Translations under genes and position numbers: made by a program
The notes under the pieces: model-generated
What the model was told of the DNA's origin: nothing
What the model saw: only the letters and a program-made list of their open reading frames with translations
The model's database searches: none
In this document: positions 1 to 64,000 of the stretch, piece after piece
Layout: every line of letters begins with the position of its first letter
Position numbering within the stretch: the first letter of the stretch is position 1
DNA from: Vibrio pomeroyi
GTDB lineage: Bacteria; Pseudomonadota; Gammaproteobacteria; Enterobacterales; Vibrionaceae
Direction of reading: 5' to 3'
DNA length: 64,000 nucleotides
NCBI RefSeq assembly: GCF_024347595.1
Contig: NZ_AP025506.1
Location: 930,001 to 994,000, forward strand

Positions 1-290
1 ACTAATAAGCCTGCAACAAATGCTACTGAGGCTGCCATTGCCATTGCTCGCCTAGCAAAAGTAGGCCTTACTACTTTGCTTTCTTCGCTTGAGGTCTGAT
101 TGAACAGAATACGATCAGCAAGATCGTCTGGCACATCCACATTCATCGCAGAGTGGATCTGTTTATCAAGCGCTAGTACATCGTCTAAGAAGTTACTATT
201 GGCTTCGCTATTCGCGGTCGCATCAACAATATCTTGTGTACGTTGTTTAGGTTCCGACAATACACGACGACGAAATTCCAAATCATCCAT
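1..290 (-). CDS. DUF3379-type anti-sigma factor, N-terminal part (cut by window edge)
   Basis: I read this frame by hand from the ATG at 290 to the left edge; about 96 codons are present with no stop. The N-terminus is short, acidic and soluble (MDDLEFRRRVLSEP...). A hydrophobic Ala/Val-rich run begins near residue 80 and is cut by the window, as expected for a membrane-anchored anti-sigma protein. Its ATG lies inside the last codons of the upstream sigma gene (ATGGATGA overlap), so the two are translationally coupled. Family knowledge: DUF3379 proteins in vibrios are encoded directly after an ECF sigma factor and are presumed to hold it at the inner membrane. The anti-sigma role is inferred from this arrangement and the soluble-then-membrane layout; the C-terminal domain is not visible. 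Confidence 0.75.
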   Translation of the reverse strand, partial: MDDLEFRRRVLSEPKQRTQDIVDATANSEANSNFLDDVLALDKQIHSAMNVDVPDDLADRILFNQTSSEESKVVRPTFARRAMAMAASVAFVAGLL

Positions 291-846
291 TATGTTGCCC
301 CCTCTCTGCCTCTTCTGTATCCAGCATCTCTTTCAATTGATTTCGAGCTCTGAATAAACGTGTCATCACCGTGTTTTTGTTGAGTTCGAGAATATCGGCA
401 ATCTCATCACCACTAAAACCACCAATCACTTGCAAGAAGAGAGGTTCACGGTAATCAATTTCAAGTTTCATGATCTGGGCTTGCAACCACTGATGCTGAT
501 GGTGCGGGTCATCACTGACACTAGCATCGTTACCGTGATCGTCTATATCAACCAGATCAAACTGTTTGCGTTCAAAACGTCGAGCGTTCTCGCGCCTCAA
601 GATGGTAATCAGCCAAGATTTAGCGGCTTTTTCATCTTGAAGGCTATCAAGTGACTTCCATGCACGAAGGCAAGTTTCTTGAACTAAGTCTTCGGCAATG
701 CTTTTGTCTTTGCATAACCAATAGGCGTAGCGAAAGAGGTCACGATGATAGGCACGCACGAGTGCTTCGTATTTTCTTTGTTTGTCCATATCAGAGTTGA
801 CCGGACGCTTGGCTGTTTTCTTTCCAAACATTTTTATTATTGACAC
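283..846 (-). CDS. ECF-type sigma-70 family RNA polymerase sigma factor
   Basis: A 187-residue protein. The region-2 fold is seen at YEALVRAYHRDLFRYAYWLC and the following EDLVQETCLRAWKS, the classic -10-binding helix of ECF sigma factors. Region 4 (helix-turn-helix for -35 recognition) is near the C-terminus: FSGDEIADILELNKNTVMTR. I chose the GTG at 846 because a GGAGG sits about five bases upstream. An in-frame ATG at 858 would contain that ribosome site, and ATGs at 831 and 789 have no good one. The 3' end overlaps the anti-sigma ATG by eight bases, so the pair forms one regulatory operon. The signal sensed cannot be told from sequence. No clear autoregulatory promoter was recognised in the region upstream. 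Confidence 0.88.
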   Translation of the reverse strand: MSIIKMFGKKTAKRPVNSDMDKQRKYEALVRAYHRDLFRYAYWLCKDKSIAEDLVQETCLRAWKSLDSLQDEKAAKSWLITILRRENARRFERKQFDLVDIDDHGNDASVSDDPHHQHQWLQAQIMKLEIDYREPLFLQVIGGFSGDEIADILELNKNTVMTRLFRARNQLKEMLDTEEAERGQHNG

Positions 847-998
847 ACGAGCCTCCATAATTGCTCTGCGTATAGCTGTCCTCTATACGTTGTGCTTCGT
901 TTTTATATTCTGTTTCGTTTTTAGAGCTAACGATCGGCAGGAAATCGTAAAATCACATTAAAATTGATCTACTTCAAAATCTAAGGCCTCGAACCCGT

Positions 999-1174
999 TA
1001 TAGTACACCTTGTCGTCTAGTTAGTCATTCGTGGCTAGCATGTTGAGCAAGACGACACTTCCTTTTGAAGGCTGACTTTACTTTCTCCTAATCAGGAAAC
1101 TGATTATTTCAATTGGCGTCAAGTTAATTGCTTTATACACATTCCGACCACACAGCTTTGTGTGGTTTTTTTTT
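999..1174 (+). ncRNA. Candidate small RNA between the sigma gene and fadI
   Basis: A -10-like TATAGT (999-1004) is followed seven bases later by the base of a stem: TGTCGTC at 1011-1017 pairs with GACGACA at 1051-1057. At the 3' end a textbook intrinsic terminator, ACCACACA-GCTT-TGTGTGGT followed by a run of nine T, ends at 1174. No rightward gene lies upstream that the terminator could serve; the upstream gene is leftward and starts at 846. I found no convincing ORF in the interval. The -35 is weak (TTCAAA, 974-979, 19-base spacer). A transcript of about 165 nt starting near 1011 is inferred. Which known Vibrio sRNA it may be, if any, I cannot tell. Confidence 0.6.
1147..1174 (+). terminator. 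Intrinsic terminator of the candidate sRNA
   Basis: Perfect 8-bp stem ACCACACA/TGTGTGGT with tetraloop GCTT followed by nine consecutive T. It is orphan with respect to any rightward coding sequence. Confidence 0.85.
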
Positions 1175-1329
1175 GCCTCAAGAAAACCAATCCCTACAAA
1201 GCGATAACAGTATTTGCTTACAATAGTTTAGTCTCTTACGACAACCTTACCCCCAAAAAGGTTCGCCTGAATGTGCAGTTATATTTTCAAACAGTGAGAT
1301 ACTCGTATCACGTTTATTTAAACGCTCGT

Positions 1330-1357
1330 TTGATTTAATTAACAACTTCTTTACAAT
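1330..1357 (+). promoter_or_regulatory. Likely sigma-70 promoter of fadIJ
   Basis: TTGATT (1330-1335) and TACAAT (1352-1357) with a 16-base spacer. The start site would fall near 1364, inside the FadR-like operator, and gives a leader of about 30 nt before the fadI ATG. Confidence 0.6.
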
Positions 1358-1359
1358 GC

Positions 1360-1376
1360 TTCAGGTCAGACCTCTT
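1360..1376. promoter_or_regulatory. FadR-like operator at the fadIJ start site
   Basis: TTCAGGTCAGACCTCTT contains a perfect 11-base dyad (AGGTC-A-GACCT, 1363-1373) that matches 8 of 10 defined positions of the E. coli FadR core TGGTCnGACCA. It overlaps the predicted transcription start. In gamma-proteobacteria FadR represses fad genes from such positions and is released by long-chain acyl-CoA. The assignment is inference from motif plus location. Confidence 0.65.
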
Positions 1377-1393
1377 AACTTTAAGGAGAAACC

Positions 1394-2701
1394 ATGGGCA
1401 AACAGGAAGTCAAAACGCGTTCTGGAGAACGTGTTGCCGTTGTCGCTGGATTACGAACCCCATTCGCTCGTCAGAGCACAGAATTTAGTCAAGTGCCTGC
1501 GGTCGACTTAGGCAAAATGGTTGTGAGCGAAATGCTTGCAAGAACTGATGTCGATCCTGCGCTTATTGAACAAGTCGTCTTCGGCCAAGTTGTTCAGATG
1601 CCAGAAGCACCAAACATCGCGCGTGAAATCGTGTTGGGCACAGGCATGGACATCAATACCGATGCCTACAGTGTGACCCGAGCGTGTGCGACCAGTTTCC
1701 AAGCGGCAGTCAACGTTACTGAAAGCATTATGGCGGGCACGATTGATGTCGGCATTGCAGGTGGTGCGGATTCGTCTTCAGTATTGCCAATCGGTGTTTC
1801 GAAAAAGTTAGCGGCAAATTTATTAGCGCTGAGTAAAACCAAGACCATGGGGCAAAAGCTGAAGATTCTTAAAACCCTTTCAGTGAAAGACCTTATGCCA
1901 GTACCGCCAGCTGTTGCTGAATACTCGACTGGTTTATCCATGGGTCAAACCGCTGAACAGATGGCGAAGACGCACGGTATTACGCGCGAAGCTCAAGATG
2001 CACTTGCCCACCGTTCTCACTCTTTGGCTTCTCAAGCATGGAAAGAAGGCAAGATTAAAGACGAAGTGATGACTGCATTCCCAGCGCCTTACAAAAAGTA
2101 TCTAGCGGAAGACAACAACATTCGTCACGACTCAACGGTTGAAGGTTACGCGAAGCTGCGTCCTGCATTCGACAGAAAATACGGTAGTGTAACGGCAGCC
2201 AATGCAACGCCTCTGACTGATGGCGGCGCTGCGGTTATGTTGATGCGCGAAGGTAAAGCGAAAGAGCTAGGCTTAGAAGTGCTTGGTTATATTCGTGGCT
2301 ATGCGTTCTCAGCAATCGGTGTTGAAACAGATATGCTGATGGGGCCGACTTACGCGACTTCGCAAGTATTGAAGAACACTGGCCTAGAGCTGTCAGATTT
2401 GACGCTGATCGAGATGCACGAAGCATTCGCTGCACAAGTGCTGGCGAATGTGAAAATGTTTGCAAGTGACGAGTTTGCTCAGAAAAATCTTGGCCGCGAT
2501 AAAGCGATCGGTGAGATTGATATGGAGAAGTTCAACGTACTGGGCAGCTCTATTGCTTACGGACACCCATTTGCTGCGACTGGTGCGCGCATGATGACTC
2601 AAACATTACGTGAACTGAAACGTCGCGGTGGCGGCTTGGCACTGAACACAGCTTGTGCTGCTGGTGGTTTAGGTGCAGCAATGATCTTGGAGGTAGAATA
2701 A
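1394..2701 (+). CDS. fadI: 3-ketoacyl-CoA thiolase FadI (acetyl-CoA C-acyltransferase)
   Basis: A 435-residue thiolase catalysing the last step of beta-oxidation: 3-ketoacyl-CoA plus CoA gives acetyl-CoA and a shortened acyl-CoA. Catalytic residues are visible: the nucleophilic Cys98 in VTRACATSF, His391 in [12 protein letters not shown], and the acid/base Cys421 in [10 protein letters not shown]. Length equals E. coli FadI, the subunit of the FadIJ complex, rather than the shorter FadA. The ATG at 1394 has AAGGAG at a normal distance. The stop overlaps the fadJ start (TAATG), so FadI and FadJ should be made in balanced amounts. It is cytoplasmic and likely controlled by the FadR-like site at its promoter. 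Confidence 0.96.
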
Positions 2702-4917
2702 TGTCTACGACTCTTGATGCAACAACAGAAAAAGAAACAGTCGCTCAACCAGATTCAACGTCTGCGACTGAATCAACCAAAAAGAAAGCAACCGCATTCT
2801 CTCTTAATATCGATGACCAAGACATTGCTTGGCTAGCGATCGATGTACCGGGCGAGAAAATGAATACGCTACAAGCCGCCTTTGCTGAAGAGATGAAAGC
2901 GATCTTTGAGCAGTTAAAAGAGAAGCAAAGCCGCGTTAAAGGCCTAATCGTTCATTCTCTTAAGCCTGATAACTTTATCGCTGGTGCTGATGTGCGAATG
3001 CTGGATGCGTGTAAAACCGCTGATGAAGCGCAGTCTCTAGCTCGTCAAGGTCAGGAAATGTTCCAAGCGCTGTCTGATCTCCCTTACCCAGTCGTCGCAG
3101 CAATTCACGGCCCATGCCTTGGTGGCGGCTTAGAGCTCGCACTAGCATGTGACTACCGTGTATGTACCGATTCCGATAAGACACGTCTTGGTCTGCCAGA
3201 AGTACAATTAGGCTTACTACCAGGTTCTGGTGGTACGCAGCGTCTGCCTCGTTTGATTGGCTTGCTACCATCGCTCGATCTGATTCTCACCGGTAAACAG
3301 CTTCGTGCTAAGAAAGCGAAATCGCTTGGTGTTGTGGATGCTTGTGTCCCTGATACTATTTTGCTTGAAGTGGCGAAAAGCTTCGTTGAAAAGAATACGG
3401 GCAGCAAAAAAGGTAAACGTCTAGCGTCTAAAAGCCAAGCTTCAACCAAAGAGAAACTGATTTCGCGTAATGGCCTTGGCCGTAAAGTGATTTTTGAACA
3501 AGCGTCGAAGAAGACCAATCAGAAAACACGTGGCAACTACCCAGCGGCAGACGCGATTCTTGATGTGATTCGTTATGGTCTAGAGAACGGCTTTGAAAAA
3601 GGCCTTCAATATGAAGCGAAGCGTTTCTCTGAGTTAGTAATGACTTCTGAATCAAAAGCCCTTCGTTCAATCTTCTTTGCAACCACTGAAATGAAGAAAG
3701 AACACGGTGCAGATGCAGAACCGAAAGCGGTTAAGCGTGTTGGCGTTTTAGGCGGCGGTCTTATGGGGGCAGGTATCAGCCATGTCAGCGTAGCTAAAGC
3801 AAAAGTACCAGTCCGTATTAAAGACGTATCAAATGAAGGTGTGCTGAACGCACTTAACTACAACTACAAGTTGTTCGATAAGCAGCGTAAGCGTCGTATT
3901 CTGAGCCGTGCTGACCTTGAAAGTAAGATGCTTCAGCTTTCTGGTGGTATCGACTTTACGAGTTTTAACCACACTGACGTAGTGATTGAAGCGGTGTTTG
4001 AAGACCTTGACCTTAAGCAGTCGATGGTTGCAGACATTGAAGAAAATGCTAAGCCAGAGACGATCTTCGCGACGAATACATCTTCGCTACCAATCCATAA
4101 GATTGCGGAGAAGGCGAAGCGACCAGAAAATGTGGTCGGTCTTCACTACTTCAGCCCTGCTGAGAAAATGCCGCTGGTTGAAGTTATTCCTCATGAGACA
4201 ACCTCAGAAGAGACTATCTCGACTGTAGTGGCATTAGCGAAGAAACAAGGCAAAACACCGATTGTTGTTAAAGATACTGCCGGTTTCTATGTGAACCGTA
4301 TTCTTGCTCCGTACATGAATGAAGCGGCACATCTGCTATTGGCAAATGAGCCGATTGAAAAGCTCGACAGCACGTTATTGGACTTCGGTTTCCCTGTTGG
4401 CCCAATTACCTTGTTAGATGAGGTGGGTGTAGATATCGGAGCTAAGATCATCCCGATTCTGGTTAATGAATTAGGCGATCGTTTCCAAGGTCCTGATGTG
4501 TTCGACATTCTTCTGAACGACAACCGTAAAGGCCGCAAGAGTGGTAAGGGTTTCTATACCTACAAAGGTAAGAAGAAGGAAGTCGATAAGTCAGTTTACA
4601 AACTGCTTAAGCTACAACCTGAACCTAAGCTAAGTGATAACGACATCGCAATGCGTTGTGTGTTACCTATGCTCAATGAAGCGGTTCGTTGTCTAGACGA
4701 TGGTATTATCCGTAGCCCTCGTGATGGCGATATTGGTGCTATTTTCGGTATCGGTTTCCCTCCATTCTTAGGTGGTCCGTTCCGTTATATGGATCAAATC
4801 GGTATTAAGTCACTGGTTGAGATGATGAATGACTTCGCTAAGAAGTACGGCGATCGTTTTGCGCCATGTGATGGTCTACTGACACGAGCTGGCTTGGATG
4901 AGTCTTTCTACAAGTAA
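2701..4917 (+). CDS. fadJ: Multifunctional fatty acid oxidation subunit FadJ (enoyl-CoA hydratase / 3-hydroxyacyl-CoA dehydrogenase)
   Basis: A 738-residue fusion enzyme. The N-terminal crotonase domain shows [10 protein letters not shown], the oxyanion region [14 protein letters not shown] (near residue 141) and [20 protein letters not shown] (near 164). The C-terminal dehydrogenase begins with the NAD-binding [14 protein letters not shown] (near 347), followed by ATNTSSLPI and [17 protein letters not shown]. It hydrates enoyl-CoA and oxidises the 3-hydroxyacyl-CoA, passing 3-ketoacyl-CoA to FadI. I start it at the ATG at 2701, which shares one base with the fadI stop and has GGAGG upstream; the open frame extends 16 codons further but inside fadI. 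A long Lys-rich linker (residues about 235-275) joins the two halves. A strong terminator follows. Confidence 0.96.
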
Positions 4918-4938
4918 CTCTCTAGTTCGCTAATTATT

Positions 4939-4970
4939 AAGCCCGTATCAAGCCATTGATGCGGGCTTTT
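4939..4970 (+). terminator. Terminator of fadIJ
   Basis: Twelve-base stem AAGCCCGTATCA / TGATGCGGGCTT (one G-T pair) followed by a short T run. Confidence 0.85.
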
Positions 4971-4984
4971 CTGTTTAATGGGCG

Positions 4985-5150
4985 AGTGAAAGGAATGAGA
5001 TTCCCAACTCGGTCGTTCCTCTCTCTCTCGGTAATGACGGTCGAAAGTAAGCTATTGCGTTGATAAGAACGGCGGTCAAACACATCTCAATCAAAACTAC
5101 CGTCATCTCCTAAAGCGACGAAGGAGCGCAATAGGAGATCTGCTTTTATG
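4985..5150. repeat. Possible degenerate palindromic intergenic element
   Basis: Between two convergent genes. ATGACGGT (near 5034) is exactly complementary to ACCGTCAT (near 5099), and flanking CGTTCCT and AGGAGCG also pair with one G-T. A pyrimidine-rich CTCTCTCTC run lies within. No ORF with a credible start was seen. It resembles the imperfect palindromic repeats scattered between genes in Splendidus-clade genomes, but I see only one copy here, so the repeat call is tentative. Confidence 0.35.
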
Positions 5151-5160
5151 TTCGACCAAT

Positions 5161-5193
5161 AAAAAAGGTTGATGCTTTCACATCAACCTTTGA
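5161..5193 (-). terminator. Terminator of the M16 peptidase gene
   Basis: Read leftward, AAGGTTGATG pairs with CATCAACCTT around a short loop and is followed by a T run. It lies about 20 bases beyond the stop codon. Confidence 0.8.
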
Positions 5194-5210
5194 TTTCTAA
5201 AACACCCTTA

Positions 5211-7988
5211 TCAACCAAGCTCAGTATCTTTCGGGCGCAACTGGAACTCGTCAATAGAGCCTATTTCCACACCCGCCGACAGCTTATCTTCTTCCTGATG
5301 CGCATTACCGTGCGCGTGCATAATCAGACGGTTGGCCGTGCGTGGTTTCAGTTGGCTAACCACAAAACGCATCATGTCAGAGCGAGTGAGCCCCTTGAGC
5401 TCTTCAAGCACACGCTCTCTCTGGTTGAACTCCACATCCTTATTGCCAATCGCAACCCATAAGCGCTGAGCACGACCTCGCAAAGTCGTATCGGGAGTTG
5501 AAATCTGATTCCAGAGACCACGTTTACTGCTGTGCCATTGATAATCGTTAAGCTCCAATAACACCATGTAAAAGGCATTAAGGAACTCATCTATAGAGGC
5601 TAACAAGTCTGCCGGAGCTGCATTGGGAGACTGCACGTACAACACAATACCTGGGTGTCGGTTGAGTGGCATGTTGCCAGTGCCGACCATGTAGCCCAGT
5701 TGTTGTTTAGTACGAATCTCATGGAAGAAAGTGGCCGACATTAAGTGGTTAGCGAGTGAGTACAGCGCGATATTTTGAGGTGAAATATCAGGACATTGGT
5801 AATAAACCACGATCGCCGAATCATCTTGATTACAGACGACTTCACGTTGGAAGCTGCCGTTTTCACCCAGCATAATTAACGGTCGCAGTGACTCTTCATA
5901 AGCTTGGTCTTGAACACGTAGGGCATCTTTTAGTGTTTCTGCCATCTTATGTGCAGCGGCTTTTTTCCAGTCGCCATACACCAACATTTCAACATGAAGT
6001 TCAGCCAAAATAGATTGAACGAATGAAGATAACTCATCGACTTCAATCGTCTCTAGCGCTTCAATCAACACCGCATAAGGAGGGTTGTTGGGCTGTAAGA
6101 TGCCTGTCATTGCATTAAACAGTTGCGAAATAGGACGATCTTGCGACGCGTTATTCCAGTTTCTTAGCAATTGATGCTTAATTGTTTCGAAGCGTGTTGG
6201 ACTAAAGTCGCGTGCTTGAAAGCGTTCAAGGATCATATTGAGCAATTGTGGCTGCTTTTCGCTGAATCCAGACAGAGTCAGTGTGACACCACCTTGGTGG
6301 GTATACATGTTGTAACCCATACCTGCAATTTCAGCCTGATACGTATCTTTCTCCAGAGAATCTAAGAACATCTCTACACATAAGCGTGTTTTGACGATGT
6401 TCCTAGGGCTAGCGACCGAGTGCGGGCTATCAATAGCGATATACACCACACCTTTCGGAACTCGAAATTGATGGTCTTGCAGGTGCCACAGCTTAAAGCC
6501 GTCCAACTCTTCTAACAGTTGTGGATGTTTAGCGTCGCCTTCGAGTTCTGCCGGATCTAAGTCATAGCAAATAAACGGGTTTTTGCTTGGAAGCTCAAAC
6601 TGCCAACCGGGATTGATGCACATAAAGCATTGGGTTTGCTCTGAGCTAAAAGGTGTCACAGAGTAGGGCGTAAAGTACCATTTCGCTTCTCTGTCATACT
6701 CGAAACCTTGGGCAACAATGGTCGCGCGCATATTGTCGACGGTTAAGTAGGGAAGCAAAGAGCGTTGTAATTCGTCATCGAAATGCGACATCTTATAATC
6801 GCCATACACTACGTCTTGTTCTTGGTAGTGCTGCATGTTGATCACCAGATGACTCACGACATCAAGTGGTCTTGCTGGTTCTTGAAAGCGGAAAGCTGAC
6901 TCTAAAACGGCGCGCTTTTCTAGATAGCGCCACTCCTCAATACCTTGTTGTTCAATCAACTTGATGTACTGAAATACTGCCTGGATGATGTTATCGGTTT
7001 TGGTTAAACCTTCGATGGTCAATGAGCAACTGACTGTGAAATCACGATAGTTGCTGCCGCTTGCGCCGCCACCTGCTGAGAGAGAAGTAATCCAACCTTT
7101 CTCTTTCAACTGCATCATCAAACTGCCTTCACCTTCATAACCTAAAAGGTGTGCAAAGAACGACAGTGGCTTAACGCCGTAGTGCTCGTCCATGCTTGGC
7201 ATAGGGAAGGTTAAGATGAGTTTACGTACTTCTTTTATCGGCTCAACGTGCACTTGAACGCCAGTGCTTAATTCGCCAACAATCGGTACTTCAACCTTTT
7301 TTCCTTGCAGGTTGTGATTGGTAATCGAGCTAAAGCGATCCTCAACCCAGCCTTGCATTTCATCTAAGGATTGATTGCCAGACAGCGTCAGCGTCATCAG
7401 GTCTGCAGAATATTGTTGCTGGTGGAACGATAGGATCTCTTGTCGAATCGTCTCGCCATTTCTGTCGCCCAACGTATCGATATTACCGACAGAAAACTTC
7501 GAGAATGGGTGATTGTGGTTCACCAGTTCTTTGGTAACTTGGTACAAGCGTCGCGAATCGTCGTTGAGTTTCATCTTATATTCTGAATCAACGGCTTGGC
7601 GTTCTTTATCTAATGCTTCTTCGTTGAACAGGGGAGCAGTGAAAAATTGGCTGAAGCGATCGAGTGCGGTTTCAAACGCATTCAATTCAACATCAAAAAA
7701 GAAGCAGGTGTGCTCTGTTCCCGTCCAAGCATTGTTACTACCACCATGTTGGCTGATAAAACTTTGGAACTCTCCGACCTTTGGATACTTTTCAGTTCCC
7801 AAAAATAGCATATGCTCTAAGTAGTGAGCTAAACCCTCTCGGTCTGTAGGGTCATCAAAGTGCCCCACATTAACGGCTAATGCGGCTGCTGCTTTTTGAG
7901 CATTTTGGTCCTGAACTAACAGTACGCGTAACCCGTTATTTAAGGTTATGTAACGGTATTGATGTTCATCATTTGGGCTTAAGTGCAC
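5211..7988 (-). CDS. Insulinase-family (M16) zinc metallopeptidase, pitrilysin-like
   Basis: A 925-residue protein of the pitrilysin/insulysin type. The inverted zinc motif HxxEH is present as H55-Y-L-E58-H59, with E136 exactly 77 residues after H59, the spacing of the third zinc ligand in E. coli pitrilysin. The four-domain length matches that family (about 960). There is no signal peptide, so the enzyme is predicted to be cytoplasmic, unlike periplasmic E. coli PtrA. The start codon is GTG at 7988 with GGAG eight bases upstream. It probably degrades small proteins and peptides. It is transcribed away from sixA with a 305-base gap, and its terminator lies between it and fadJ. Confidence 0.9.
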   Translation of the reverse strand: MHLSPNDEHQYRYITLNNGLRVLLVQDQNAQKAAAALAVNVGHFDDPTDREGLAHYLEHMLFLGTEKYPKVGEFQSFISQHGGSNNAWTGTEHTCFFFDVELNAFETALDRFSQFFTAPLFNEEALDKERQAVDSEYKMKLNDDSRRLYQVTKELVNHNHPFSKFSVGNIDTLGDRNGETIRQEILSFHQQQYSADLMTLTLSGNQSLDEMQGWVEDRFSSITNHNLQGKKVEVPIVGELSTGVQVHVEPIKEVRKLILTFPMPSMDEHYGVKPLSFFAHLLGYEGEGSLMMQLKEKGWITSLSAGGGASGSNYRDFTVSCSLTIEGLTKTDNIIQAVFQYIKLIEQQGIEEWRYLEKRAVLESAFRFQEPARPLDVVSHLVINMQHYQEQDVVYGDYKMSHFDDELQRSLLPYLTVDNMRATIVAQGFEYDREAKWYFTPYSVTPFSSEQTQCFMCINPGWQFELPSKNPFICYDLDPAELEGDAKHPQLLEELDGFKLWHLQDHQFRVPKGVVYIAIDSPHSVASPRNIVKTRLCVEMFLDSLEKDTYQAEIAGMGYNMYTHQGGVTLTLSGFSEKQPQLLNMILERFQARDFSPTRFETIKHQLLRNWNNASQDRPISQLFNAMTGILQPNNPPYAVLIEALETIEVDELSSFVQSILAELHVEMLVYGDWKKAAAHKMAETLKDALRVQDQAYEESLRPLIMLGENGSFQREVVCNQDDSAIVVYYQCPDISPQNIALYSLANHLMSATFFHEIRTKQQLGYMVGTGNMPLNRHPGIVLYVQSPNAAPADLLASIDEFLNAFYMVLLELNDYQWHSSKRGLWNQISTPDTTLRGRAQRLWVAIGNKDVEFNQRERVLEELKGLTRSDMMRFVVSQLKPRTANRLIMHAHGNAHQEEDKLSAGVEIGSIDEFQLRPKDTELG

Positions 7989-8293
7989 AGGAGCATCTCC
8001 AGAGAAGGTGGTTTTTAAATTATGTACCCGATGATTCGGCGTGCAAACCTTGTAATCATATTTTGGGATATGAAGTGCTTTTTGGCGATTTCTAAATCAC
8101 TTTTATCGATTTTTATCAGTAATTTATTTTCTTTTAACAAGATTGTTAAGAAAGTCGAACTCTTTGGCAAGTGACTTGATATAATTATTTATATTGACTG
8201 CGGTTTCTCTGGATTGAGAGCCAAACCTAAGTAGCGTTTCGCTGATATATGGGATATATCGACTTTCGACATGTTACGAAGACAGGATTGAAC
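7989..8293. other. Divergent intergenic region, M16 peptidase / sixA
   Basis: About 305 bases, AT-rich from 8090 to 8200. Promoters in both directions must lie here, but several weak -10-like boxes prevent a choice. I saw no ORF with a ribosome site, no strong dyad and no terminator. Confidence 0.5.
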
Positions 8294-8758
8294 ATGAAAA
8301 TATTCATTATGCGCCACGGTGAAGCAGAACATTTTGCGGACTCGGATGCAGAACGAGCGTTGACCAAGCGCGGGAAAATGGCTTCTCTTGCAGTGGCACA
8401 AGCTGCAAATGAGCAGGGGATTAGTCAATTCGATAAAGTGCTGGTGAGCCCATATTTAAGGGCACAAGAAACGTGGTTAGAGATCTCTCAGGCGTTTTCT
8501 GGTACGAAAGTAGAAACCTGTGATGATATTACGCCTTATGGAATGTCCGACGATGTGTTTGATTTGACCTTGGCAATGGCTGAAGTAGAAAAACTAGAGA
8601 CCATTTTATTTGTTTCTCATTTACCTCTAGTGGGCTACCTAACAGCAGAGTTTGCAACTGGTATGGCTCCGCCGATGTTCCCAACGTCTGGCCTAGCCTG
8701 CATCGATTTTAACCTTGAAACACAAAAAGGTGAGTTGCTTTGGAACATCAATCCATAG
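8294..8758 (+). CDS. sixA: Phosphohistidine phosphatase SixA
   Basis: A 154-residue histidine phosphatase. The catalytic RHG triplet is at residues 7-9 (FIMRHGEAEHF). A second conserved histidine is in ILFVSHLPLVGYL. SixA removes phosphate from histidine of HPt or phosphocarrier proteins; in E. coli it acts on the nitrogen phosphotransferase system protein NPr and on ArcB. I start at the ATG at 8294 (upstream AGGA), because the 15 extra codons of the open frame have no ribosome site and would lengthen the protein past the family norm. It is a single-gene unit, closed by a strong hairpin shared with smrB. Confidence 0.92.
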   Translation: MKIFIMRHGEAEHFADSDAERALTKRGKMASLAVAQAANEQGISQFDKVLVSPYLRAQETWLEISQAFSGTKVETCDDITPYGMSDDVFDLTLAMAEVEKLETILFVSHLPLVGYLTAEFATGMAPPMFPTSGLACIDFNLETQKGELLWNINP

Positions 8759-8797
8759 TGAAGGTGAAGGCAACCTTTTAATTGGAAGACTAAAGTG

Positions 8798-8837
8798 AAA
8801 AGGGCATCTCAATGATTTGAGATGCCCTTTTTGTTTT
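8798..8837. terminator. Bidirectional terminator between sixA and smrB
   Basis: Stem AAAAGGGCATCTCAA / TTGAGATGCCCTTTTT with a three-base loop. It has T runs on both strands and so serves both convergent genes. Confidence 0.9.
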
Positions 8838-8865
8838 TGGTGATGGAGTGATTCGCAAACCAGCA

Positions 8866-9396
8866 TTACTTCTCAGGAATCGAGAGCAGTACCAACAACG
8901 CACCGTTACCGCCAAATTCTAATGGCGCTTGGTGAAAAGCCATCACGTCTGGGTGCTGTGCTAACCACAAAGGCACTTTCTGCTTAAGGATGTGTTTGCC
9001 AATGCCGTGTTGAACGCAGGCACACGCCACACCTTCTTTAATGCAGTGCGCGATCATCGCGCCAAGTTCGCGTTTGGCTTCTTGCTGAGTCATACCATGC
9101 ATGTCTAGATAGACATCTGGAACATAAACACCACGACGCAGGCGCTTCACCTCATATTTAGAGACATCATCACGCGCATAACGTGTTGGCCCGTCTTCGC
9201 TAAGGTGCGGAATGAACTCATCCGAGAAATAAAACTCGCTATCTCTCGCTTGTCTTGCCGTTCGAGTAATTTCTTTTTGCTTGGCATTTCTTTTTGGCTG
9301 CTGGACTATGGTATCCTGTTGCAACTTTTTAACGCCCTTTACTGCATCGTTGAATAGGGCGAAATCGTCATCGAAGTCGGTGTCTTTTTTGCTCAT
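8866..9396 (-). CDS. smrB: Ribosome-rescue endonuclease SmrB
   Basis: A 176-residue protein with a C-terminal Smr domain. The DxH signature appears as YLDMHGMTQQEA, followed by the HGIGKHIL loop and GGNGALLVLL near the C-terminus. The N-terminal region is charged and probably binds ribosomes. SmrB cuts mRNA between collided ribosomes so that rescue systems can act. The start is the ATG at 9396 (MSKKDTDFDDD); the open frame runs 20 codons further but that would reach the divergent prmB start. Only 62 bases separate the two divergent start codons, so both promoters are packed into this gap and the coding ends. Confidence 0.93.
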   Translation of the reverse strand: MSKKDTDFDDDFALFNDAVKGVKKLQQDTIVQQPKRNAKQKEITRTARQARDSEFYFSDEFIPHLSEDGPTRYARDDVSKYEVKRLRRGVYVPDVYLDMHGMTQQEAKRELGAMIAHCIKEGVACACVQHGIGKHILKQKVPLWLAQHPDVMAFHQAPLEFGGNGALLVLLSIPEK

Positions 9397-9458
9397 CAGG
9401 TTATGAATTCTAATTAGAAACGTAATTAGCAGTATTGTAGCGCTTTTCGGAGACAATT

Positions 9459-10391
9459 TTGGATAAGATTTTTGTAGAAGAAGCGGTATCAGAACTACAC
9501 ACGCTTCAAGATGTGATTCGTTGGACTGTTAGCCGCTTTAACGCAGCTGGCCTATTTTATGGTCACGGCACTGATAACGCGTGGGATGAGGCAGTACAAC
9601 TTATCTTACCTACTCTTTATCTGCCGATTGATGTTCCTTCGCATGTAATGAACTCTCGTCTAACGAGCAGCGAACGTCTGCGTATCGTAGAGCGTGTGAT
9701 CAAGCGTATTAATGATCGTACACCAACGGCTTACCTGACCAACAAAGCTTGGTTCTGTGGCCTTGAGTTCTTCGTTGATGAGCGCGTTCTTGTGCCTCGT
9801 TCTCCAATTGGTGAGCTGATCGAAGCTCAATTCCAACCTTGGTTAACTGAAGAGCCAGTTCGTATCATGGATATGTGTACGGGTAGTGGTTGTATTGCTA
9901 TCGCTTGTGCGCACGCATTCCCAGATGCTGAAGTAGACGCGATTGATATCTCTACTGACGCACTTCAAGTTGCTGAGCAGAACGTTCAAGATCACGGCAT
10001 GGAGCAACAAGTGTTCCCAATCCGTTCAGATCTTTTCCGTGATCTGCCGAAAGAGAAATACAACCTGATCGTATCTAACCCGCCTTACGTGGACGAAGAA
10101 GATATGAACAGCCTGCCAGACGAGTTTACTCATGAGCCAGAGCTTGGCCTAGCAGCTGGCACTGACGGTCTGAAATTGGTTCGCCGTATCCTAGCTAACG
10201 CACCAGACTACCTAACTGATGACGGTATTCTGATCTGTGAAGTAGGTAACTCAATGGTTCATATGATGGATCAGTACCCTGAGATTCCATTCACTTGGAT
10301 TGAATTCTCGAACGGTGGTCACGGTGTATTCATGATCACTCGCGAGCAGCTAGTGGCTTGCGCTGACGAGTTCTCTATCTACAAAGACTAG
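9459..10391 (+). CDS. prmB: Ribosomal protein uL3 glutamine N5-methyltransferase PrmB
   Basis: A 310-residue SAM-dependent methyltransferase. The SAM loop is visible as [15 protein letters not shown] and the glutamine-methylating NPPY motif as [11 protein letters not shown] (near residue 207). The N-terminal half, with [15 protein letters not shown], closely resembles E. coli PrmB. The start is TTG at 9459 with GGAG upstream; the protein then begins [10 protein letters not shown] like E. coli PrmB. It methylates a glutamine of ribosomal protein L3 during 50S assembly. In many gamma-proteobacteria aroC follows prmB in the same operon. Here a terminator follows directly and the next gene is an exporter. 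Confidence 0.94.
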
Positions 10392-10452
10392 GTAATGACG
10401 GCTAGTTTTAGCCTAGTACTTGGTAAGACGTTCTATTTAAAACGTTTAATTT

Positions 10453-10485
10453 AAACGCCATGCAGCAATGCATGGCGTTTTTTAT
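10453..10485 (+). terminator. Terminator of prmB
   Basis: Perfect stem AACGCCATGCA / TGCATGGCGTT with loop GCAA and a run of T. Confidence 0.9.
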
Positions 10486-10615
10486 TGCCTTAGTTTTGGG
10501 GTTAAGTCATCAACGCAGGATAAATAATGTTCAATATTTAGTTGCCTAATATGAATAGCTATTACATATTGGTGGCTAATGTTTAGCCGTTTTAGTGAGT
10601 TAAGGAGAATTCGCG

Positions 10616-11257
10616 ATGAGCTTTGATACATGGATTTATTATTTGTTGGCAGTACTGATTTTAACGGCATCGCCGGGCCCAAGTTCTTTATTGTGCATGA
10701 CCAAAGGTGTGCAATCGGGTTTTAAATTATCAATATTTACTGCGCTGGGCAGCTTAACGGCGATCACCGGAATCTTAACGTTATCGTTCACCGGTTTAGG
10801 GGTGATCATAGCTTCATCGGAAGTGGTGTTTAATGTCATTAAATGGACAGGCGCTGCGTATCTTATCTATCTTGGCTGGAAGTCTTTAAGTTCTAACCAG
10901 CAAGATTACGACGATCTATCCAGTCAACAAACCGATTCTCAACTTGTTAAAGAAAGCGCGGTGCAACACTACTTAAGTGGTTTTATTGTTGGCGCGAGTA
11001 ACCCGAAAGCGATCTTGTTTTTTACCGCACTTTTCCCTCAGTTTATCGACCCGTCACTCGCTTTGCTTCCCCAGTTTGCGGTGTTTGCTTTAACCTTTGC
11101 TGTGATGGAGTTGTCTTGGCTATTGGTGTACGCGTATTTAGGTGCGAAGTCGTCAAACTGGCTGTTTGCGAAAGGCAGAGCTAAGGTTTTCAATCGTGTT
11201 ACAGGTGGCGTGTTTATTGGTGCTGGCGCGCTGCTTTCGACGACAAGCCGAGCATAA
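10616..11257 (+). CDS. LysE/RhtB-family amino acid exporter
   Basis: A 213-residue integral inner-membrane protein with about six hydrophobic segments. The family signature TASPGPSS follows the first transmembrane helix (residues about 17-24). GAAYLIYLGWKSL and SGFIVGASNPKAILFFTALFPQFI are characteristic of LysE/RhtB translocators, which export amino acids or related metabolites using the proton gradient. The substrate cannot be predicted. The ATG at 10616 has TAAGGAG upstream. It forms a single-gene unit after the prmB terminator. I saw no obvious terminator in the sequence that follows. Confidence 0.9.
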   Translation: MSFDTWIYYLLAVLILTASPGPSSLLCMTKGVQSGFKLSIFTALGSLTAITGILTLSFTGLGVIIASSEVVFNVIKWTGAAYLIYLGWKSLSSNQQDYDDLSSQQTDSQLVKESAVQHYLSGFIVGASNPKAILFFTALFPQFIDPSLALLPQFAVFALTFAVMELSWLLVYAYLGAKSSNWLFAKGRAKVFNRVTGGVFIGAGALLSTTSRA

Positions 11258-11332
11258 ATTTTTGATTTATCAGAGGGCTGAATAGTTACAGAAAATTCTT
11301 AATGCTGTCATAAAAGGTTAATATTAATGTGC

Positions 11333-11362
11333 TTGCTGCTTTTGGTGAAAAGCCGATATATT
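11333..11362 (+). promoter_or_regulatory. Possible promoter of the 33-codon ORF
   Basis: TTGCTG (11333-11338) and TATATT (11357-11362) with an 18-base spacer, placed about 35 bases ahead of the ATG. Confidence 0.4.
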
Positions 11363-11396
11363 GTAGTTACACCATCACGTTCTCAAGGAGAGACAT

Positions 11397-11498
11397 ATGC
11401 AGCATCAAGAAATGATACAACACAGTAACTTTGGCGTTATCAGCCGCACTTGGATTTTCTCTACCCTTTCTCTAGTGGGTATTCTTGCTCTAATGTAG
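11397..11498 (+). CDS. Candidate 33-residue single-span membrane protein
   Basis: I read this ORF by hand: ATG at 11397, TAG at 11496-11498, 33 codons. A near-consensus AAGGAGAG ribosome site ends six bases before the ATG and a plausible promoter lies upstream. The first half is polar with several Gln and His (MQHQEMIQHSNFG). The second half is a continuous hydrophobic stretch ending at the C-terminus (TWIFSTLSLVGILALM), which fits a single transmembrane helix with a cytoplasmic N-tail. Small proteins of this kind often bind a larger membrane complex. I do not recognise the family. The neighbouring exporter and selO give no clear functional link. Confidence 0.55.
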   Translation: MQHQEMIQHSNFGVISRTWIFSTLSLVGILALM

Positions 11499-11773
11499 TC
11501 AGCTTAATGGCTCTATATTTTCAGTTTTTATTATGAAATCACTTGTTAAAAAGTCTTCAAAGTCAGAACTCTTTATCTCATAAACGTGGCTTTTCTCATC
11601 AGGCTAGCCACTTAACCTTTTCTCGCTGTACCTTTCTCTGAACATCTTCTTTCCCATAATACTCTCTTTGTCTGATTCCCCATTTGTTTAATAAACTCAT
11701 TGTTTAACCTGATCTGAAGTTGTTATCAAACTGTGATAATCTTAAGTTATCTATTACCTACAGTGTATCTCTC
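11499..11773. other. Intergenic region upstream of selO
   Basis: 275 bases rich in pyrimidines on the plus strand. No T-tailed hairpin closes the small ORF. AGTTGTTATCAAACTGTGATAATCT (near 11717-11741) contains a short dyad, TTATCA/TGATAA, which could be an operator or part of the selO promoter. Nothing else was recognised. Confidence 0.4.
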
Positions 11774-13231
11774 ATGTCTGTCTGGGATTCAATTTCATTT
11801 AACAATCGATTTACGACGTTACCTCGACTGTTCTATACCCCAATTCAACCTACACCTCTAAATAATGTCCAATGGCTTGCATGGAACCAAAACCTAGCCA
11901 GTGAACTCGGCTTTCCATCATTTGAGGACGTCTCTGATGAGTTGCTTGAAACTCTATCGGGCAACGTTGAACCAGAGCAATTTTTACCTGTAGCAATGAA
12001 ATACGCAGGCCATCAGTTTGGTTCTTATAACCCCGATTTAGGTGATGGCAGAGGTTTGCTATTAGCACAAGTTGTCGCTAAAAGTGGTGAAACGTTCGAT
12101 TTACACCTAAAAGGTGCAGGTAAAACACCGTATTCGCGCATGGGTGATGGGCGCGCCGTGATTCGCTCAACTGTTCGTGAGTATTTATGTAGCGAAGCGA
12201 TGGCTGGGCTTAATATCCCAACGACACGTGCGTTGGCGATGATGACCAGCGACACGCCTGTTTATCGAGAGAAGCAAGAGTGGGGCGCATTGTTGGTGCG
12301 TGCTGCTGAATCACACATTCGTTTCGGTCACTTTGAACATCTGTTTTATACCAATCAGTTGGCCGAGCATAAATTGTTGGCTGATAAAGTCATCGAGTGG
12401 CACTTCCCTGAATGCCTTGATGAAGACAAGCCCTACGCTGCTATGTTTAATCAGATTGTTGACCGTACCGCGGAGATGATTGCGTTGTGGCAAGCGAATG
12501 GCTTTGCCCACGGGGTGATGAATACCGATAACATGTCGATTATTGGACAGACGTTTGATTACGGCCCGTTCGCTTTCCTAGATGAGTATGACCCGAGATT
12601 GATCTGTAATCACTCCGACTATCAAGGTCGTTATGCCTTTAATCAACAACCTAGAATTGGATTATGGAACCTGTCAGCTCTGGCTCACTCTCTGTCGCCG
12701 CTGGTGGAGAAAGCTGATTTAGAAGCTGCGTTAGAACAGTATGAGCCACAAATGAACGGCTATTTCAGCCAGTTGATGCGTCGTAAGTTAGGGCTGCTTT
12801 CTAAACATGAAGGTGACAGCCGCTTGTTTGAATCTATGTTCGAGTTGATGTCGCAAAATAAAGTTGATTACCCAAGGTTCTTTAGAACGCTGTCGAGCCT
12901 AGATACCCTGCCAGCGCAGGAAGTGATTGATTTGGTTATCGATCGTGATGCTACCAAGCTATGGCTGGATAACTATTTGCAACGCTGTGAACTCGAAGAG
13001 AGTTCAGTGGCAGAGCGCTGCGAAAAGATGAGACAGGTAAACCCTAAATACATCCTCAGAAATTACCTCGCACAGCTGGCGATAGATAAAGCCGAGCGCG
13101 GTGATAGCAGTGATATTGACGCATTAGTGGTGGTGTTGGCCGATCCTTATGCGGAACACCCTGAATACGAACATCTTGCCGCGTTACCACCAGAGTGGGG
13201 CAAAGCGATGGAGATCAGCTGCTCGTCGTAA
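11774..13231 (+). CDS. selO: Protein adenylyltransferase SelO (YdiU family)
   Basis: A 485-residue pseudokinase-fold enzyme that transfers AMP to protein hydroxyl groups; the E. coli homologue acts in redox stress. Visible signatures are [32 protein letters not shown] (near residue 112) and [20 protein letters not shown] (near 248). The protein ends in CSS: the cysteine is third from the end, the position occupied by selenocysteine in animal SelO. I use the ATG at 11774 ([11 protein letters not shown]), the usual family start; the 18 extra codons upstream have no ribosome site. A hairpin after the stop suggests a monocistronic unit. Confidence 0.94.
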
Positions 13232-13255
13232 AGCAGTACGTCAAATCAAACGAGT

Positions 13256-13297
13256 AGACAGAGGTCACTTAGTTGTGATCTCTGTCTGTTTGTTCTT
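13256..13297 (+). terminator. Terminator of selO
   Basis: Stem AGACAGAGGTCAC / GTGATCTCTGTCT (one G-T pair), loop TTAGTT, followed by a T-rich tail. Confidence 0.75.
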
Positions 13298-13382
13298 CTA
13301 ATTTTACAAACATATCAATAATCAAATGCTCAACCTGCCTATACACTATGTGAATAAGTTGTAAATTTGATAGGTTTGGGCG

Positions 13383-14111
13383 ATGCCAACAAATACTCGA
13401 ATTCTCGTGGTGGATGATGATCAAGAAATCCGCGAGCTGCTGGAAGAGTACCTCACAAAATCGGGTTTCGATGTCTCCTCAGTTGGAGACGGTGTTGAAC
13501 TCGAAACTCACCTGCAAAGCCAAGGTTACCCAGACCTGATTCTTCTTGATGTGATGCTACCCGGTGACGACGGTTTTACCTTGTGCCAACGCGTCCGCAA
13601 ACAATCGAATGTGCCTATCATCATGCTGACTGCGGTATCGGATGAAACCGATCAGATTATCGGCTTAGAAATTGGTGCTGATGACTACATTGCTAAGCCG
13701 TTTAGCCCACGCCAATTAATGGCGCGTATCAAAGCATTGTTACGCCGCGTTCAAGTGGTGGATGACAAACCCAATGATGCACTGCCAAAGCAAATCATTT
13801 TTGGTGATTGGACGCTCGATACGCTCGCACATCGAATTTCCCACAATGAAAGCTCAGAAGAGATGGACTTGTCGGGCAGTGATTTCTCATTGTTAATGTT
13901 GTTCCTTACTCGCCCTAATGAAGTGTTAGACCGAGATACTATCTCTTTCGCCACTAGAGGCCGTGAAGCGTTGCCTTTTGAGCGTGGCATTGATGTGCAG
14001 CTTAGTCGCCTGAGAAGCCGATTGGGTGACAGTGGTAAATATCCTCACTACATCAAAACCATGCGTGGTAACGGCTACATTCTGGCTGTGCCTGTGCATT
14101 ATGAGCACTGA
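13383..14111 (+). CDS. OmpR-family response regulator of the sugar transporter locus
   Basis: A 242-residue regulator. The receiver domain has the acidic pocket at D11-D13, the phosphorylatable D56 in LILLDVMLPG, T83 and K105 (DDYIAKPF). The C-terminal winged helix ends with RLGDSGKYPHYIKTMRGNGYIL, typical of OmpR/PhoB output domains. It overlaps the sensor kinase gene that follows, and the pair sits directly ahead of a complete sugar ABC importer. The order is the same as for GltR/GtrS beside glucose importers of pseudomonads. I infer that it controls the importer, but no ligand or site is proven. Confidence 0.9.
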   Translation: MPTNTRILVVDDDQEIRELLEEYLTKSGFDVSSVGDGVELETHLQSQGYPDLILLDVMLPGDDGFTLCQRVRKQSNVPIIMLTAVSDETDQIIGLEIGADDYIAKPFSPRQLMARIKALLRRVQVVDDKPNDALPKQIIFGDWTLDTLAHRISHNESSEEMDLSGSDFSLLMLFLTRPNEVLDRDTISFATRGREALPFERGIDVQLSRLRSRLGDSGKYPHYIKTMRGNGYILAVPVHYEH

Positions 14112-14124
14112 GCAAGAAGTCCTT

Positions 14125-15570
14125 ATGAAGTGGTTGAGAAGTTTAAAGCCAAATTCCTTGGTTGCTCGAACCTTGTTATTAACCTTGTTGGCGGTGGTCA
14201 TCGCTCAAGGTATCGCAACCTCTATTTGGTATAGCGAATCTAAACATAAAGAACTGGAAGGAATTCGTTCGGCCTCATCGAGCATGGCTAACATGTTTGC
14301 TTCAACGGTGACTTTTTTTCAGTCTCTGCCAGTCAAATATCGCCATATCGTATTAGACCAAATTCGAAATATGGGCGGGACGCGTTTCTTCGTCTCTTTT
14401 AATAAAGAGGCGTTGATTGTTGAACCGATCCCCGATACCCGCTTAAAAACCGCATCGATAGAAGCCATAGAAAGTGTGTTGAGTAACAAGCTTAATAAAG
14501 TGGAATCAGTACGTGTCGATTTCTCTCGTCCAGAGCATCTTCGTTTGCTTAAAAATGACATCTATTTGAGCGATCTCCCGCGATCGTGGGCACATCATAC
14601 ATTAACCTTAGAGCCTCTTAATCCTCCGATTCTGGTTGTTCAAATTGAATTAGCCAGTCATGAATGGGTGTACATTGCCGCACTGCTGCCTGCACCTTAC
14701 GTAAAACTGGATGACACTATTCTTGGCCGTGAACAGGTGATCTTCTTGCTCTCTTCAACGCTGATTCTACTGGTGTTGACCTACTTAATGATTCGCCGCC
14801 AAGTTCGCCCACTTAAAAAGCTAGCAAGGGCGGCTAATGAAATGAGCATGGATATTCAACAGCCGCCGCTTAACGAAGAGGGGGCAACTGAACTGGTTAC
14901 GGCGACTCGGGCTTTTAATCGAATGCAGCAACGTATTCGTCGTTATGTGGCCGACCGAGAACACCTTTTTTCTGCTATCTCTCATGACTTGAAGACGCCA
15001 ATTACCCGTTTAAGGCTTCGAGCTGAGCTATTGGAAAGTGAGGTCAAGAAAGACAAGTTCAACAAGGATTTAGATGAGCTTGAAATGATGGTCAAGGGCG
15101 CGTTACAAGCGGTAAGAGATACTGACCTTCACGAAAACAACGCCATTATCGATCTCAATGAGATGATGCTCTCTGTGATTGAACTGCATAACCAAAATCA
15201 AACCTTGGTTGAGTTTGAGCCTACTGTGGTTGAACCGTTAGTCGCCAAGCCACTAGCGATTAAACGTGTGCTCACCAATCTTATCGACAACGCTGTGAAA
15301 TATGGAACATCAGCTGAGGTCGATATCAGCAGTGATTCGGTGTGGGTTATCGTGACGATTCAAGACCACGGCAAAGGTATTCCTGAAGATAAACTTGAAC
15401 TGGTGTTTGAACCATACTTTAGGCTTGCTACCGACGACCAAGGACACGGTTTAGGGCTCGGGATCTGCCGAAACATCCTGCACGGACACGGCGGAGATCT
15501 CATTATTCGTAACTCCCCTCAAGGCGGCTTAGAGGCCAAAGTCTATATCCCTAGAGGCCTAGAAGTGTAA
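14125..15570 (+). CDS. Membrane sensor histidine kinase partner of the OmpR-type regulator
   Basis: A 481-residue kinase. A transmembrane segment near residues 14-32 and a second near 205-225 (FLLSSTLILLVLTYLM) bracket a periplasmic sensing domain of about 170 residues. Then come HAMP, a dimerisation domain with phosphoacceptor H287 (AISHDLKTPITRLRLR), and an ATPase domain with NLIDNAVKYG, DHGKGIP and GHGLGLGIC. I prefer the ATG at 14125 (MKWLRSLKPNS). An alternative in-frame ATG at 14101 would overlap the regulator by 11 bases and has no better ribosome site. It likely senses a periplasmic sugar or the sugar-loaded binding protein, by analogy with GtrS. Confidence 0.88.
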   Translation: MKWLRSLKPNSLVARTLLLTLLAVVIAQGIATSIWYSESKHKELEGIRSASSSMANMFASTVTFFQSLPVKYRHIVLDQIRNMGGTRFFVSFNKEALIVEPIPDTRLKTASIEAIESVLSNKLNKVESVRVDFSRPEHLRLLKNDIYLSDLPRSWAHHTLTLEPLNPPILVVQIELASHEWVYIAALLPAPYVKLDDTILGREQVIFLLSSTLILLVLTYLMIRRQVRPLKKLARAANEMSMDIQQPPLNEEGATELVTATRAFNRMQQRIRRYVADREHLFSAISHDLKTPITRLRLRAELLESEVKKDKFNKDLDELEMMVKGALQAVRDTDLHENNAIIDLNEMMLSVIELHNQNQTLVEFEPTVVEPLVAKPLAIKRVLTNLIDNAVKYGTSAEVDISSDSVWVIVTIQDHGKGIPEDKLELVFEPYFRLATDDQGHGLGLGICRNILHGHGGDLIIRNSPQGGLEAKVYIPRGLEV

Positions 15571-15588
15571 TGTAACAATTGTGTTACA
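15571..15588. promoter_or_regulatory. Dyad upstream of the sugar-binding protein gene
   Basis: TGTAAC-N6-GTTACA begins immediately after the kinase stop codon and lies about 95 bases ahead of the binding-protein gene. It could be an operator, perhaps for the adjacent OmpR-type regulator, or a transcript hairpin. No T run follows, so termination is unlikely. Confidence 0.45.
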
Positions 15589-15680
15589 CTGGGCTTACCT
15601 TTTGTTTCAATCCTAAAAATCAAAATAAGTAGACTCTTTATTGAACCGGACGTCGAGTCCGCTAAACATGGAAGATAATA

Positions 15681-16928
15681 ATGAAAATCAATAAAACCCT
15701 ACTTACTCTATCTCTTCTTGCTGCCTCAACATTTTCTCAAGCTGGTGAAGTGGAAGTGCTCCACTGGTGGACTGCCGGTGGCGAAGCAAAATCCGCTGCG
15801 GTACTGAAAGAGATGATTGAAGAACAAGGCCATACATGGAAAGACTTTGCAGTGGCTGGTGGCGGCGGTGAAAGTGCGATGACCGTTTTGAAAACGCGAG
15901 CAGTGTCAGGCAACCCACCGTCTGCAGCGCAGATCAAAGGTCATGATATTCAAGAGTGGGGTGGTTTAGGTTTTCTAACGTCTCTCGATGCAACAGCAAA
16001 ACAAGAGCAGTGGGATGAACTACTGCCAGAAGTTGTCACTAAAGTGATGAAGTGGGACGGCGAATATGTAGCGGTTCCTGTTAACGTCCACCGTGTTAAC
16101 TGGCTTTGGGCTAACCCTGTCGTATTAGAAAAATCAGGTGTGACGGTTCCAACCACATTAGACGAATTCTTCGTGGCGGCAGACAAGATCAAAGCAGCAG
16201 GCTTTATTCCTCTGGCTCACGGTGGTCAACCTTGGCAAGACGCGACAGTCTTCGAAGCGGTAGCACTTGATGTACTAGGCAGTGAAGACTACAACAAAGC
16301 GTTCGTTGATCTTGATATGGACGTGTTATCTGGCGACAAAATGGTGGAAGTGTTCACTAAGTTTAAAAGGATGCGCGATTACATCGACAGCAACTCGCCA
16401 GGTCGTGATTGGAACGTCGCAACCTCAATGGTTATCAATGGCGAAGCTGCAATGCAAATCATGGGTGACTGGGCGAAAGGTGAGTTTACTGCAGCAGGCA
16501 AAGTGCCGGGTAAAGACTACATCTGTGCGCCAGCTCCGGGTACTGACGGTCAATTTACCTTCAACATCGATAGCTTTGCGTTCTTTGAGTTAAGTGACAA
16601 AGAGAACCAAAAAGCGCAGCAAGATCTAGCGAAAACCATTCTTACTAAAGATTTCCAAGAAGTCTTCAATCTGAACAAAGGTTCTATCCCTGTACGTCTA
16701 GATATGGACATGTCTAAGTTCGACCAATGTGCGTTGGATTCAATGGCAACCTTCAAAGCGAGTGCGAAGTCTGGCGATCTTGTTCCGAGTATGGCTCACG
16801 GCTTAGCGACGACAAGTTACGCTCAAGGCGCTATCTATGATGTAGTGACCAACTTCTTCAATGAGAAAGATGCCGATCCAAAAGAAGCGGCAGCTAAGTT
16901 AGCAAAAGCAGTGAAAGCGGCTATCTAA
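15681..16928 (+). CDS. Sugar ABC transporter substrate-binding protein
   Basis: A 415-residue periplasmic protein. Residues 1-21 form a Sec signal ([21 protein letters not shown]) with cleavage expected before GEVEVLHWW. The mature region, with [20 protein letters not shown] and a late [12 protein letters not shown], is typical of family 1 solute-binding proteins for glucose and related sugars. It is followed by two permease genes and an ATPase in the same direction, forming a complete importer. The closest known arrangement is the glucose gtsABCD system of pseudomonads, but substrate cannot be fixed from sequence. Two small hairpins after the stop may protect its mRNA and raise its level above the permeases. 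Confidence 0.9.
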
Positions 16929-16933
16929 TCTCA

Positions 16934-16982
16934 TTTGGTTTAACACCAAACCCCCAGGGTGGGTAGGCTCGTAGGGAGCCTA
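16934..16982 (+). promoter_or_regulatory. Two intercistronic hairpins after the binding-protein gene
   Basis: TTTGGT-TTAAC-ACCAAA (16934-16950) and TAGGCTC-loop-GAGCCTA (16964-16982). Neither has a T run, so they more likely stabilise the 3' end of the upstream message or attenuate partially than terminate fully. Confidence 0.55.
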
Positions 16983-17072
16983 TCTGCTCTTCATTCCCAA
17001 TTCTAATATGCGTGATGCTGATGTGGTGCCGAGAGGTAAGCCATCGGCTCGATTGTGCAACAAGGATAAGTT

Positions 17073-18011
17073 ATGGAGCATGTTTTGACTGAGTCGACTC
17101 CAAAACCCACAAGGAGCCAGCCTGCGCCCAAGCCTAGCTTTGCTGACAGGTTGCAACATTGGTTACCCAAGATTGTACTGGCGCCGACCGCGTTAGTGAC
17201 CGTGGTGTGTATCTACGGCTATATATTCTGGACGGCGGCGCTGTCGTTCACGAATTCTCGATTTTTACCGAGCTTCAACTTTGTCGGTTTAGCTCAATAT
17301 GAAAAACTGATGGACAACGATCGCTGGATAACCTCAATCACCAACCTCGGTGTGTTTGGTTTTCTGTTCATGGCGATTGCTATCTTGTTAGGTGTGGGTT
17401 TGGCGGTATTGCTTGACCAGAACATCCGGCAAGAAGGCGCGATTCGTACCATCTATTTATACCCCATGGCTTTGTCATTCATCGTGACGGGTACAGCTTG
17501 GAAATGGATTCTCAATCCGGGGCTTGGTATTGAAAAATTGATGCAAGATTGGGGCTTCACCGACTTCAAATTCGATTGGTTGGTCGACTCTGAAATGTCG
17601 GTCTACACCTTAGTGATTGCCGCGCTTTGGCAGTCTTCAGGCTTCGTGATGGCGATGTTCTTAGCCGGTCTTCGTGGCATCGACTCTTCTATCATCAAAG
17701 CCGCTCAAATTGATGGGGCAAGCTTACCCACCATTTATCTCAAAATTATTCTGCCTTGCTTGCGCCCTGTGGTTTTCAGTGCGGTGATCATCACCTCACA
17801 CATTGCGATTAAGAGTTTCGACCTTGTGACGGCAATGACAGCGGGCGGCCCAGGTTATTCATCGGATCTTCCTGCGCTATTCATGTACGCACACTCGTTT
17901 ACACGCGGACAAATCGGCCTTGGTGCTGCCAGTGCCATGATGATGCTTGCGGGTATTTTAGCGATTCTCGTGCCTTACCTTTACTCTGAACTTAGGGAGA
18001 AAAAGTCATGA
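17073..18011 (+). CDS. Sugar ABC transporter permease (first subunit, MalF-like)
   Basis: A 312-residue inner-membrane permease with about six transmembrane spans after a cytoplasmic Pro-rich N-tail (residues 1-30). The EAA loop that docks on the ATPase is visible as IIKAAQIDGASLPTIYLKIILP. The ATG at 17073 has AAGGAT upstream. Its stop codon overlaps the start of the second permease by four bases, so the two are translationally coupled. It forms the heterodimeric channel of the importer encoded here. Confidence 0.92.
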   Translation: MEHVLTESTPKPTRSQPAPKPSFADRLQHWLPKIVLAPTALVTVVCIYGYIFWTAALSFTNSRFLPSFNFVGLAQYEKLMDNDRWITSITNLGVFGFLFMAIAILLGVGLAVLLDQNIRQEGAIRTIYLYPMALSFIVTGTAWKWILNPGLGIEKLMQDWGFTDFKFDWLVDSEMSVYTLVIAALWQSSGFVMAMFLAGLRGIDSSIIKAAQIDGASLPTIYLKIILPCLRPVVFSAVIITSHIAIKSFDLVTAMTAGGPGYSSDLPALFMYAHSFTRGQIGLGAASAMMMLAGILAILVPYLYSELREKKS

Positions 18012-18865
18012 TGAACAACATCAACTTTGCTCGAATGTTTATCTATTCAGCACTGCTTTTCTTCTGCTTGGTTTACCTAATGCCACTGTTTGTGATGGTA
18101 CTGACCTCATTCAAAACCCTGCCAGACATTAAGGCAGGTAACTTGATGAGTTTACCGAAAGAGTGGGTGTTTGATGCTTGGTATAAAGCGTGGGACACCG
18201 CGTGCACTGGCGTAAAATGTGAAGGCATCAAAGGCTACTTTTGGAATTCGTTCCAAATGGTGATTCCTGCGGTCGCGATCTCGACATTGCTCGGTGCATT
18301 CAACGGATACGTAGTAACAAAATGGCAGTTCAGAGGTTCAAACCTGTTCTTTAGCTTACTGTTGTTTGGCTGCTTTATTCCGTTCCAAGTCGTCCTTCTG
18401 CCAATGGCGACCATGCTTGGCAAGATGGGCTTGGCGAACACAACCATCGGCTTGGTGATTGTGCATGTTATCTACGGCATGGCGTTTACGACTCTGTTTT
18501 TCCGTAACTTCTACATCTCGATTCCAGATGAACTGATTAAAGCGGCAAAACTGGATGGTGCAGGGTTCTTCACCATTTTCTTTAAGATCTTATTACCGAT
18601 CTCTACACCCATCATCATGGTGACGGTGATCTGGCAGTTCACCGCAATCTGGAACGATTTCTTGTTCGGGGTGGTGTATTCAGGCTCAGAGACTCAGCCA
18701 ATCACCGTGGCATTAAATAACTTAGTCAATACCAGCACGGGCGTTAAAGAATACAACGTCGACATGGCTGCCGCTATTATCGCCGCACTGCCAACGCTGT
18801 TGGTGTATGTCTTCGCAGGAAAGTATTTTGTTCGTGGCCTAACGGCAGGATCAGTAAAAGGATAA
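18008..18865 (+). CDS. Sugar ABC transporter permease (second subunit, MalG-like)
   Basis: A 285-residue permease with six predicted spans. The EAA loop reads LIKAAKLDGAGFFTIFFKILLP, and a large periplasmic loop near residues 50-80 contains two cysteines (DTACTGVKCEGIKG) that could form a disulphide. The start ATGATG at 18008 overlaps the previous stop by four bases. The ATPase gene follows after six bases. Substrate follows that of the binding protein and is not known. Confidence 0.92.
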   Translation: MMNNINFARMFIYSALLFFCLVYLMPLFVMVLTSFKTLPDIKAGNLMSLPKEWVFDAWYKAWDTACTGVKCEGIKGYFWNSFQMVIPAVAISTLLGAFNGYVVTKWQFRGSNLFFSLLLFGCFIPFQVVLLPMATMLGKMGLANTTIGLVIVHVIYGMAFTTLFFRNFYISIPDELIKAAKLDGAGFFTIFFKILLPISTPIIMVTVIWQFTAIWNDFLFGVVYSGSETQPITVALNNLVNTSTGVKEYNVDMAAAIIAALPTLLVYVFAGKYFVRGLTAGSVKG

Positions 18866-18871
18866 TTACCC

Positions 18872-19984
18872 ATGGCAACATTAGATTTAAAACAGATCCG
18901 TAAAACCTATCGCAACGCGGACAACGAAACGTTAAAGGGCATCGACATCAGTATCGATTCGGGGGAATTTTTGATACTTGTCGGCCCTTCGGGGTGTGGG
19001 AAATCCACCCTAATGAACACCATTGCTGGGCTAGAGAATATTAGCTCGGGTGAGATTGTGATTGATGGTGTTGATGTGGCTCAGGTTGAACCCAAAGACC
19101 GCGACATCGCGATGGTATTCCAATCATACGCACTTTATCCAAACATGACGGTACGCGGCAATATCGCCTTCGGCTTGAAGATCCGCAAGATGCCACAAGA
19201 CGAAATCGATGCAGAAGTGAATCGAGTTGCTGAAATGCTACAAATCGAACAACTGCTTGATCGTAAACCATCACAGCTATCTGGTGGCCAGCGCCAACGT
19301 GTAGCAATGGGCCGTGCTCTGGCGCGTCGTCCTAAGCTGTATCTATTCGATGAGCCGCTTTCTAACTTGGATGCCAAGTTGCGTGTTGAGATGCGTCATC
19401 AGATTAAACGTCTGCACCAAAAGCTGAACACTACCATTGTTTATGTCACCCATGACCAAATCGAGGCGATGACTTTAGCGGACCGTATTGCAGTGATGAA
19501 AGATGGTGAACTGCAGCAACTCGGTACGCCGCAAGAGATCTACACCAAGCCAAATAACATGTTCGTGGCGGGCTTTATGGGTTCACCATCTATGAACTTC
19601 ATTAAGACCATGGTGGATTTGGATGATGAGCAGAATCCAATCATCAAAGTGACGGGTACGGCTGAACAAGAGCATCACATTCGATTGCCACAAAGTATGC
19701 GTGAGCAAGATGGCAAAGAAGTGGTGATAGGCCTGCGCCCTGAACACATCACTGAGCAGGAGAGTGAAGATGTGTCGGCAACGACCAAGCTAGACTTGCA
19801 GTTAGAAGTACTAGAACCAACAGGGCCAGATACGATTGCTATGGTGAAAGTGAACGACCAAGAAGTGGCATGTCGCTTGTCGCCAGAATTTGAAGTGTCA
19901 GTTGGGCAAATGGCGCCGCTGCATTTTGACTTATCAAAGGCGGTATTCTTTGATGCTCAGACTGAAGCGAGAATTGATTTTTAG
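18872..19984 (+). CDS. Sugar ABC transporter ATPase (MalK/UgpC type)
   Basis: A 370-residue ATPase. Walker A is GPSGCGKST (residues about 39-47), the signature is [15 protein letters not shown], Walker B is [15 protein letters not shown] and the switch histidine is in [11 protein letters not shown]. The C-terminal 130 residues form the regulatory OB-fold (VIGLRPEHI) seen in MalK, so inhibition by phosphotransferase components is possible. It is the last gene of the importer operon, ended by a hairpin about 50 bases downstream. No porin or sugar kinase gene is linked. Confidence 0.94.
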
Positions 19985-20027
19985 TTTTTGAGACAGTAGC
20001 TCAATGAGAGTCTAAGCTTAAACAAAG

Positions 20028-20073
20028 GCAGTATCACTAACTTATAATAAGTAACGTGATGCTGTCTTTTTTG
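20028..20073 (+). terminator. Terminator of the sugar ABC operon
   Basis: Outer stem GCAGTATCAC / GTGATGCTGT and inner stem ACTTA/TAAGT, followed by a run of T. Confidence 0.85.
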
Positions 20074-20254
20074 TTGTTTTAGCCTGTTTTATTTCCTCAC
20101 GAAAACAGAGGGATCAACGAGATAAATGGATTAACTGCAATAATATCGCTAATTAGCCTCCGTTAGCTCTATAAAGCTGACCGAGAACAGCGTAGGATCG
20201 CGCTACTTTAGACCAAATACTAGGTTGCACATTAGTGCATAAACAGAAGAATAC

Positions 20255-21622
20255 ATGAAACTAACAGCAAAACCCTCAGCTAGTAACGCTTTACTTATTT
20301 CTATTACGACACCGGACTTCAAAGGTGACGAAGCAAAAGAGTCTCTTGCCGAACTTGCTCGCTTAGTAACAACCCTAGGGTTTAAAGTGGTCGGTACCCA
20401 ATCACAGCACCACAGTTCAACACAACGACAAAACGTGTTGGGCGCAGGTAAGCTTGCAGAAATTGCACACTTAACCGGTTACCAAGGTTCGATTGAAGAA
20501 GCCGAAGATGAAGATTTTATCGATGAATCCTTTGATTTTCGCGCTGGTATCGATGAGTTAGATTTTGATGATCTTCCATCTGAAGACGTGGAATTTGGTA
20601 CTGCTGACGTAGTGGTATTTGACTGTGATTTGAGCCCATCTCAACTGCGTAATGTAGAAGCGCATTTGGGTGTCGAAGTGTTTGACCGTACTGGTATCAT
20701 CATCGAAATCTTCAGCCGCCATGCTCGTACTCGTACCGCACGTCTGCAAGTTGAAATCGCTCGCCTAAACTACCTAGTGCCTCGACTGCGTGAAACAGCC
20801 GACGGTGATAAAGAGCGTCAAATGGGTCAAGGTGCTGGTGAAACTTCACTAGAGCTAGACCGCCGTAAAGTACGTGACCAAATTGCTGCGCTTAAGCGTG
20901 AGTTGGTTAGTGTTCAAGACGAAATGAAGAACCGACGCACACAGCGTTCGGAGCTTTTCACTGTTGCTCTGGTTGGCTACACCAACGCGGGTAAATCTTC
21001 GATGATGCGCGCTATGACAGCAACCGAAGTGAGCGGTGAAGATAAGCTTTTCGCCACTCTAGACACCACGGTTCGTGCGCTTCAACCAATTACTCAGCCG
21101 CGTATTCTGGTTTCAGATACAGTAGGTTTCATCAAGAAACTGCCACACGATTTGGTTGCTTCGTTCCACTCTACGCTAGCAGAAGCGCATGATGCTTCAT
21201 TACTGCTCTATGTGGTTGATGCTTCTGACGTTTCATTCCGCGCACAACTTGAGGTGGTACATGAAGTACTAGCGCAAGTGGGCGTTGAGGGCAGTGAAAA
21301 ACTATTGGTACTGAACAAGTGCGATAGATTGAGCGAAGAAGAACAGTTAGAGCTGATTGAAGAATTCCCTGATGCCATGCTGACCTCAACGCGTGACCCG
21401 CTCGATATCACCAAACTGCACAAGTACATTGTGGGTGTGGCTGAACAAGGCATGATCGAAGAAGAGATCACGATTCCTTATTCTGGACAAGGCATCATCG
21501 GTGAGATTCGCTCAAACATGAGTGTGGTGAAGGAAGAGTACGACTACGAGTGTATTAAGCTGACTGTACGTTCAAGTGCAATTGATTTAGCGCGCTTGAA
21601 AAAACGTATGCAGAAGTCTTAA
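20255..21622 (+). CDS. HflX-like GTPase with acidic insertion
   Basis: A 455-residue GTPase of the HflX branch. The N-terminal substrate-binding domain (VVVFDCDLSPSQLRNVE, GIIIEIFSRHARTRTARLQVEIARL) is followed by the GTPase domain with G1 GYTNAGKSS (near residue 240), G3 DTVGFI (near 288) and G4 NKCD (near 353). HflX binds the 50S subunit and splits stalled ribosomes under stress. This gene is not in the usual hfq-hflX position and carries an acidic insertion at about residues 72-115 with some twenty Asp/Glu, so I think it is a second, divergent paralogue. It converges on pfaD with a shared terminator. There is no visible functional link to lipid synthesis. Confidence 0.85.
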   Translation: MKLTAKPSASNALLISITTPDFKGDEAKESLAELARLVTTLGFKVVGTQSQHHSSTQRQNVLGAGKLAEIAHLTGYQGSIEEAEDEDFIDESFDFRAGIDELDFDDLPSEDVEFGTADVVVFDCDLSPSQLRNVEAHLGVEVFDRTGIIIEIFSRHARTRTARLQVEIARLNYLVPRLRETADGDKERQMGQGAGETSLELDRRKVRDQIAALKRELVSVQDEMKNRRTQRSELFTVALVGYTNAGKSSMMRAMTATEVSGEDKLFATLDTTVRALQPITQPRILVSDTVGFIKKLPHDLVASFHSTLAEAHDASLLLYVVDASDVSFRAQLEVVHEVLAQVGVEGSEKLLVLNKCDRLSEEEQLELIEEFPDAMLTSTRDPLDITKLHKYIVGVAEQGMIEEEITIPYSGQGIIGEIRSNMSVVKEEYDYECIKLTVRSSAIDLARLKKRMQKS

Positions 21623-21655
21623 TCTTTTAGCTAGCCTGAAAAGAACAACCAAAAG

Positions 21656-21682
21656 AAAAGCGACCCGATAAGGTCGCTTTTT
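21656..21682. terminator. Bidirectional terminator between the HflX-like gene and pfaD
   Basis: Stem AAAAGCGACC / GGTCGCTTTT with a T run on the plus strand and T-rich sequence after it on the minus strand. Confidence 0.85.
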
Positions 21683-21734
21683 GTTTCGTGTCGCTTAGTA
21701 ATTAGTTACTCGTCAACCAGCCCATTTCGGTCAT

Positions 21735-23372
21735 TTACGCCATTCTTTGAGTTGGTTTCCAACGTGCTAGTTCTGGGGCAAGTTTGATACCTTGCGAAGT
21801 CAGCAGGTTAACACGAGCTAAGTAAGCCGCACCGTGCATCAGGTGCTTTGCAAGGTCGACCGCATTACGCTGTTGGTAATCATCTAGATAGCTGTCTTTT
21901 GCCCATGCGTTGAATGCGCCAAGTGCAGGGCCTGCCCATACTTGGTAATCCATTTCACGACCTTGTTCACCGGTGTTTGACCAACGGCTAGAAAGACCCA
22001 AGTACCAACGGAAAATCAACGCCATTTTACGCTTCGGATTGCCTTCAGCGCGTTCGATTTGTTTAGGGTCACGCTCGTTAAAGTGCGCGACTGTACCAGC
22101 CCAGATGTCATCCAATGTTGAACGGAATACCTGCTTCTCTAGCTTTTGGCGTTCTTCAGCTGGAATCGCTTCAATGGAGTCGTAACGCGTGTAGATCTCG
22201 TAAAGCTTGTTCGCACGCATTGGGAACAAGGTACCGCGCTTAACCACTTGCAGCTTCACGCCCATCTCGAACATGTCTGCCGCCGGAGCCATAGTCACGT
22301 CAGCCATTTCAGTTGTCGAAAGCAGCTTACGTGTGTGCTCGCTTGCGCCAGCCTCAACACAGGCTTGGTTGATTGAACCAGTAACAATGTATGCCGCGCC
22401 CATGTTAAACGTTGCTAGAGCGGCATCAGGCGTGCCTACGCCACCACCACAACCAACACGCAGCGGTGTTTTGAATTGGTACTGAGCTTGGATCTGTTCT
22501 TTCAATGCAAGAATCGTTGGCAGTAGGGTTACCAGAGGGCGGTTATCGGTGTGACCACCGGAATCGGCTTCTGCAGTAATGTCATCCGCCATTGGAACCA
22601 ACTGTGCTAGCTCCATCTGTTCTGCTGTGATTCGACCCTCATCAACCAAGGCTTGCAGCATTTTCACAGGAGCAGGCTGCATGAACTTGCTTGCCACTTC
22701 GGTACGGCTCACCTTTGCGATGACTTTGTTGCCGATCTGGATTTCACCTTTTGCATCACGGCTAAGGCCAGCAGCACGATAGTGAACGATTTGCGGTGTT
22801 AAACCTAAGAAGGCTGAAGCCTCAACCGTTTTCACTTTGTGCTTCAAAAATAGCTCTACGCTGCCGCGCTCTAGTGCTGGTTCACTTGGGCTGTGAATCA
22901 GGTTGAACGCGTAAGGACCGTTTGGTAGCGCTGCTTGAATACGGTTGATCGCTTGCTCAACGCGAGACGGGATTAAGCCCGCCGCGCCAAATGAACAAAG
23001 AATACCAGCCTGACCAAGCGCAATTACAAGTTCTTCGGATGAGATCCCGTTGGCCATTGCGCCTGCGTAGTACGCGTATTTTACGCCATGGCAGCGACGA
23101 AACTCTTCGTCGCCCAAGCTTTGTGTACCGAGTGCAGGAGCAAAGGCGCTAACAGGTTGGCTGTTTGCGGCACTTGCTGAATCACCCGAGGTAATTTCAG
23201 CTTGTTGGCTTACGCCCAAGCCTTTTTCTGGATGGTTTACTACGTAACAAGCAAGGCTCAAGTCTTTTAAGATGGTCGACATGGCCGCGCTATCAAAGTG
23301 AGTTGTGTTCTCTTCAATCTGCCAAGGCCACGGAGATAGCTTTTCGTTATTAATTGTAGTTTGAGTTGTCAT
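21735..23372 (-). CDS. pfaD: PUFA synthase enoyl reductase PfaD
   Basis: A 545-residue flavin-dependent enoyl reductase of the 2-nitropropane dioxygenase-like TIM-barrel type, the fourth subunit of secondary-lipid (polyunsaturated fatty acid) synthases. Visible are a glycine-rich FMN region (VGCGGGVGTPDAALATFNMGA) and the PfaD features EEFRRCHGVKYAYYAGAMANG and IFRWYLGLSSRWSNTG. It reduces trans-2-enoyl intermediates on the ACP array of PfaA. It is the last gene of the leftward operon, 38 bases after pfaC, with AGGAAAG before its ATG. It is followed by the shared terminator at 21656. Confidence 0.96.
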   Translation of the reverse strand: MTTQTTINNEKLSPWPWQIEENTTHFDSAAMSTILKDLSLACYVVNHPEKGLGVSQQAEITSGDSASAANSQPVSAFAPALGTQSLGDEEFRRCHGVKYAYYAGAMANGISSEELVIALGQAGILCSFGAAGLIPSRVEQAINRIQAALPNGPYAFNLIHSPSEPALERGSVELFLKHKVKTVEASAFLGLTPQIVHYRAAGLSRDAKGEIQIGNKVIAKVSRTEVASKFMQPAPVKMLQALVDEGRITAEQMELAQLVPMADDITAEADSGGHTDNRPLVTLLPTILALKEQIQAQYQFKTPLRVGCGGGVGTPDAALATFNMGAAYIVTGSINQACVEAGASEHTRKLLSTTEMADVTMAPAADMFEMGVKLQVVKRGTLFPMRANKLYEIYTRYDSIEAIPAEERQKLEKQVFRSTLDDIWAGTVAHFNERDPKQIERAEGNPKRKMALIFRWYLGLSSRWSNTGEQGREMDYQVWAGPALGAFNAWAKDSYLDDYQQRNAVDLAKHLMHGAAYLARVNLLTSQGIKLAPELARWKPTQRMA

Positions 23373-23410
23373 ACTAAATTCTTTCCTAATTCTTTGTCTC
23401 TAATGGCGGC

Positions 23411-26400
23411 TTATGCTGTCTTGATACCAGAAACTTTATCGCTAGCAGGGGCTTCTTCGATGCAAATCGCGATGTCTTTTACTTCGTAAATACGCAGGCC
23501 ATCTTTGCTCAGGTTTGCGTCGCCAACGATGATGCGTTTGCCGTCTTCGTCTTTAATCGCAGTGATGTGTACATCCAGAGACATCTGTTTGTTCAGAGGG
23601 TTAATCTGACCACGGTATTTCCATTTCACTTCAGACTGGATTTGACCGAACTTCGGATTACGGAAGCCTGCGCCAAGATCTTTGTTTAACGCATAGGTTT
23701 GCATTAGCTCAATGATCGCTTCAACACCTAGAGAACCTGGCATTACTGGATCTTGATGGAAGTGGAACTGGAAGAACCAATCGCTTGGGTCAATCGTGCG
23801 CTCAGCGTATAGGTAGCCAAGGCCGTCTTTACCACCGTCGCTAGTGATCTGCACGGTATCGATAAAGTTCAAACGACCGCCAGCCAATTTGTAGTGCTCT
23901 TGTACCTCACAAGTAGATGAGACAGGTGCATTGAAGTAACGCGTCGTTTTGTCTAGCAGGTTAATGTTTACATCCGGCGTGCGGTTGTTATCAACGTGCC
24001 AAGGGTGAGTCACCTTACCGTTGTCTAACCCCAGTTGGTCTTTCAGTGCAGCACCTTTGAAGTAACCAAATACCGCTGTACCTTGGTAGAAAGGCACGCC
24101 ATCTGTGCTCAGTTCGAAGCTAAAGCTCTGTACGATGTTAGTGCCCATCATTACGGTTGAAAGCAGGCGAGAATCGTTGGTGATCGTTTTGCCACGTAAG
24201 TCGACGTTACGCAGCATTTTGCCGCTGCCATCTAGGTTGCGGAAAAACAGTTCTTCACCTGGGAAGCCCAGAGTGGTGCCCATGTAGCCAGAGATGAAGC
24301 CGTTTGGCTGCAGTGAAATCTCCATCAATACCGAGTAAGGCATCAAGGTATGGTGGCTGTTTTCATCAAAATACCATGCATTTTCTGGCACTTCGTATTC
24401 AGCGATACACGATGAAGGTTTCTTGAAGTCACCACGCTTGCCGTCGATTTCAACGACACGAGTGGTTAATTGCAGATCGCCACACGGAGTACGTGGTGGA
24501 ATCATTCCACGGTAGATAGAGAAGTCAGGACCGAAACATTTTTCGATATCGCCAGTTGCGAATTCGAACATGTGGTATGGCGTAAATGGAACCGTATCAG
24601 GTGTGCGGTTCGGGTAATCAGGCGTTACCGGAGCTTCAACGTGTTGAAGAGGAATCACACCTTTATTTGGTGCAGTTTTCAGGTCTTCAATTTGCGCCAT
24701 CAGTGGTGCATTCGCTGAAGCCTGTTGGTTGACTGCTGGTGTATGGCCCAAGTTTTTGATAACAGGGGTCGCAACAGCTGTTTCTAAAGAAGGCAGGTAA
24801 CGAGTACATTCGTCGTCTTCTTTGATCATCACACCCAAGTTTTGGAAATCAACAATCACTTTGCCGTTGAGCAAAATATCGATGTTAGCTTTCGCGTATG
24901 GGCGAGGGCTTAGACCAATCTCTGTTACTTCCATGCGGTAAGTCAGTTCTGCCGATTGTGGTAGAACTTGACCACGACAGCGTACTTGTTGAGGCGCATT
25001 TTCAAGCGGTTGGAAACGACCATTTTGAACAAGCGTGTGCATGCCAAGGTGCATCATGAAGAATTGCAGCAGTTGACCACAACCTTCTGCCATCAAAGAA
25101 CCAGCCATTACTGAGTCATCTTTGAAGTGACAAGGGAAGTACCAGTGCTCAGGCTCTAGCTGCTTGTGACCTTCAATCAGACCAAGCCCCCATGTGCCGC
25201 CTTGCGGTTCAACACGGCTGACCTTTTCGATCATCATGAACTTCTCTGAGCTGAAGCATAGAGAAGGCTGGTGGCGATCAGATTGGTGAGTTGGGCCAAA
25301 GCACTCTGCGATGTTGGCAGTCAGTAGGTGACGCAGTTCTTGGTGGTTAAACTGGGTTTTAGGGCAGTGCAGCATAGGGTCGAAGCGTTGCTTAGTCGCA
25401 AGCTTACGAGCCTTGATTTCATCTTCAGTGTGAATCACACCTTTGCCGTCTGCTAGCTCTTCATCAGTGAAGAAACCTGCACAGCCGTTATCCATTTTCA
25501 GGATCATCCTGTCGCCAACGAAACATTCGTAAGAGAAGAAGAACAGCAGGGTGTCGCCATTGCGAGCAAAGCTATTGATTGAGATATCGTAACGCAGCGT
25601 ATCGCCACCACGAGGCAAGTCGCCAAGGAAGGTCAGCGTACAATCAAGTAGGCGATAAACACGCTCACCTTTGTTTTCGAAATCAATGCCTAAGTAGCTG
25701 ATCAGCATTAGGTCACACTGACCAGATTCAACTGCAACAGCCCAAGGGATCTGACCATCTACAAGATACGGCGCATCAACAGGGATGTCGTATTCTGTGG
25801 TCATGGTGCTTGGCTTGTACTCGTTAACGGTCGCGTCGAGCTTAGTAACGCGAGATACCAATAGGTAATCAGTGGTTGGCAAGCGAACGCGGCGCGAGTA
25901 GCTATCGATGATCGCGTAGTCAGGGCCAAACACGTTCGCAATATCACCTTCCGCGTACTCAACCAGATCATCGAAATCCCAAATGCATGGCTTACGGATA
26001 GGTTTTACTGGTGCAGGCGTCGCAAGCACGTTGACTGGCACTGACTGAACCTGAGCAGGTTGAGCTTGCACAGGCTGACTAATCGTTTGCTGAGCAGTTG
26101 TTTGTTGACCATTCGTTTGTTGAGAAACGGCTGAGCTATCTAAGCCAGACGTAACGGCGTTTAGCTGTGCTTTCAATAGAGCATCGGCAATCTGCAGGCC
26201 TTGTGCACGTGTTTGTAAAAAGGCTTTGTGAACTTGCTGCGCCGCCTGCTGGTTTTGAGCAAAGGCTTGGCTGTGTGGTGTTACAGATGGCTGTGATACT
26301 GCATCCGTATTAGCGTCGATATTTGATACGCCATTTTTAGCGGATAGGACATGAGTCATATTGCTGTGGTTACCTGTTAGCTGACTGTGACGAGTTGGCG

Positions 26401-29380
26401 CCAGAGTAGGGGATACTGATGTAGGAGTTTCGATAGCTGGCTCTAGCGCGTTCTGCGCTAATGCTTTCTTCTCTAACTCTTTTTGCGCAAGGGCTGCTTG
26501 AATGCTTGTTGTCGTTGGAACCGGCGCCACTCTTGCTGCTTGTTTACCAGAAGCTTTCTGTTGAATATGCGCTAGGTTAGCGATTGGTGTCTCTGCGATG
26601 TGTTGATAAATATCGCGACCACCGAGAGTCACTTGTTTAACCAATTGACGCTTAGCATCACTTGCCAGTTCACTGCTTAAGCGAACAGAAAGTGATTGAG
26701 ATTCAACACTCGATTGGCTTAGTAGCAGCTGTGAACATTGTCCTTCGCTGATGTTGGCAACAATCGCGCTCTTAGAGCTGATATTTGGATTTAGAGACTC
26801 AAGGTTCAGGTTGAGCAGACCGTGTAGCAGGCTTGCCATACCAGAAGCAGCAGAGCAATGACCCACACGTTGACTTGCTTGAGTCGTCTTTGTGTACCCT
26901 AAACTTAGAGACGAAAACTGATGAGATGAAGATTCTGGTGCATTGTTAAGCTCAAGCAGAGAAACATCGTTCGAGCTCATACCGACTTGAGTCAGTAATT
27001 CATCGGTAACGGCGTTGTTACGCTCACTTGATCCAAAGGCCAGCGCGTTGATGCTGCCGTAAACCGTATCTTGGTTGCTTGTTACTCGACTCTCTTCAAC
27101 AAGAACAATCGCACCTGCGCCTTCGCCTACATTCCAACTGCCGTCTTGCGGTTGTCCGAATTTTGGAGCAAGTGACACAGGGCTCACACTGTTCTTCAGA
27201 ATCACATGTTCTGCACTGCCACTAAGGTCAACGGCTGCAATTACCACGGCATCCATTGATTCTTGCGACATGAGGTTTTGCGCGACATCGATACAACGAG
27301 CAACCGACTGTTCAGCGGCTGAAATCGTAAAGGCAGGACCGTTAAAGTCCCACAGTGAAGAGATACGCGAAGCCATGATGTTACCAATGAAACTGGTGTA
27401 TTGGTTCAGCTTGGCTGCGTCCATCACACTGTCCATCGCAATGGCTTCTAGCGATTGGTATTCGTCTTGTGTCAACTCAATCCCCATGTTGGCAAAGCTG
27501 TCAGCCAATTGGCTATGCAGGTTTACACGTCCACGGAATTGGTGCATCTCAAGCTCAGTTTCCATCGCTACCAGTACTGCAACCTTTTGGCCTGCTACAA
27601 GCTTGGCATCTTTGATGGCTTCGTCTGCAATTTTCATCAGTAGTAACTGCTGAGAGATCAAACGGTCATCTTCATTAGGCGGCACTTTAAAGCGTAGGAA
27701 GTCGAGATCGAATTGATCGATGTAAGCCCCGTTTGGAATGCCGTGTAAACCAAACTGATTCAGAAGTTCTGGATGTTGGTCTAAGCCTTTCCAGCGTTTT
27801 TTAGGTAAAGCAATGAAAGCATCGTTGTTGGTTTCAATCGCAGTGCTCAGCGCGTTGATGCTTTGCAGGGAACCGAAATGCGATGCGAGGCCAGTAATGC
27901 TTAAATTAGGCGATTGTAGGCTTGGAGACGCTGACTCTAGAGTCTGATTTGCATGACTGGTGTCTGAATACGCTTCAAGTAGTAAGTGAGCGTTACAACC
28001 ACCGAAACCAAATACAGACACGCCTGCACAGCGCTCTTGGTTACCCGCTTTACTTGGCCAAGGTTGCACCTGCGTTGGTAGCGTCTGAGAGCCAAATAAA
28101 CCTTTTGGTGAAGACAATGGCTTGTCCAAGTTAATACTTGGCGGAAGCACGCCTTCCTTCATCGCGAAGATCATCTTCATGATCCCTGGCATACCTGCTG
28201 CAGTCAGTAAGTGACCGAGATTTGACTTGGCAGAGCCAATCAATGGCGGATTAGAACCATTCAATTTCTCAGCAAAGAAACGCTCCATTGAGGTTAACTC
28301 AACCTTGTCACCTAATGGTGTGCCGGTTGCGTGACACTCAATCACTTCGATGCTGTCTGGGGTTAGGTTTGATGCCTCGTAAGCGCGTTCAAAGGCTTGT
28401 ACTTGTCCTTTGCTGTTTGGACTTAATACGAACTGGCCACGGCCATCGTTCGATAAGCCAATGCCGCTGACGACTGCGTAGATGTTGTCGCCATCACGCT
28501 CTGCATCAGCTAAACGTTTTAGCACTAAAACACCAGCACCTTCACCAGCAAACAAGCCTTTACTGTTGCTATCAAACGGAACCGAAACACCGTGGTCTGG
28601 GTAAGCGTGGAAGATTGAGAAACCCATATTGATGAAGAATGGGTCTGCACCGGATACCGCGCCCGCCAACATCATATCGGCTTTGCCCGTGTTCAAGTAA
28701 TCACACGCTAACTTTAATGAATACACTGAACTTGCACATGCCGCATCTAGGCTAAGTTGGACGTTGCCTAGACCCAATGCATCAGCCACTAACTTAGAGG
28801 CGTTGTGTGCTGCTGCACCGTTGATCGGATTGAGGTCATGAGCCGTTTCATTGGTTGGTAGCAGTGAAAACTGATCATTAGCCAATTTAGCTTGTAGTGC
28901 TTTCTCGACCACCGAATGATACATCGGCAGAAACAAGTCGTTTGAGCGTGTAGTTGGGAACGAAAGGGCACCCATGATCACGCCTGTACGCTCTAAAACA
29001 TCGGCATTCAAATCAATGCCGGCGTCGACTAACGCCTTGCGACTGGTATCTAACGCCCAAAGGAAACTCTGGTCGACGCCTTTGAATGATTCCGCGGTTA
29101 AGCGGTAGCCATTGCTATCGAAATTGAAGTTTTCGATGTAGCCGCCTTTATCACAGTAAAAGCGGTCCGACTCACCTTGCACGCCCTGATAGCTCTCAGG
29201 TTTAGCACCTAATTTTTCAGCGCTTAATGTGGTTCGAGAATCTTTTTTGCTTAGCAAGTTTTGCCAAAAATCTTTTGGCGTATCAGCTTCTGGGTATTGG
29301 TTGGCAATACCGACAATCGCGATCTTATTGCACTTCACTTGCTGCTTAGTCTTGGCTTGAGCCTGATATTGAGAACTCAT
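23411..29380 (-). CDS. pfaC: PUFA synthase PfaC (ketosynthase, chain-length factor, two dehydratases)
   Basis: A 1989-residue multidomain protein. The first ketosynthase has active-site Cys215 (LDAACASSVYSL), ECHATGTPLGD and KSNLGHLLTAAG. A second, KS-like domain (about 490-890) has AAEQS near residue 689 in place of the catalytic cysteine, as in chain-length factors. A Gln/Ala/Pro-rich linker (about 960-1150) follows. Two FabA-like dehydratase regions carry CHFKDDSVMAGSL (near 1420) and HFHQDPVMPGSLG (near 1877), close to the FabA active-site pattern. These dehydrate and isomerise intermediates to set the cis double bonds. The ATG overlaps the pfaB stop by four bases (ATGA). Confidence 0.96.
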   Translation of the reverse strand: MSSQYQAQAKTKQQVKCNKIAIVGIANQYPEADTPKDFWQNLLSKKDSRTTLSAEKLGAKPESYQGVQGESDRFYCDKGGYIENFNFDSNGYRLTAESFKGVDQSFLWALDTSRKALVDAGIDLNADVLERTGVIMGALSFPTTRSNDLFLPMYHSVVEKALQAKLANDQFSLLPTNETAHDLNPINGAAAHNASKLVADALGLGNVQLSLDAACASSVYSLKLACDYLNTGKADMMLAGAVSGADPFFINMGFSIFHAYPDHGVSVPFDSNSKGLFAGEGAGVLVLKRLADAERDGDNIYAVVSGIGLSNDGRGQFVLSPNSKGQVQAFERAYEASNLTPDSIEVIECHATGTPLGDKVELTSMERFFAEKLNGSNPPLIGSAKSNLGHLLTAAGMPGIMKMIFAMKEGVLPPSINLDKPLSSPKGLFGSQTLPTQVQPWPSKAGNQERCAGVSVFGFGGCNAHLLLEAYSDTSHANQTLESASPSLQSPNLSITGLASHFGSLQSINALSTAIETNNDAFIALPKKRWKGLDQHPELLNQFGLHGIPNGAYIDQFDLDFLRFKVPPNEDDRLISQQLLLMKIADEAIKDAKLVAGQKVAVLVAMETELEMHQFRGRVNLHSQLADSFANMGIELTQDEYQSLEAIAMDSVMDAAKLNQYTSFIGNIMASRISSLWDFNGPAFTISAAEQSVARCIDVAQNLMSQESMDAVVIAAVDLSGSAEHVILKNSVSPVSLAPKFGQPQDGSWNVGEGAGAIVLVEESRVTSNQDTVYGSINALAFGSSERNNAVTDELLTQVGMSSNDVSLLELNNAPESSSHQFSSLSLGYTKTTQASQRVGHCSAASGMASLLHGLLNLNLESLNPNISSKSAIVANISEGQCSQLLLSQSSVESQSLSVRLSSELASDAKRQLVKQVTLGGRDIYQHIAETPIANLAHIQQKASGKQAARVAPVPTTTSIQAALAQKELEKKALAQNALEPAIETPTSVSPTLAPTRHSQLTGNHSNMTHVLSAKNGVSNIDANTDAVSQPSVTPHSQAFAQNQQAAQQVHKAFLQTRAQGLQIADALLKAQLNAVTSGLDSSAVSQQTNGQQTTAQQTISQPVQAQPAQVQSVPVNVLATPAPVKPIRKPCIWDFDDLVEYAEGDIANVFGPDYAIIDSYSRRVRLPTTDYLLVSRVTKLDATVNEYKPSTMTTEYDIPVDAPYLVDGQIPWAVAVESGQCDLMLISYLGIDFENKGERVYRLLDCTLTFLGDLPRGGDTLRYDISINSFARNGDTLLFFFSYECFVGDRMILKMDNGCAGFFTDEELADGKGVIHTEDEIKARKLATKQRFDPMLHCPKTQFNHQELRHLLTANIAECFGPTHQSDRHQPSLCFSSEKFMMIEKVSRVEPQGGTWGLGLIEGHKQLEPEHWYFPCHFKDDSVMAGSLMAEGCGQLLQFFMMHLGMHTLVQNGRFQPLENAPQQVRCRGQVLPQSAELTYRMEVTEIGLSPRPYAKANIDILLNGKVIVDFQNLGVMIKEDDECTRYLPSLETAVATPVIKNLGHTPAVNQQASANAPLMAQIEDLKTAPNKGVIPLQHVEAPVTPDYPNRTPDTVPFTPYHMFEFATGDIEKCFGPDFSIYRGMIPPRTPCGDLQLTTRVVEIDGKRGDFKKPSSCIAEYEVPENAWYFDENSHHTLMPYSVLMEISLQPNGFISGYMGTTLGFPGEELFFRNLDGSGKMLRNVDLRGKTITNDSRLLSTVMMGTNIVQSFSFELSTDGVPFYQGTAVFGYFKGAALKDQLGLDNGKVTHPWHVDNNRTPDVNINLLDKTTRYFNAPVSSTCEVQEHYKLAGGRLNFIDTVQITSDGGKDGLGYLYAERTIDPSDWFFQFHFHQDPVMPGSLGVEAIIELMQTYALNKDLGAGFRNPKFGQIQSEVKWKYRGQINPLNKQMSLDVHITAIKDEDGKRIIVGDANLSKDGLRIYEVKDIAICIEEAPASDKVSGIKTA

Positions 29381-31425
29381 ACTAGCTCTCCTTGATGATT
29401 CACTGCGCTGCCTTGAGACACACCACTTAATTGCTTAGCGGCGGTGATCTGTTGTTCTAGCCCTTGAATAAGTGGCTCGACAGACAGTGGGATTTGATGA
29501 GTAATGAGCTGACCAATGCACTTGATGAGCGTGACAACATCGTTACCACCCTTGGCATTGGAAGCGATTGAGCAGTATTGGTCTGCTACGTTGTCGCTGC
29601 GGTTGATCTTGTCGATCAATGTGCTGGTTTGACGATCGGCACCCACTTCAACAAACAGGCGAGCACCTTGCTGACGTGCACTCTGGATCAACGCGGTGAA
29701 ATCCAGCGTTGAACAGAAGGTGTCGGCAATTGAAAGGGCGATGCTGTCGCTGTCGATATTGATTGGTGCACCAGTCGGTAGACCTGCTGCGCTGATAAAG
29801 CGGATATGCTTTGGTAACTCGTCGAACAGTGGTTGCGTGTAAAACTTTCGCACTTGGTTATGCTGACTTAGCGCTGGTGTGGTGTGCATTGCGGTAACAC
29901 GGTTCGCGGCAATGCCACGTTTACCCAGTTTTTTGAGCAGAGCACGACAAGTGTTTTCACAACCAGCCAGTACGCAGGTGTCACCTTGGATGATAGCGAG
30001 ATAAGCGCGTGGGAACTCTGGTAATAGAGCTTCAATCGCTTGTGCATCACTGCGAACCACAAAGCTATTCCATTGGATGCTTTCGTCGCCGTTCAGCTTC
30101 CAATCTTGACGCACTGCGGTGAGCTCGCCAGAAATAGCCGTGGTGAAGATAGGGCTAGTTTGAGTCATCTCAATCAGCGCATGTGGGTTCTTCCAAACAT
30201 TTAAGCTCGCCCACATGGAAGCTTCACCCTTGGAGTAACCTAAAGCGAAGTCTGGCTGCACTTTGAACTCATCACATAGCAGTTGTGTTAACAGATAACT
30301 ACTGCCGACACCTGCAATTGCTAATTCACTAAGCGACATTTCTTGCGAGTCTTCAGCGTAGGTTTTGTCAGCCTGCAGCATTTCTTTCAGGTTACCTTCG
30401 CGCTCTAAACGAGCAAATAACTGTGGGAAATGGTGGTGAAATTCACGCAACATACCGGGATAAACCGTGCCAACACCTGGGTAAACAAATGCAACGCCAC
30501 CTTTGCTTTGAGGCTTCGGTGAGAAACAACTGCCCGCTGGAGTCTTGTATTGGCTATTGTCTGCCATTATTTTTGGCAACGCATTTTCTAGCGCTGTGAT
30601 CTCTTGTATTGCAGCCTCAATTGAAGCTGCTTGAATCACGATGTTCGCGCCAAGGTCAGCATTGTGCTGAACACTTTGGAAGTGGCTTAGGTTTGAATGC
30701 ATCAAGTTGGCGATAGCAAGTTCGCTGTCCGCTGAATCATTAATGCATTTTAGCTCTTCTCTCAACGAGGCTAGCTGAGAAACTAATTTAGCTTTGTCAT
30801 TGCCAGAAACCACAAACATCAAACGTTCGCTCGATAGCAAGGGCTTTGGTTCTTGCAAACCGGTAGCTTGAGTCAGTATCAGGCTGGTGGCGTTTTGGCT
30901 ATCGTCATTGAAAGTTAACGCAGCAACACGTGCTTTGTTCGGCTCAGTGAACCAGTAATTATTAGCTAATGAATGGCTCGGCAATGAACGACTCGATATC
31001 GCATTAACCATATTCAACAATTCATCAAACTGCTGCGAAGCAGAGAGTGCTGAGTATTGCTGTTGATGGCTTAGATCTGTCGCGGGGCGGCGTGCAATAT
31101 CCAGAGCAAGCTGAACGCTATCTTCGATAGTTGCATCTGCAAAACTCGCTAGATAAGCGTGTGGATGAATCTTGTTTTGAGCAGCGGTCAGTGCACTCAA
31201 CATCACCAATGATGGAGCGAGAGAATCCAAACAAAGCTTAACAGCACTACCTTGATTGATTGCCTCAATCGCTTGAGTAAGCGCTTGATTAAAACTGCCA
31301 TCAACCACAACAGTCATCATCTCAGGAAGCGAAGGTGATAAGTCGGCAGAAAGCTCAGCCGCATTTGCTGGCTGAGCTAAAAGAGCGATGCGCAATGGCA
31401 TCGCTTTATTAGTAGGAACAGTCAC
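29377..31425 (-). CDS. pfaB: PUFA synthase acyltransferase subunit PfaB
   Basis: A 682-residue subunit. The C-terminal half is an acyltransferase domain: FVYPGVGTVYPGM and nucleophile Ser398 in LGYSKGEASMWASL, so the usual GHSxG is GYSKG. The N-terminal third has no clear catalytic motif and looks like a degenerate KS-like or scaffold region. Published work on EPA and DHA clusters ties PfaB to product chain length, but I cannot tell the product from this sequence. The start is a GTG at 31425 that shares one base with the pfaA stop (TAGTG), with AAGGAG upstream. An ATG eight codons later has no ribosome site. It is coupled to pfaC by an ATGA overlap. Confidence 0.93.
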   Translation of the reverse strand: MTVPTNKAMPLRIALLAQPANAAELSADLSPSLPEMMTVVVDGSFNQALTQAIEAINQGSAVKLCLDSLAPSLVMLSALTAAQNKIHPHAYLASFADATIEDSVQLALDIARRPATDLSHQQQYSALSASQQFDELLNMVNAISSRSLPSHSLANNYWFTEPNKARVAALTFNDDSQNATSLILTQATGLQEPKPLLSSERLMFVVSGNDKAKLVSQLASLREELKCINDSADSELAIANLMHSNLSHFQSVQHNADLGANIVIQAASIEAAIQEITALENALPKIMADNSQYKTPAGSCFSPKPQSKGGVAFVYPGVGTVYPGMLREFHHHFPQLFARLEREGNLKEMLQADKTYAEDSQEMSLSELAIAGVGSSYLLTQLLCDEFKVQPDFALGYSKGEASMWASLNVWKNPHALIEMTQTSPIFTTAISGELTAVRQDWKLNGDESIQWNSFVVRSDAQAIEALLPEFPRAYLAIIQGDTCVLAGCENTCRALLKKLGKRGIAANRVTAMHTTPALSQHNQVRKFYTQPLFDELPKHIRFISAAGLPTGAPINIDSDSIALSIADTFCSTLDFTALIQSARQQGARLFVEVGADRQTSTLIDKINRSDNVADQYCSIASNAKGGNDVVTLIKCIGQLITHQIPLSVEPLIQGLEQQITAAKQLSGVSQGSAVNHQGELV

Positions 31426-34400
31426 TATGACAATTGCTCCTTTTCTGTTTTCATGTCCGCTTTAGGCTTACTCGCTACTGCTGAGCTAGACTTCGCCAAA
31501 AATGCGTCGTTTAAGCTCTTGCTGATGGTGACTTTTGCACCTTTCATTACCGCACTTAAGCGACCATCCTGGTGGTAAAGCGAGATATCAGCTTGCAGTG
31601 AACGAGTCGTGCTTTTTATCACGTTCAGTTCTAGCCAGCCTTGGTCACCATTGTGCATCGGTGCGTAACAAATAAACTCACCGATGGCAGACGGTAGGCT
31701 TGCCGCGCCGTATTTTAATCGAGCCCATACCAACATGGCTTGCAGTAAATAATCTTCTGCAAATGGTTGGCTATCGCCAAAGCCTTGCTTCGGAATAAAT
31801 GATCCGCAGTCGCTGTTTTCGATCTGAGGTAGCTGGCATTGAGCCAATAAACCTAAGTCGTCAAAGCGTTCGACTGAGGTAATACCTTGCAATCTTGGTC
31901 CATGAAACAGAGTGCCGTCACTGTATAGAGCTTGTGCCGTTGTTACAGGTGTTGAAGTTCTGGCTTCAAAGCGTTTTACTGACGCTTGTTGAACATCTTC
32001 AGACATTTGCACTGAGGCAACTTGCAACTGAGCTTGATACTGTGGTCGCCCTTGGCAACTGATCACTGCTTTTAGCTGATCTTTTGATTTAGCGTCAGAA
32101 GAAAGAACCAGTTTCAGCTCTTGCACTTCATCAGTATCAAAAATCACACCCTTAAGCAGTTTGTAGTTGTGAACGCTAACGTTCACCCCTAACAGTTGCT
32201 CTGCGATTTCACGCATCCATTGGATGGCACACACTGTCGGTAACACTGGGTTACCGGCAATGCAGTGATCTTGAATGAAAGGCAATGCCTTCGGGTCAAG
32301 ACGACGTGTCACAGTGATGCTTGTATTCAGCGGACTCTTTGCAAGATGCACAGACTCCGCATTAAGCTTTTTTACAGCAGCTTCCTTGTTGTCAGAACCT
32401 TGCATGCTCGTACCAACCAGCAATTGAATGCCAGTTTCGTTCAGTAGCTGAGAACTAAATAGCTTTGCACCCGCCTGAAGAGGAATCACGTACACACCGC
32501 GCTCTGTAAACATACGTTTCAGTGCTGCGTTGACCATGCCGCCGTCCCACGGTCCCCAGTTGAAGCTCATCACTTTCGCTTGAGGGTTACGAGCAGACAG
32601 TTGTAGAGCCGCTTTATTTAGGATCTCGTTAGACATTGAGTAGTCACTTTGGCCAGTGTTTCCGTAGAAACCCGCCGCCGAAGAGAACATCGCAATCAGT
32701 TTTAGCTTGCTGCTATCAAGACCACCAAGAACCGCTTCTAATCCACCCACTTTGGTGCCGTAAACCATGTTCAGTTCATCAAGCGTTTTGTCTTGAATAT
32801 GCTTGTCAGCCAGTACGCCTGCACCGTGGATTAAACCTGTGATGCCTTCGAAATTCGCCAGCGTTTTCGCTACTGACTCATGGTTCGAAACATCTAGGCT
32901 TAGGTATTCAGCGCTCGCGCCAATCTCATTGAAAGCGGCAAGTGCTGCGTTGATTTCAAGGCTGCTCAATACCGGCTTTAGCAAGGCATCAACTTTTTTC
33001 GGCGTTGGCTTGTCACCTGTTGCTTGTAGGTGAGCGATAGCCGCTGGTTTTAGCTCTTTCTCTTGCTTGCCTTGTGCCCACTGAGGTTGCTCAGCTGAAG
33101 TAATATGCTTACTACGACCTGCAAGAATGAAGTGAGACTTACATTGCTTAGCAAGCGTCAGTGCACATTCAAACGTCACGCCTTTAGCGCCACCCGTTAC
33201 GAGAACTTTGTCACTCTTGGTGAGTTGAGCGCCTGTGTTTTTGGTTTGTGCTGCACCTGGTGCTGCAGCGATCAATGTTGCACGACCAGAATCACCGTTT
33301 TCTGCATGGCTAAGGCCGATTTCAACCGTGTTGGTATCGATATCGAACAGTTCGCCTGTGATAGCTTCAGCTAGGTGACGAGCATCAATAGAAGCGTCAG
33401 CATCCAATGCACGGCAGAACACGTTTGACCATTCATGGCTCAGTGTCTTAGTGAGACCGGACAACGCGGCTTGGTTAAGTTCTGCATTCGCTAATTGCTT
33501 AGTATCTAGGTAACCAAAGCCACCATCGATACGGCTTAGCGTGAAGAACACGCTGCGACCTGAAACGGCATTCAGCTGACCATTTAGGTGCTTAGCGAAT
33601 AAGAACGCTGTCGTCAGTGAAGCTCTTGAGTCTGCATTCAAGTTAACCGCTTGCTCGTTGCTTTGTTTCGCATCAACGATAGCTTGTAAATGAATGAAGC
33701 CAGCAATCACTTTGTTTGACGTTTTAAGGTCTGCTTCGATGTCGTTAATCACAGCTGTCACACCAGTATCATCGATACTGTTGAGTGTGTAGCTTGCGAT
33801 TTCACTGTTTAAAGGTGACGCGGCAGAAAGAGCACTGCGCACTACAGCAACTTGGATGCCGTTAGCGGTCAACTTTTCTGCTAGAACACCGGCGTTGTGA
33901 CCATCATCTGTGATCACGACACAAGCGTCTTTTGAGAAACAATCGACGAGTTTATCTGCCGCTGGTAGCTTTTTTAGCGCCACCTCATTGTGTGGAGGAA
34001 GTTCCGCTGTCGCTGTTTCTGCGATAGGCGTTACTGATTCAGCTTTAGCGGTCGCTACAGGTGCAGCAGCGGAAAGCTTGCTTTGCATGTAGGTAACGAT
34101 TTCACCAAGCGTACGACACTCAGCTAAGTCTTCAGGGTTTAGCTCTGGCAGCGTTGGTAGCTGGTCTTGAACCGTACCTAGAATCTCAACACGTTTGATT
34201 GAGTCGATACCAAGGTCTGCTTCCATGTCCATTGCTAGATCGAGCATTTCTGCTGGGTAACCTGTTTTGTCAGCAACCACTTCCATCATTGTTGATTGAA
34301 CATGAGCAGGGTTTAGGTCGTTGCTCGCGCTTTCTACAGCGGTTGCTGTTGCTTCTGGAGCAGGTTCAGCATTAGTGCCTAGCTTGCTGTTCATGTAGTC

Positions 34401-37400
34401 AACGATTTCACCCAGAGTACGACACTCAGCTAGGTCTTCAGGATTTAGCTCGGGCAATGTTGGTAGCTGGTCTTGAACCGTACCAAGGATCTCAACACGT
34501 TTGATTGAGTCGATGCCAAGGTCAGCTTCCATGTCCATTGCTAGGTCTAGCATTTCTGTTGGGTAGCCCGTTTTATCAGCCACTACGCTCAACATTGTGC
34601 TTTGAACTTGTTCTGCGTTTAAACCGTTTGATACTGCTTGCGCTGGTTCAGATGCTTGAGTTGCTACTGGAGCAGAAGCCGGAAGCTTACTGTTCATGTA
34701 GTCGACTATCTCGCCTAGAGTACGACACTCAGCAAGGTCTTCAGGGTTTAGCTCTGGAAGAGTCGGTAGCTCGTCTTGAACCGTACCTAGGATTTCAACA
34801 CGCTTGATTGAGTCGATACCAAGATCAGCTTCCATATCCATTGCTAGGTCTAGCATTTCAGTCGGGTAGCCCGTCTTCTCTGCTACCACTTCTAACATGG
34901 TTTTCTGGACTGTTTCTGAATCCAAACCGCTAGCAGCATCTAGTCCGTTGTTAGACGTTACCGGAGCAACTACTTCCGTTTGTGCTGCAACTGGTGCAGA
35001 CGCTGGAAGCTTGCTGTTCATGTAGGCAACAATTTCACCTAGAGTGCGACACTCAGCTAAGTCTTCAGGGTTTAGCTCTGGAAGAGTAGGCAGTTCATCT
35101 TGAACTGTACCAAGAATTTCAACACGCTTGATTGAGTCGATACCAAGGTCTGCTTCCATATCCATTTCTAGATCAAGCATTTCCGTTGGGTAACCTGTCT
35201 TCTCAGCAACCACTTCTAGCATGGTTTGTTGAACGACTTTTGCATCAAGACCATTAGCTACAGCAACTGCTTGAACTGGTGCAGCTTCATTAGTTGAAAC
35301 TCCAAAAGGCATCTTGCTGTTCATGTAGGTAACGATTTCACCAAGAGTACGACACTCAGCTAAATCTTCAGGGTTCAGCTCAGGTAGGTTTGGCATCTCG
35401 TCTTGAACGGTACCAAGGATCTCTACGCGCTTGATTGAGTCGATACCAAGATCTGCTTCCATGTCCATTTCTAGATCAAGCATCTCCGTTGGGTAACCCG
35501 TTTTCTCAGCGACCACTTCCAGCATCACTTTTTCAGCATCTGCTGATTGTACTGCTACTGGTGCAGCCACAGGAGCCGCTTGCGCTTTAACTGGCACAGG
35601 TTGAGCTGCAACAGGCGCTGCGGCTTGAGCCGCTACTTGTGGTGCAGGAGCGGTTTTCTGTACTGGAGCTTTCTGAGCTGTTGTATTTTGAACCGGCGCA
35701 GCTTGAACAGACTGAGCTTGAACAGGAGTCGCTTGTACTTGAGCAACAGACTGTTGAACAATAGCTGCTGGAGTAGTTGGGGCTTGAATCGCTGGTTGAG
35801 CATTTACTGGCGCAACGAAGGTTGGTTGTGCGGTTTGCACTGAACCTTGCGTCAGCATATTAAGTGCTGAGTTGTTGCTGTGCGCTTGCATCTCTAGGTA
35901 ATGAGCGTGAGCTTTTAGCGTTTCAGCTTGGTGCTGGTGGAACATCTCCATAGAACGCTGTAGGTTCTCAGGAATGGCTACGCCCGCTGTTGCCATTTTC
36001 GCTTGCTCAGACATTAGGGTGTTGAACGTGTCACCGTATTGCTGAGGAATCGCCAAGAATTGCTGATGTACTTCTGCTGCTTGTTGTTGAGCATTGAAGA
36101 ACGATTGCAGTGAAGATTCATCAACCGCTACTTGAGCTGTTGGCTGACTAGTCGCTGGGGCTGTTTGAACCACTTGTGATTGCGGAGCTGCTGCTGCTAC
36201 TTGTGCACTTGGTGCTGGAGTAACTGACTGTTGTGCATTTGAAGCTTGAGGAGCAGCCACAGGTACTTCAACGATTTCTGTTTTAATCACTTCTTTTTCC
36301 ACGATTTTCTCGACTTCAACTTTCACTTCAACAATCTCAGTCTTCTCGGTGACGTTGCCCGAAGCCAATGATTGATCCATCTTCTTACGAGTAGCTGGGC
36401 TGATGTAGTTGGTTGCATTCAGCTTGATGTTCATTGGTGATGCCTTTGCAGGTTCAGCAATGTCAGCTTGGTAAGGGTCAATGTTGTCTAATGAAACACC
36501 CGCTATACACAGTTGAACCGCAGCTAAACGAAGCTGTTGGTCACTGTCGCCTTTAGGGCTTGGATTGATGCTGATTGCGTACAGTTCTTCGTTCTTATCA
36601 GCCAATGTTTTTTCAACCAGCTTCTGAAGAATGTTTTTAGGACCGAACTCTACGAATACACGAGCGCCTGCTTCATACATCGCTTCAATTTGCTCGCTGA
36701 AACGAACCGATTGCAGCATGTGTTGCTTGAACGCTTTCTTGATCGCTTTCGCGTCTTTGCTGTGCAGTTTGCCCGTTGCGTTTGAGTAAAGCGGTAGCGT
36801 AGGAGCGCTGAATGAAGCTTTATCAATTGCAGCAGCAAATGGTTTTTGAGCGTGAGCAACAAGCGGTGTGTGGAAAGCGCCAGAAACTGGCAGAGCAATC
36901 GCTTTGAAGCCTTGTTCAGTTAGCGCTTGTGCTGCTTGTTGAACCGTCGCTGTTGGGCCAGCAATAACCAGTTGAGTTGGAGCGTTGTAGTTGGCAATGC
37001 TCACACCTTCGAATTGGCTGATGCAACTTTCAACGGCTGGAAGCTTGTCTGCGTCTAGGATGACCGCAAACATAGTACCGCTATCGCCTTGTTCAGGTGT
37101 TGCAGCCATCGCATCACCACGAGCGAAAGCTAGCTGGTAGTAATCGTCTTGCGAGATAACACCCGATGCACATAGTGCACTTAACTCACCAAAACTGTGG
37201 CCTGCGACCATGTCTGCTTTGAAGCCAGCTTGAGTCATGATGTCAAACTGACCCATAGACACAGTACCAATCGCACTTTGCGCATTGGCCGTGTTGGTTA
37301 GTAACGCTTCTTGAGCTTTGGTTGCTTCTGGTGTGAAAGTTGGAATTGGGAACAGAATTTGCGATAAGGCCGTCTTCTTGTGCTGACCAAATACTTGATC

Positions 37401-39284
37401 CGCTTGAGCAAGCTGTTGGCGCATTTCTGGGTAATGACAAGCAAGCTCGCGACCCATGTTGAGGTATTGCGAACCTTGACCTGCAAATAGTGCCGCGACT
37501 TTAGCTGCACCGTTTTCAGCAATCAGTGCTGACTCACGGTAGCTAGTACCGTTCGGCATCTGCCAATGTGTTTTGGTTTGGCTCTCAAGCATAGAAATCG
37601 CTTGAGCCAGTTGCGCTTGAAGGTCTGCTTGGTCAGTCACGACTAAACCAAGACGAGCATGCTGAGCGTCTACTTCGCGCAGAGCGTGCTGCTCAGCAAG
37701 TGCTTCCAGTTTGAACGCAGCATCGGCAACTTGAGTCGAAACCTGTTTTAGCTCGTTGATCAGTGCTTGGCGAGATTCTGCGCTGAATAATAGAGTTTGC
37801 GGCACTTGGCGCTGACGGTATTTGTCACCGCGAGCGTGCTCTGGCCTGTACTCTTCTAATACAACGTGGAAGTTAGTGCCACCAAAACCGAATGAGCTGA
37901 TACCTGCACGGCGCGGTGTGCCGTCGACACGCTGCATCCAAGGGCGCGTTTGTGTGTTTAGGTAGAACGGTGAGTTCTCGATGTCCAGTTTAGGATTCGG
38001 GCTCGACACGTTGATCGTTGGCGGAAGTACTTTATGGTGCAATGCCAATGCGGCTTTGATCAAACCAGCAGTACCCGCAGTTGATTTTGTGTGACCAATT
38101 TGAGATTTCACAGAGCCTAACGCAATGTGTTGCTTCTCTTCGTTGTTCTCACTGAATACCGAGTTTAGGCCACCAAATTCAGCCACATCACCCGCTGCAG
38201 TACCGGTGCCGTGCGCTTCTAGTAAGCCAAGCGTGTGCGGTGCAAAGCCAGCATCATCGTAAGCGCGTTTTAGTGCTTTTGCTTGTCCTTCAGGGCGAGG
38301 CGCGTAGATACTCTTGAACTTACCGTCCGAAGAAGAACCGACACCTTTAATCACTGAGTAAATTCTGTCGCCATCGCGCTCTGCATCTTCAAGACGCTTA
38401 AGAGCAACCATGCCGATACCTTCACCAATCATCATGCCTTTTGAGTCGATGTCGAAAGGTTGAATGGTTTCATTAGTGGTGAATGCTGGTGTTTTAGAGA
38501 AGCTCATGTACATGGTTGGCGAGTTATCAGTACACACACCACCAGTGATCATCATTTCACTGCGGCCTTCAACCAGTTCACTTAGAGCCATGCGCATTGC
38601 AGCTAGAGAACCTGCACAAGCGGCGTCTACTACACAGTTGATGCCACCAAGGTCAAAGCGGTTAGCTATACGACCTGAAATTACGTTACCCAATGAACCA
38701 GGGAATGAGTTCTCTTCCCAGTGGATGTATTGGTCTTGGAATTTTTTGATCAGCATTTCGCTGTCTTCGTCGTTGATGCCACTGCTCTTGAAGACTTTTT
38801 TCAAAACAGGGTATTGCAGACGAGCATTCAAGCTTTGAGCGATCTTCTGACCACCACCAACACCGAGCGTAATACCGATCTTGTCGCGATCGTAACCTTC
38901 TGGAAGTTTGGCATCTTCAAGTACTTCTTTTGCCACAATCAGAGAAAGCAGCTGTGACGTATCAGTCAGTTCTAGGATATTTGGCGGAAGGCCGAACTCC
39001 ATTGGGTTGAAGTCGACTTCAGGGATGAAACCGCCGCGCTTACAGTAAGACTTGTCTGGCGTCGTACGATCTGAATCGTAGTAATCTTCTGGACGCCAGT
39101 GCGTATCAGGCACTTCGGTAATTGCATCGATCTTTTCGCTGATCAAATCCCAGAACTTGTTTAAGTAGCGAGAGTTCGCAAACATGCTTGCCATACCAAC
39201 GATAGCAATAGGCATGTCTTTAAGACGTTTATTAAGTCGAGTGTCGTCGACTGATTCCGGTGTATTTTTTTCGGGTTGGCTCAT
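31425..39284 (-). CDS. pfaA: PUFA synthase PfaA (KS-AT-5xACP-KR, hot-dog C-terminus)
   Basis: A 2619-residue iterative synthase. Domain order: ketosynthase with Cys223 (VDAACAGSLAA), EAHGTGTAAGD and KSQIGHTKSTAG; malonyl acyltransferase with Ser697 (AGHSFGEL); a Gln/Ala/Pro linker of about 250 residues; five ACP domains; a ketoreductase (VTGGAKGVTFECA near 2028, FSSAAGFYGNTGQSDYSMSN); and a C-terminal dehydratase-like hot-dog region (PFIQDHCIAGNPVLP, near 2335). The phosphopantetheine serines (LGIDS) are at residues 1283, 1384, 1492, 1593 and 1695. I start at the ATG at 39284 (MSQPEKNTPE) with GGAG upstream; the 44 extra codons of the open frame lack a ribosome site. It makes long-chain omega-3-type fatty acid from malonyl-CoA, probably EPA or DHA. 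Confidence 0.96.
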   Translation of the reverse strand: MSQPEKNTPESVDDTRLNKRLKDMPIAIVGMASMFANSRYLNKFWDLISEKIDAITEVPDTHWRPEDYYDSDRTTPDKSYCKRGGFIPEVDFNPMEFGLPPNILELTDTSQLLSLIVAKEVLEDAKLPEGYDRDKIGITLGVGGGQKIAQSLNARLQYPVLKKVFKSSGINDEDSEMLIKKFQDQYIHWEENSFPGSLGNVISGRIANRFDLGGINCVVDAACAGSLAAMRMALSELVEGRSEMMITGGVCTDNSPTMYMSFSKTPAFTTNETIQPFDIDSKGMMIGEGIGMVALKRLEDAERDGDRIYSVIKGVGSSSDGKFKSIYAPRPEGQAKALKRAYDDAGFAPHTLGLLEAHGTGTAAGDVAEFGGLNSVFSENNEEKQHIALGSVKSQIGHTKSTAGTAGLIKAALALHHKVLPPTINVSSPNPKLDIENSPFYLNTQTRPWMQRVDGTPRRAGISSFGFGGTNFHVVLEEYRPEHARGDKYRQRQVPQTLLFSAESRQALINELKQVSTQVADAAFKLEALAEQHALREVDAQHARLGLVVTDQADLQAQLAQAISMLESQTKTHWQMPNGTSYRESALIAENGAAKVAALFAGQGSQYLNMGRELACHYPEMRQQLAQADQVFGQHKKTALSQILFPIPTFTPEATKAQEALLTNTANAQSAIGTVSMGQFDIMTQAGFKADMVAGHSFGELSALCASGVISQDDYYQLAFARGDAMAATPEQGDSGTMFAVILDADKLPAVESCISQFEGVSIANYNAPTQLVIAGPTATVQQAAQALTEQGFKAIALPVSGAFHTPLVAHAQKPFAAAIDKASFSAPTLPLYSNATGKLHSKDAKAIKKAFKQHMLQSVRFSEQIEAMYEAGARVFVEFGPKNILQKLVEKTLADKNEELYAISINPSPKGDSDQQLRLAAVQLCIAGVSLDNIDPYQADIAEPAKASPMNIKLNATNYISPATRKKMDQSLASGNVTEKTEIVEVKVEVEKIVEKEVIKTEIVEVPVAAPQASNAQQSVTPAPSAQVAAAAPQSQVVQTAPATSQPTAQVAVDESSLQSFFNAQQQAAEVHQQFLAIPQQYGDTFNTLMSEQAKMATAGVAIPENLQRSMEMFHQHQAETLKAHAHYLEMQAHSNNSALNMLTQGSVQTAQPTFVAPVNAQPAIQAPTTPAAIVQQSVAQVQATPVQAQSVQAAPVQNTTAQKAPVQKTAPAPQVAAQAAAPVAAQPVPVKAQAAPVAAPVAVQSADAEKVMLEVVAEKTGYPTEMLDLEMDMEADLGIDSIKRVEILGTVQDEMPNLPELNPEDLAECRTLGEIVTYMNSKMPFGVSTNEAAPVQAVAVANGLDAKVVQQTMLEVVAEKTGYPTEMLDLEMDMEADLGIDSIKRVEILGTVQDELPTLPELNPEDLAECRTLGEIVAYMNSKLPASAPVAAQTEVVAPVTSNNGLDAASGLDSETVQKTMLEVVAEKTGYPTEMLDLAMDMEADLGIDSIKRVEILGTVQDELPTLPELNPEDLAECRTLGEIVDYMNSKLPASAPVATQASEPAQAVSNGLNAEQVQSTMLSVVADKTGYPTEMLDLAMDMEADLGIDSIKRVEILGTVQDQLPTLPELNPEDLAECRTLGEIVDYMNSKLGTNAEPAPEATATAVESASNDLNPAHVQSTMMEVVADKTGYPAEMLDLAMDMEADLGIDSIKRVEILGTVQDQLPTLPELNPEDLAECRTLGEIVTYMQSKLSAAAPVATAKAESVTPIAETATAELPPHNEVALKKLPAADKLVDCFSKDACVVITDDGHNAGVLAEKLTANGIQVAVVRSALSAASPLNSEIASYTLNSIDDTGVTAVINDIEADLKTSNKVIAGFIHLQAIVDAKQSNEQAVNLNADSRASLTTAFLFAKHLNGQLNAVSGRSVFFTLSRIDGGFGYLDTKQLANAELNQAALSGLTKTLSHEWSNVFCRALDADASIDARHLAEAITGELFDIDTNTVEIGLSHAENGDSGRATLIAAAPGAAQTKNTGAQLTKSDKVLVTGGAKGVTFECALTLAKQCKSHFILAGRSKHITSAEQPQWAQGKQEKELKPAAIAHLQATGDKPTPKKVDALLKPVLSSLEINAALAAFNEIGASAEYLSLDVSNHESVAKTLANFEGITGLIHGAGVLADKHIQDKTLDELNMVYGTKVGGLEAVLGGLDSSKLKLIAMFSSAAGFYGNTGQSDYSMSNEILNKAALQLSARNPQAKVMSFNWGPWDGGMVNAALKRMFTERGVYVIPLQAGAKLFSSQLLNETGIQLLVGTSMQGSDNKEAAVKKLNAESVHLAKSPLNTSITVTRRLDPKALPFIQDHCIAGNPVLPTVCAIQWMREIAEQLLGVNVSVHNYKLLKGVIFDTDEVQELKLVLSSDAKSKDQLKAVISCQGRPQYQAQLQVASVQMSEDVQQASVKRFEARTSTPVTTAQALYSDGTLFHGPRLQGITSVERFDDLGLLAQCQLPQIENSDCGSFIPKQGFGDSQPFAEDYLLQAMLVWARLKYGAASLPSAIGEFICYAPMHNGDQGWLELNVIKSTTRSLQADISLYHQDGRLSAVMKGAKVTISKSLNDAFLAKSSSAVASKPKADMKTEKEQLS
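34100..35530 (-). repeat. Five tandem ACP-coding repeats within pfaA
   Basis: The serine codons lie at 35436, 35133, 34809, 34506 and 34200, with periods of 303, 324, 303 and 306 bases, all whole codons. All five copies have the same residues from MDMEADLGIDSIK through EILGTVQD and share PELNPEDLAECRTLGEIV. Copies differ by synonymous changes and in the Ala/Pro/Val linkers between domains. More ACPs are known to raise PUFA yield in such synthases. Confidence 0.95.
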
Positions 39285-39641
39285 TATGAGTCTCCACTTG
39301 AAATCACTGAGGGCGATGTCGTGTTTTGAGGCTGCGCTTTTAATTGAATCGAAAATAAATCTGAAACAGATTTGGGCAAACGCAGCTGAAGAGTAAGGCT
39401 GCCGAAAATTGGCCACCTGACTGAAATAGGGAGTGCGAAGTTCATTGACTTGCAGACGTTGAGAACGTGTTTCATGCGTGAAGGGGGTATTCGAATGTGA
39501 GGGTAATGTCCATTTAAATCCTGTCCAAAGTACTGCTTAACGGAAAGCAGTTATCCGCAATGAAAACGTGTGAATTTGTTTAATGGTTGAGCAGGCTACC
39601 CGAGGTGAGTTGCCGATACAATGCTCCCAGAGGCCACTATG

Positions 39642-39658
39642 ATCTGTTCAGACCAGAT
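39642..39658. promoter_or_regulatory. FadR-like operator in the pfaA/pfaE control region
   Basis: ATCTGTTCAGACCAGAT is a 17-base near-perfect palindrome: arms ATCTGTTC and GACCAGAT around one base, with a single mismatch. It matches 9 of 10 defined positions of the FadR core TGGTCnGACCA and has the ATCTG/CAGAT outer arms of the E. coli fadB operator. It is about 360 bases from the pfaA ATG and 330 from the pfaE start. Whether FadR would repress or activate here is not known. Confidence 0.6.
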
Positions 39659-39905
39659 GAAATTTGTGTGTTTTTGAATTTTGTATTTTTAATGTAATTA
39701 ACTTATTGATAATTAATGGGTATGACTTGTTTTTTAGTGTTTATACTCTATATTTTGACTTGGTGAGATCTATGTCAGATTTTTGTAAGTAACATTTAAT
39801 AGATGCCTGTTCTGTAAGGCTAAGTGTGATCTGTGTTTTAATTTGTTATTATTTGAAAAATTAGTTTTAAGTCCGCATATGAAGGGTGTTTCCTGCCCAA
39901 ATTCT

Positions 39906-39927
39906 CTATGTTTATCTCAAAACATAG
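39906..39927. promoter_or_regulatory. Inverted repeat ahead of pfaE
   Basis: CTATGTTT-ATCTCA-AAACATAG, a perfect 8-bp dyad with a six-base spacer, 63 bases before the pfaE start. It could be an operator for a dimeric repressor or a leader hairpin. Confidence 0.5.
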
Positions 39928-39990
39928 GTGAGTTAAATTTGTTCGTTTTGATGTTTTATTGATGGCTTTATGAAGAGTGATTTTTAATAA

Positions 39991-40818
39991 GTGAGTGCTA
40001 GAAAGATGGAAACACCAGTCGTTGATTTGTGGCTTTGTTCTCTAAGCGATTTGGATGAAGATACTGATCATGTGTCGCGCCTTAAACAGAAACTGACCGA
40101 CGATGAAGTCGCCAAGGTGGAGCGTTATCGAATGCCTTCATCTCAGATCCAAGCGCTCTATGTTCGTAACTACTTACGAGAGGTTCTGTCGATCTACTCT
40201 GATTTGACGGCTGAAGAGTGGCGGTTTGAGTATGGTGAAAAAGGAAAACCAAGCTTGATTGCAGAGCAGCAACACAAAACCGGACTGAATTTCAATATTA
40301 GCCACAGCCAAGATCATTTACTGATTGCTGTCTGCCAAACGAAAGGGCAATCACTACAGCTTGGGGTGGATATTGAACATGCAAGAAGTTCGACCAACAT
40401 CGCGGCGATAATGAAGCATTACTTTTCGGAGTTTGAGATTAACGACTTACTCGAGCTGGATGAGGTATCTCAAAGAGAACGTTTTTTTGATTTGTGGGCA
40501 CTGAAAGAGTCGTACATCAAAGCGACAGGAAAGGGATTGGCCACATCATTGAAAAGTTTTTCGTTCGACTTTTCCAATCTTACTCAACAAACACTGCCAG
40601 TTCATTCGTCGGGTTTACCACCAGAGTTACATGGCGAAATCATTGTAAACTACGGAGTTGGGTTGGATGTTACTGAACAAGGCGATGTTTCAACAGATTG
40701 GCAATGCAGTTTAGGAAGGTTGAATAACCAGTTTCGATTTGCCGTGACGCATGGTGGTGCAACGCTTCCTATGCAATTAGAGATGAAGTGCTTTCCCAAA
40801 TCGAAGCTACTTGGCTGA
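39991..40818 (+). CDS. pfaE: 4'-phosphopantetheinyl transferase PfaE
   Basis: A 275-residue Sfp-type transferase that attaches the phosphopantetheine arm to the ACP domains. The magnesium-binding motif is LGVDIEHA (near residue 125), and the second signature is FFDLWALKESYIKATGKGL (near 169). An upstream motif, RNYLREVLSIY, and KPSLI fit the Sfp branch rather than AcpS. The frame opens right after an in-frame TAA with GTG at 39991. An ATG at 40006 (METPVVDLW) is a plausible alternative; neither has a strong ribosome site, which suggests modest translation. Its divergence from pfaA and the presence of five ACPs to modify make its partner clear. Confidence 0.93.
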   Translation: MSARKMETPVVDLWLCSLSDLDEDTDHVSRLKQKLTDDEVAKVERYRMPSSQIQALYVRNYLREVLSIYSDLTAEEWRFEYGEKGKPSLIAEQQHKTGLNFNISHSQDHLLIAVCQTKGQSLQLGVDIEHARSSTNIAAIMKHYFSEFEINDLLELDEVSQRERFFDLWALKESYIKATGKGLATSLKSFSFDFSNLTQQTLPVHSSGLPPELHGEIIVNYGVGLDVTEQGDVSTDWQCSLGRLNNQFRFAVTHGGATLPMQLEMKCFPKSKLLG

Positions 40819-40925
40819 GTTTACGCTCGTTACACTAGAACCTTGAGCTTCTAATCTGGAACAAGGCCTACTGTCAACTAATCGCACTTTCAGCCACTCC
40901 CGCTCTCAGCCACTAACAATCTTAG

Positions 40926-41333
40926 TTAACTCGTTTCGCCAAGCATCGCTTTTAATACTTCAGCGGGTACAGGCTGAAGTTGTTTGTCTTTATCTAGGCA
41001 AACCATCTCGATATCACCAATCACGGCAGGTTTGGTCGCATCTTTACGCCATACCTCTTGTCGCCATAAGGTTTTGTATTTGCCATCGAGTTCAAAAGAG
41101 GTTCGGATATCGCAGATCTCTGCGAATTCGACCCCGTCTTGAAAGGTCATATTAGCTTTATACACCGCAAACCCCAGTCCATGCTCATTCCATAATGTCG
41201 CCAGTTTATCGCTGCCCAACACATGCTCGCGCGCACGCTCAAAGTATTTAAGAAAGTTAGGGTGATAAACCACACCTGAGTGATCGGTATCTTCGTAGTA
41301 AATCTGTACTGGGTGATGGTAGATCTGACTCAT
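40926..41333 (-). CDS. YbgC/FadM-type hot-dog acyl-CoA thioesterase
   Basis: A 135-residue single hot-dog protein. The catalytic region YYEDTDHSGVVYHPNFLKYFERARE is the 4-hydroxybenzoyl-CoA thioesterase signature with the active-site aspartate. I start at the ATG at 41333 (MSQIYHHPV) with AAGAG upstream. It is convergent with pfaE and not in the tol-pal cluster where ybgC usually lies. EPA-producing bacteria have a thioesterase gene (orf6) near pfa genes that aids product release, so a role in freeing or editing PUFA acyl chains is plausible. It could equally be a general acyl-CoA thioesterase. A FadR-like sequence lies about 105 bases upstream, as expected for a FadM-like enzyme. Confidence 0.85.
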   Translation of the reverse strand: MSQIYHHPVQIYYEDTDHSGVVYHPNFLKYFERAREHVLGSDKLATLWNEHGLGFAVYKANMTFQDGVEFAEICDIRTSFELDGKYKTLWRQEVWRKDATKPAVIGDIEMVCLDKDKQLQPVPAEVLKAMLGETS

Positions 41334-41437
41334 GGGTAACAACTCTTGGTAAGTAGTGGATCAGTAAATCTGACTAAGTTGTGCAGCACTCTACAGGATA
41401 GGTTGAAATTACTTCAAGGCATCATCGTGAAAGGGGC

Positions 41438-41454
41438 TTTTGGTCAGACCTCAT
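41438..41454. promoter_or_regulatory. FadR-like site upstream of the thioesterase gene
   Basis: TTTTGGTCAGACCTCAT matches 9 of 10 defined positions of TGGTCnGACCA and shares GGTCAGACCTC with the fadIJ operator. It is about 105 bases upstream of the thioesterase ATG. It could instead affect the dctP side, but lies 155 bases before that promoter. Confidence 0.5.
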
Positions 41455-41479
41455 TTATCACTGATGCTTTGGTCAACTC

Positions 41480-41521
41480 CCACCCATTTATAAATATTCT
41501 ATGTGTCATTTTCCACCCATT
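41480..41521. promoter_or_regulatory. Direct repeats, possible DctD enhancer sites
   Basis: CCACCCATT occurs at 41480-41488 and 41513-41521, start to start 33 bases, about three helical turns. They lie 85-125 bases upstream of the sigma-54 promoter, in the usual range for an activator-binding enhancer. Confidence 0.45.
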
Positions 41522-41605
41522 AAATTTTGCAAAGAGTGGACGACTCATGTTGGCAACTATGATGAAGCCTTGTGGTTAAAGGCTTGTTAATGTTTTGTAT
41601 CAATA

Positions 41606-41621
41606 TGGCGCGCTAATTGCC
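41606..41621 (+). promoter_or_regulatory. Sigma-54 promoter of dctPQM
   Basis: TGGCGC-N5-TTGCC has the GG and GC doublets in exact -24/-12 spacing. It lies 58 bases ahead of the dctP ATG. The regulator DctD encoded nearby carries the sigma-54-contacting GAFTGA motif. Confidence 0.8.
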
Positions 41622-41679
41622 TTAGTGAAAGCACGCAGTTCCCATTGAAGGGCTGCTTTGTTTACTAAGGAGAATAATA

Positions 41680-42675
41680 ATGTTTAAGCCTCTTACCCTG
41701 CTGTCTGTATCTGCTCTAGCGCTCACAAGTTTTAATGCTGCTGCAAACTGTGACCCTGGTGAAATCGTGATTAAATTCAGTCACGTAACCAATACTGATA
41801 AGCACCCGAAAGGCATTGCCGCTTCTCTACTAGAAGAGCGAGTAAACACTGAAATGAATGGTAAAGCTTGTATGCAAGTTTTCCCTAACTCGACGCTTTA
41901 CGATGATAATAAGGTACTGGAAGCCCTGTTAAATGGTGATGTTCAAATGGCGGCACCTTCGCTGTCTAAATTTGAGAAGTTCACTAAGAAATACCGCATT
42001 TTTGACCTTCCGTTCCTATTTGAAGATGTAGACGCCGTTGACCGTTTCCAAAACTCAGAATCTGGTGAAAAACTGAAGAATGCAATGAAACGTCGTGGCC
42101 TACAGGGTCTAGCGTTTTGGCACAATGGCATGAAACAGATGTCGGCGAACAAACCTCTTATCAACCCTGAAGATGCGGAAGGTTTGAAATTCCGTGTTCA
42201 AGCATCAGATGTATTGGTCGCTCAGTTTGAACAGCTTGGCGCTAACCCGCAGAAGATGTCTTTCAAAGAAGTATACGGTGGCCTGCAAACTAAGGTTATC
42301 GATGGCCAAGAAAACACATGGTCAAACATCTACGGTAAGAAGTTCTTTGAAGTACAAGACGGCGTGACTGAAACCAATCACGGCATCTTGGATTACCTAG
42401 TTGTAACCTCGAACGACTTCTGGAAAGACCTACCTGAAGATGTACGCACGCAGCTTGGCACTATCGTTCAAGAAGTGTCTGAGACGCGTAACGCGGAATC
42501 TTCAAAAGTTAACCTAGCGAACAAAAACAACATCATCGAAGCTGGTGGTGAGGTTCGTACGTTGACGCCAGAACAGCGTCAAGCTTGGGTAACGGCACTT
42601 CAACCAGTATGGAAGAAGTTTGAAAAAGACATCGGTTCAGATCTTATCGATGCAGCATTAGCTTCAAACCAATAA
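41680..42675 (+). CDS. dctP: TRAP transporter C4-dicarboxylate-binding protein DctP
   Basis: A 331-residue periplasmic binding protein. A Sec signal covers residues 1-22 (MFKPLTLLSVSALALTSFNA) before AANCDPGEIVIKFSHV. The DctP signatures are visible as DLPFLFEDVDAVDRF, GLKFRVQASDVLVAQFEQLGANPQKM and KEVYGGLQTKVIDGQENTWSNIY, including the conserved arginine that binds the carboxylate. It delivers succinate, malate or fumarate to DctQM. AAGGAG precedes its ATG. A sigma-54 promoter and the convergent dctBD genes make dicarboxylate-induced expression likely. A strong hairpin separates it from dctQ. Confidence 0.94.
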   Translation: MFKPLTLLSVSALALTSFNAAANCDPGEIVIKFSHVTNTDKHPKGIAASLLEERVNTEMNGKACMQVFPNSTLYDDNKVLEALLNGDVQMAAPSLSKFEKFTKKYRIFDLPFLFEDVDAVDRFQNSESGEKLKNAMKRRGLQGLAFWHNGMKQMSANKPLINPEDAEGLKFRVQASDVLVAQFEQLGANPQKMSFKEVYGGLQTKVIDGQENTWSNIYGKKFFEVQDGVTETNHGILDYLVVTSNDFWKDLPEDVRTQLGTIVQEVSETRNAESSKVNLANKNNIIEAGGEVRTLTPEQRQAWVTALQPVWKKFEKDIGSDLIDAALASNQ

Positions 42676-42685
42676 CACCGCTATA

Positions 42686-42710
42686 GGGTAGCGGCTCCCT
42701 ACCGCTGCCC
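42686..42710 (+). promoter_or_regulatory. Intercistronic hairpin dctP / dctQ
   Basis: GGGTAGCGG pairs with CCGCTGCCC (one G-T) around a seven-base loop, followed by only a short T stretch. It probably stabilises or partly terminates the message so that DctP is made in excess over the membrane subunits. Confidence 0.6.
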
Positions 42711-42741
42711 TTTATTAAAACAATTATAAGCGGAGTCAATT

Positions 42742-43497
42742 ATGGAAAAGCCTCAAATGGAACAACCAAATTCTAGCGAATCAGCACTGGAACCCTCTCT
42801 TTTTTCCAAAGTCGGAAGAGTTACGGATGCGATTGAAGAGTCATTAATCGCATTTTTCCTTGGCGCAATGACGCTACTTACTTTTGCCAATGTGGTATTT
42901 CGATACGCATTCAATGACAACATTTTATGGGCATTGGAACTGACGGTATTCATGTTTGCATGGATGGTGTTGGTCGGCGCATCTTACGGTGTTAAAAAAC
43001 ACTTCCATATTGGTGTTGATGTCATCATCAACCTTGCCCCTGAAAAGCTACGCAAAGTGTATGCGTTAATCGCGGTGACCAGTTGTCTAGCATTTTCAAT
43101 CTTACTTCTTATCGGCTCTTGGAATTATTGGTACCCATTCGCGACCGATCGCGCATGGTACGAGACCGATGATATTCCAATGCCAGAGATGCTTCAGTTT
43201 CTTGCTGACTGGCTGAATGAAGGTGAGCGATACGAGAAACTGCCACGCTTTATCCCTTATATGGCGCTGCCGATTGGTATGGCAATGCTTACGTTCCGTT
43301 TTGCTCAAGTTGCTTACCAAGTAGTAACAGGCAAACTCGATCGCATGATTGCTGGGCACGAAGCCGAAGAAGAGCTGGATGCATTGAAAGCGGACGTGCT
43401 AGCGGGTTCTGATGAAGACGCGACAGCGGTATTGGATTCGACGAAGCCAAACAAGGCGAGTGAGTCGGATACAAAACCTAACGGTAAGGAAGACTAA
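42742..43497 (+). CDS. dctQ: TRAP transporter small membrane subunit DctQ
   Basis: A 251-residue membrane protein with four predicted transmembrane segments (for example AFFLGAMTLLTFANVVFRYAF and ELTVFMFAWMVLVGASYGV). The motif GASYGVKKHFHIGVDVI is typical of DctQ. It bridges DctP and DctM. It has an unusually long charged C-terminal tail (about residues 205-251, rich in Glu, Asp and Lys), in the cytoplasm by prediction. The next gene, dctM, starts two bases after its stop, so the two are surely co-translated. Confidence 0.93.
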   Translation: MEKPQMEQPNSSESALEPSLFSKVGRVTDAIEESLIAFFLGAMTLLTFANVVFRYAFNDNILWALELTVFMFAWMVLVGASYGVKKHFHIGVDVIINLAPEKLRKVYALIAVTSCLAFSILLLIGSWNYWYPFATDRAWYETDDIPMPEMLQFLADWLNEGERYEKLPRFIPYMALPIGMAMLTFRFAQVAYQVVTGKLDRMIAGHEAEEELDALKADVLAGSDEDATAVLDSTKPNKASESDTKPNGKED

Positions 43498-43499
43498 TC

Positions 43500-44861
43500 A
43501 TGGCAATGTTATTTCTATTTTTGATGGTAATTGCGTTCATGCTAGTGGGTGTACCAATTGCTATTTCACTGGGTTTATCCAGTATCATATTTCTTCTCAT
43601 GCACTCAGATGCCTCTCTTGCTTCTGTTGCTCAAACTTTGTTTAACGCGTTTGCTGGTCATTACACATTATTAGCGATTCCATTCTTCATTTTAGCGTCG
43701 AGCTTTATGTCTACTGGTGGTGTGGCAAAACGTATTATTCGCTTTGCAATCGCAATGGTAGGTTGGTTCCGAGGTGGCTTGGCGATGGCGTCAGTTGTGG
43801 CATGTATGATGTTTGCAGCGCTGTCTGGTTCGTCTCCGGCAACGGTAGTTGCAATCGGTAGTATTGTTATCGCGGGTATGATCAAGAACGGCTACTCAAA
43901 AGAGTTCGCTGCAGGGGTTATCTGTAACGCGGGTACTTTGGGCATCTTGATTCCACCTTCAATTGTGATGGTGGTATACGCAGCGGCGACCGATGTATCT
44001 GTTGGTCGTATGTTCCTTGGTGGTGTTATTCCTGGCCTGTTGGCGGGCGTGATGCTGATGATTGCTATCTACATTGCGGCGCGTATTAAGAAGATTCCTG
44101 CACAGCCATTTGTGGGTTGGGGCGAGATGTTCGCAGCCGCGAAAGATGCGAGCTGGGGCTTGTTACTGATTGTCATCATTTTGGGTGGTATCTACGGCGG
44201 TATCTTTACTCCGACAGAAGCGGCGGCTGTTGCAGCGGTGTACGCGTTCTTTATTGCCAACTTCATCTATAAAGATATGGGCCCATTTGCGGATAAGAAC
44301 AACACCAAGCCAGCGCTGGTTAAAGTGTTCCAAACCTTCTTCCATAAAGACACCAAAGATACGCTTTACGACGCGGGCAAGCTGACGATCATGTTGCTGT
44401 TTATCATTGCCAACGCATTGATTCTTAAGCACGTACTGACGGAAGAACGTATTCCTCAAATGATCACAGAATCTATGCTTTCTGCAGGCTTAGGTCCGAT
44501 TACCTTCTTGATTGTAGTGAACGTACTACTCTTGATTGGTGGGCAGTTCATGGAGCCATCAGGCTTGCTGATCATTGTTGCGCCGTTGGTATTCCCAATC
44601 GCTATTGCACTAGGTATCGACCCAATTCACCTTGGTATCATGATGGTGGTGAACATGGAGATAGGGATGATAACCCCGCCAGTTGGGCTCAATTTGTTTG
44701 TGACTGCAGGGGTCGCGAAAATGTCGATGATGAACGTGGTCAAAGCGGCACTGCCTTGGGTGGGCGTGATGTTCTTGTTCTTGATTATCGTAACCTACGT
44801 GCCTTGGGTTTCTACATGGTTACCAACTACCTTGATGGGGCCGGAAATCATAACTAAGTAG
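43500..44861 (+). CDS. dctM: TRAP transporter large membrane subunit DctM
   Basis: A 453-residue channel subunit with about twelve hydrophobic segments. Characteristic DctM stretches are LLAIPFFILASSFMSTGGVAKR, GSSPATVVAIGSI, GTLGILIPPSIVMVVYA, FTPTEAAAVAAVYAF and MITPPVGLNLFVTAG. It carries out sodium-coupled uptake of C4-dicarboxylates with DctP and DctQ. GGAAG precedes its ATG. It converges on the dctBD cluster; I saw no rightward T-tailed terminator, since the hairpin at 44947 has its T run on the other strand. Confidence 0.95.
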   Translation: MAMLFLFLMVIAFMLVGVPIAISLGLSSIIFLLMHSDASLASVAQTLFNAFAGHYTLLAIPFFILASSFMSTGGVAKRIIRFAIAMVGWFRGGLAMASVVACMMFAALSGSSPATVVAIGSIVIAGMIKNGYSKEFAAGVICNAGTLGILIPPSIVMVVYAAATDVSVGRMFLGGVIPGLLAGVMLMIAIYIAARIKKIPAQPFVGWGEMFAAAKDASWGLLLIVIILGGIYGGIFTPTEAAAVAAVYAFFIANFIYKDMGPFADKNNTKPALVKVFQTFFHKDTKDTLYDAGKLTIMLLFIIANALILKHVLTEERIPQMITESMLSAGLGPITFLIVVNVLLLIGGQFMEPSGLLIIVAPLVFPIAIALGIDPIHLGIMMVVNMEIGMITPPVGLNLFVTAGVAKMSMMNVVKAALPWVGVMFLFLIIVTYVPWVSTWLPTTLMGPEIITK

Positions 44862-44941
44862 TTATTCCACGTAGCTAATCCAAGTAGCTATTTGCTCCAA
44901 GTAGTTATTTGAGCCATTCACTGGCATGGAATTTAATCCAT

Positions 44942-44972
44942 AAAAAATGAGGAGGTCGCTAGACCTCCTCAT
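44942..44972 (-). terminator. Terminator overlapping the end of the 57-codon ORF
   Basis: Read leftward, ATGAGGAGGTC-TAGC-GACCTCCTCAT is a perfect 11-bp stem followed by TTTTTTA. The TAG stop codon of the small ORF is in the loop. Confidence 0.85.
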
Positions 44973-45132
44973 CTATATGTCTACCTCGTTTAGCCTGAGG
45001 ATTGATCTGCTCGTATAATGCTCTTTTCGCTTCCAATTCCGGCGTATTTAAATCGACATGCTGATCAGTATAGTAAATGCCATCTATCTCAAAAGTATCA
45101 GTAATCGATGGTACTCTCGTTTTCTCACCCAT
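44959..45132 (-). CDS. Small hypothetical protein downstream of dctD
   Basis: A 57-residue soluble, charged protein (MGEKTRVPSITDTFEIDGIYYTD...). I choose the ATG at 45132 because AAGGAAG sits at the right distance; the open frame extends 11 codons further upstream without a ribosome site. It has no signal, membrane segment or cysteine. Its final codons and stop form one arm and the loop of the intrinsic terminator, a tight packing that argues for a genuine gene. It starts 78 bases after dctD and may be co-transcribed with it. I do not recognise the family, and a role in dicarboxylate regulation would be guesswork. Confidence 0.6.
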   Translation of the reverse strand: MGEKTRVPSITDTFEIDGIYYTDQHVDLNTPELEAKRALYEQINPQAKRGRHIDEEV

Positions 45133-45210
45133 AACCACTTCCTTATTATATTTATTGCATAACATCCTGTTATTGAAATAAGTATAGGTGATCTTGCTCC
45201 CAAATCTAAT

Positions 45211-46560
45211 TTAGTTTGGTTCTACCTTATAAGATTCTTTCGTGAGCTGGTGTTTTTGCATCTTATCGTAGAGGGTTTTCCTTGGTAATTGCAGCCTCTC
45301 CATGGTCTCTTTTATGCTGCCATTACATTCAATAAGTGCTTGCTTCAGCGTGTTTTTTTCAAAGTCAGATACCAGTTCTGCTAAGGACAGTTCTTGAGAC
45401 GTTTCACTGATGCTGTCTGATAAGTGAGAAAGCTTACCTAATAGCACAAAACGCTCTGCTGTATTACGTAATTCTCGAACATTTCCCGGCCAATCATGAG
45501 CTAGAAGCGCATGCAGCTCTTTTTGAGGAAGTGCCGGGGCTGTCTTGCCATAGCGAGCCGCCGCCACCAATAGGAAGTGGTGGAAAAGGGCAGGGATGTC
45601 TTCTTGTCGACTTCTTAGTGGGGGTAAGTCTAGGGTGACGACATTGAGTCGGTAGTAAAGGTCTTGGCGGAAGGTGCCTTCTTCAGCCGCTTTCTTTAAG
45701 TCGACTTTGGTTGCCGCAATTACGCGGATATCTAAGGGGACTAACCCGTTCGAGCCTACTCTTTCGATGACGCGCTCTTGTAGTACACGCAGCAAACGAA
45801 TTTGTGCCTGCATCGGCATGGATTCGATTTCATCTAAAAATAAGGTTCCGCCCTGAGCAAATTCGAACTTACCAACACGCTTACTCTCTGCACCAGTAAA
45901 CGCGCCTTTCTCGTGGCCATAGAGTTCACTTTCAATCAGGTTCTCAGGCACCGCGCCGCAGTTGACCGCGACAAAGTTTTGCTCTCGACGGCCGCTTTGT
46001 TCATGCAGAGAGCGCGCAACTAACTCTTTACCTGTACCTGTTTCACCAAACAGCAAGATATCTGCATTGGTGTCGGCAACATGGGTGATGATGGAACGTA
46101 ACTCGGTCATGGATTGTGTGTCACCAATGATTCTCGGACCGAGTGCTTTGCTGGCTTTGAGTGAACGCTTGAGTTCGAGGTTTTCTAAGGTCAGTTGACG
46201 CTTTTCAATGGCGCGTCTGGTGGTTTCGATAAGGCGTTCATTGGCAAATGGCTTTTCAATGAAATCATAGGCGCCATCTTGAATCGCTTGCACCGCCATC
46301 GAGATGTCACCATGACCAGTGATCATGATGACGGGAATCTCTTTGTCTTTATGCATGATTGTGTTGAGCAGGTCGTGCCCCGAGATACCCGGCAAGCAGA
46401 TATCAGTGATGATCACGTGAGGCAATCCACTCTCTTGAATCGCGAGCAGGGCCGATTCCGCATCGGGAAAGAATTCGGCATCAATATCGGCGAGCTCGAA
46501 GCTCTGTTCAATCGCCATTCTTAGGTCAGATTCATCATCAATGAAGTAGACGTGACACAT
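45211..46560 (-). CDS. dctD: C4-dicarboxylate transport response regulator DctD (sigma-54 activator)
   Basis: A 449-residue NtrC-family activator. Receiver domain with phosphorylation site D53 (IITDICLPG); AAA+ domain with Walker A GETGTGKE (172-179), GAFTGA (219-224, sigma-54 contact) and LFLDEIESM; C-terminal Fis-type helix-turn-helix (ALIECNGSIKETMERLQLPRKTLYDKM). When phosphorylated by DctB it activates dctPQM from the sigma-54 promoter at 41606. It lies 141 bases after dctB in the same direction and converges on the transporter genes. Confidence 0.95.
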   Translation of the reverse strand: MCHVYFIDDESDLRMAIEQSFELADIDAEFFPDAESALLAIQESGLPHVIITDICLPGISGHDLLNTIMHKDKEIPVIMITGHGDISMAVQAIQDGAYDFIEKPFANERLIETTRRAIEKRQLTLENLELKRSLKASKALGPRIIGDTQSMTELRSIITHVADTNADILLFGETGTGKELVARSLHEQSGRREQNFVAVNCGAVPENLIESELYGHEKGAFTGAESKRVGKFEFAQGGTLFLDEIESMPMQAQIRLLRVLQERVIERVGSNGLVPLDIRVIAATKVDLKKAAEEGTFRQDLYYRLNVVTLDLPPLRSRQEDIPALFHHFLLVAAARYGKTAPALPQKELHALLAHDWPGNVRELRNTAERFVLLGKLSHLSDSISETSQELSLAELVSDFEKNTLKQALIECNGSIKETMERLQLPRKTLYDKMQKHQLTKESYKVEPN

Positions 46561-46701
46561 AGTTATTCCTTTACTCTTTTATACTGATTATCGCTGAGTT
46601 TGTTTATTAGGCAGTATTTGAACGGACTCATCTCAGTCTGTTATTTTTGCTTCGTGTACTGGGTTTTATTCTTTTTGTCTTTGCTGTCTTTGCTCTTGTT
46701 C

Positions 46702-48495
46702 TTACGGTTGCTCAATAACGGGTAATTCAATGCTAAATCGAGCACCGCCTTGTGGGCTGGTTCCTGTCGTGAGTTTGCCGTTAATCCCGCTGATTATCTG
46801 TTGAGAGATTGATAGCCCTAATCCAAGACCGTTTTTCTTAGTCGTATGGAAGGGTTCGAAAAAGTTTCCGCTCGAAGAGGAAGTAAAGCCGGGGCCGTTA
46901 TCATCGACGTGGATCAGTAGCGTGTTGGCTTCATCCGTTTCTTTAACTTCTAACAGGATAGCTAACTGCTTGTCGTCTTGGCCTTCCATCGCCTGAACTG
47001 CGTTGGTTAACAGGTTAATAATGACTTGTTCGAGCTGGATGGCATTAGCGAGCACGCATGCGTCAAAGGTTTCAGGTAGTTCATTAGTCTTAACTCGTTC
47101 ACTCTTGAGTTGTGGCTTCATCAACTCCCGAGATGAATGCAATACAGGGAGGATCTGTAATATGTGCAGCTCTTCCGCGGTCGACTTTTTAGCAAAGGAG
47201 CGAAGCTGGTGACTAATTTTCGCCATGCGGTCGGTAAGGGCTGAAATACGCGATAAGTTGTCATCAACACGATCGGTTTTCTCTTTGGCGAGAAACAATC
47301 GGCCATTGTCAGCATAACTACGAATCGCTGCGAGTGGATTATTCAATTCATGACTAATACTTGCTGACATTTGGCCTAATACCGCCAATTTTGCCGCTTG
47401 GATGAGCTCGTCTTGGGTGTGTCTGAGTACGCGCTCGGTTTCGATGCGTTGCTTGATCTCAACGTGTAGCTCAGAGGTTCTTTCGAGAACTTGAAACTCT
47501 AGTTTCTGGTTAGCCTCTGACTGTAGCCTATCGATCTGAGCGCGTCGGTGTTGACGGTGCAGATTAAGTTGGATGACCAGATAAATAATTGCAAAGACCA
47601 AACTCAGTACCACCATATAGGCGACCAAGTCCCACCAGACCAAGTGGGTGGGAGAGAAGACCCTGACCGTTAATCCAGGATCAGGTAGAAAGCGTGAAGA
47701 GGTGAAAAACTTCTCTTTAACTAACGGGTGCGAGGAGCGAATACTGCTGGTGGCACTTTCTAGGTCGCCAGAGAAATGCAGGCTTTCAATTTGAGTATCG
47801 AGGTATTGTTGATTTTCTCGAATACGAGTTTGCTGTGCAGCATCCAGAGGTTGAAGACTCTTGAATAGCCACTCGGGGTTGCTCGACATGAAAATAATCT
47901 GGTCTTTATCATCAGCGACAAAAAAGCTCTGTTTGCCTTGCCAGCTCGCTTCAATCAAAGACAAATCCATTTTTACCACAATTACACCAATGATTTCAGC
48001 GGCATAGGAAACAGGGTAAGAATAATAGTAACCGCGCTTGCCCGAGGTTGAGCCCAAGGCAAAGTACTGTTTTTCATGCCCTTGAATGGCTTGTTGATAA
48101 TAGGGACGAAACGCAAAATTACGCCCGACAAATGAGTGTTTTAGGTTCCAGTTACTGGCTGCGATAGTGGTGCCGATGCTATCCAATAAATAGGTGTCGG
48201 ATGCCTGAATTACTGTGTTGACGTGCTCTAGATAGCGGTTGGTGAGTTCTATCTGGGCAGAATTGCTTGGTGAGTGTAGGGCATCGATCAGCTCTTTATC
48301 TTTTGAAAGCAGCTCTGGGATGTGGGCGAACTTGTCCAATTGGCTGGCAACGTGGACGGAAAAGCGGTCTAAGTTAGATTGATGATCATTTAACAAACTT
48401 TGATGGCTTGTGTTCCATACCCAGTGGCCGCCAACGATCATCAGCAAGCTGTAGGTGACCAACAACAGGATACGAATTCTCAAAGCTTGAAACAT
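46702..48495 (-). CDS. dctB: C4-dicarboxylate sensor histidine kinase DctB
   Basis: A 597-residue kinase. Transmembrane segments near residues 7-26 and 280-305 (LVAYMVVLSLVFAIIYLVIQL) enclose a periplasmic double-Cache sensing domain of about 250 residues, as in known DctB proteins. A coiled-coil (residues about 315-360) leads to the phosphoacceptor H382 (ISHELNNPLAAIRSYADNG). The ATPase domain shows NLLTNAVQAM, DDNGPGF and GLGLGLSISQQI. It senses external succinate-type acids and phosphorylates DctD. The next gene upstream, tig, is divergent across 640 bases. Confidence 0.94.
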   Translation of the reverse strand: MFQALRIRILLLVTYSLLMIVGGHWVWNTSHQSLLNDHQSNLDRFSVHVASQLDKFAHIPELLSKDKELIDALHSPSNSAQIELTNRYLEHVNTVIQASDTYLLDSIGTTIAASNWNLKHSFVGRNFAFRPYYQQAIQGHEKQYFALGSTSGKRGYYYSYPVSYAAEIIGVIVVKMDLSLIEASWQGKQSFFVADDKDQIIFMSSNPEWLFKSLQPLDAAQQTRIRENQQYLDTQIESLHFSGDLESATSSIRSSHPLVKEKFFTSSRFLPDPGLTVRVFSPTHLVWWDLVAYMVVLSLVFAIIYLVIQLNLHRQHRRAQIDRLQSEANQKLEFQVLERTSELHVEIKQRIETERVLRHTQDELIQAAKLAVLGQMSASISHELNNPLAAIRSYADNGRLFLAKEKTDRVDDNLSRISALTDRMAKISHQLRSFAKKSTAEELHILQILPVLHSSRELMKPQLKSERVKTNELPETFDACVLANAIQLEQVIINLLTNAVQAMEGQDDKQLAILLEVKETDEANTLLIHVDDNGPGFTSSSSGNFFEPFHTTKKNGLGLGLSISQQIISGINGKLTTGTSPQGGARFSIELPVIEQP

Positions 48496-49134
48496 GGTGG
48501 TTCTCCGCTAAATCGGGCTAACAATACAAAGCCTGCTTTCTCTCATTCATCACAGTAATTAGCGGTAGTTTTTACTGAAAATAGAGAGCCAGTAGATAGG
48601 TTTAGGTTAAGGCTTTGTAACGGAGATTGTTGAAAAAGTTATCGACTCTGAGGGGTAAAACAAGAGCAAGATCTCTTTTTAAGGTTTTTAGGAAAAAAAG
48701 CCCTCGATTCCCTTGAAAAAGTCGCTATTGTCCCCATTTCTGTTGTGCTAAGTGATGTTTTGATCGTTTTTGTATCATTTAGTTGGACGAATTTAGAGCA
48801 TTCATCATCAAGCAGAGGTGAACGGCTCGACAGAGATTAAACAGATCGCTAGAATGTCGCGTCTAAAATTTCTGTCCTGAGGCTAATCGGAGATACCTTT
48901 CTTGTTTCTGAAAACAAGCTTTGTTGCGTTTTAATTGACGCGTGAAGAACGAAGATATCGCTGATTAGTCTGGTGTTTGGTTGAATAATCAATTCAGACA
49001 TCAATGCTCGATTTTAAATTAGGTGTTCGGATAGAGCACTACACAAGGATGCAGCCAACAACGTCGGCTTTTGAATTAAAGCTAAGTTACGGCTCATATG
49101 CTCAGATTACTGAGCCAGTTTTGAGGTTTATATA
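48496..49134. other. Divergent region dctB / tig with long tig leader
   Basis: 639 bases. A sigma-32 promoter (48712-48739) implies a leader of about 390 nt before tig. A hairpin CTTGTTT-CTGA-AAACAAG is at 48901-48918, and GGCTCA/TGAGCC pairs at 49091-49116 just ahead of the tig ribosome site. I saw no credible ORF or tRNA. Confidence 0.6.
48712..48739 (+). promoter_or_regulatory. Sigma-32 heat-shock promoter upstream of tig
   Basis: CTTGAAA-N13-CCCCATTT is an exact match to the E. coli sigma-32 consensus, with start expected near 48746. Its distance from tig (about 390 bases) leaves open that it drives an unrecognised short RNA, but tig is the first gene. Confidence 0.75.
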
Positions 49135-50433
49135 ATGCAAGTTACTGTTGAAACGCTAGAAGGCCTAGAGCGCCGTCTTAATATTACTGTTCCTGCTGCT
49201 AACATCGAAGATGCAGTTACAGCTGAACTACGCAACATCGCGAAAAACCGTCGTTTCGATGGTTTCCGTAAAGGCAAAGTGCCAATGAAGATGGTTGCTA
49301 AAATGTACGGCAAAGCAGTACGTCAAGACGTGATGGGCGAAGTAATGCAACGTCACTTCATCGAAGCGATCGTTAAAGAGAAAATCAACCCAGCTGGCGC
49401 ACCAACTTTCGCACCAGTTGAAAACAACGAAGGCGCTGACCTAGTATTCAACGCAACTTTTGAAGTTTACCCAGAAGTTGAGCTGAAAGGTCTAGAAAAC
49501 ATCACTGTTGAGAAACCAGCAGTAGAAGTTAAAGACGCAGACGTTGAAGAGATGATCGAAACTCTACGTAAGCAACAAGCAACTTGGACTGAAGTTGAAG
49601 CTGCAGCTGACGCTGGTTCTCGTGCAACTATCGACTTCGTTGGTTCTATCGACGGTGAAGAGTTCGAAGGCGGTAAAGCTGAGAACTTCCCACTAGAGAT
49701 GGGTGCTGGTCGCATGATCCCTGGCTTCGAAGACGGTATCGTTGGTAAAACAGCAGGTATGGAATTCGAAATCGACGTAAACTTCCCAGAAGATTACCAC
49801 GCTGAAAACCTAAAAGGTAAAGCAGCTAAGTTCTCTATCAAGCTGAACAAAGTTGAAGCTCGTGAACTTCCAGAACTAAACGAAGAATTCGTTTCTAAGT
49901 TCGGCGCTGCTGACGGTGTTGAAGGTCTTAAAGCTGAAGTTCGTAAGAACATGGAGCGTGAGCTTAAGCAAGCTGTTAAGAACCGCATCAAAGAGCAAGC
50001 TATCGACGGTCTAGTTAACGAAAACAACATCGACGTACCTTCTGCTCTTATCGATCAAGAAATCGGTGTGCTACGTCAACAAGCTGCTCAACGTTTCGGT
50101 GGCAACACTGAAGCTGCTGACCAACTTCCACGTGAGCTGTTCGAAGAGCAAGCTAAACGTCGCGTAGTTGTAGGTCTTCTTCTTGGTGAAGTAATCAAGA
50201 CTGAAGAGCTAAAAGCTGACGACGAGAAAGTTAAAGCTATCATCGAAGAGATGGCTACAGCATACGAAGATCCAACAGAAGTTATTGCTTACTACGAGCA
50301 AAACGAGCAAATGATGAACAACATGCGCAACGTTGCTCTAGAAGAGCAAGCTATTGATGCAATCATCGCTAAAGCTCAAGTTTCTGATAAAGAAGTTAGC
50401 TTCAACGAGCTAATGAATCAGCAACCTGCTTAA
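49135..50433 (+). CDS. tig: Trigger factor, ribosome-associated chaperone
   Basis: A 432-residue chaperone and peptidyl-prolyl isomerase, the same length as E. coli trigger factor. The ribosome-binding loop is seen as [16 protein letters not shown] (near residues 37-52, carrying the FRxGK signature). The FKBP-type isomerase domain follows ([20 protein letters not shown] and [15 protein letters not shown], near 150-200). The C-terminal half is helical and cradles nascent chains. GAGG precedes the ATG. Codon use is strongly biased, as expected for a highly expressed gene. It leads the tig-clpP-clpX-lon order conserved in gamma-proteobacteria. Confidence 0.97.
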
Positions 50434-50485
50434 TATAGTAATATCTGACGTAGAAGGTTGACGTACGGTCAACAATTCTGCTAAC

Positions 50486-50520
50486 AATGGTCCGTATGAT
50501 TTAATCATTCGGGCCATTTA
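50486..50520 (+). terminator. Hairpin between tig and clpP
   Basis: AATGGTCCGTATGAT pairs with ATCATTCGGGCCATT (two imperfect pairs), loop TTA, followed by TATTTT. The clpP ATG is only 20 bases away, so it may act as a partial terminator or leader structure. Confidence 0.55.
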
Positions 50521-50538
50521 TTTTAGGGACATAAGAAT

Positions 50539-51165
50539 ATGAGCTACCAAGAAAAAAATACAATGCCATCGATTATGGACGCACTAGTTCCTATGGTGGT
50601 TGAACAGACTTCCCGTGGTGAACGTTCTTACGATATTTATTCTCGTCTATTAAAAGAACGTATCATTTTCTTAACAGGTCAAGTGGAAGACCACATGGCA
50701 AATCTTGTCGTGGCTCAACTGCTTTTCTTGGAATCAGAAAACCCAGACAAAGATATCTATCTTTACATCAACTCACCTGGCGGTAGCGTAACAGCAGGCA
50801 TGTCTATCTACGACACAATGCAGTTCATCAAGCCAAACGTGAGCACAGTATGTATGGGTCAAGCTTGCTCTATGGGTGCATTCTTACTAGCGGGTGGTAC
50901 TCCAGGTAAGCGTCACGTGCTTCCAAACTCACGTGTAATGATTCACCAGCCACTTGGCGGCTTCCAAGGCCAAGCGTCTGATATTCAAATTCACGCGCAA
51001 GAGATCCTAACGATCAAACAAAAGCTAAACAAACTATTGGCAGAGCACACTGGTCAGCCTCTAGAAGTTGTTGAGCGTGATACTGATCGTGACAATTTCA
51101 TGTCTGCTGATCAAGCAGTAGAATACGGCTTAGTGGATTCAGTTCTTAATCACCGCGGCCAATAA
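50539..51165 (+). CDS. clpP: ATP-dependent Clp protease proteolytic subunit
   Basis: A 208-residue serine protease subunit. The catalytic serine S111 is in [14 protein letters not shown], the histidine in [13 protein letters not shown], and the aspartate near the C-terminus in [18 protein letters not shown]. ClpP forms a fourteen-subunit barrel that degrades substrates unfolded by ClpX or ClpA. The ATG at 50539 ([15 protein letters not shown]) provides the short propeptide removed on maturation. clpX follows after 81 bases. Confidence 0.97.
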
Positions 51166-51246
51166 TTGCAGGGCAATTGTTTAACGCAAAGTGATTCAAA
51201 TTGATATACACTCAAGCATAGAGAGTAAAGGCTAAGAGGTTAGCGA

Positions 51247-52527
51247 ATGACAGATAAAAGCAAAGAGGGTGGTAGCGGTAAACTGCTTTACTGCTCTTTC
51301 TGTGGCAAAAGCCAACACGAAGTTCGCAAGTTAATCGCAGGTCCTTCTGTTTACATTTGTGATGAATGTGTCGATCTATGTAACGACATTATTCGTGAAG
51401 AAATTAAAGATGTTCTTCCTAAGAAAGAATCGGAATCGCTGCCAACGCCGCGTGAGATTCGTGAGCATCTTGACGACTATGTAATCGGTCAAGAATACGC
51501 GAAAAAAGTGCTAGCAGTTGCGGTATACAACCACTACAAGCGTTTACGCAATGGTGATACAACGGCTGAAGGCGTAGAGCTAGGTAAGAGTAACATTCTT
51601 CTTATCGGTCCTACTGGTAGTGGTAAAACGCTACTTGCTGAAACACTGGCTCGTTTCCTAGACGTTCCTTTCACAATGGCAGATGCAACAACACTAACCG
51701 AAGCCGGTTACGTGGGCGAAGATGTTGAAAACATCATCCAGAAGTTGCTTCAGAAATGTGATTACGACGTAGCGAAAGCGGAACGCGGCATTGTTTACAT
51801 CGATGAAATCGACAAGATTTCTCGTAAAGCTGAAAACCCATCAATCACGCGTGACGTGTCTGGTGAAGGTGTACAGCAAGCTCTACTAAAACTTGTTGAA
51901 GGTACAGTTGCTTCAGTTCCACCTCAAGGTGGTCGTAAGCATCCACAGCAAGAGTTCTTGCAAGTGGACACGTCTAAGATCCTATTTATCTGTGGTGGTG
52001 CATTTGCAGGCCTAGATAAAGTGATTGAGCAACGTGTAGAAACAGGTTCAGGTATCGGCTTCGGCGCAGAAGTGCGTTCAAAAGACGAAACCAAAACTAT
52101 CGGTGAATTGTTCACTCAAGTAGAACCTGAAGATCTAGTGAAGTATGGTCTAATTCCAGAATTCATTGGTCGTCTACCTGTTACAACAACACTGACAGAG
52201 CTTGATGAAGAAGCGCTAATCCAAATCCTTTGTGAGCCAAAGAATGCACTGACAAAACAGTACGCTGCATTATTTGAGCTTGAGGATACAGAGCTAGAAT
52301 TCCGTGAAGACGCTTTACGTGCCATTGCTAAGAAAGCAATGAACCGTAAAACGGGCGCTCGTGGTCTACGTTCTATCTTGGAGGGTGTTCTACTAGAAAC
52401 TATGTACGAACTGCCATCTTCAACTGATGTAAGCAAGGTTGTGATTGATGAGTCGGTAATTAATGGTGAGTCAGAACCACTATTAATTTACAGCAACTCA
52501 GATAACCAAGCAGCTGTTGCAGAGTAG
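51247..52527 (+). CDS. clpX: ClpX, AAA+ unfoldase of ClpXP
   Basis: A 426-residue unfoldase. The N-terminal zinc-binding domain has the four cysteines in LYCSFCGKS and [10 protein letters not shown]. The AAA+ module shows Walker A GPTGSGKT, Walker [11 protein letters not shown], and the pore and RKH loops ([20 protein letters not shown]). It recognises tagged or damaged proteins, including SsrA-tagged chains, and threads them into ClpP. The ATG at 51247 follows AAGAGG. A strong terminator separates it from lon. Confidence 0.97.
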
Positions 52528-52555
52528 GTCTTTTTTAGACAAGTCACTCAAATTG

Positions 52556-52589
52556 AAAAAGGAGGTAAGCAATTACCTCCTTTTTTTTA
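52556..52589 (+). terminator. Terminator of clpX
   Basis: Perfect stem AAAAAGGAGGTAA / TTACCTCCTTTTT with loop GCAA and eight T. Confidence 0.92.
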
Positions 52590-52596
52590 TTCTTCC

Positions 52597-52624
52597 ATTG
52601 AATCCAGTCGTTTAAGCCCCATAT
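52597..52624 (+). promoter_or_regulatory. Sigma-32 promoter of lon
   Basis: ATTGAAT-N13-CCCCATAT. The -10 is a full match and the -35 differs at two positions from CTTGAAA. It lies 36 bases before the lon ATG, right after the clpX terminator. Confidence 0.75.
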
Positions 52625-52659
52625 ACTGCTTTATAAGTTAAAGCGGAAGAGAGAAATAT

Positions 52660-55011
52660 ATGAACTTGGAACGTTCCGAGCGTATCGAAATCCCCGTGCT
52701 ACCTCTACGTGATGTAGTGGTTTACCCACACATGGTTATTCCATTGTTTGTTGGTCGTGAAAAATCGATTACTTGCCTTGAATCGGCAATGGAAGCTAAC
52801 AAACAAGTACTACTTGTAGCGCAGAAAGAAGCGGACACTGATGAGCCTTCAATTGACGACCTATTTAAAGTAGGTACTGTCGCTACCATTCTTCAGTTAC
52901 TAAAGCTCCCTGATGGTACTGTTAAAGTGCTTGTCGAAGGTCAGCAGCGTGCAAAAATTCATCAATTCAAAGAAAGTGAGTTTTTCTTAGCGGACGCAGA
53001 ATACGTTGTAACCTCAGAGCTTGACGAAAAAGAACAAGAAGTGGTTGTTCGCAGCGCGATCAATCAATTCGAAGGCTTTATTAAGCTGAACAAAAAGATT
53101 CCACCAGAGGTTCTAACATCTCTGAACGGTATTGATGAGGCAGCTCGCCTTGCTGATACGATTGCTGCACACATGCCACTTAAACTGGTAGACAAGCAGC
53201 ACGTTCTAGAAATCTTAGATGTGACAGAACGTCTGGAATTCTTGATGGGCCAAATGGAGTCAGAAATTGACATCCTGCAAGTTGAAAAACGCATCCGTGG
53301 CCGCGTTAAGAAGCAGATGGAAAAATCTCAGCGTGAGTACTACCTGAATGAGCAAATGAAAGCGATTCAGAAAGAACTTGGCGAGATGGACGACGCACCT
53401 GATGAATTCGAGACTCTGAAGAAGAAGATCGAAGACTCTAAGATGCCTCAAGAAGCTCGTGAAAAAACCGAGCAAGAACTGCAAAAACTGAAAATGATGT
53501 CGCCAATGTCTGCTGAAGCAACAGTAGTACGTAGCTACATTGATTGGATGGTGGGCGTTCCTTGGGCTAAGCGTTCAAAAGTTAAAAAGAATCTAGCGAA
53601 AGCGGAAGAGATTTTAAACGAAGATCACTACGGCTTAGAGCGTGTTAAAGAACGTATTCTTGAATACTTGGCGGTACAAAACCGTATCAATAAGCTAAAA
53701 GGTCCAATCCTTTGTCTTGTTGGTCCTCCTGGTGTAGGTAAAACCTCGCTAGGTCGTTCGATTGCTGCGGCAACGGGTCGTAAATACACACGTATGGCAC
53801 TTGGTGGCGTTCGTGATGAAGCTGAGATTCGTGGTCACCGTCGTACGTACATCGGTTCACTTCCGGGTAAACTGATCCAGAAGATGTCTAAAGTTGGTGT
53901 TAAGAACCCACTGTTCCTATTAGATGAGATCGATAAGATGTCTTCTGATATGCGTGGCGACCCATCTTCAGCGCTTCTAGAAGTACTAGATCCAGAGCAA
54001 AACAACGCATTTAACGATCACTACCTAGAAGTAGATTACGATCTGTCAGATGTTATGTTCGTGGCTACATCGAACTCGATGGACATTCCTGGACCTCTAC
54101 TGGACCGTATGGAAGTGATTCGTCTATCGGGTTACACAGAAGATGAGAAGCTGAACATTGCGAAGAGCCACTTACTGGACAAGCAAGTTCAACGCAACGG
54201 TCTTAAGCCTCATGAAATTGAGATTGAAGACTCTGCAATCATCGGCATTATTCGTTACTACACGCGTGAAGCGGGTGTACGTAGCCTAGAGCGTGAAATC
54301 TCTAAGATCTGTCGTAAAGCAGTGAAGAACATCTTGCTAGACAGCGACCTTAAGTCTGTAACGGTTAACATTGATAACCTAAAAGAGTACTTAGGTGTTC
54401 AACGTCACGATTTCGGTAAAGCGGATGAAAGCAACCGTATTGGTCAAGTAACTGGCTTAGCGTGGACTCAAGTGGGTGGTGATCTACTGACTATCGAGAC
54501 CGAAGCAATGCCGGGCAAAGGTAAGCTAACGCAAACTGGCTCACTTGGCGACGTGATGAAAGAATCGATTCAAGCGGCAATGACTGTGGTTCGTTCGCGT
54601 GCTGAAAAACTGGGTATCAACTCAGATTTCTACGAAAAACGCGACATTCACGTTCACGTACCAGAAGGTGCTACACCGAAAGATGGCCCGAGTGCGGGTA
54701 TCGCAATGTGTACTGCACTTGTCTCTAGCTTAACGGGTAACCCGGTTAAAGCAGAGGTCGGTATGACAGGTGAAATTACTCTTCGTGGTGAAGTTTTACC
54801 TATCGGTGGCTTGAAAGAAAAACTGCTTGCTGCACACCGTGGCGGCATCAAAACTGTACTGATTCCTAAGGACAATGAGCGTGATTTGGAAGAGATTCCA
54901 GACAACGTAATCGCTGACCTGAAGGTGATCCCGGTCCAATGGATTGATGAAGTACTGAAAGTCGCGCTAGAACGAGATCCGTCAGGGGTCGAGTTTGACG
55001 TGAAAAAATAG
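52660..55011 (+). CDS. lon: Lon ATP-dependent protease
   Basis: A 783-residue protease, one residue shorter than E. coli Lon. It has the N-terminal substrate domain (IPVLPLRDVVVYPHMVIPLFVGR), a coiled-coil, the AAA+ domain with Walker A GPPGVGKTSLGRS and LFLLDEIDKM, and the protease domain with catalytic Ser678 (KDGPSAGIAMCTAL) and Lys721 (GGLKEKLLAAHRGG). Lon removes misfolded and short-lived regulatory proteins. The sigma-32 promoter ahead of it explains heat induction. A terminator follows. Confidence 0.97.
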   Translation: MNLERSERIEIPVLPLRDVVVYPHMVIPLFVGREKSITCLESAMEANKQVLLVAQKEADTDEPSIDDLFKVGTVATILQLLKLPDGTVKVLVEGQQRAKIHQFKESEFFLADAEYVVTSELDEKEQEVVVRSAINQFEGFIKLNKKIPPEVLTSLNGIDEAARLADTIAAHMPLKLVDKQHVLEILDVTERLEFLMGQMESEIDILQVEKRIRGRVKKQMEKSQREYYLNEQMKAIQKELGEMDDAPDEFETLKKKIEDSKMPQEAREKTEQELQKLKMMSPMSAEATVVRSYIDWMVGVPWAKRSKVKKNLAKAEEILNEDHYGLERVKERILEYLAVQNRINKLKGPILCLVGPPGVGKTSLGRSIAAATGRKYTRMALGGVRDEAEIRGHRRTYIGSLPGKLIQKMSKVGVKNPLFLLDEIDKMSSDMRGDPSSALLEVLDPEQNNAFNDHYLEVDYDLSDVMFVATSNSMDIPGPLLDRMEVIRLSGYTEDEKLNIAKSHLLDKQVQRNGLKPHEIEIEDSAIIGIIRYYTREAGVRSLEREISKICRKAVKNILLDSDLKSVTVNIDNLKEYLGVQRHDFGKADESNRIGQVTGLAWTQVGGDLLTIETEAMPGKGKLTQTGSLGDVMKESIQAAMTVVRSRAEKLGINSDFYEKRDIHVHVPEGATPKDGPSAGIAMCTALVSSLTGNPVKAEVGMTGEITLRGEVLPIGGLKEKLLAAHRGGIKTVLIPKDNERDLEEIPDNVIADLKVIPVQWIDEVLKVALERDPSGVEFDVKK

Positions 55012-55040
55012 TGATGCATAGCAAAAATAAGTAAAGAATT

Positions 55041-55079
55041 ACGCTGATAGGCTCGAAAAGGCTTGTCAGCGTTTTTTTT
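55041..55079 (+). terminator. Terminator of lon
   Basis: Long stem ACGCTGATAGGCT / GGCTTGTCAGCGT (with G-T pairs), loop CGAAAA, then eight T. Confidence 0.9.
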
Positions 55080-55202
55080 GGACGCTAAGTTATTTGACTA
55101 AAGCGGCAGCCCTTTTGCAATAAGGCTTGCGGCTAAATTAAAACCAAAATGGAACGTACAGTCATCGAGAAGTAGTCACAGATGACACATAGGGGAAAAA
55201 CA

Positions 55203-55475
55203 GTGAATAAAACACAACTAGTAGAATCAATCGCAGAAAACGCAGACATCTCTAAAGCTTCAGCTGGTCGCGCTCTAGACGCTTTCATCGAAGCAGTTGG
55301 CACAACGCTACAATCAGGCGACCAAGTTGCACTTGTTGGCTTTGGTACTTTCAGTGTTCGTACTCGTGCTGCTCGTACAGGTCGTAACCCAAAAACTGGT
55401 GAAGAGATCCAAATCGCAGAAGCTAAAGTACCTGGCTTCAAAGCGGGTAAAGCACTTAAAGACGCATGTAACTAA
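55203..55475 (+). CDS. hupB: DNA-binding protein HU-beta
   Basis: A 90-residue nucleoid protein, the standard HU length. It begins [24 protein letters not shown], contains [20 protein letters not shown] (the DNA-intercalating arm with GRNP) and ends [12 protein letters not shown]. The start is GTG at 55203 with GGGG upstream; the open frame begins seven codons earlier but would give a non-standard N-terminus. HU bends and compacts DNA as a dimer. It follows lon as in other gamma-proteobacteria but has its own region between terminators. Confidence 0.96.
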
Positions 55476-55525
55476 TTTCTACGGCTGAAACCTCAGTTTT
55501 GCGAGGGGAAGGCTGTAAAATGCGT

Positions 55526-55564
55526 TTACTGTTTGAAAAATGATGTTTCATTCTTAAACAGTAA
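55526..55564 (+). promoter_or_regulatory. Stem-loop downstream of hupB
   Basis: TTACTGTTT pairs with AAACAGTAA across a 21-base loop that holds a nested GAAA/TTTC pair. It has no T run and may stabilise the hupB 3' end ahead of the true terminator. Confidence 0.45.
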
Positions 55565-55595
55565 GTGTGCAAAGCACATTGAACTTATTTAAATT

Positions 55596-55628
55596 ATGCG
55601 CATCCTACTGATGCGCATTTCTTTTTCT
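55596..55628 (+). terminator. Terminator of hupB
   Basis: ATGCGCATC-CTACT-GATGCGCAT followed by TTCTTTTTC. Confidence 0.85.
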
Positions 55629-55694
55629 GATAATATCGCGTGAATAGATTTTTATTTTGAAGCCAATGCTTCATATCCGGAGAGCACTTAAATT

Positions 55695-57560
55695 ATGATG
55701 GATCGATTACGCGAAGGCGTGAATAGCATCGCGGTAAAAATTATCCTTGGGTTGATTATCCTGTCATTCGTATTCGCAGGTGTAGGCAGCTACATCACCG
55801 GTGGCGGTAACAACGCAGCAGCTAAAGTTGGCAACACAGAAATTGCTCGTGGTGAGTTCGAACAAGCTTACCAAAACGAACGTAATCGCATGCAATCTCA
55901 ACTTGGTGATTACTTTGCTCAAATGCTTGCAGACCCTGCATACGTAGAGTCTTTCCGTAAATCAGTCCTTGATCGCATGATCAACGACGTTCTACTTGAG
56001 CAGCAAGCAGAGTCTCTAGGCCTACGAATCAGTGATTCTCAAATCCGTACCATGATTCTAGAAATGCCTCAGTTCCAAACGGCTGGTCAATTCGACCAAG
56101 AAGTTTACCAATCGGCACTACGTCGTGCAGGTTTCAGCGCAGAGAGCTTCGCTGAATACATGCGTCGTGACCTAATGCGCAACCAGCTTGTGACTGCACT
56201 TCAAGGAAGTGAATTTGTTCTTCAAGGCGAAATCGACACGCAAAGCAAACTGATTGCTCAAACTCGTGACATTCGTACAGTGACACTGTCTGTTGCTGAC
56301 CTTGCGAAAGGCATCGAGCTAACTGACGAACAAATCGAACAGTACTACCAAGAGAACCCTGCAGCTTACACTCGTCCAGAGCAAGCGAAGGTATCTTACA
56401 TTGAGCTTTCTGCTGAAGCACTTAAGTCTCAGCTTGAAGTAAGCGATGAAGAAGCGCAGAAATACTACCAAGAGCACCTAGACAAGTACTCAACTGAAGA
56501 GCAACGTAAAGTTAGCCACATCCTAGTTCAAGGCGATGACGAAGCGAAAGCTCAGTCTATCCTAGACGAACTAAATGCAGGCGCTGATTTTGCTACGCTA
56601 GCGGAAGAGAAATCTGACGACTTCGGCAGTGCTGACGTTGGCGGTGACCTAGGTTGGATCGAACGTGATGTTATGGACCCAGCATTCGAAGACGCGGCTT
56701 TCGCTCTTGAGAATATTGGTGACACGACTGGCCTAGTTAAATCTGATTTCGGCTACCACATCATCAAGCTAGACGAACTAAAAGCGTCTCAAGCTCAGCC
56801 TTACGCAGAAGTAGCGGCAGAGATTAAGACAGAGCTTCTAGACCAACATGCCGTTGATCAGTTCTACGAGCAACAAACTGAACTTGAAAAAGTAGCGTTT
56901 GAATTCCCAGATTCTCTAGATGATTCTGCTGAAGCGATTAATGCGAAAATTACGACGACTGATTTCATCTCTCAAGCTGATGCGCCAGAAGTTCTGATGA
57001 CGCCTGCAGTAATGCAAGCTATCTTGAGCCCTGAAGTGAAAGAAGACGGTCTAAACTCTGAAGTTATCGAAGTAGCTCCTGAGCACGTGATTGTTGTTCG
57101 TGTAGAAGAGACTCGTGACGAGACTGTTCTTCCTCTAGCTGAAGTGAAAGATCAAGTTGTGGCTGCACTGTCTGCGGTACAAGCAGAGCAACAAGCGGTT
57201 GAGCTAGGTGTTTCTCTAGTGAACGAACTTAAAGCTGGCAATGAAGCTGTGCTTGCGGACAATAACCTTGAGTTCACTGAACTTGAAACTATTGACCGTA
57301 ACTCTCCACTAGCAGCTTCTGTATTCGCTCTAGCGAAACCAGAAGAAGGTCAAGCTGTGTTCGGTCAATCGAAAGACCAAGACGGTAACATCGTTGTTGT
57401 TGAGCTTTCTAAAGTGACAGCTGAAATTAATCCAGCTTACAGCACTCAAATTGGTGCGCAGTTGGAACGTGTTGGTAATCAGCAAGATCTGACTAACGTA
57501 CTAAACGTACTACGCAAAAACGCAGACGTTGAATACTACGTAGTAGGTCAAGGTCAGTAA
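55695..57560 (+). CDS. ppiD: Periplasmic folding chaperone PpiD (membrane-anchored parvulin-like)
   Basis: A 621-residue protein with one N-terminal transmembrane anchor (IILGLIILSFVFAGVGSYI, about residues 17-35) and a large periplasmic part. The SurA-like chaperone region precedes a parvulin domain (VSHILVQGDDEAKAQSILDELNAGADFATLAEEKSDD, about 275-310, then GGDLGWIER and GYHIIKLDE). It assists proteins leaving the Sec channel. The start is ATGATG at 55695 with CGGAGAG upstream. It is the usual neighbour of hupB. A strong terminator follows. Confidence 0.95.
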   Translation: MMDRLREGVNSIAVKIILGLIILSFVFAGVGSYITGGGNNAAAKVGNTEIARGEFEQAYQNERNRMQSQLGDYFAQMLADPAYVESFRKSVLDRMINDVLLEQQAESLGLRISDSQIRTMILEMPQFQTAGQFDQEVYQSALRRAGFSAESFAEYMRRDLMRNQLVTALQGSEFVLQGEIDTQSKLIAQTRDIRTVTLSVADLAKGIELTDEQIEQYYQENPAAYTRPEQAKVSYIELSAEALKSQLEVSDEEAQKYYQEHLDKYSTEEQRKVSHILVQGDDEAKAQSILDELNAGADFATLAEEKSDDFGSADVGGDLGWIERDVMDPAFEDAAFALENIGDTTGLVKSDFGYHIIKLDELKASQAQPYAEVAAEIKTELLDQHAVDQFYEQQTELEKVAFEFPDSLDDSAEAINAKITTTDFISQADAPEVLMTPAVMQAILSPEVKEDGLNSEVIEVAPEHVIVVRVEETRDETVLPLAEVKDQVVAALSAVQAEQQAVELGVSLVNELKAGNEAVLADNNLEFTELETIDRNSPLAASVFALAKPEEGQAVFGQSKDQDGNIVVVELSKVTAEINPAYSTQIGAQLERVGNQQDLTNVLNVLRKNADVEYYVVGQGQ

Positions 57561-57682
57561 GCATCGATTACCTTGGTAGTTAAGCCTGTTTAGCGACTGA
57601 CTACCGAGATTCATCATGCGATGGTTGGGTGATAAGAGATTTGTGAGCCAACAAGCAAGCTGATGAAAACAATATGTATAAC

Positions 57683-57716
57683 AAAGCGGGTCACTTAGGT
57701 GACCCGCTTTATTTTT
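57683..57716 (+). terminator. Terminator of ppiD
   Basis: Perfect stem AAAGCGGGTCAC / GTGACCCGCTTT with loop TTAG and ATTTTT tail. Confidence 0.9.
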
Positions 57717-57783
57717 ATCTGGTGATTGTGTTCTCTCTCATTACAAATGCATAAGTTACGTTTTTTGTACAAAGGAACGGTTT

Positions 57784-58083
57784 ATGCGCGCGATATATTC
57801 AACATTACTTCTTTCACTTCTTGTTACCTTCAGCTCTGCAGTGTTTGCTGATAGCCCAACTAAAGCTGAGCTATATGATGGCATTGAGATCACGGTAAAC
57901 ATCAACACAGCGACAGCAGAAGAGCTATCAGCATTATTGGTAGGTGTGGGTAACAAGAAGGCGAAAGAGATCGTCGATTACAGAGAGAAAAACGGAGAAT
58001 TCTCCTCCGCAGACAGCTTGGTTAACGTGAAAGGGATAGGTGAGGCAACGGTTGAAAAGAACCGCGAAAGAATTCAGCTTTGA
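57784..58083 (+). CDS. ComEA-family helix-hairpin-helix DNA-binding protein
   Basis: A 99-residue protein. A Sec signal (MRAIYSTLLLSLLVTFSSAVFA) is followed by a helix-hairpin-helix pair: VNINTATAEELSALLVGVGNKKAKEIVDYR and LVNVKGIGEATVEKNRERI. Such exported single-domain proteins bind double-stranded DNA in the periplasm; in Vibrio a homologue pulls DNA in during natural transformation. Whether this is the transformation ComEA or a paralogue is not certain, though the ppiD-adjacent position fits the ComEA locus of vibrios as I recall it. Its stop overlaps the convergent rhombosortase gene by ten bases. Confidence 0.88.
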   Translation: MRAIYSTLLLSLLVTFSSAVFADSPTKAELYDGIEITVNINTATAEELSALLVGVGNKKAKEIVDYREKNGEFSSADSLVNVKGIGEATVEKNRERIQL

Positions 58084-58622
58084 TCGGTTTTCTTATTCAT
58101 TACAAATGAAGCGATAGCCATGAAGCCTCCAGTCAGTGCTCCTGCTAGGTGGGCTTCAATCGCAACGCGAGCATTGATCAGCTCGCCAGTCGTACTAGAA
58201 GGGCCGACAAACTGCTCCCACGCTATCTTAGCTATTAGTCCTGCCACTAACAGCCAACTCGATTTTCTGCCGTTTAACGCTTCTCTGAGCGCGAACAAGC
58301 CAAACAGCCCATGCAAAGTCCCCGACAAACCCACATAAATTTGAATGCTCGACAGCAGCAGCGCCAATCCCGTGACTAAACTAATCACAAGTAAAGCAAC
58401 AACAAGCTGTTTTTTGCTCGGTTGAAACAGATAGCTGATGATCCACAAGCCTGCTAAATTCATCACAAGGTGCGAGTAGTTGGTATGTGAAAAGTTTCCT
58501 GTTAGGATTCGCCACCATTGCCCGTCGGCAATCGCACTGTTATCCCAAACTACCCAAGCCTGCACAGGCTCTAGTTGGAATAAGACGCATAAAAGTGAAG
58601 TGAAAATTAAAACAGGGTACAC
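58074..58622 (-). CDS. rrtA: Rhombosortase (rhomboid-family intramembrane protease)
   Basis: A 182-residue membrane protein of the rhomboid fold. The N-terminal QWWRILTGNFSHTNYSHLVMNLAGLW is the rhombosortase hallmark, the catalytic serine is in YVGLSGTLHGLFGL, and the catalytic histidine is in AIEAHLAGALTGG. Rhombosortase cuts the GlyGly-CTERM anchor of type II secreted proteins. I prefer the GTG at 58622 (MYPVLIFTSLL); a longer TTG start at 58652 would overlap the divergent tapT and has no ribosome site. Both ends are tight against neighbours: a ten-base 3' overlap with the ComEA-like gene and nine bases to the tapT start. Confidence 0.85.
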   Translation of the reverse strand: MYPVLIFTSLLCVLFQLEPVQAWVVWDNSAIADGQWWRILTGNFSHTNYSHLVMNLAGLWIISYLFQPSKKQLVVALLVISLVTGLALLLSSIQIYVGLSGTLHGLFGLFALREALNGRKSSWLLVAGLIAKIAWEQFVGPSSTTGELINARVAIEAHLAGALTGGFMAIASFVMNKKTDQS

Positions 58623-58631
58623 ATTAAATCC

Positions 58632-59231
58632 ATGTCTCGTTATTGCCGCCAATGCAGCAAGGCTTTGAAAGCTTGTATTTGTCAGTGGGTTACGCCACTA
58701 GAATCGAACGTTGAGCTTATCATTCTTCAGCACCCATCAGAAGAGCATCGCCCGATGGGAACCGCACGTATTCTCTTGTTATCTCTAAAAAACAGCGTGA
58801 CGCTTGTTGGGGAAGACTTTTCAGATAATACAAAACTGAACGAACTGCTGGCCGATGAAGATTACCAACACGTGATTTTGTACCCAAGTGAGCACTCTGT
58901 GTCTGTTGAGTCTGCAACACGCCCAAGCAAAAAAATGCGTGTGATTTTATTGGACGGCACGTGGAAGAAGGCATTTAAGATGTGGCAGGTGTCGAGTAAC
59001 TTGCACGCGTTACAAACCGTCCACCTACCCAAAGACCTTAAAGGTAACTATCGAATTCGTAAGGCGCCGAGCGAAAACAGCTTGTCGACGGTAGAAGCCG
59101 GATATCACTTGCTGAATTTGTTAGAGGGCGACCGAGATTTCAGTCCGCTGCTAACGGCATTTGACCAAATGATTCAATTTCAAATCAATCAAATGCCGCC
59201 CGGTGTATTTGAGAAAAACTACCTAGATTAA
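58632..59231 (+). CDS. tapT: DTW-domain tRNA-uridine aminocarboxypropyltransferase
   Basis: A 199-residue protein of the DTW family. The N-terminal cysteines (YCRQCSKALKACICQW) can bind zinc, and the family motif appears as LLDGTWKKAFKMW. HPSEEHRPMGTARIL and RIRKAPSENSLSTVEA are also conserved. E. coli TapT adds the acp group to U47 of tRNAs; this is the likely role. The ATG at 58632 gives the usual MSRYC start, but no ribosome site is visible and the divergent rrtA begins nine bases away, so its promoter must lie inside rrtA. Confidence 0.88.
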   Translation: MSRYCRQCSKALKACICQWVTPLESNVELIILQHPSEEHRPMGTARILLLSLKNSVTLVGEDFSDNTKLNELLADEDYQHVILYPSEHSVSVESATRPSKKMRVILLDGTWKKAFKMWQVSSNLHALQTVHLPKDLKGNYRIRKAPSENSLSTVEAGYHLLNLLEGDRDFSPLLTAFDQMIQFQINQMPPGVFEKNYLD

Positions 59232-59257
59232 GCTGCTTTAACCAAATGAGTCAGCAG

Positions 59258-60601
59258 CTAAAACTCGGTATGTGCTGAGAACAGTTGCTGATGCATTTTC
59301 TGCGCAAGATCATCGGTCATTGATGAGATGTAATCGGCGATCACTCGCATCTTTCTCGATTCATCGTCATGCAATAGCCATTGCTTTTTGATCGGCAGTG
59401 GCAACAGACGTTCAGGGTCGGCGCTGAATGCCTCAAACATATCCATGATGATCTGCTGTCCTTTGTATTCGATCACCTGAACCTGTGGCACCTGAATCAC
59501 GAACTCGCTGACAAAGTGTTTCAGCTTATCAAGCGTGGCGTCCATGCTTGGTTCAAGCACGGCATTGTAGGCAAGCAGTACATTCTCAAAAGCTTCATCC
59601 ACTCGCTTAATCGAGATGCTGGTCAGCAGCGCATTAACTATTCCGCCAATGGCGTCTTTACGGCGGTATTGTTCTCCAGAAAACAGCATTTCCGTAATTG
59701 AATCTAGGTGCTCGCAAATCCAAGGGTCAGCCATCTCTTTCAATTGAGGATAAGCAGATTCGACCCATTGCGCTTTGGTCACTGAACCAAGCACAATCGC
59801 ATCTTCTAGATCATGCACGCCATAAGCGATGTCATCAGCCAACTCCATAATGGAACAATCGAGTGACTTGTACTTGGTTTTATTGTGCTCAAGAGGCTCG
59901 GTGTGTGATTTTCTTTTCTGTTTGAGAAGCTGTTGGTCGTTGCTTGAGAGCGGCTCAAGCACCCAATTGAATAGCTCTTCATCATGATCGTAGATACCTT
60001 TCGCTGGCATCCAATCTTTTGCTCTTAACTGACGTTGATGTTTTACAGGTTCAGACTGTAATCTCGCTTGGACTTGGCTGAGCAGCGAAGGGTATTTAAT
60101 TAGCCCGAGTAGCGTGCGTCGAGACAGGTTCATACCGTGATGTTCAGTGTAAGGCTCGAGCTGAGTGACAATACGAAATGTTTGGGCATTACCCTCAAAG
60201 CCGCCGTGGTCGCGCATCATGTAGTTCAGCGCCACTTCACCACCATGCCCATAGGGAGGGTGACCAATATCGTGCGCCAAACACAAAGAATCAATCAAAC
60301 TGTCTGAAGGTAATAGGTCTCTGAATTCGGGTTGCTTCTTCTTAAGCTGGGCGACAATACCGGTGCCAAGCTGAGCGGCTTCTAGCGAGTGGGTGAGGCG
60401 TGTACGGTGAAAGTCGTTCACCGTGGTACCATGAATCTGGGTTTTAGCTTGTAGGCGACGGAAAGCAGCAGAGTGAAGCACGCGCGCGCGGTCACGCTGA
60501 TACGGGCTGCGGTGATCGTCACGTCTTATTTTATGTTCATCGTCATTTCGATGTTGCCATTCTTGTTCGAGTACAAAGGGTGGTTCGAGTTGAGAATTCA
60601 A
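59258..60601 (-). CDS. dgt: dGTPase-like deoxynucleotide triphosphohydrolase
   Basis: A 447-residue HD-domain hydrolase. Metal and substrate motifs are RDRARVLHSAAFRRLQAKTQI, RLTHSLEAAQLGTGI and CLAHDIGHPPYGHGGE. It splits dNTP to deoxynucleoside and triphosphate, shaping dNTP pools; some family members also protect against phage. I start at the TTG at 60601, five bases after AGGTG; a TTG five codons earlier lacks a ribosome site. It follows yfbR by 55 bases in the same direction, putting two deoxynucleotide hydrolases together. Confidence 0.93.
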   Translation of the reverse strand: MNSQLEPPFVLEQEWQHRNDDEHKIRRDDHRSPYQRDRARVLHSAAFRRLQAKTQIHGTTVNDFHRTRLTHSLEAAQLGTGIVAQLKKKQPEFRDLLPSDSLIDSLCLAHDIGHPPYGHGGEVALNYMMRDHGGFEGNAQTFRIVTQLEPYTEHHGMNLSRRTLLGLIKYPSLLSQVQARLQSEPVKHQRQLRAKDWMPAKGIYDHDEELFNWVLEPLSSNDQQLLKQKRKSHTEPLEHNKTKYKSLDCSIMELADDIAYGVHDLEDAIVLGSVTKAQWVESAYPQLKEMADPWICEHLDSITEMLFSGEQYRRKDAIGGIVNALLTSISIKRVDEAFENVLLAYNAVLEPSMDATLDKLKHFVSEFVIQVPQVQVIEYKGQQIIMDMFEAFSADPERLLPLPIKKQWLLHDDESRKMRVIADYISSMTDDLAQKMHQQLFSAHTEF

Positions 60602-60656
60602 AATAGCACCTATCAAATTGATTTTATTTAGCTAATTAAAAACAACTTATACCCAG

Positions 60657-61241
60657 CTAGCTTATCTCGTCTAGTGATAATTCAAAGCTCGGCGCAAATG
60701 TGGTGAGAAAATAGTCCATTTCTGGGCTTTTACGCTGTTCGAGTGTCTCTTCGAGTCGGCGCTTGGCTTGCTCGTACTCATGGTTGCCCGCACTGAGCTC
60801 CTCCAAACACTTGAGGTAAGCACAGATGGTATCGGCTTGTTTTACGATGCTTTGTTCTTCTTTACTGGCTGTTCCTGAAATTAAGAAGGGCGCGAAGTCG
60901 TCTTGAAACTCTTCTGGCAGCATTGAAAGCAGTCTTTGCTCTGCTGCGGCCTCTATCTTTTTATACTCTTGGGCGATATCTGGGTTGTAGTATTTAACCG
61001 GAGTAGGTAAATCACCAGTCAGTACCTCACTGGTGTCATGGTACATTCCGAGTAGGGCTATGTGTTCTGGGTTGAGTTTGCCATCAAATTTCTTGTTTTT
61101 GATAAGTGCTAAGGCGTGGGCAACGAAAGCAACTTGTAGGCTGTGTTCTGAAATGTTTTCGCTTGAGACTGAGCGCATCAAAGGCCAGCGCTGGATAAGC
61201 CTCATGCGTGCGAGATGGGCGAAGAAATGGCTCTGTTTCAT
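60657..61241 (-). CDS. yfbR: 5'-deoxynucleotidase YfbR
   Basis: A 194-residue HD-domain phosphatase that converts deoxynucleoside monophosphates to nucleosides. Motifs are [42 protein letters not shown] and [17 protein letters not shown], matching YfbR. I start at the ATG at 61241 ([13 protein letters not shown]) with AGGAC upstream; 24 upstream codons in frame are not used. It sits between alaA and dgt, the same alaA-yfbR pairing seen in E. coli. Confidence 0.95.
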
Positions 61242-61312
61242 AAGTGTCCTATCTAGAGAGTGCTCCACTCGTACCTTGTGTTTGCCACAAACTGCACGAG
61301 ACAGCGGATACA

Positions 61313-61341
61313 AAAAAGGCTCCTAAACAGGAGCCTTTTAA
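61313..61341 (-). terminator. Terminator between alaA and yfbR
   Basis: AAAAGGCTCCT-GTTT-AGGAGCCTTTTTTG read leftward, a perfect 11-bp stem with a T run. It lies about 70 bases after the alaA stop. Confidence 0.9.
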
Positions 61342-61409
61342 GCATAGAAGTGATTGAATACAAGTTAAAGTCTTTTAAAACAGCAAATTGTAGCCACCTC
61401 TTGTAGTGT

Positions 61410-62645
61410 TTATTTAGCGTCGATAAGATCGTCTTGGCTGTAAGTTTGCAAGAAGCGCTCTAGTCGACCAATCGCCACTTCAAGATCTTCAATGTGTGGC
61501 AAAGTCACGATACGGAAGTGATCAGGCTTAGGCCAATTGAAGCCCGTGCCTTGAACCAATAACACTTTCTCTTGTTTCAGGAAGTCGAGTACGAATTTCT
61601 GATCGTCTTTGATGTTGTACATCTTGGTATCGATCTTAGGGAACAGGTACATCGCGCCTTTTGGTTTCACACAAGAAACGCCAGGAATCTTGTTGATCAA
61701 TTCCCATGCGCGGTCACGTTGCTCAAGCAGTCGACCACCAGGAAGAATCAACTCATTGATACTCTGATAGCCGCCTAATGCCGTTTGGATGGCGTGCTGC
61801 ATTGGTACGTTGGCACACAAACGCATCGAGGCGAGCATCTCTAGCCCTTCGACATAGCCTTTTGCTAGGTGTTTAGGCCCCGTTAAGAACATCCAACCAC
61901 CACGGAAACCACATACACGGTAAGCCTTAGACAGACCGTTGAACGTGACCATTAATACGTCTTCAGCAAGTGTTGCAACAGAGGTATGCACTGCACCATC
62001 GTAAAGTACTTTGTCGTAGATTTCGTCAGCGAAGATGATTAGGCCATGTTCACGTGCAATCTCTACAACTTGCAGTAGGAAGTCACGGCTGTAAACCGCA
62101 CCTGTTGGGTTGTTCGGGTTGATAAGAACTATGCCGCGAGTCTTTGGAGAGATCTTCGCGCGCATGTCATCAAGGTCTGGGTACCAATCGGCATCTTCAT
62201 CACACATGTAGTGAACCGGAGTGCCCCCAGAAAGTGCCACTGAAGCTGTCCATAGTGGGTAGTCTGGAGCGGGAACTAAGATTTCATCACCATTATCCAG
62301 TAGCGCCTGCATAGACATAACGATAAGCTCAGACGCACCGTTACCGATGTAAACGTCTTCTACGTCAAGGTTACGTAGGCCTTTTTTCTGGTAGTGTTGA
62401 ACAACCGCTTTACGGGCTGAGTAGATACCTTTTGAGTCGCAATAACCTTGAGATGTCGGTAGGTTACGGATTACGTCAACAAGGATTTCATCAGGGGCGT
62501 CAAAACCAAATGGGGCGGGGTTACCAATATTAAGCTTTAGTATTTTATGCCCTTCTTCTTCCATGCGCTTAGCATGTTTGAGTACAGGCCCCCTGATTTC
62601 GTAGCATACGCTGTTGAGTTTTGACGACATCCCGATATTTTGCAT
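61410..62645 (-). CDS. alaA: Glutamate-pyruvate aminotransferase AlaA
   Basis: A 411-residue PLP enzyme of aminotransferase class I. NIGNPAPFGFDAP, PNNPTGAVYS, FADEIYDKVLYDG and the PLP-lysine motif NGLSKAYRVCGFRGGW are visible. AlaA makes alanine from pyruvate and glutamate. The ATG at 62645 gives MQNIGMSSKLNSV with AGGA upstream; an internal ATG five codons later is possible. It is followed by a strong terminator and then yfbR. It is divergent from menF. Confidence 0.94.
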   Translation of the reverse strand: MQNIGMSSKLNSVCYEIRGPVLKHAKRMEEEGHKILKLNIGNPAPFGFDAPDEILVDVIRNLPTSQGYCDSKGIYSARKAVVQHYQKKGLRNLDVEDVYIGNGASELIVMSMQALLDNGDEILVPAPDYPLWTASVALSGGTPVHYMCDEDADWYPDLDDMRAKISPKTRGIVLINPNNPTGAVYSRDFLLQVVEIAREHGLIIFADEIYDKVLYDGAVHTSVATLAEDVLMVTFNGLSKAYRVCGFRGGWMFLTGPKHLAKGYVEGLEMLASMRLCANVPMQHAIQTALGGYQSINELILPGGRLLEQRDRAWELINKIPGVSCVKPKGAMYLFPKIDTKMYNIKDDQKFVLDFLKQEKVLLVQGTGFNWPKPDHFRIVTLPHIEDLEVAIGRLERFLQTYSQDDLIDAK

Positions 62646-62671
62646 TGCCGATTTCCTGAAATTAATTTAAA

Positions 62672-62686
62672 TACTTTATTAAAGTA
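62672..62686. promoter_or_regulatory. Dyad just upstream of alaA
   Basis: TACTTT-ATT-AAAGTA, 26 bases before the alaA ATG. It may be an operator at or near the transcription start; no regulator is identified. Confidence 0.4.
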
Positions 62687-62941
62687 CCGCAAAATGGCGT
62701 TTGATAGAATAAAAATCTGATGAATGTCGCATTTCAGTGTCACGTTTGGTCTTTTTGTTGTCACTGTTTTCTAAATTTTAATTAATCGCTTTCTTGGTTA
62801 TTGGCTAAGATGAATAAAGGGGTAGGATCGCTTAAAATCACAGGAATGTTGAAAAGATACAGTACATTCTTGATCTAAGTGGGTGCTCTCCTTAAAGTAT
62901 CAAACTAATATAATAATAATTTAGATGTGAACGAGGTCGAT

Positions 62942-64000
62942 TTGTCACATTTCCAGCAAACTATCTCCGCTTTGATTGAGCGAGTACAAAATGCCCAAGC
63001 AAGCGAAGTTCGTTGTGTTGAAGTTCTAACGCAAAAACCATCGTTTGCATTTATTGAATGGCTTCATGCTCAACCGCTCTTTCCTAAGTTCTACTGGCAG
63101 TCACGCGACACTCGTGAAGAGGTTGTTGCGCTCGGGCAGTTACATACATTTTCAGATCCAGCACCCGCATATGCGATTTTAGGTGAAGACCAACGCATCT
63201 GGGGTGGACGTTCATTTGACGGGCACACCGCAAAGAATCGTCGCTGCATGGAATCGTTTTTCTTCCTTCCTCAGGTTGAACTAATCCGCTTTGACAATAC
63301 TTGGTCGCTGGCCGTTAATTTGTCTCCTGATCGCGTTGCTTCTATTAATGCCTTAAATAAGCTTTCTGTTGAAGCGGCGATATTAGCGCCGTTATCTGCC
63401 CATATAGAAGAAATAAACCACGTTCCAGAAAGAGAACAGTGGGGCGGTTTGGTTGAGAAAGTTCTAAAAGGTATTAGCGACAAAGAATACAAGAAAGTCG
63501 TTTTAGCGCGTAAAACCACGCTCCAGCTTGATGCGCCTATTTGTGCAGCTCAACTCTTAAAAGCGAGCTATCTGCAAAACCACCACAGCTTCCATTTCAT
63601 GTTGGTGTTGGATTCTAAACACAGCTTTATTGGCTCGACGCCAGAGCGCTTATATAGCCGTCATGGCACTGAGCTCGACACCGAAGCACTTGCGGGTACC
63701 ATCGGTCGCGGAGAAAACGCTACCGAAGACATGGAGCTAGCGAACTGGCTTTCACAAGACACTAAAAACCTCAATGAGAATCAATATGTGGTTGACGACA
63801 TCATTGAGCGTCTGACTCCTCATTCCCAATCGGTACACGTAGAGAAAGAAGCGCGTCTAGTGCGTCTGCGTAAGGTGCAGCATCTCAAGCGTAATATTCA
63901 CGCACAGCTTAATAACGGTGTTAACGGTGTCCAGTTGCTTGCTGCTTTGCAACCAACCGCAGCCGTTGCCGGCTTACCACGTAAAGAAGCAATGGACTTC
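62942..64000 (+). CDS. menF: Isochorismate synthase MenF, 5' part (runs off window)
   Basis: I read this frame by hand; 353 codons are present with no stop before the edge. The start is TTG at 62942 with GAGG five bases upstream, giving MSHFQQTISALIERVQN. Chorismate-binding motifs are visible: VVLARKTTLQL, FIGSTPERLYSRHGTELDTEALAGTIGRG, and near the edge the LLAALQPTAAVAGLPRKEAM region. It converts chorismate to isochorismate, the first step of menaquinone synthesis. The entC-type siderophore enzymes are related, but the N-terminal region resembles MenF. The menD-menH genes would be expected to follow outside the window. Confidence 0.9.
   Translation, partial: MSHFQQTISALIERVQNAQASEVRCVEVLTQKPSFAFIEWLHAQPLFPKFYWQSRDTREEVVALGQLHTFSDPAPAYAILGEDQRIWGGRSFDGHTAKNRRCMESFFFLPQVELIRFDNTWSLAVNLSPDRVASINALNKLSVEAAILAPLSAHIEEINHVPEREQWGGLVEKVLKGISDKEYKKVVLARKTTLQLDAPICAAQLLKASYLQNHHSFHFMLVLDSKHSFIGSTPERLYSRHGTELDTEALAGTIGRGENATEDMELANWLSQDTKNLNENQYVVDDIIERLTPHSQSVHVEKEARLVRLRKVQHLKRNIHAQLNNGVNGVQLLAALQPTAAVAGLPRKEAMDF

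Follow-up and report, generated by a model that had tools for sequence, protein, structure and literature searches.

FadR-type operators may couple fatty acid breakdown and omega-3 synthesis with opposite signs in Vibrio pomeroyi

The stretch of DNA analysed here, hereafter the window, comprises 64,000 nucleotides of the Vibrio pomeroyi genome and carries fadI together with the pfa genes for polyunsaturated fatty acid (PUFA) synthesis. The initial annotation had placed FadR-like dyads at three promoters of this stretch, and all three are present where it located them. The relevant features are the following.

1360..1376, + strand: FadR-type dyad TTCAGGTCAGACCTCTT of the fadIJ promoter (matrix score 18.6, leave-one-out 14.3)
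1394..2701, + strand: fadI (thiolase), first gene of fadIJ
31425..39284, - strand: pfaA, with the start codon at 39284 picked by eye from a conserved ribosome-binding site
39583..39604, - strand: second conserved block (CTCGGGTAGCCTGCTCAACCAT), shortly downstream of where pfaA transcription is inferred to begin, a candidate site of another regulator
39618..39623, - strand: -10-like CATTGT of pfaA, separated from the dyad by 18 bp
39642..39658, - strand: FadR-type dyad in the pfaA promoter, reading ATCTGGTCTGAACAGAT in the direction of pfaA (ATCTGTTCAGACCAGAT as read forward; score 14.9)
39991..40818, + strand: pfaE, divergent phosphopantetheinyl transferase, with a possible ATG start at 40006
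40926..41333, - strand: pfaT (orf6), hot-dog acyl-CoA thioesterase
41388..41417, - strand: conserved pfaT promoter TTGAAG-18-TAGAGT
41438..41454, - strand: FadR-type dyad upstream of pfaT, reading ATGAGGTCTGACCAAAA in the direction of that gene (TTTTGGTCAGACCTCAT as read forward; score 12.4)

The FadR matrix behind these scores was trained on Vibrionaceae promoters, from Vibrio and other genera, of fadI, fabA, plsB and fadB, omitting L226 (the second fragment of a split plsB) and the fadB paralogues L255 and L256; the pfa sites were never in training. The training sites were chosen by patterns written after an earlier matrix pass had been seen, so that the fadI score is partly circular (hence the leave-one-out value). 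Matrix scoring was done at the level of the window, and genome-level searches used pattern matching. In the window scan, a check suggested with the initial annotation, the three dyads rank first (fadI, 18.6), second (pfaA, 14.9) and third (pfaT, 12.4) among all positions, and the fourth-best position, at 33418 inside pfaA, scores 11.9. A random sequence of 5.66 Mb contains 33 positions scoring at least 14 and 159 scoring at least 12, which corresponds to roughly 0.4 and 1.8 in 64 kb, and the pfaT dyad is thus not significant on score alone.

Allowing one mismatch, the bare 9-mer is about as frequent in the window as in shuffled sequence (8 matches against a shuffle mean of 7.8, with 51 of 100 shuffles reaching 8). 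Genome-wide, 15 sites lie within three mismatches of the symmetric consensus ATCTGGTCNGACCAGAT, against 19 in the reversed control, and exact GGTCNGACC occurs 14 times, against 30. Since the motif is not enriched in the window and is rarer in the genome than its reversed control, we do not take counts alone as evidence. The pfaA dyad is the sole genome site at one mismatch from ATCTGGTCNGACCAGAT, the other 14 all being at three. The earlier statement that no other comparable intergenic copy exists holds within the window but not in the genome, where nine of the 14 exact GGTCNGACC copies overlap no ORF of at least 80 aa. Matrix scores are modest, most of all at the thioesterase, and the deciding evidence is conservation.

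The fadIJ dyad overlaps a start site inferred by eye (TTGATT at 1330-1335, TACAAT at 1352-1357), and 28 of 30 Vibrionaceae loci have its core GGTCNGACC ahead of fadI. Upstream of pfaA, the dyad ranks first in conservation among 504 segments of 17 bp. It was found in 23 of 25 Vibrio and Photobacterium loci and in 25 of 55 further loci, 54 of them Shewanella; the strict dyad is absent from L047, L055 and the remaining 30 of the 55. The pfaA site is therefore not a peculiarity of this strain, but common to Vibrio, Photobacterium and part of Shewanella. The distance from the dyad end to ATTGT is nearly fixed, at 19 bp (21 loci) or 20 bp (two loci) in the 23 of Vibrio and Photobacterium and at 18 bp in all 25 dyad-bearing Shewanella loci, while the spacer sequences differ. 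Among 329 Vibrionaceae genomes the composite pfaA pattern occurs in 48, of which 46 carry pfaA (46 of the 57 carriers), and the reversed control occurs in none. Outside the splendidus clade the pfaA dyad is asymmetric (AACTGGTCTGAAGAGAT), with a matrix score of only 11.1. Shuffle tests of single pfaA loci are weak: 0-40 of 400 shuffles in Vibrio and Photobacterium, L055 excepted (144 of 400), and 9-126 of 400 in five Shewanella loci. The pfaA leader (39200-40050) matched no Rfam element at E up to 1, and its fold (z -2.2, with 2 of 100 shuffles equally good) is too weak for a claim of a structured element.

The thioesterase gene had been taken for a separate branch of the regulon. Its product matches Orf6 (3r87/4i45) at E 1.9e-79 and the gene is linked to pfaA in 23 of 25 Vibrio and Photobacterium loci; judged by its sequence, it is PfaT/Orf6, a member of the pfa cluster. 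Its dyad lies upstream of the -35 element, in an arrangement dyad-19/20-TTGAWG-18-TANAGT conserved in 14 of 23 loci. The composite of dyad and -35/-10 pair was found in 37 of the 329 genomes, all of them pfaA carriers, with control matches in three. In the other nine loci, eight from Photobacterium and one from V. tapetis, no site was found at the conserved spacing, and conservation of the pfaT operator is thus confined to Vibrio. The distance from dyad to -10 differs by 26 bp between pfaA and pfaT, which puts the two out of helical phase.

Which protein might bind these sites? The genome encodes one FadR, of 279 aa and above curated cut-offs, whose gene is intact and whose N-terminal domain is identical to solved Vibrio FadR chains. 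A FadR paralogue was discarded, as the search for FadR_C proteins returned a single one in this genome and no more than one in any of 40 others (39 of these 41 genomes carry one). The FadR site of fabA in this genome has the form dyad-18-TAATAT, like 22 of the 23 distinct fabA promoters listed, and the pfaA arrangement, dyad-18-CATTGT, matches this spacing. In E. coli, the FadR sites of fabA and fabB stand at the same distance from the -10 as the pfaA dyad, according to a probe table (PMC4537474). Against an activating FadR in Vibrio, a review describes the dual role of FadR as apparently specific to E. coli (PMC9329746), though FadR binding at fabA is reported for Shewanella and Vibrio too.

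The resemblance to fabA extends to a second regulator. FabR controls pfaRABCD in six Shewanella species (PMC5343134), and in all 25 dyad-bearing Shewanella pfa loci a FabR-like box stands exactly 20 bp before the dyad. Hence, the regulator pair of fabA, FadR and FabR, appears to recur at pfa. Like FabR control there, FadR control of pfa would extend a regulator of unsaturated fatty acid synthesis to the PUFA synthase, though the regulator named in the portion of that paper on which we draw is FabR and not FadR. The pfa promoters also differ from those of fabA and fabB in that they drive a polyketide-type PUFA synthase and that, in Shewanella, the FabR-like box adjoins the dyad on the opposite side. 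A FabR-like box in Vibrio and Photobacterium pfa promoters was rejected, the best matches carrying at least 6 mismatches in 18 positions.

We thus favour, with a probability of roughly 0.57, the reading that this genome's single FadR uses all three dyads as operators, with opposite signs: repression at fadIJ, activation at pfaA and pfaT. The initial annotation had proposed one FadR regulon. The FadR-type motif, its conservation and the link between pfa and fad stand, but a uniform sign does not, since the fadIJ dyad is in repressor position, the pfaA dyad at the activator spacing of fabA and fabB and the pfaT dyad upstream of the -35, which predicts reciprocal control. The fadIJ dyad with its conserved core resembles the FadR-repressed promoters of fadIJ, fadBA and fadM, whereas those of pfaA and pfaT are placed ahead of the inferred -10 and leave the start site free. 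Without long-chain acyl-CoA, FadR would occupy the fadIJ start site and repress beta-oxidation; centred near position -39 relative to the inferred start of pfaA (as at fabA) and near -65 relative to that of pfaT, it would aid RNA polymerase, so that PUFA synthase and thioesterase are made. Imported fatty acids would be converted to acyl-CoA and FadR would leave, raising fadIJ and lowering pfa. FadR probably activates pfaT, and the sign of control there is the weakest step of the proposal.

The best surviving alternative, though an unlikely one, is that PfaF, or another regulator with a GGTC-type site, reads the pfaA dyad, which would resemble FadR sites by shared ancestry or convergence, and that FadR controls fadIJ but not pfa. 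Work by Allemann and Allen in 2020 is said to have found that pfa of Photobacterium profundum SS9 responds to exogenous fatty acids through PfaF, independently of FadR and FabR, and PfaF reportedly binds the pfaA promoter there. This concerns the same promoter and the same stimulus, and a FadR-activated pfa promoter conflicts with it. The asymmetry of AACTGGTCTGAAGAGAT outside the splendidus clade fits such a regulator, and the core GGTnnnACC occurs in the sites of other GntR regulators. Yet, the pfaA dyad matches fabA in both its spacing and its intact half CTGGTC, symmetric GGTCNGACC stands upstream of pfaT as of fadI, the FadR_C search found no second such protein in this genome, and the block at 39583-39604 is free to serve PfaF. 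A further possibility, which we consider improbable, is that FadR represses pfa, fatty acids then inducing it together with fadIJ. E. coli FadR does repress fad genes, including that of the YbgC/FadM-type thioesterase FadM (PMC9329746). But the pfa dyads are clear of the inferred -10 and +1, in the layout of the fabA and fabB activator sites. The pfa genes of P. profundum, moreover, reportedly go down with fatty acids. Finally, it is very improbable that unrelated palindromes resemble each other by chance, as about two sites scoring at least 12 expected per 64 kb and an unenriched 9-mer would allow, given their conservation, fixed spacing and genome-wide co-occurrence with pfa genes.

The literature searched, largely without subscription papers, contained no report of FadR acting on pfa. 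A FadR-activated pfa promoter, if true, would explain the lower pfa expression reportedly seen on fed fatty acids, would bring the PUFA synthase and the ordinary synthesis of unsaturated fatty acids under one sensor, and gives a single 17-bp element for mutation. Our sequence comparisons suggest that imported fat switches fat burning on and omega-3 synthesis off. One might go further and propose, at a little short of even odds, that pfa is transcribed, in Vibrionaceae and part of Shewanellaceae, from an old promoter of the fabA type. FadR, joined by FabR in Shewanella, would then activate omega-3 synthesis and the associated thioesterase and repress beta-oxidation, and a single acyl-CoA sensor would trade EPA production against the uptake and breakdown of fatty acids.

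All three FadR-type dyads proposed in the initial annotation were found by inspection of the window (contig C1, 930001-994000):

1360-1376: 17-bp dyad in the fadIJ promoter
39642-39658: 17-bp dyad upstream of pfaA
41438-41454: 17-bp dyad upstream of pfaT

The bare 9-mer is no more frequent in the window than in shuffles. Hence, we built a FadR matrix. Training sites came from upstream of fadI in Vibrionaceae (28 of 30 loci) and, from the genus, of fabA (29/30), plsB (26/29) and fadB (27/28), the pfa sites being entirely absent from the set. The dyads of fadIJ (18.6), pfaA (14.9) and pfaT (12.4) are the three top positions of the window. A random sequence of the size of this genome (5.66 Mb, two contigs) has 33 positions scoring at least 14 and 159 scoring at least 12; judged on score alone, the pfaA site is notable and the pfaT site is not. 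The symmetric consensus finds 15 sites genome-wide, the pfaA site with at most one mismatch and the remaining 14 with three.

The genome encodes one FadR_C protein, a 279-aa FadR whose N-terminal DNA-binding domain is identical to those of the solved chains 5dv5 and 4p96, presumably from V. alginolyticus and V. cholerae. PMC5733061 describes in vitro binding of a Vibrio fabA probe by the FadR proteins of V. alginolyticus, V. cholerae and V. parahaemolyticus. The N-terminus of PfaA is 99-100% identical to records titled V. crassostreae, V. splendidus, V. lentus and V. tasmaniensis, hence the assignment of the window to the splendidus clade here. The thioesterase encoded downstream of the third dyad has a match of solved structure in ORF6 thioesterase (3r87/4i45, E 1.9e-79), and P. 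profundum Orf6, described as required for best EPA or hydrocarbon output, was renamed PfaT (PMC6463001). The gene therefore belongs to the pfa cluster.

Conservation in relatives is wider than could be seen from the window. Among the best 80 of 228 pfaA loci, the dyad lies 371-460 bp ahead of pfaA in 23 of the 25 from Vibrio and Photobacterium; L047 has a degenerate copy and no dyad was found in the upstream DNA of L055. The other 55 loci (54 titled Shewanella and one Aliivibrio MAG) include 25 with the dyad, all Shewanella, at 1.04-1.15 kb. In 13 diverse Vibrio/Photobacterium representatives it is the most conserved of 504 17-bp windows (0.887 against a mean of 0.494). Outside the splendidus clade its most frequent form is AACTGGTCTGAAGAGAT, and the site is asymmetric, scoring 11.1, near the fabA leave-one-out score of 10.0. 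The dyad ends 19 bp (21 loci) or 20 bp (2 loci) before ATTGT in Vibrio/Photobacterium and 18 bp before it in 25/25 dyad-bearing Shewanella; the spacers vary in sequence although their length is nearly fixed. When the upstream region of a locus was shuffled 400 times, the score of its best site was reached 0-40 times in Vibrio/Photobacterium loci (144 times at L055) and 9-126 times in five Shewanella loci; at L047-L049 the best frame is one overlapping the dyad. These overlapping frames, of AAGAGATCCAACCTCTT type and at -393 to -396 from pfaA in the three Photobacterium loci, score 13.2-13.7, above the dyad itself, and look like tandem sites.

Matches to the composite CTGGTCNGAASAG-N20-22-ATTGT were obtained in 48 of the 329 Vibrionaceae genomes, and to its reversed control in none. 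Of these 48 genomes, 46 are among the 57 carrying pfaA (E up to 1e-120); the other two (G243, G251) gave no pfaA match. It lies 331-420 bp before pfaA in 28 of 30 loci examined among the 48 matches. The strict composite is missing from 11 pfaA-bearing genomes; in some of these the reason may be a GAAGTG variant like that of P. profundum, which the pattern excludes. Upstream of pfaT, the dyad precedes TTGAWG-18-TANAGT by 19-20 bp in 14 of 23 Vibrio/Photobacterium loci; it was not found at that spacing in eight Photobacterium loci and V. tapetis. Four of seven Photobacterium pfaT upstream regions score below 5, and L048 reaches 13.5. This pattern is present in 37 of the 329 genomes (reversed control, 3), all carrying pfaA and its composite, and precedes pfaT in 30/30 loci examined among the 37 matches.

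Exact GGTCNGACC has 14 copies in the genome, against 30 for the reversed control. Nine do not overlap ORFs of at least 80 aa:

fadIJ and pfaT (two sites)
by a FadH/OYE-like oxidoreductase
L267, contig C2, score 14.6: ahead of an acyltransferase weakly similar to PlsB
L268, contig C2, score 18.0: before an enoyl-CoA hydratase
L269, contig C2, score 16.7 (AACTGGTCAGACCTATA): between an MBL-fold metallo-hydrolase and an ArsP-like permease
by suhB/trmJ
by a TetR-type gene
a locus without family match

The L267 acyltransferase and the L268 enoyl-CoA hydratase are likely further FadR targets. The L269 pair has no evident lipid role. The genes beside the nine sites thus point to a FadR regulon of fairly ordinary composition.

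How might FadR act at these sites? E. coli FadR is described as repressing from the -10/+1 region and activating from upstream of -35, and as an activator of fabA and fabB (PMC9329746). Counting from the probes of PMC4537474, E. coli fabA reads dyad-18-TATCCT and fabB dyad-18-TATTGT. Here fabA (dyad-18-TAATAT) and pfaA (dyad-18-CATTGT) have like spacing, and among the distinct Vibrio fabA promoters listed, 22 of 23 show the dyad-18 layout. As read from sequence, the pfaA promoter spacing equals the fabA/fabB layout. With start sites assigned by eye, the dyad positions suggest that FadR would repress fadIJ, activate pfaA in the manner of fabA, and probably activate pfaT; at pfaT the sign is uncertain because the dyad distances of pfaT and pfaA do not share a helical phase. 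Of the single regulon proposed for fad, pfa and thioesterase, the dyads are real and conserved; control would be reciprocal by site position, not uniform. Counting against this, the same review describes the twofold role of FadR, as repressor and activator, as apparently particular to E. coli (PMC9329746).

Other elements surround pfaA:

39284-39617, minus strand: inferred pfaA leader, about 330 nt
39583-39604, minus strand: strongly conserved block CTCGGGTAGCCTGCTCAACCAT, just downstream of the inferred pfaA start, common to Vibrio, Photobacterium and Shewanella
about 39720-39775, plus strand: conserved block in the pfaA-pfaE gap (GAGTAT..ACACTAA and TAGATC.CA on the pfaA strand)

The last is probably the divergent pfaE promoter. 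The leader has a fold z-score of -2.2 and no Rfam match. In dyad-bearing Shewanella a FabR-like box (3-6/18 mismatches) starts exactly 20 bp ahead of the dyad in 25/25 loci, e.g. L064, L072 and L094; L059, L076 and L088 retain the box with an altered dyad. FabR control of pfaRABCD was predicted earlier for six Shewanella (PMC5343134).

The block at 39583-39604 may act as a leader element or bind a different regulator, PfaF for instance. In P. profundum, pfa expression reportedly drops with exogenous fatty acids via PfaF, independently of FadR and FabR (work of Allemann and Allen in 2020). The direction of this response agrees with the FadR model, but its FadR independence conflicts with it. 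The target of PfaF may be the pfaA dyad or the second block; alternatively, PfaF and FadR may both act at the promoter. The proposal of one regulon is partly supported, and pfa would be a new target for a regulator of known kind.
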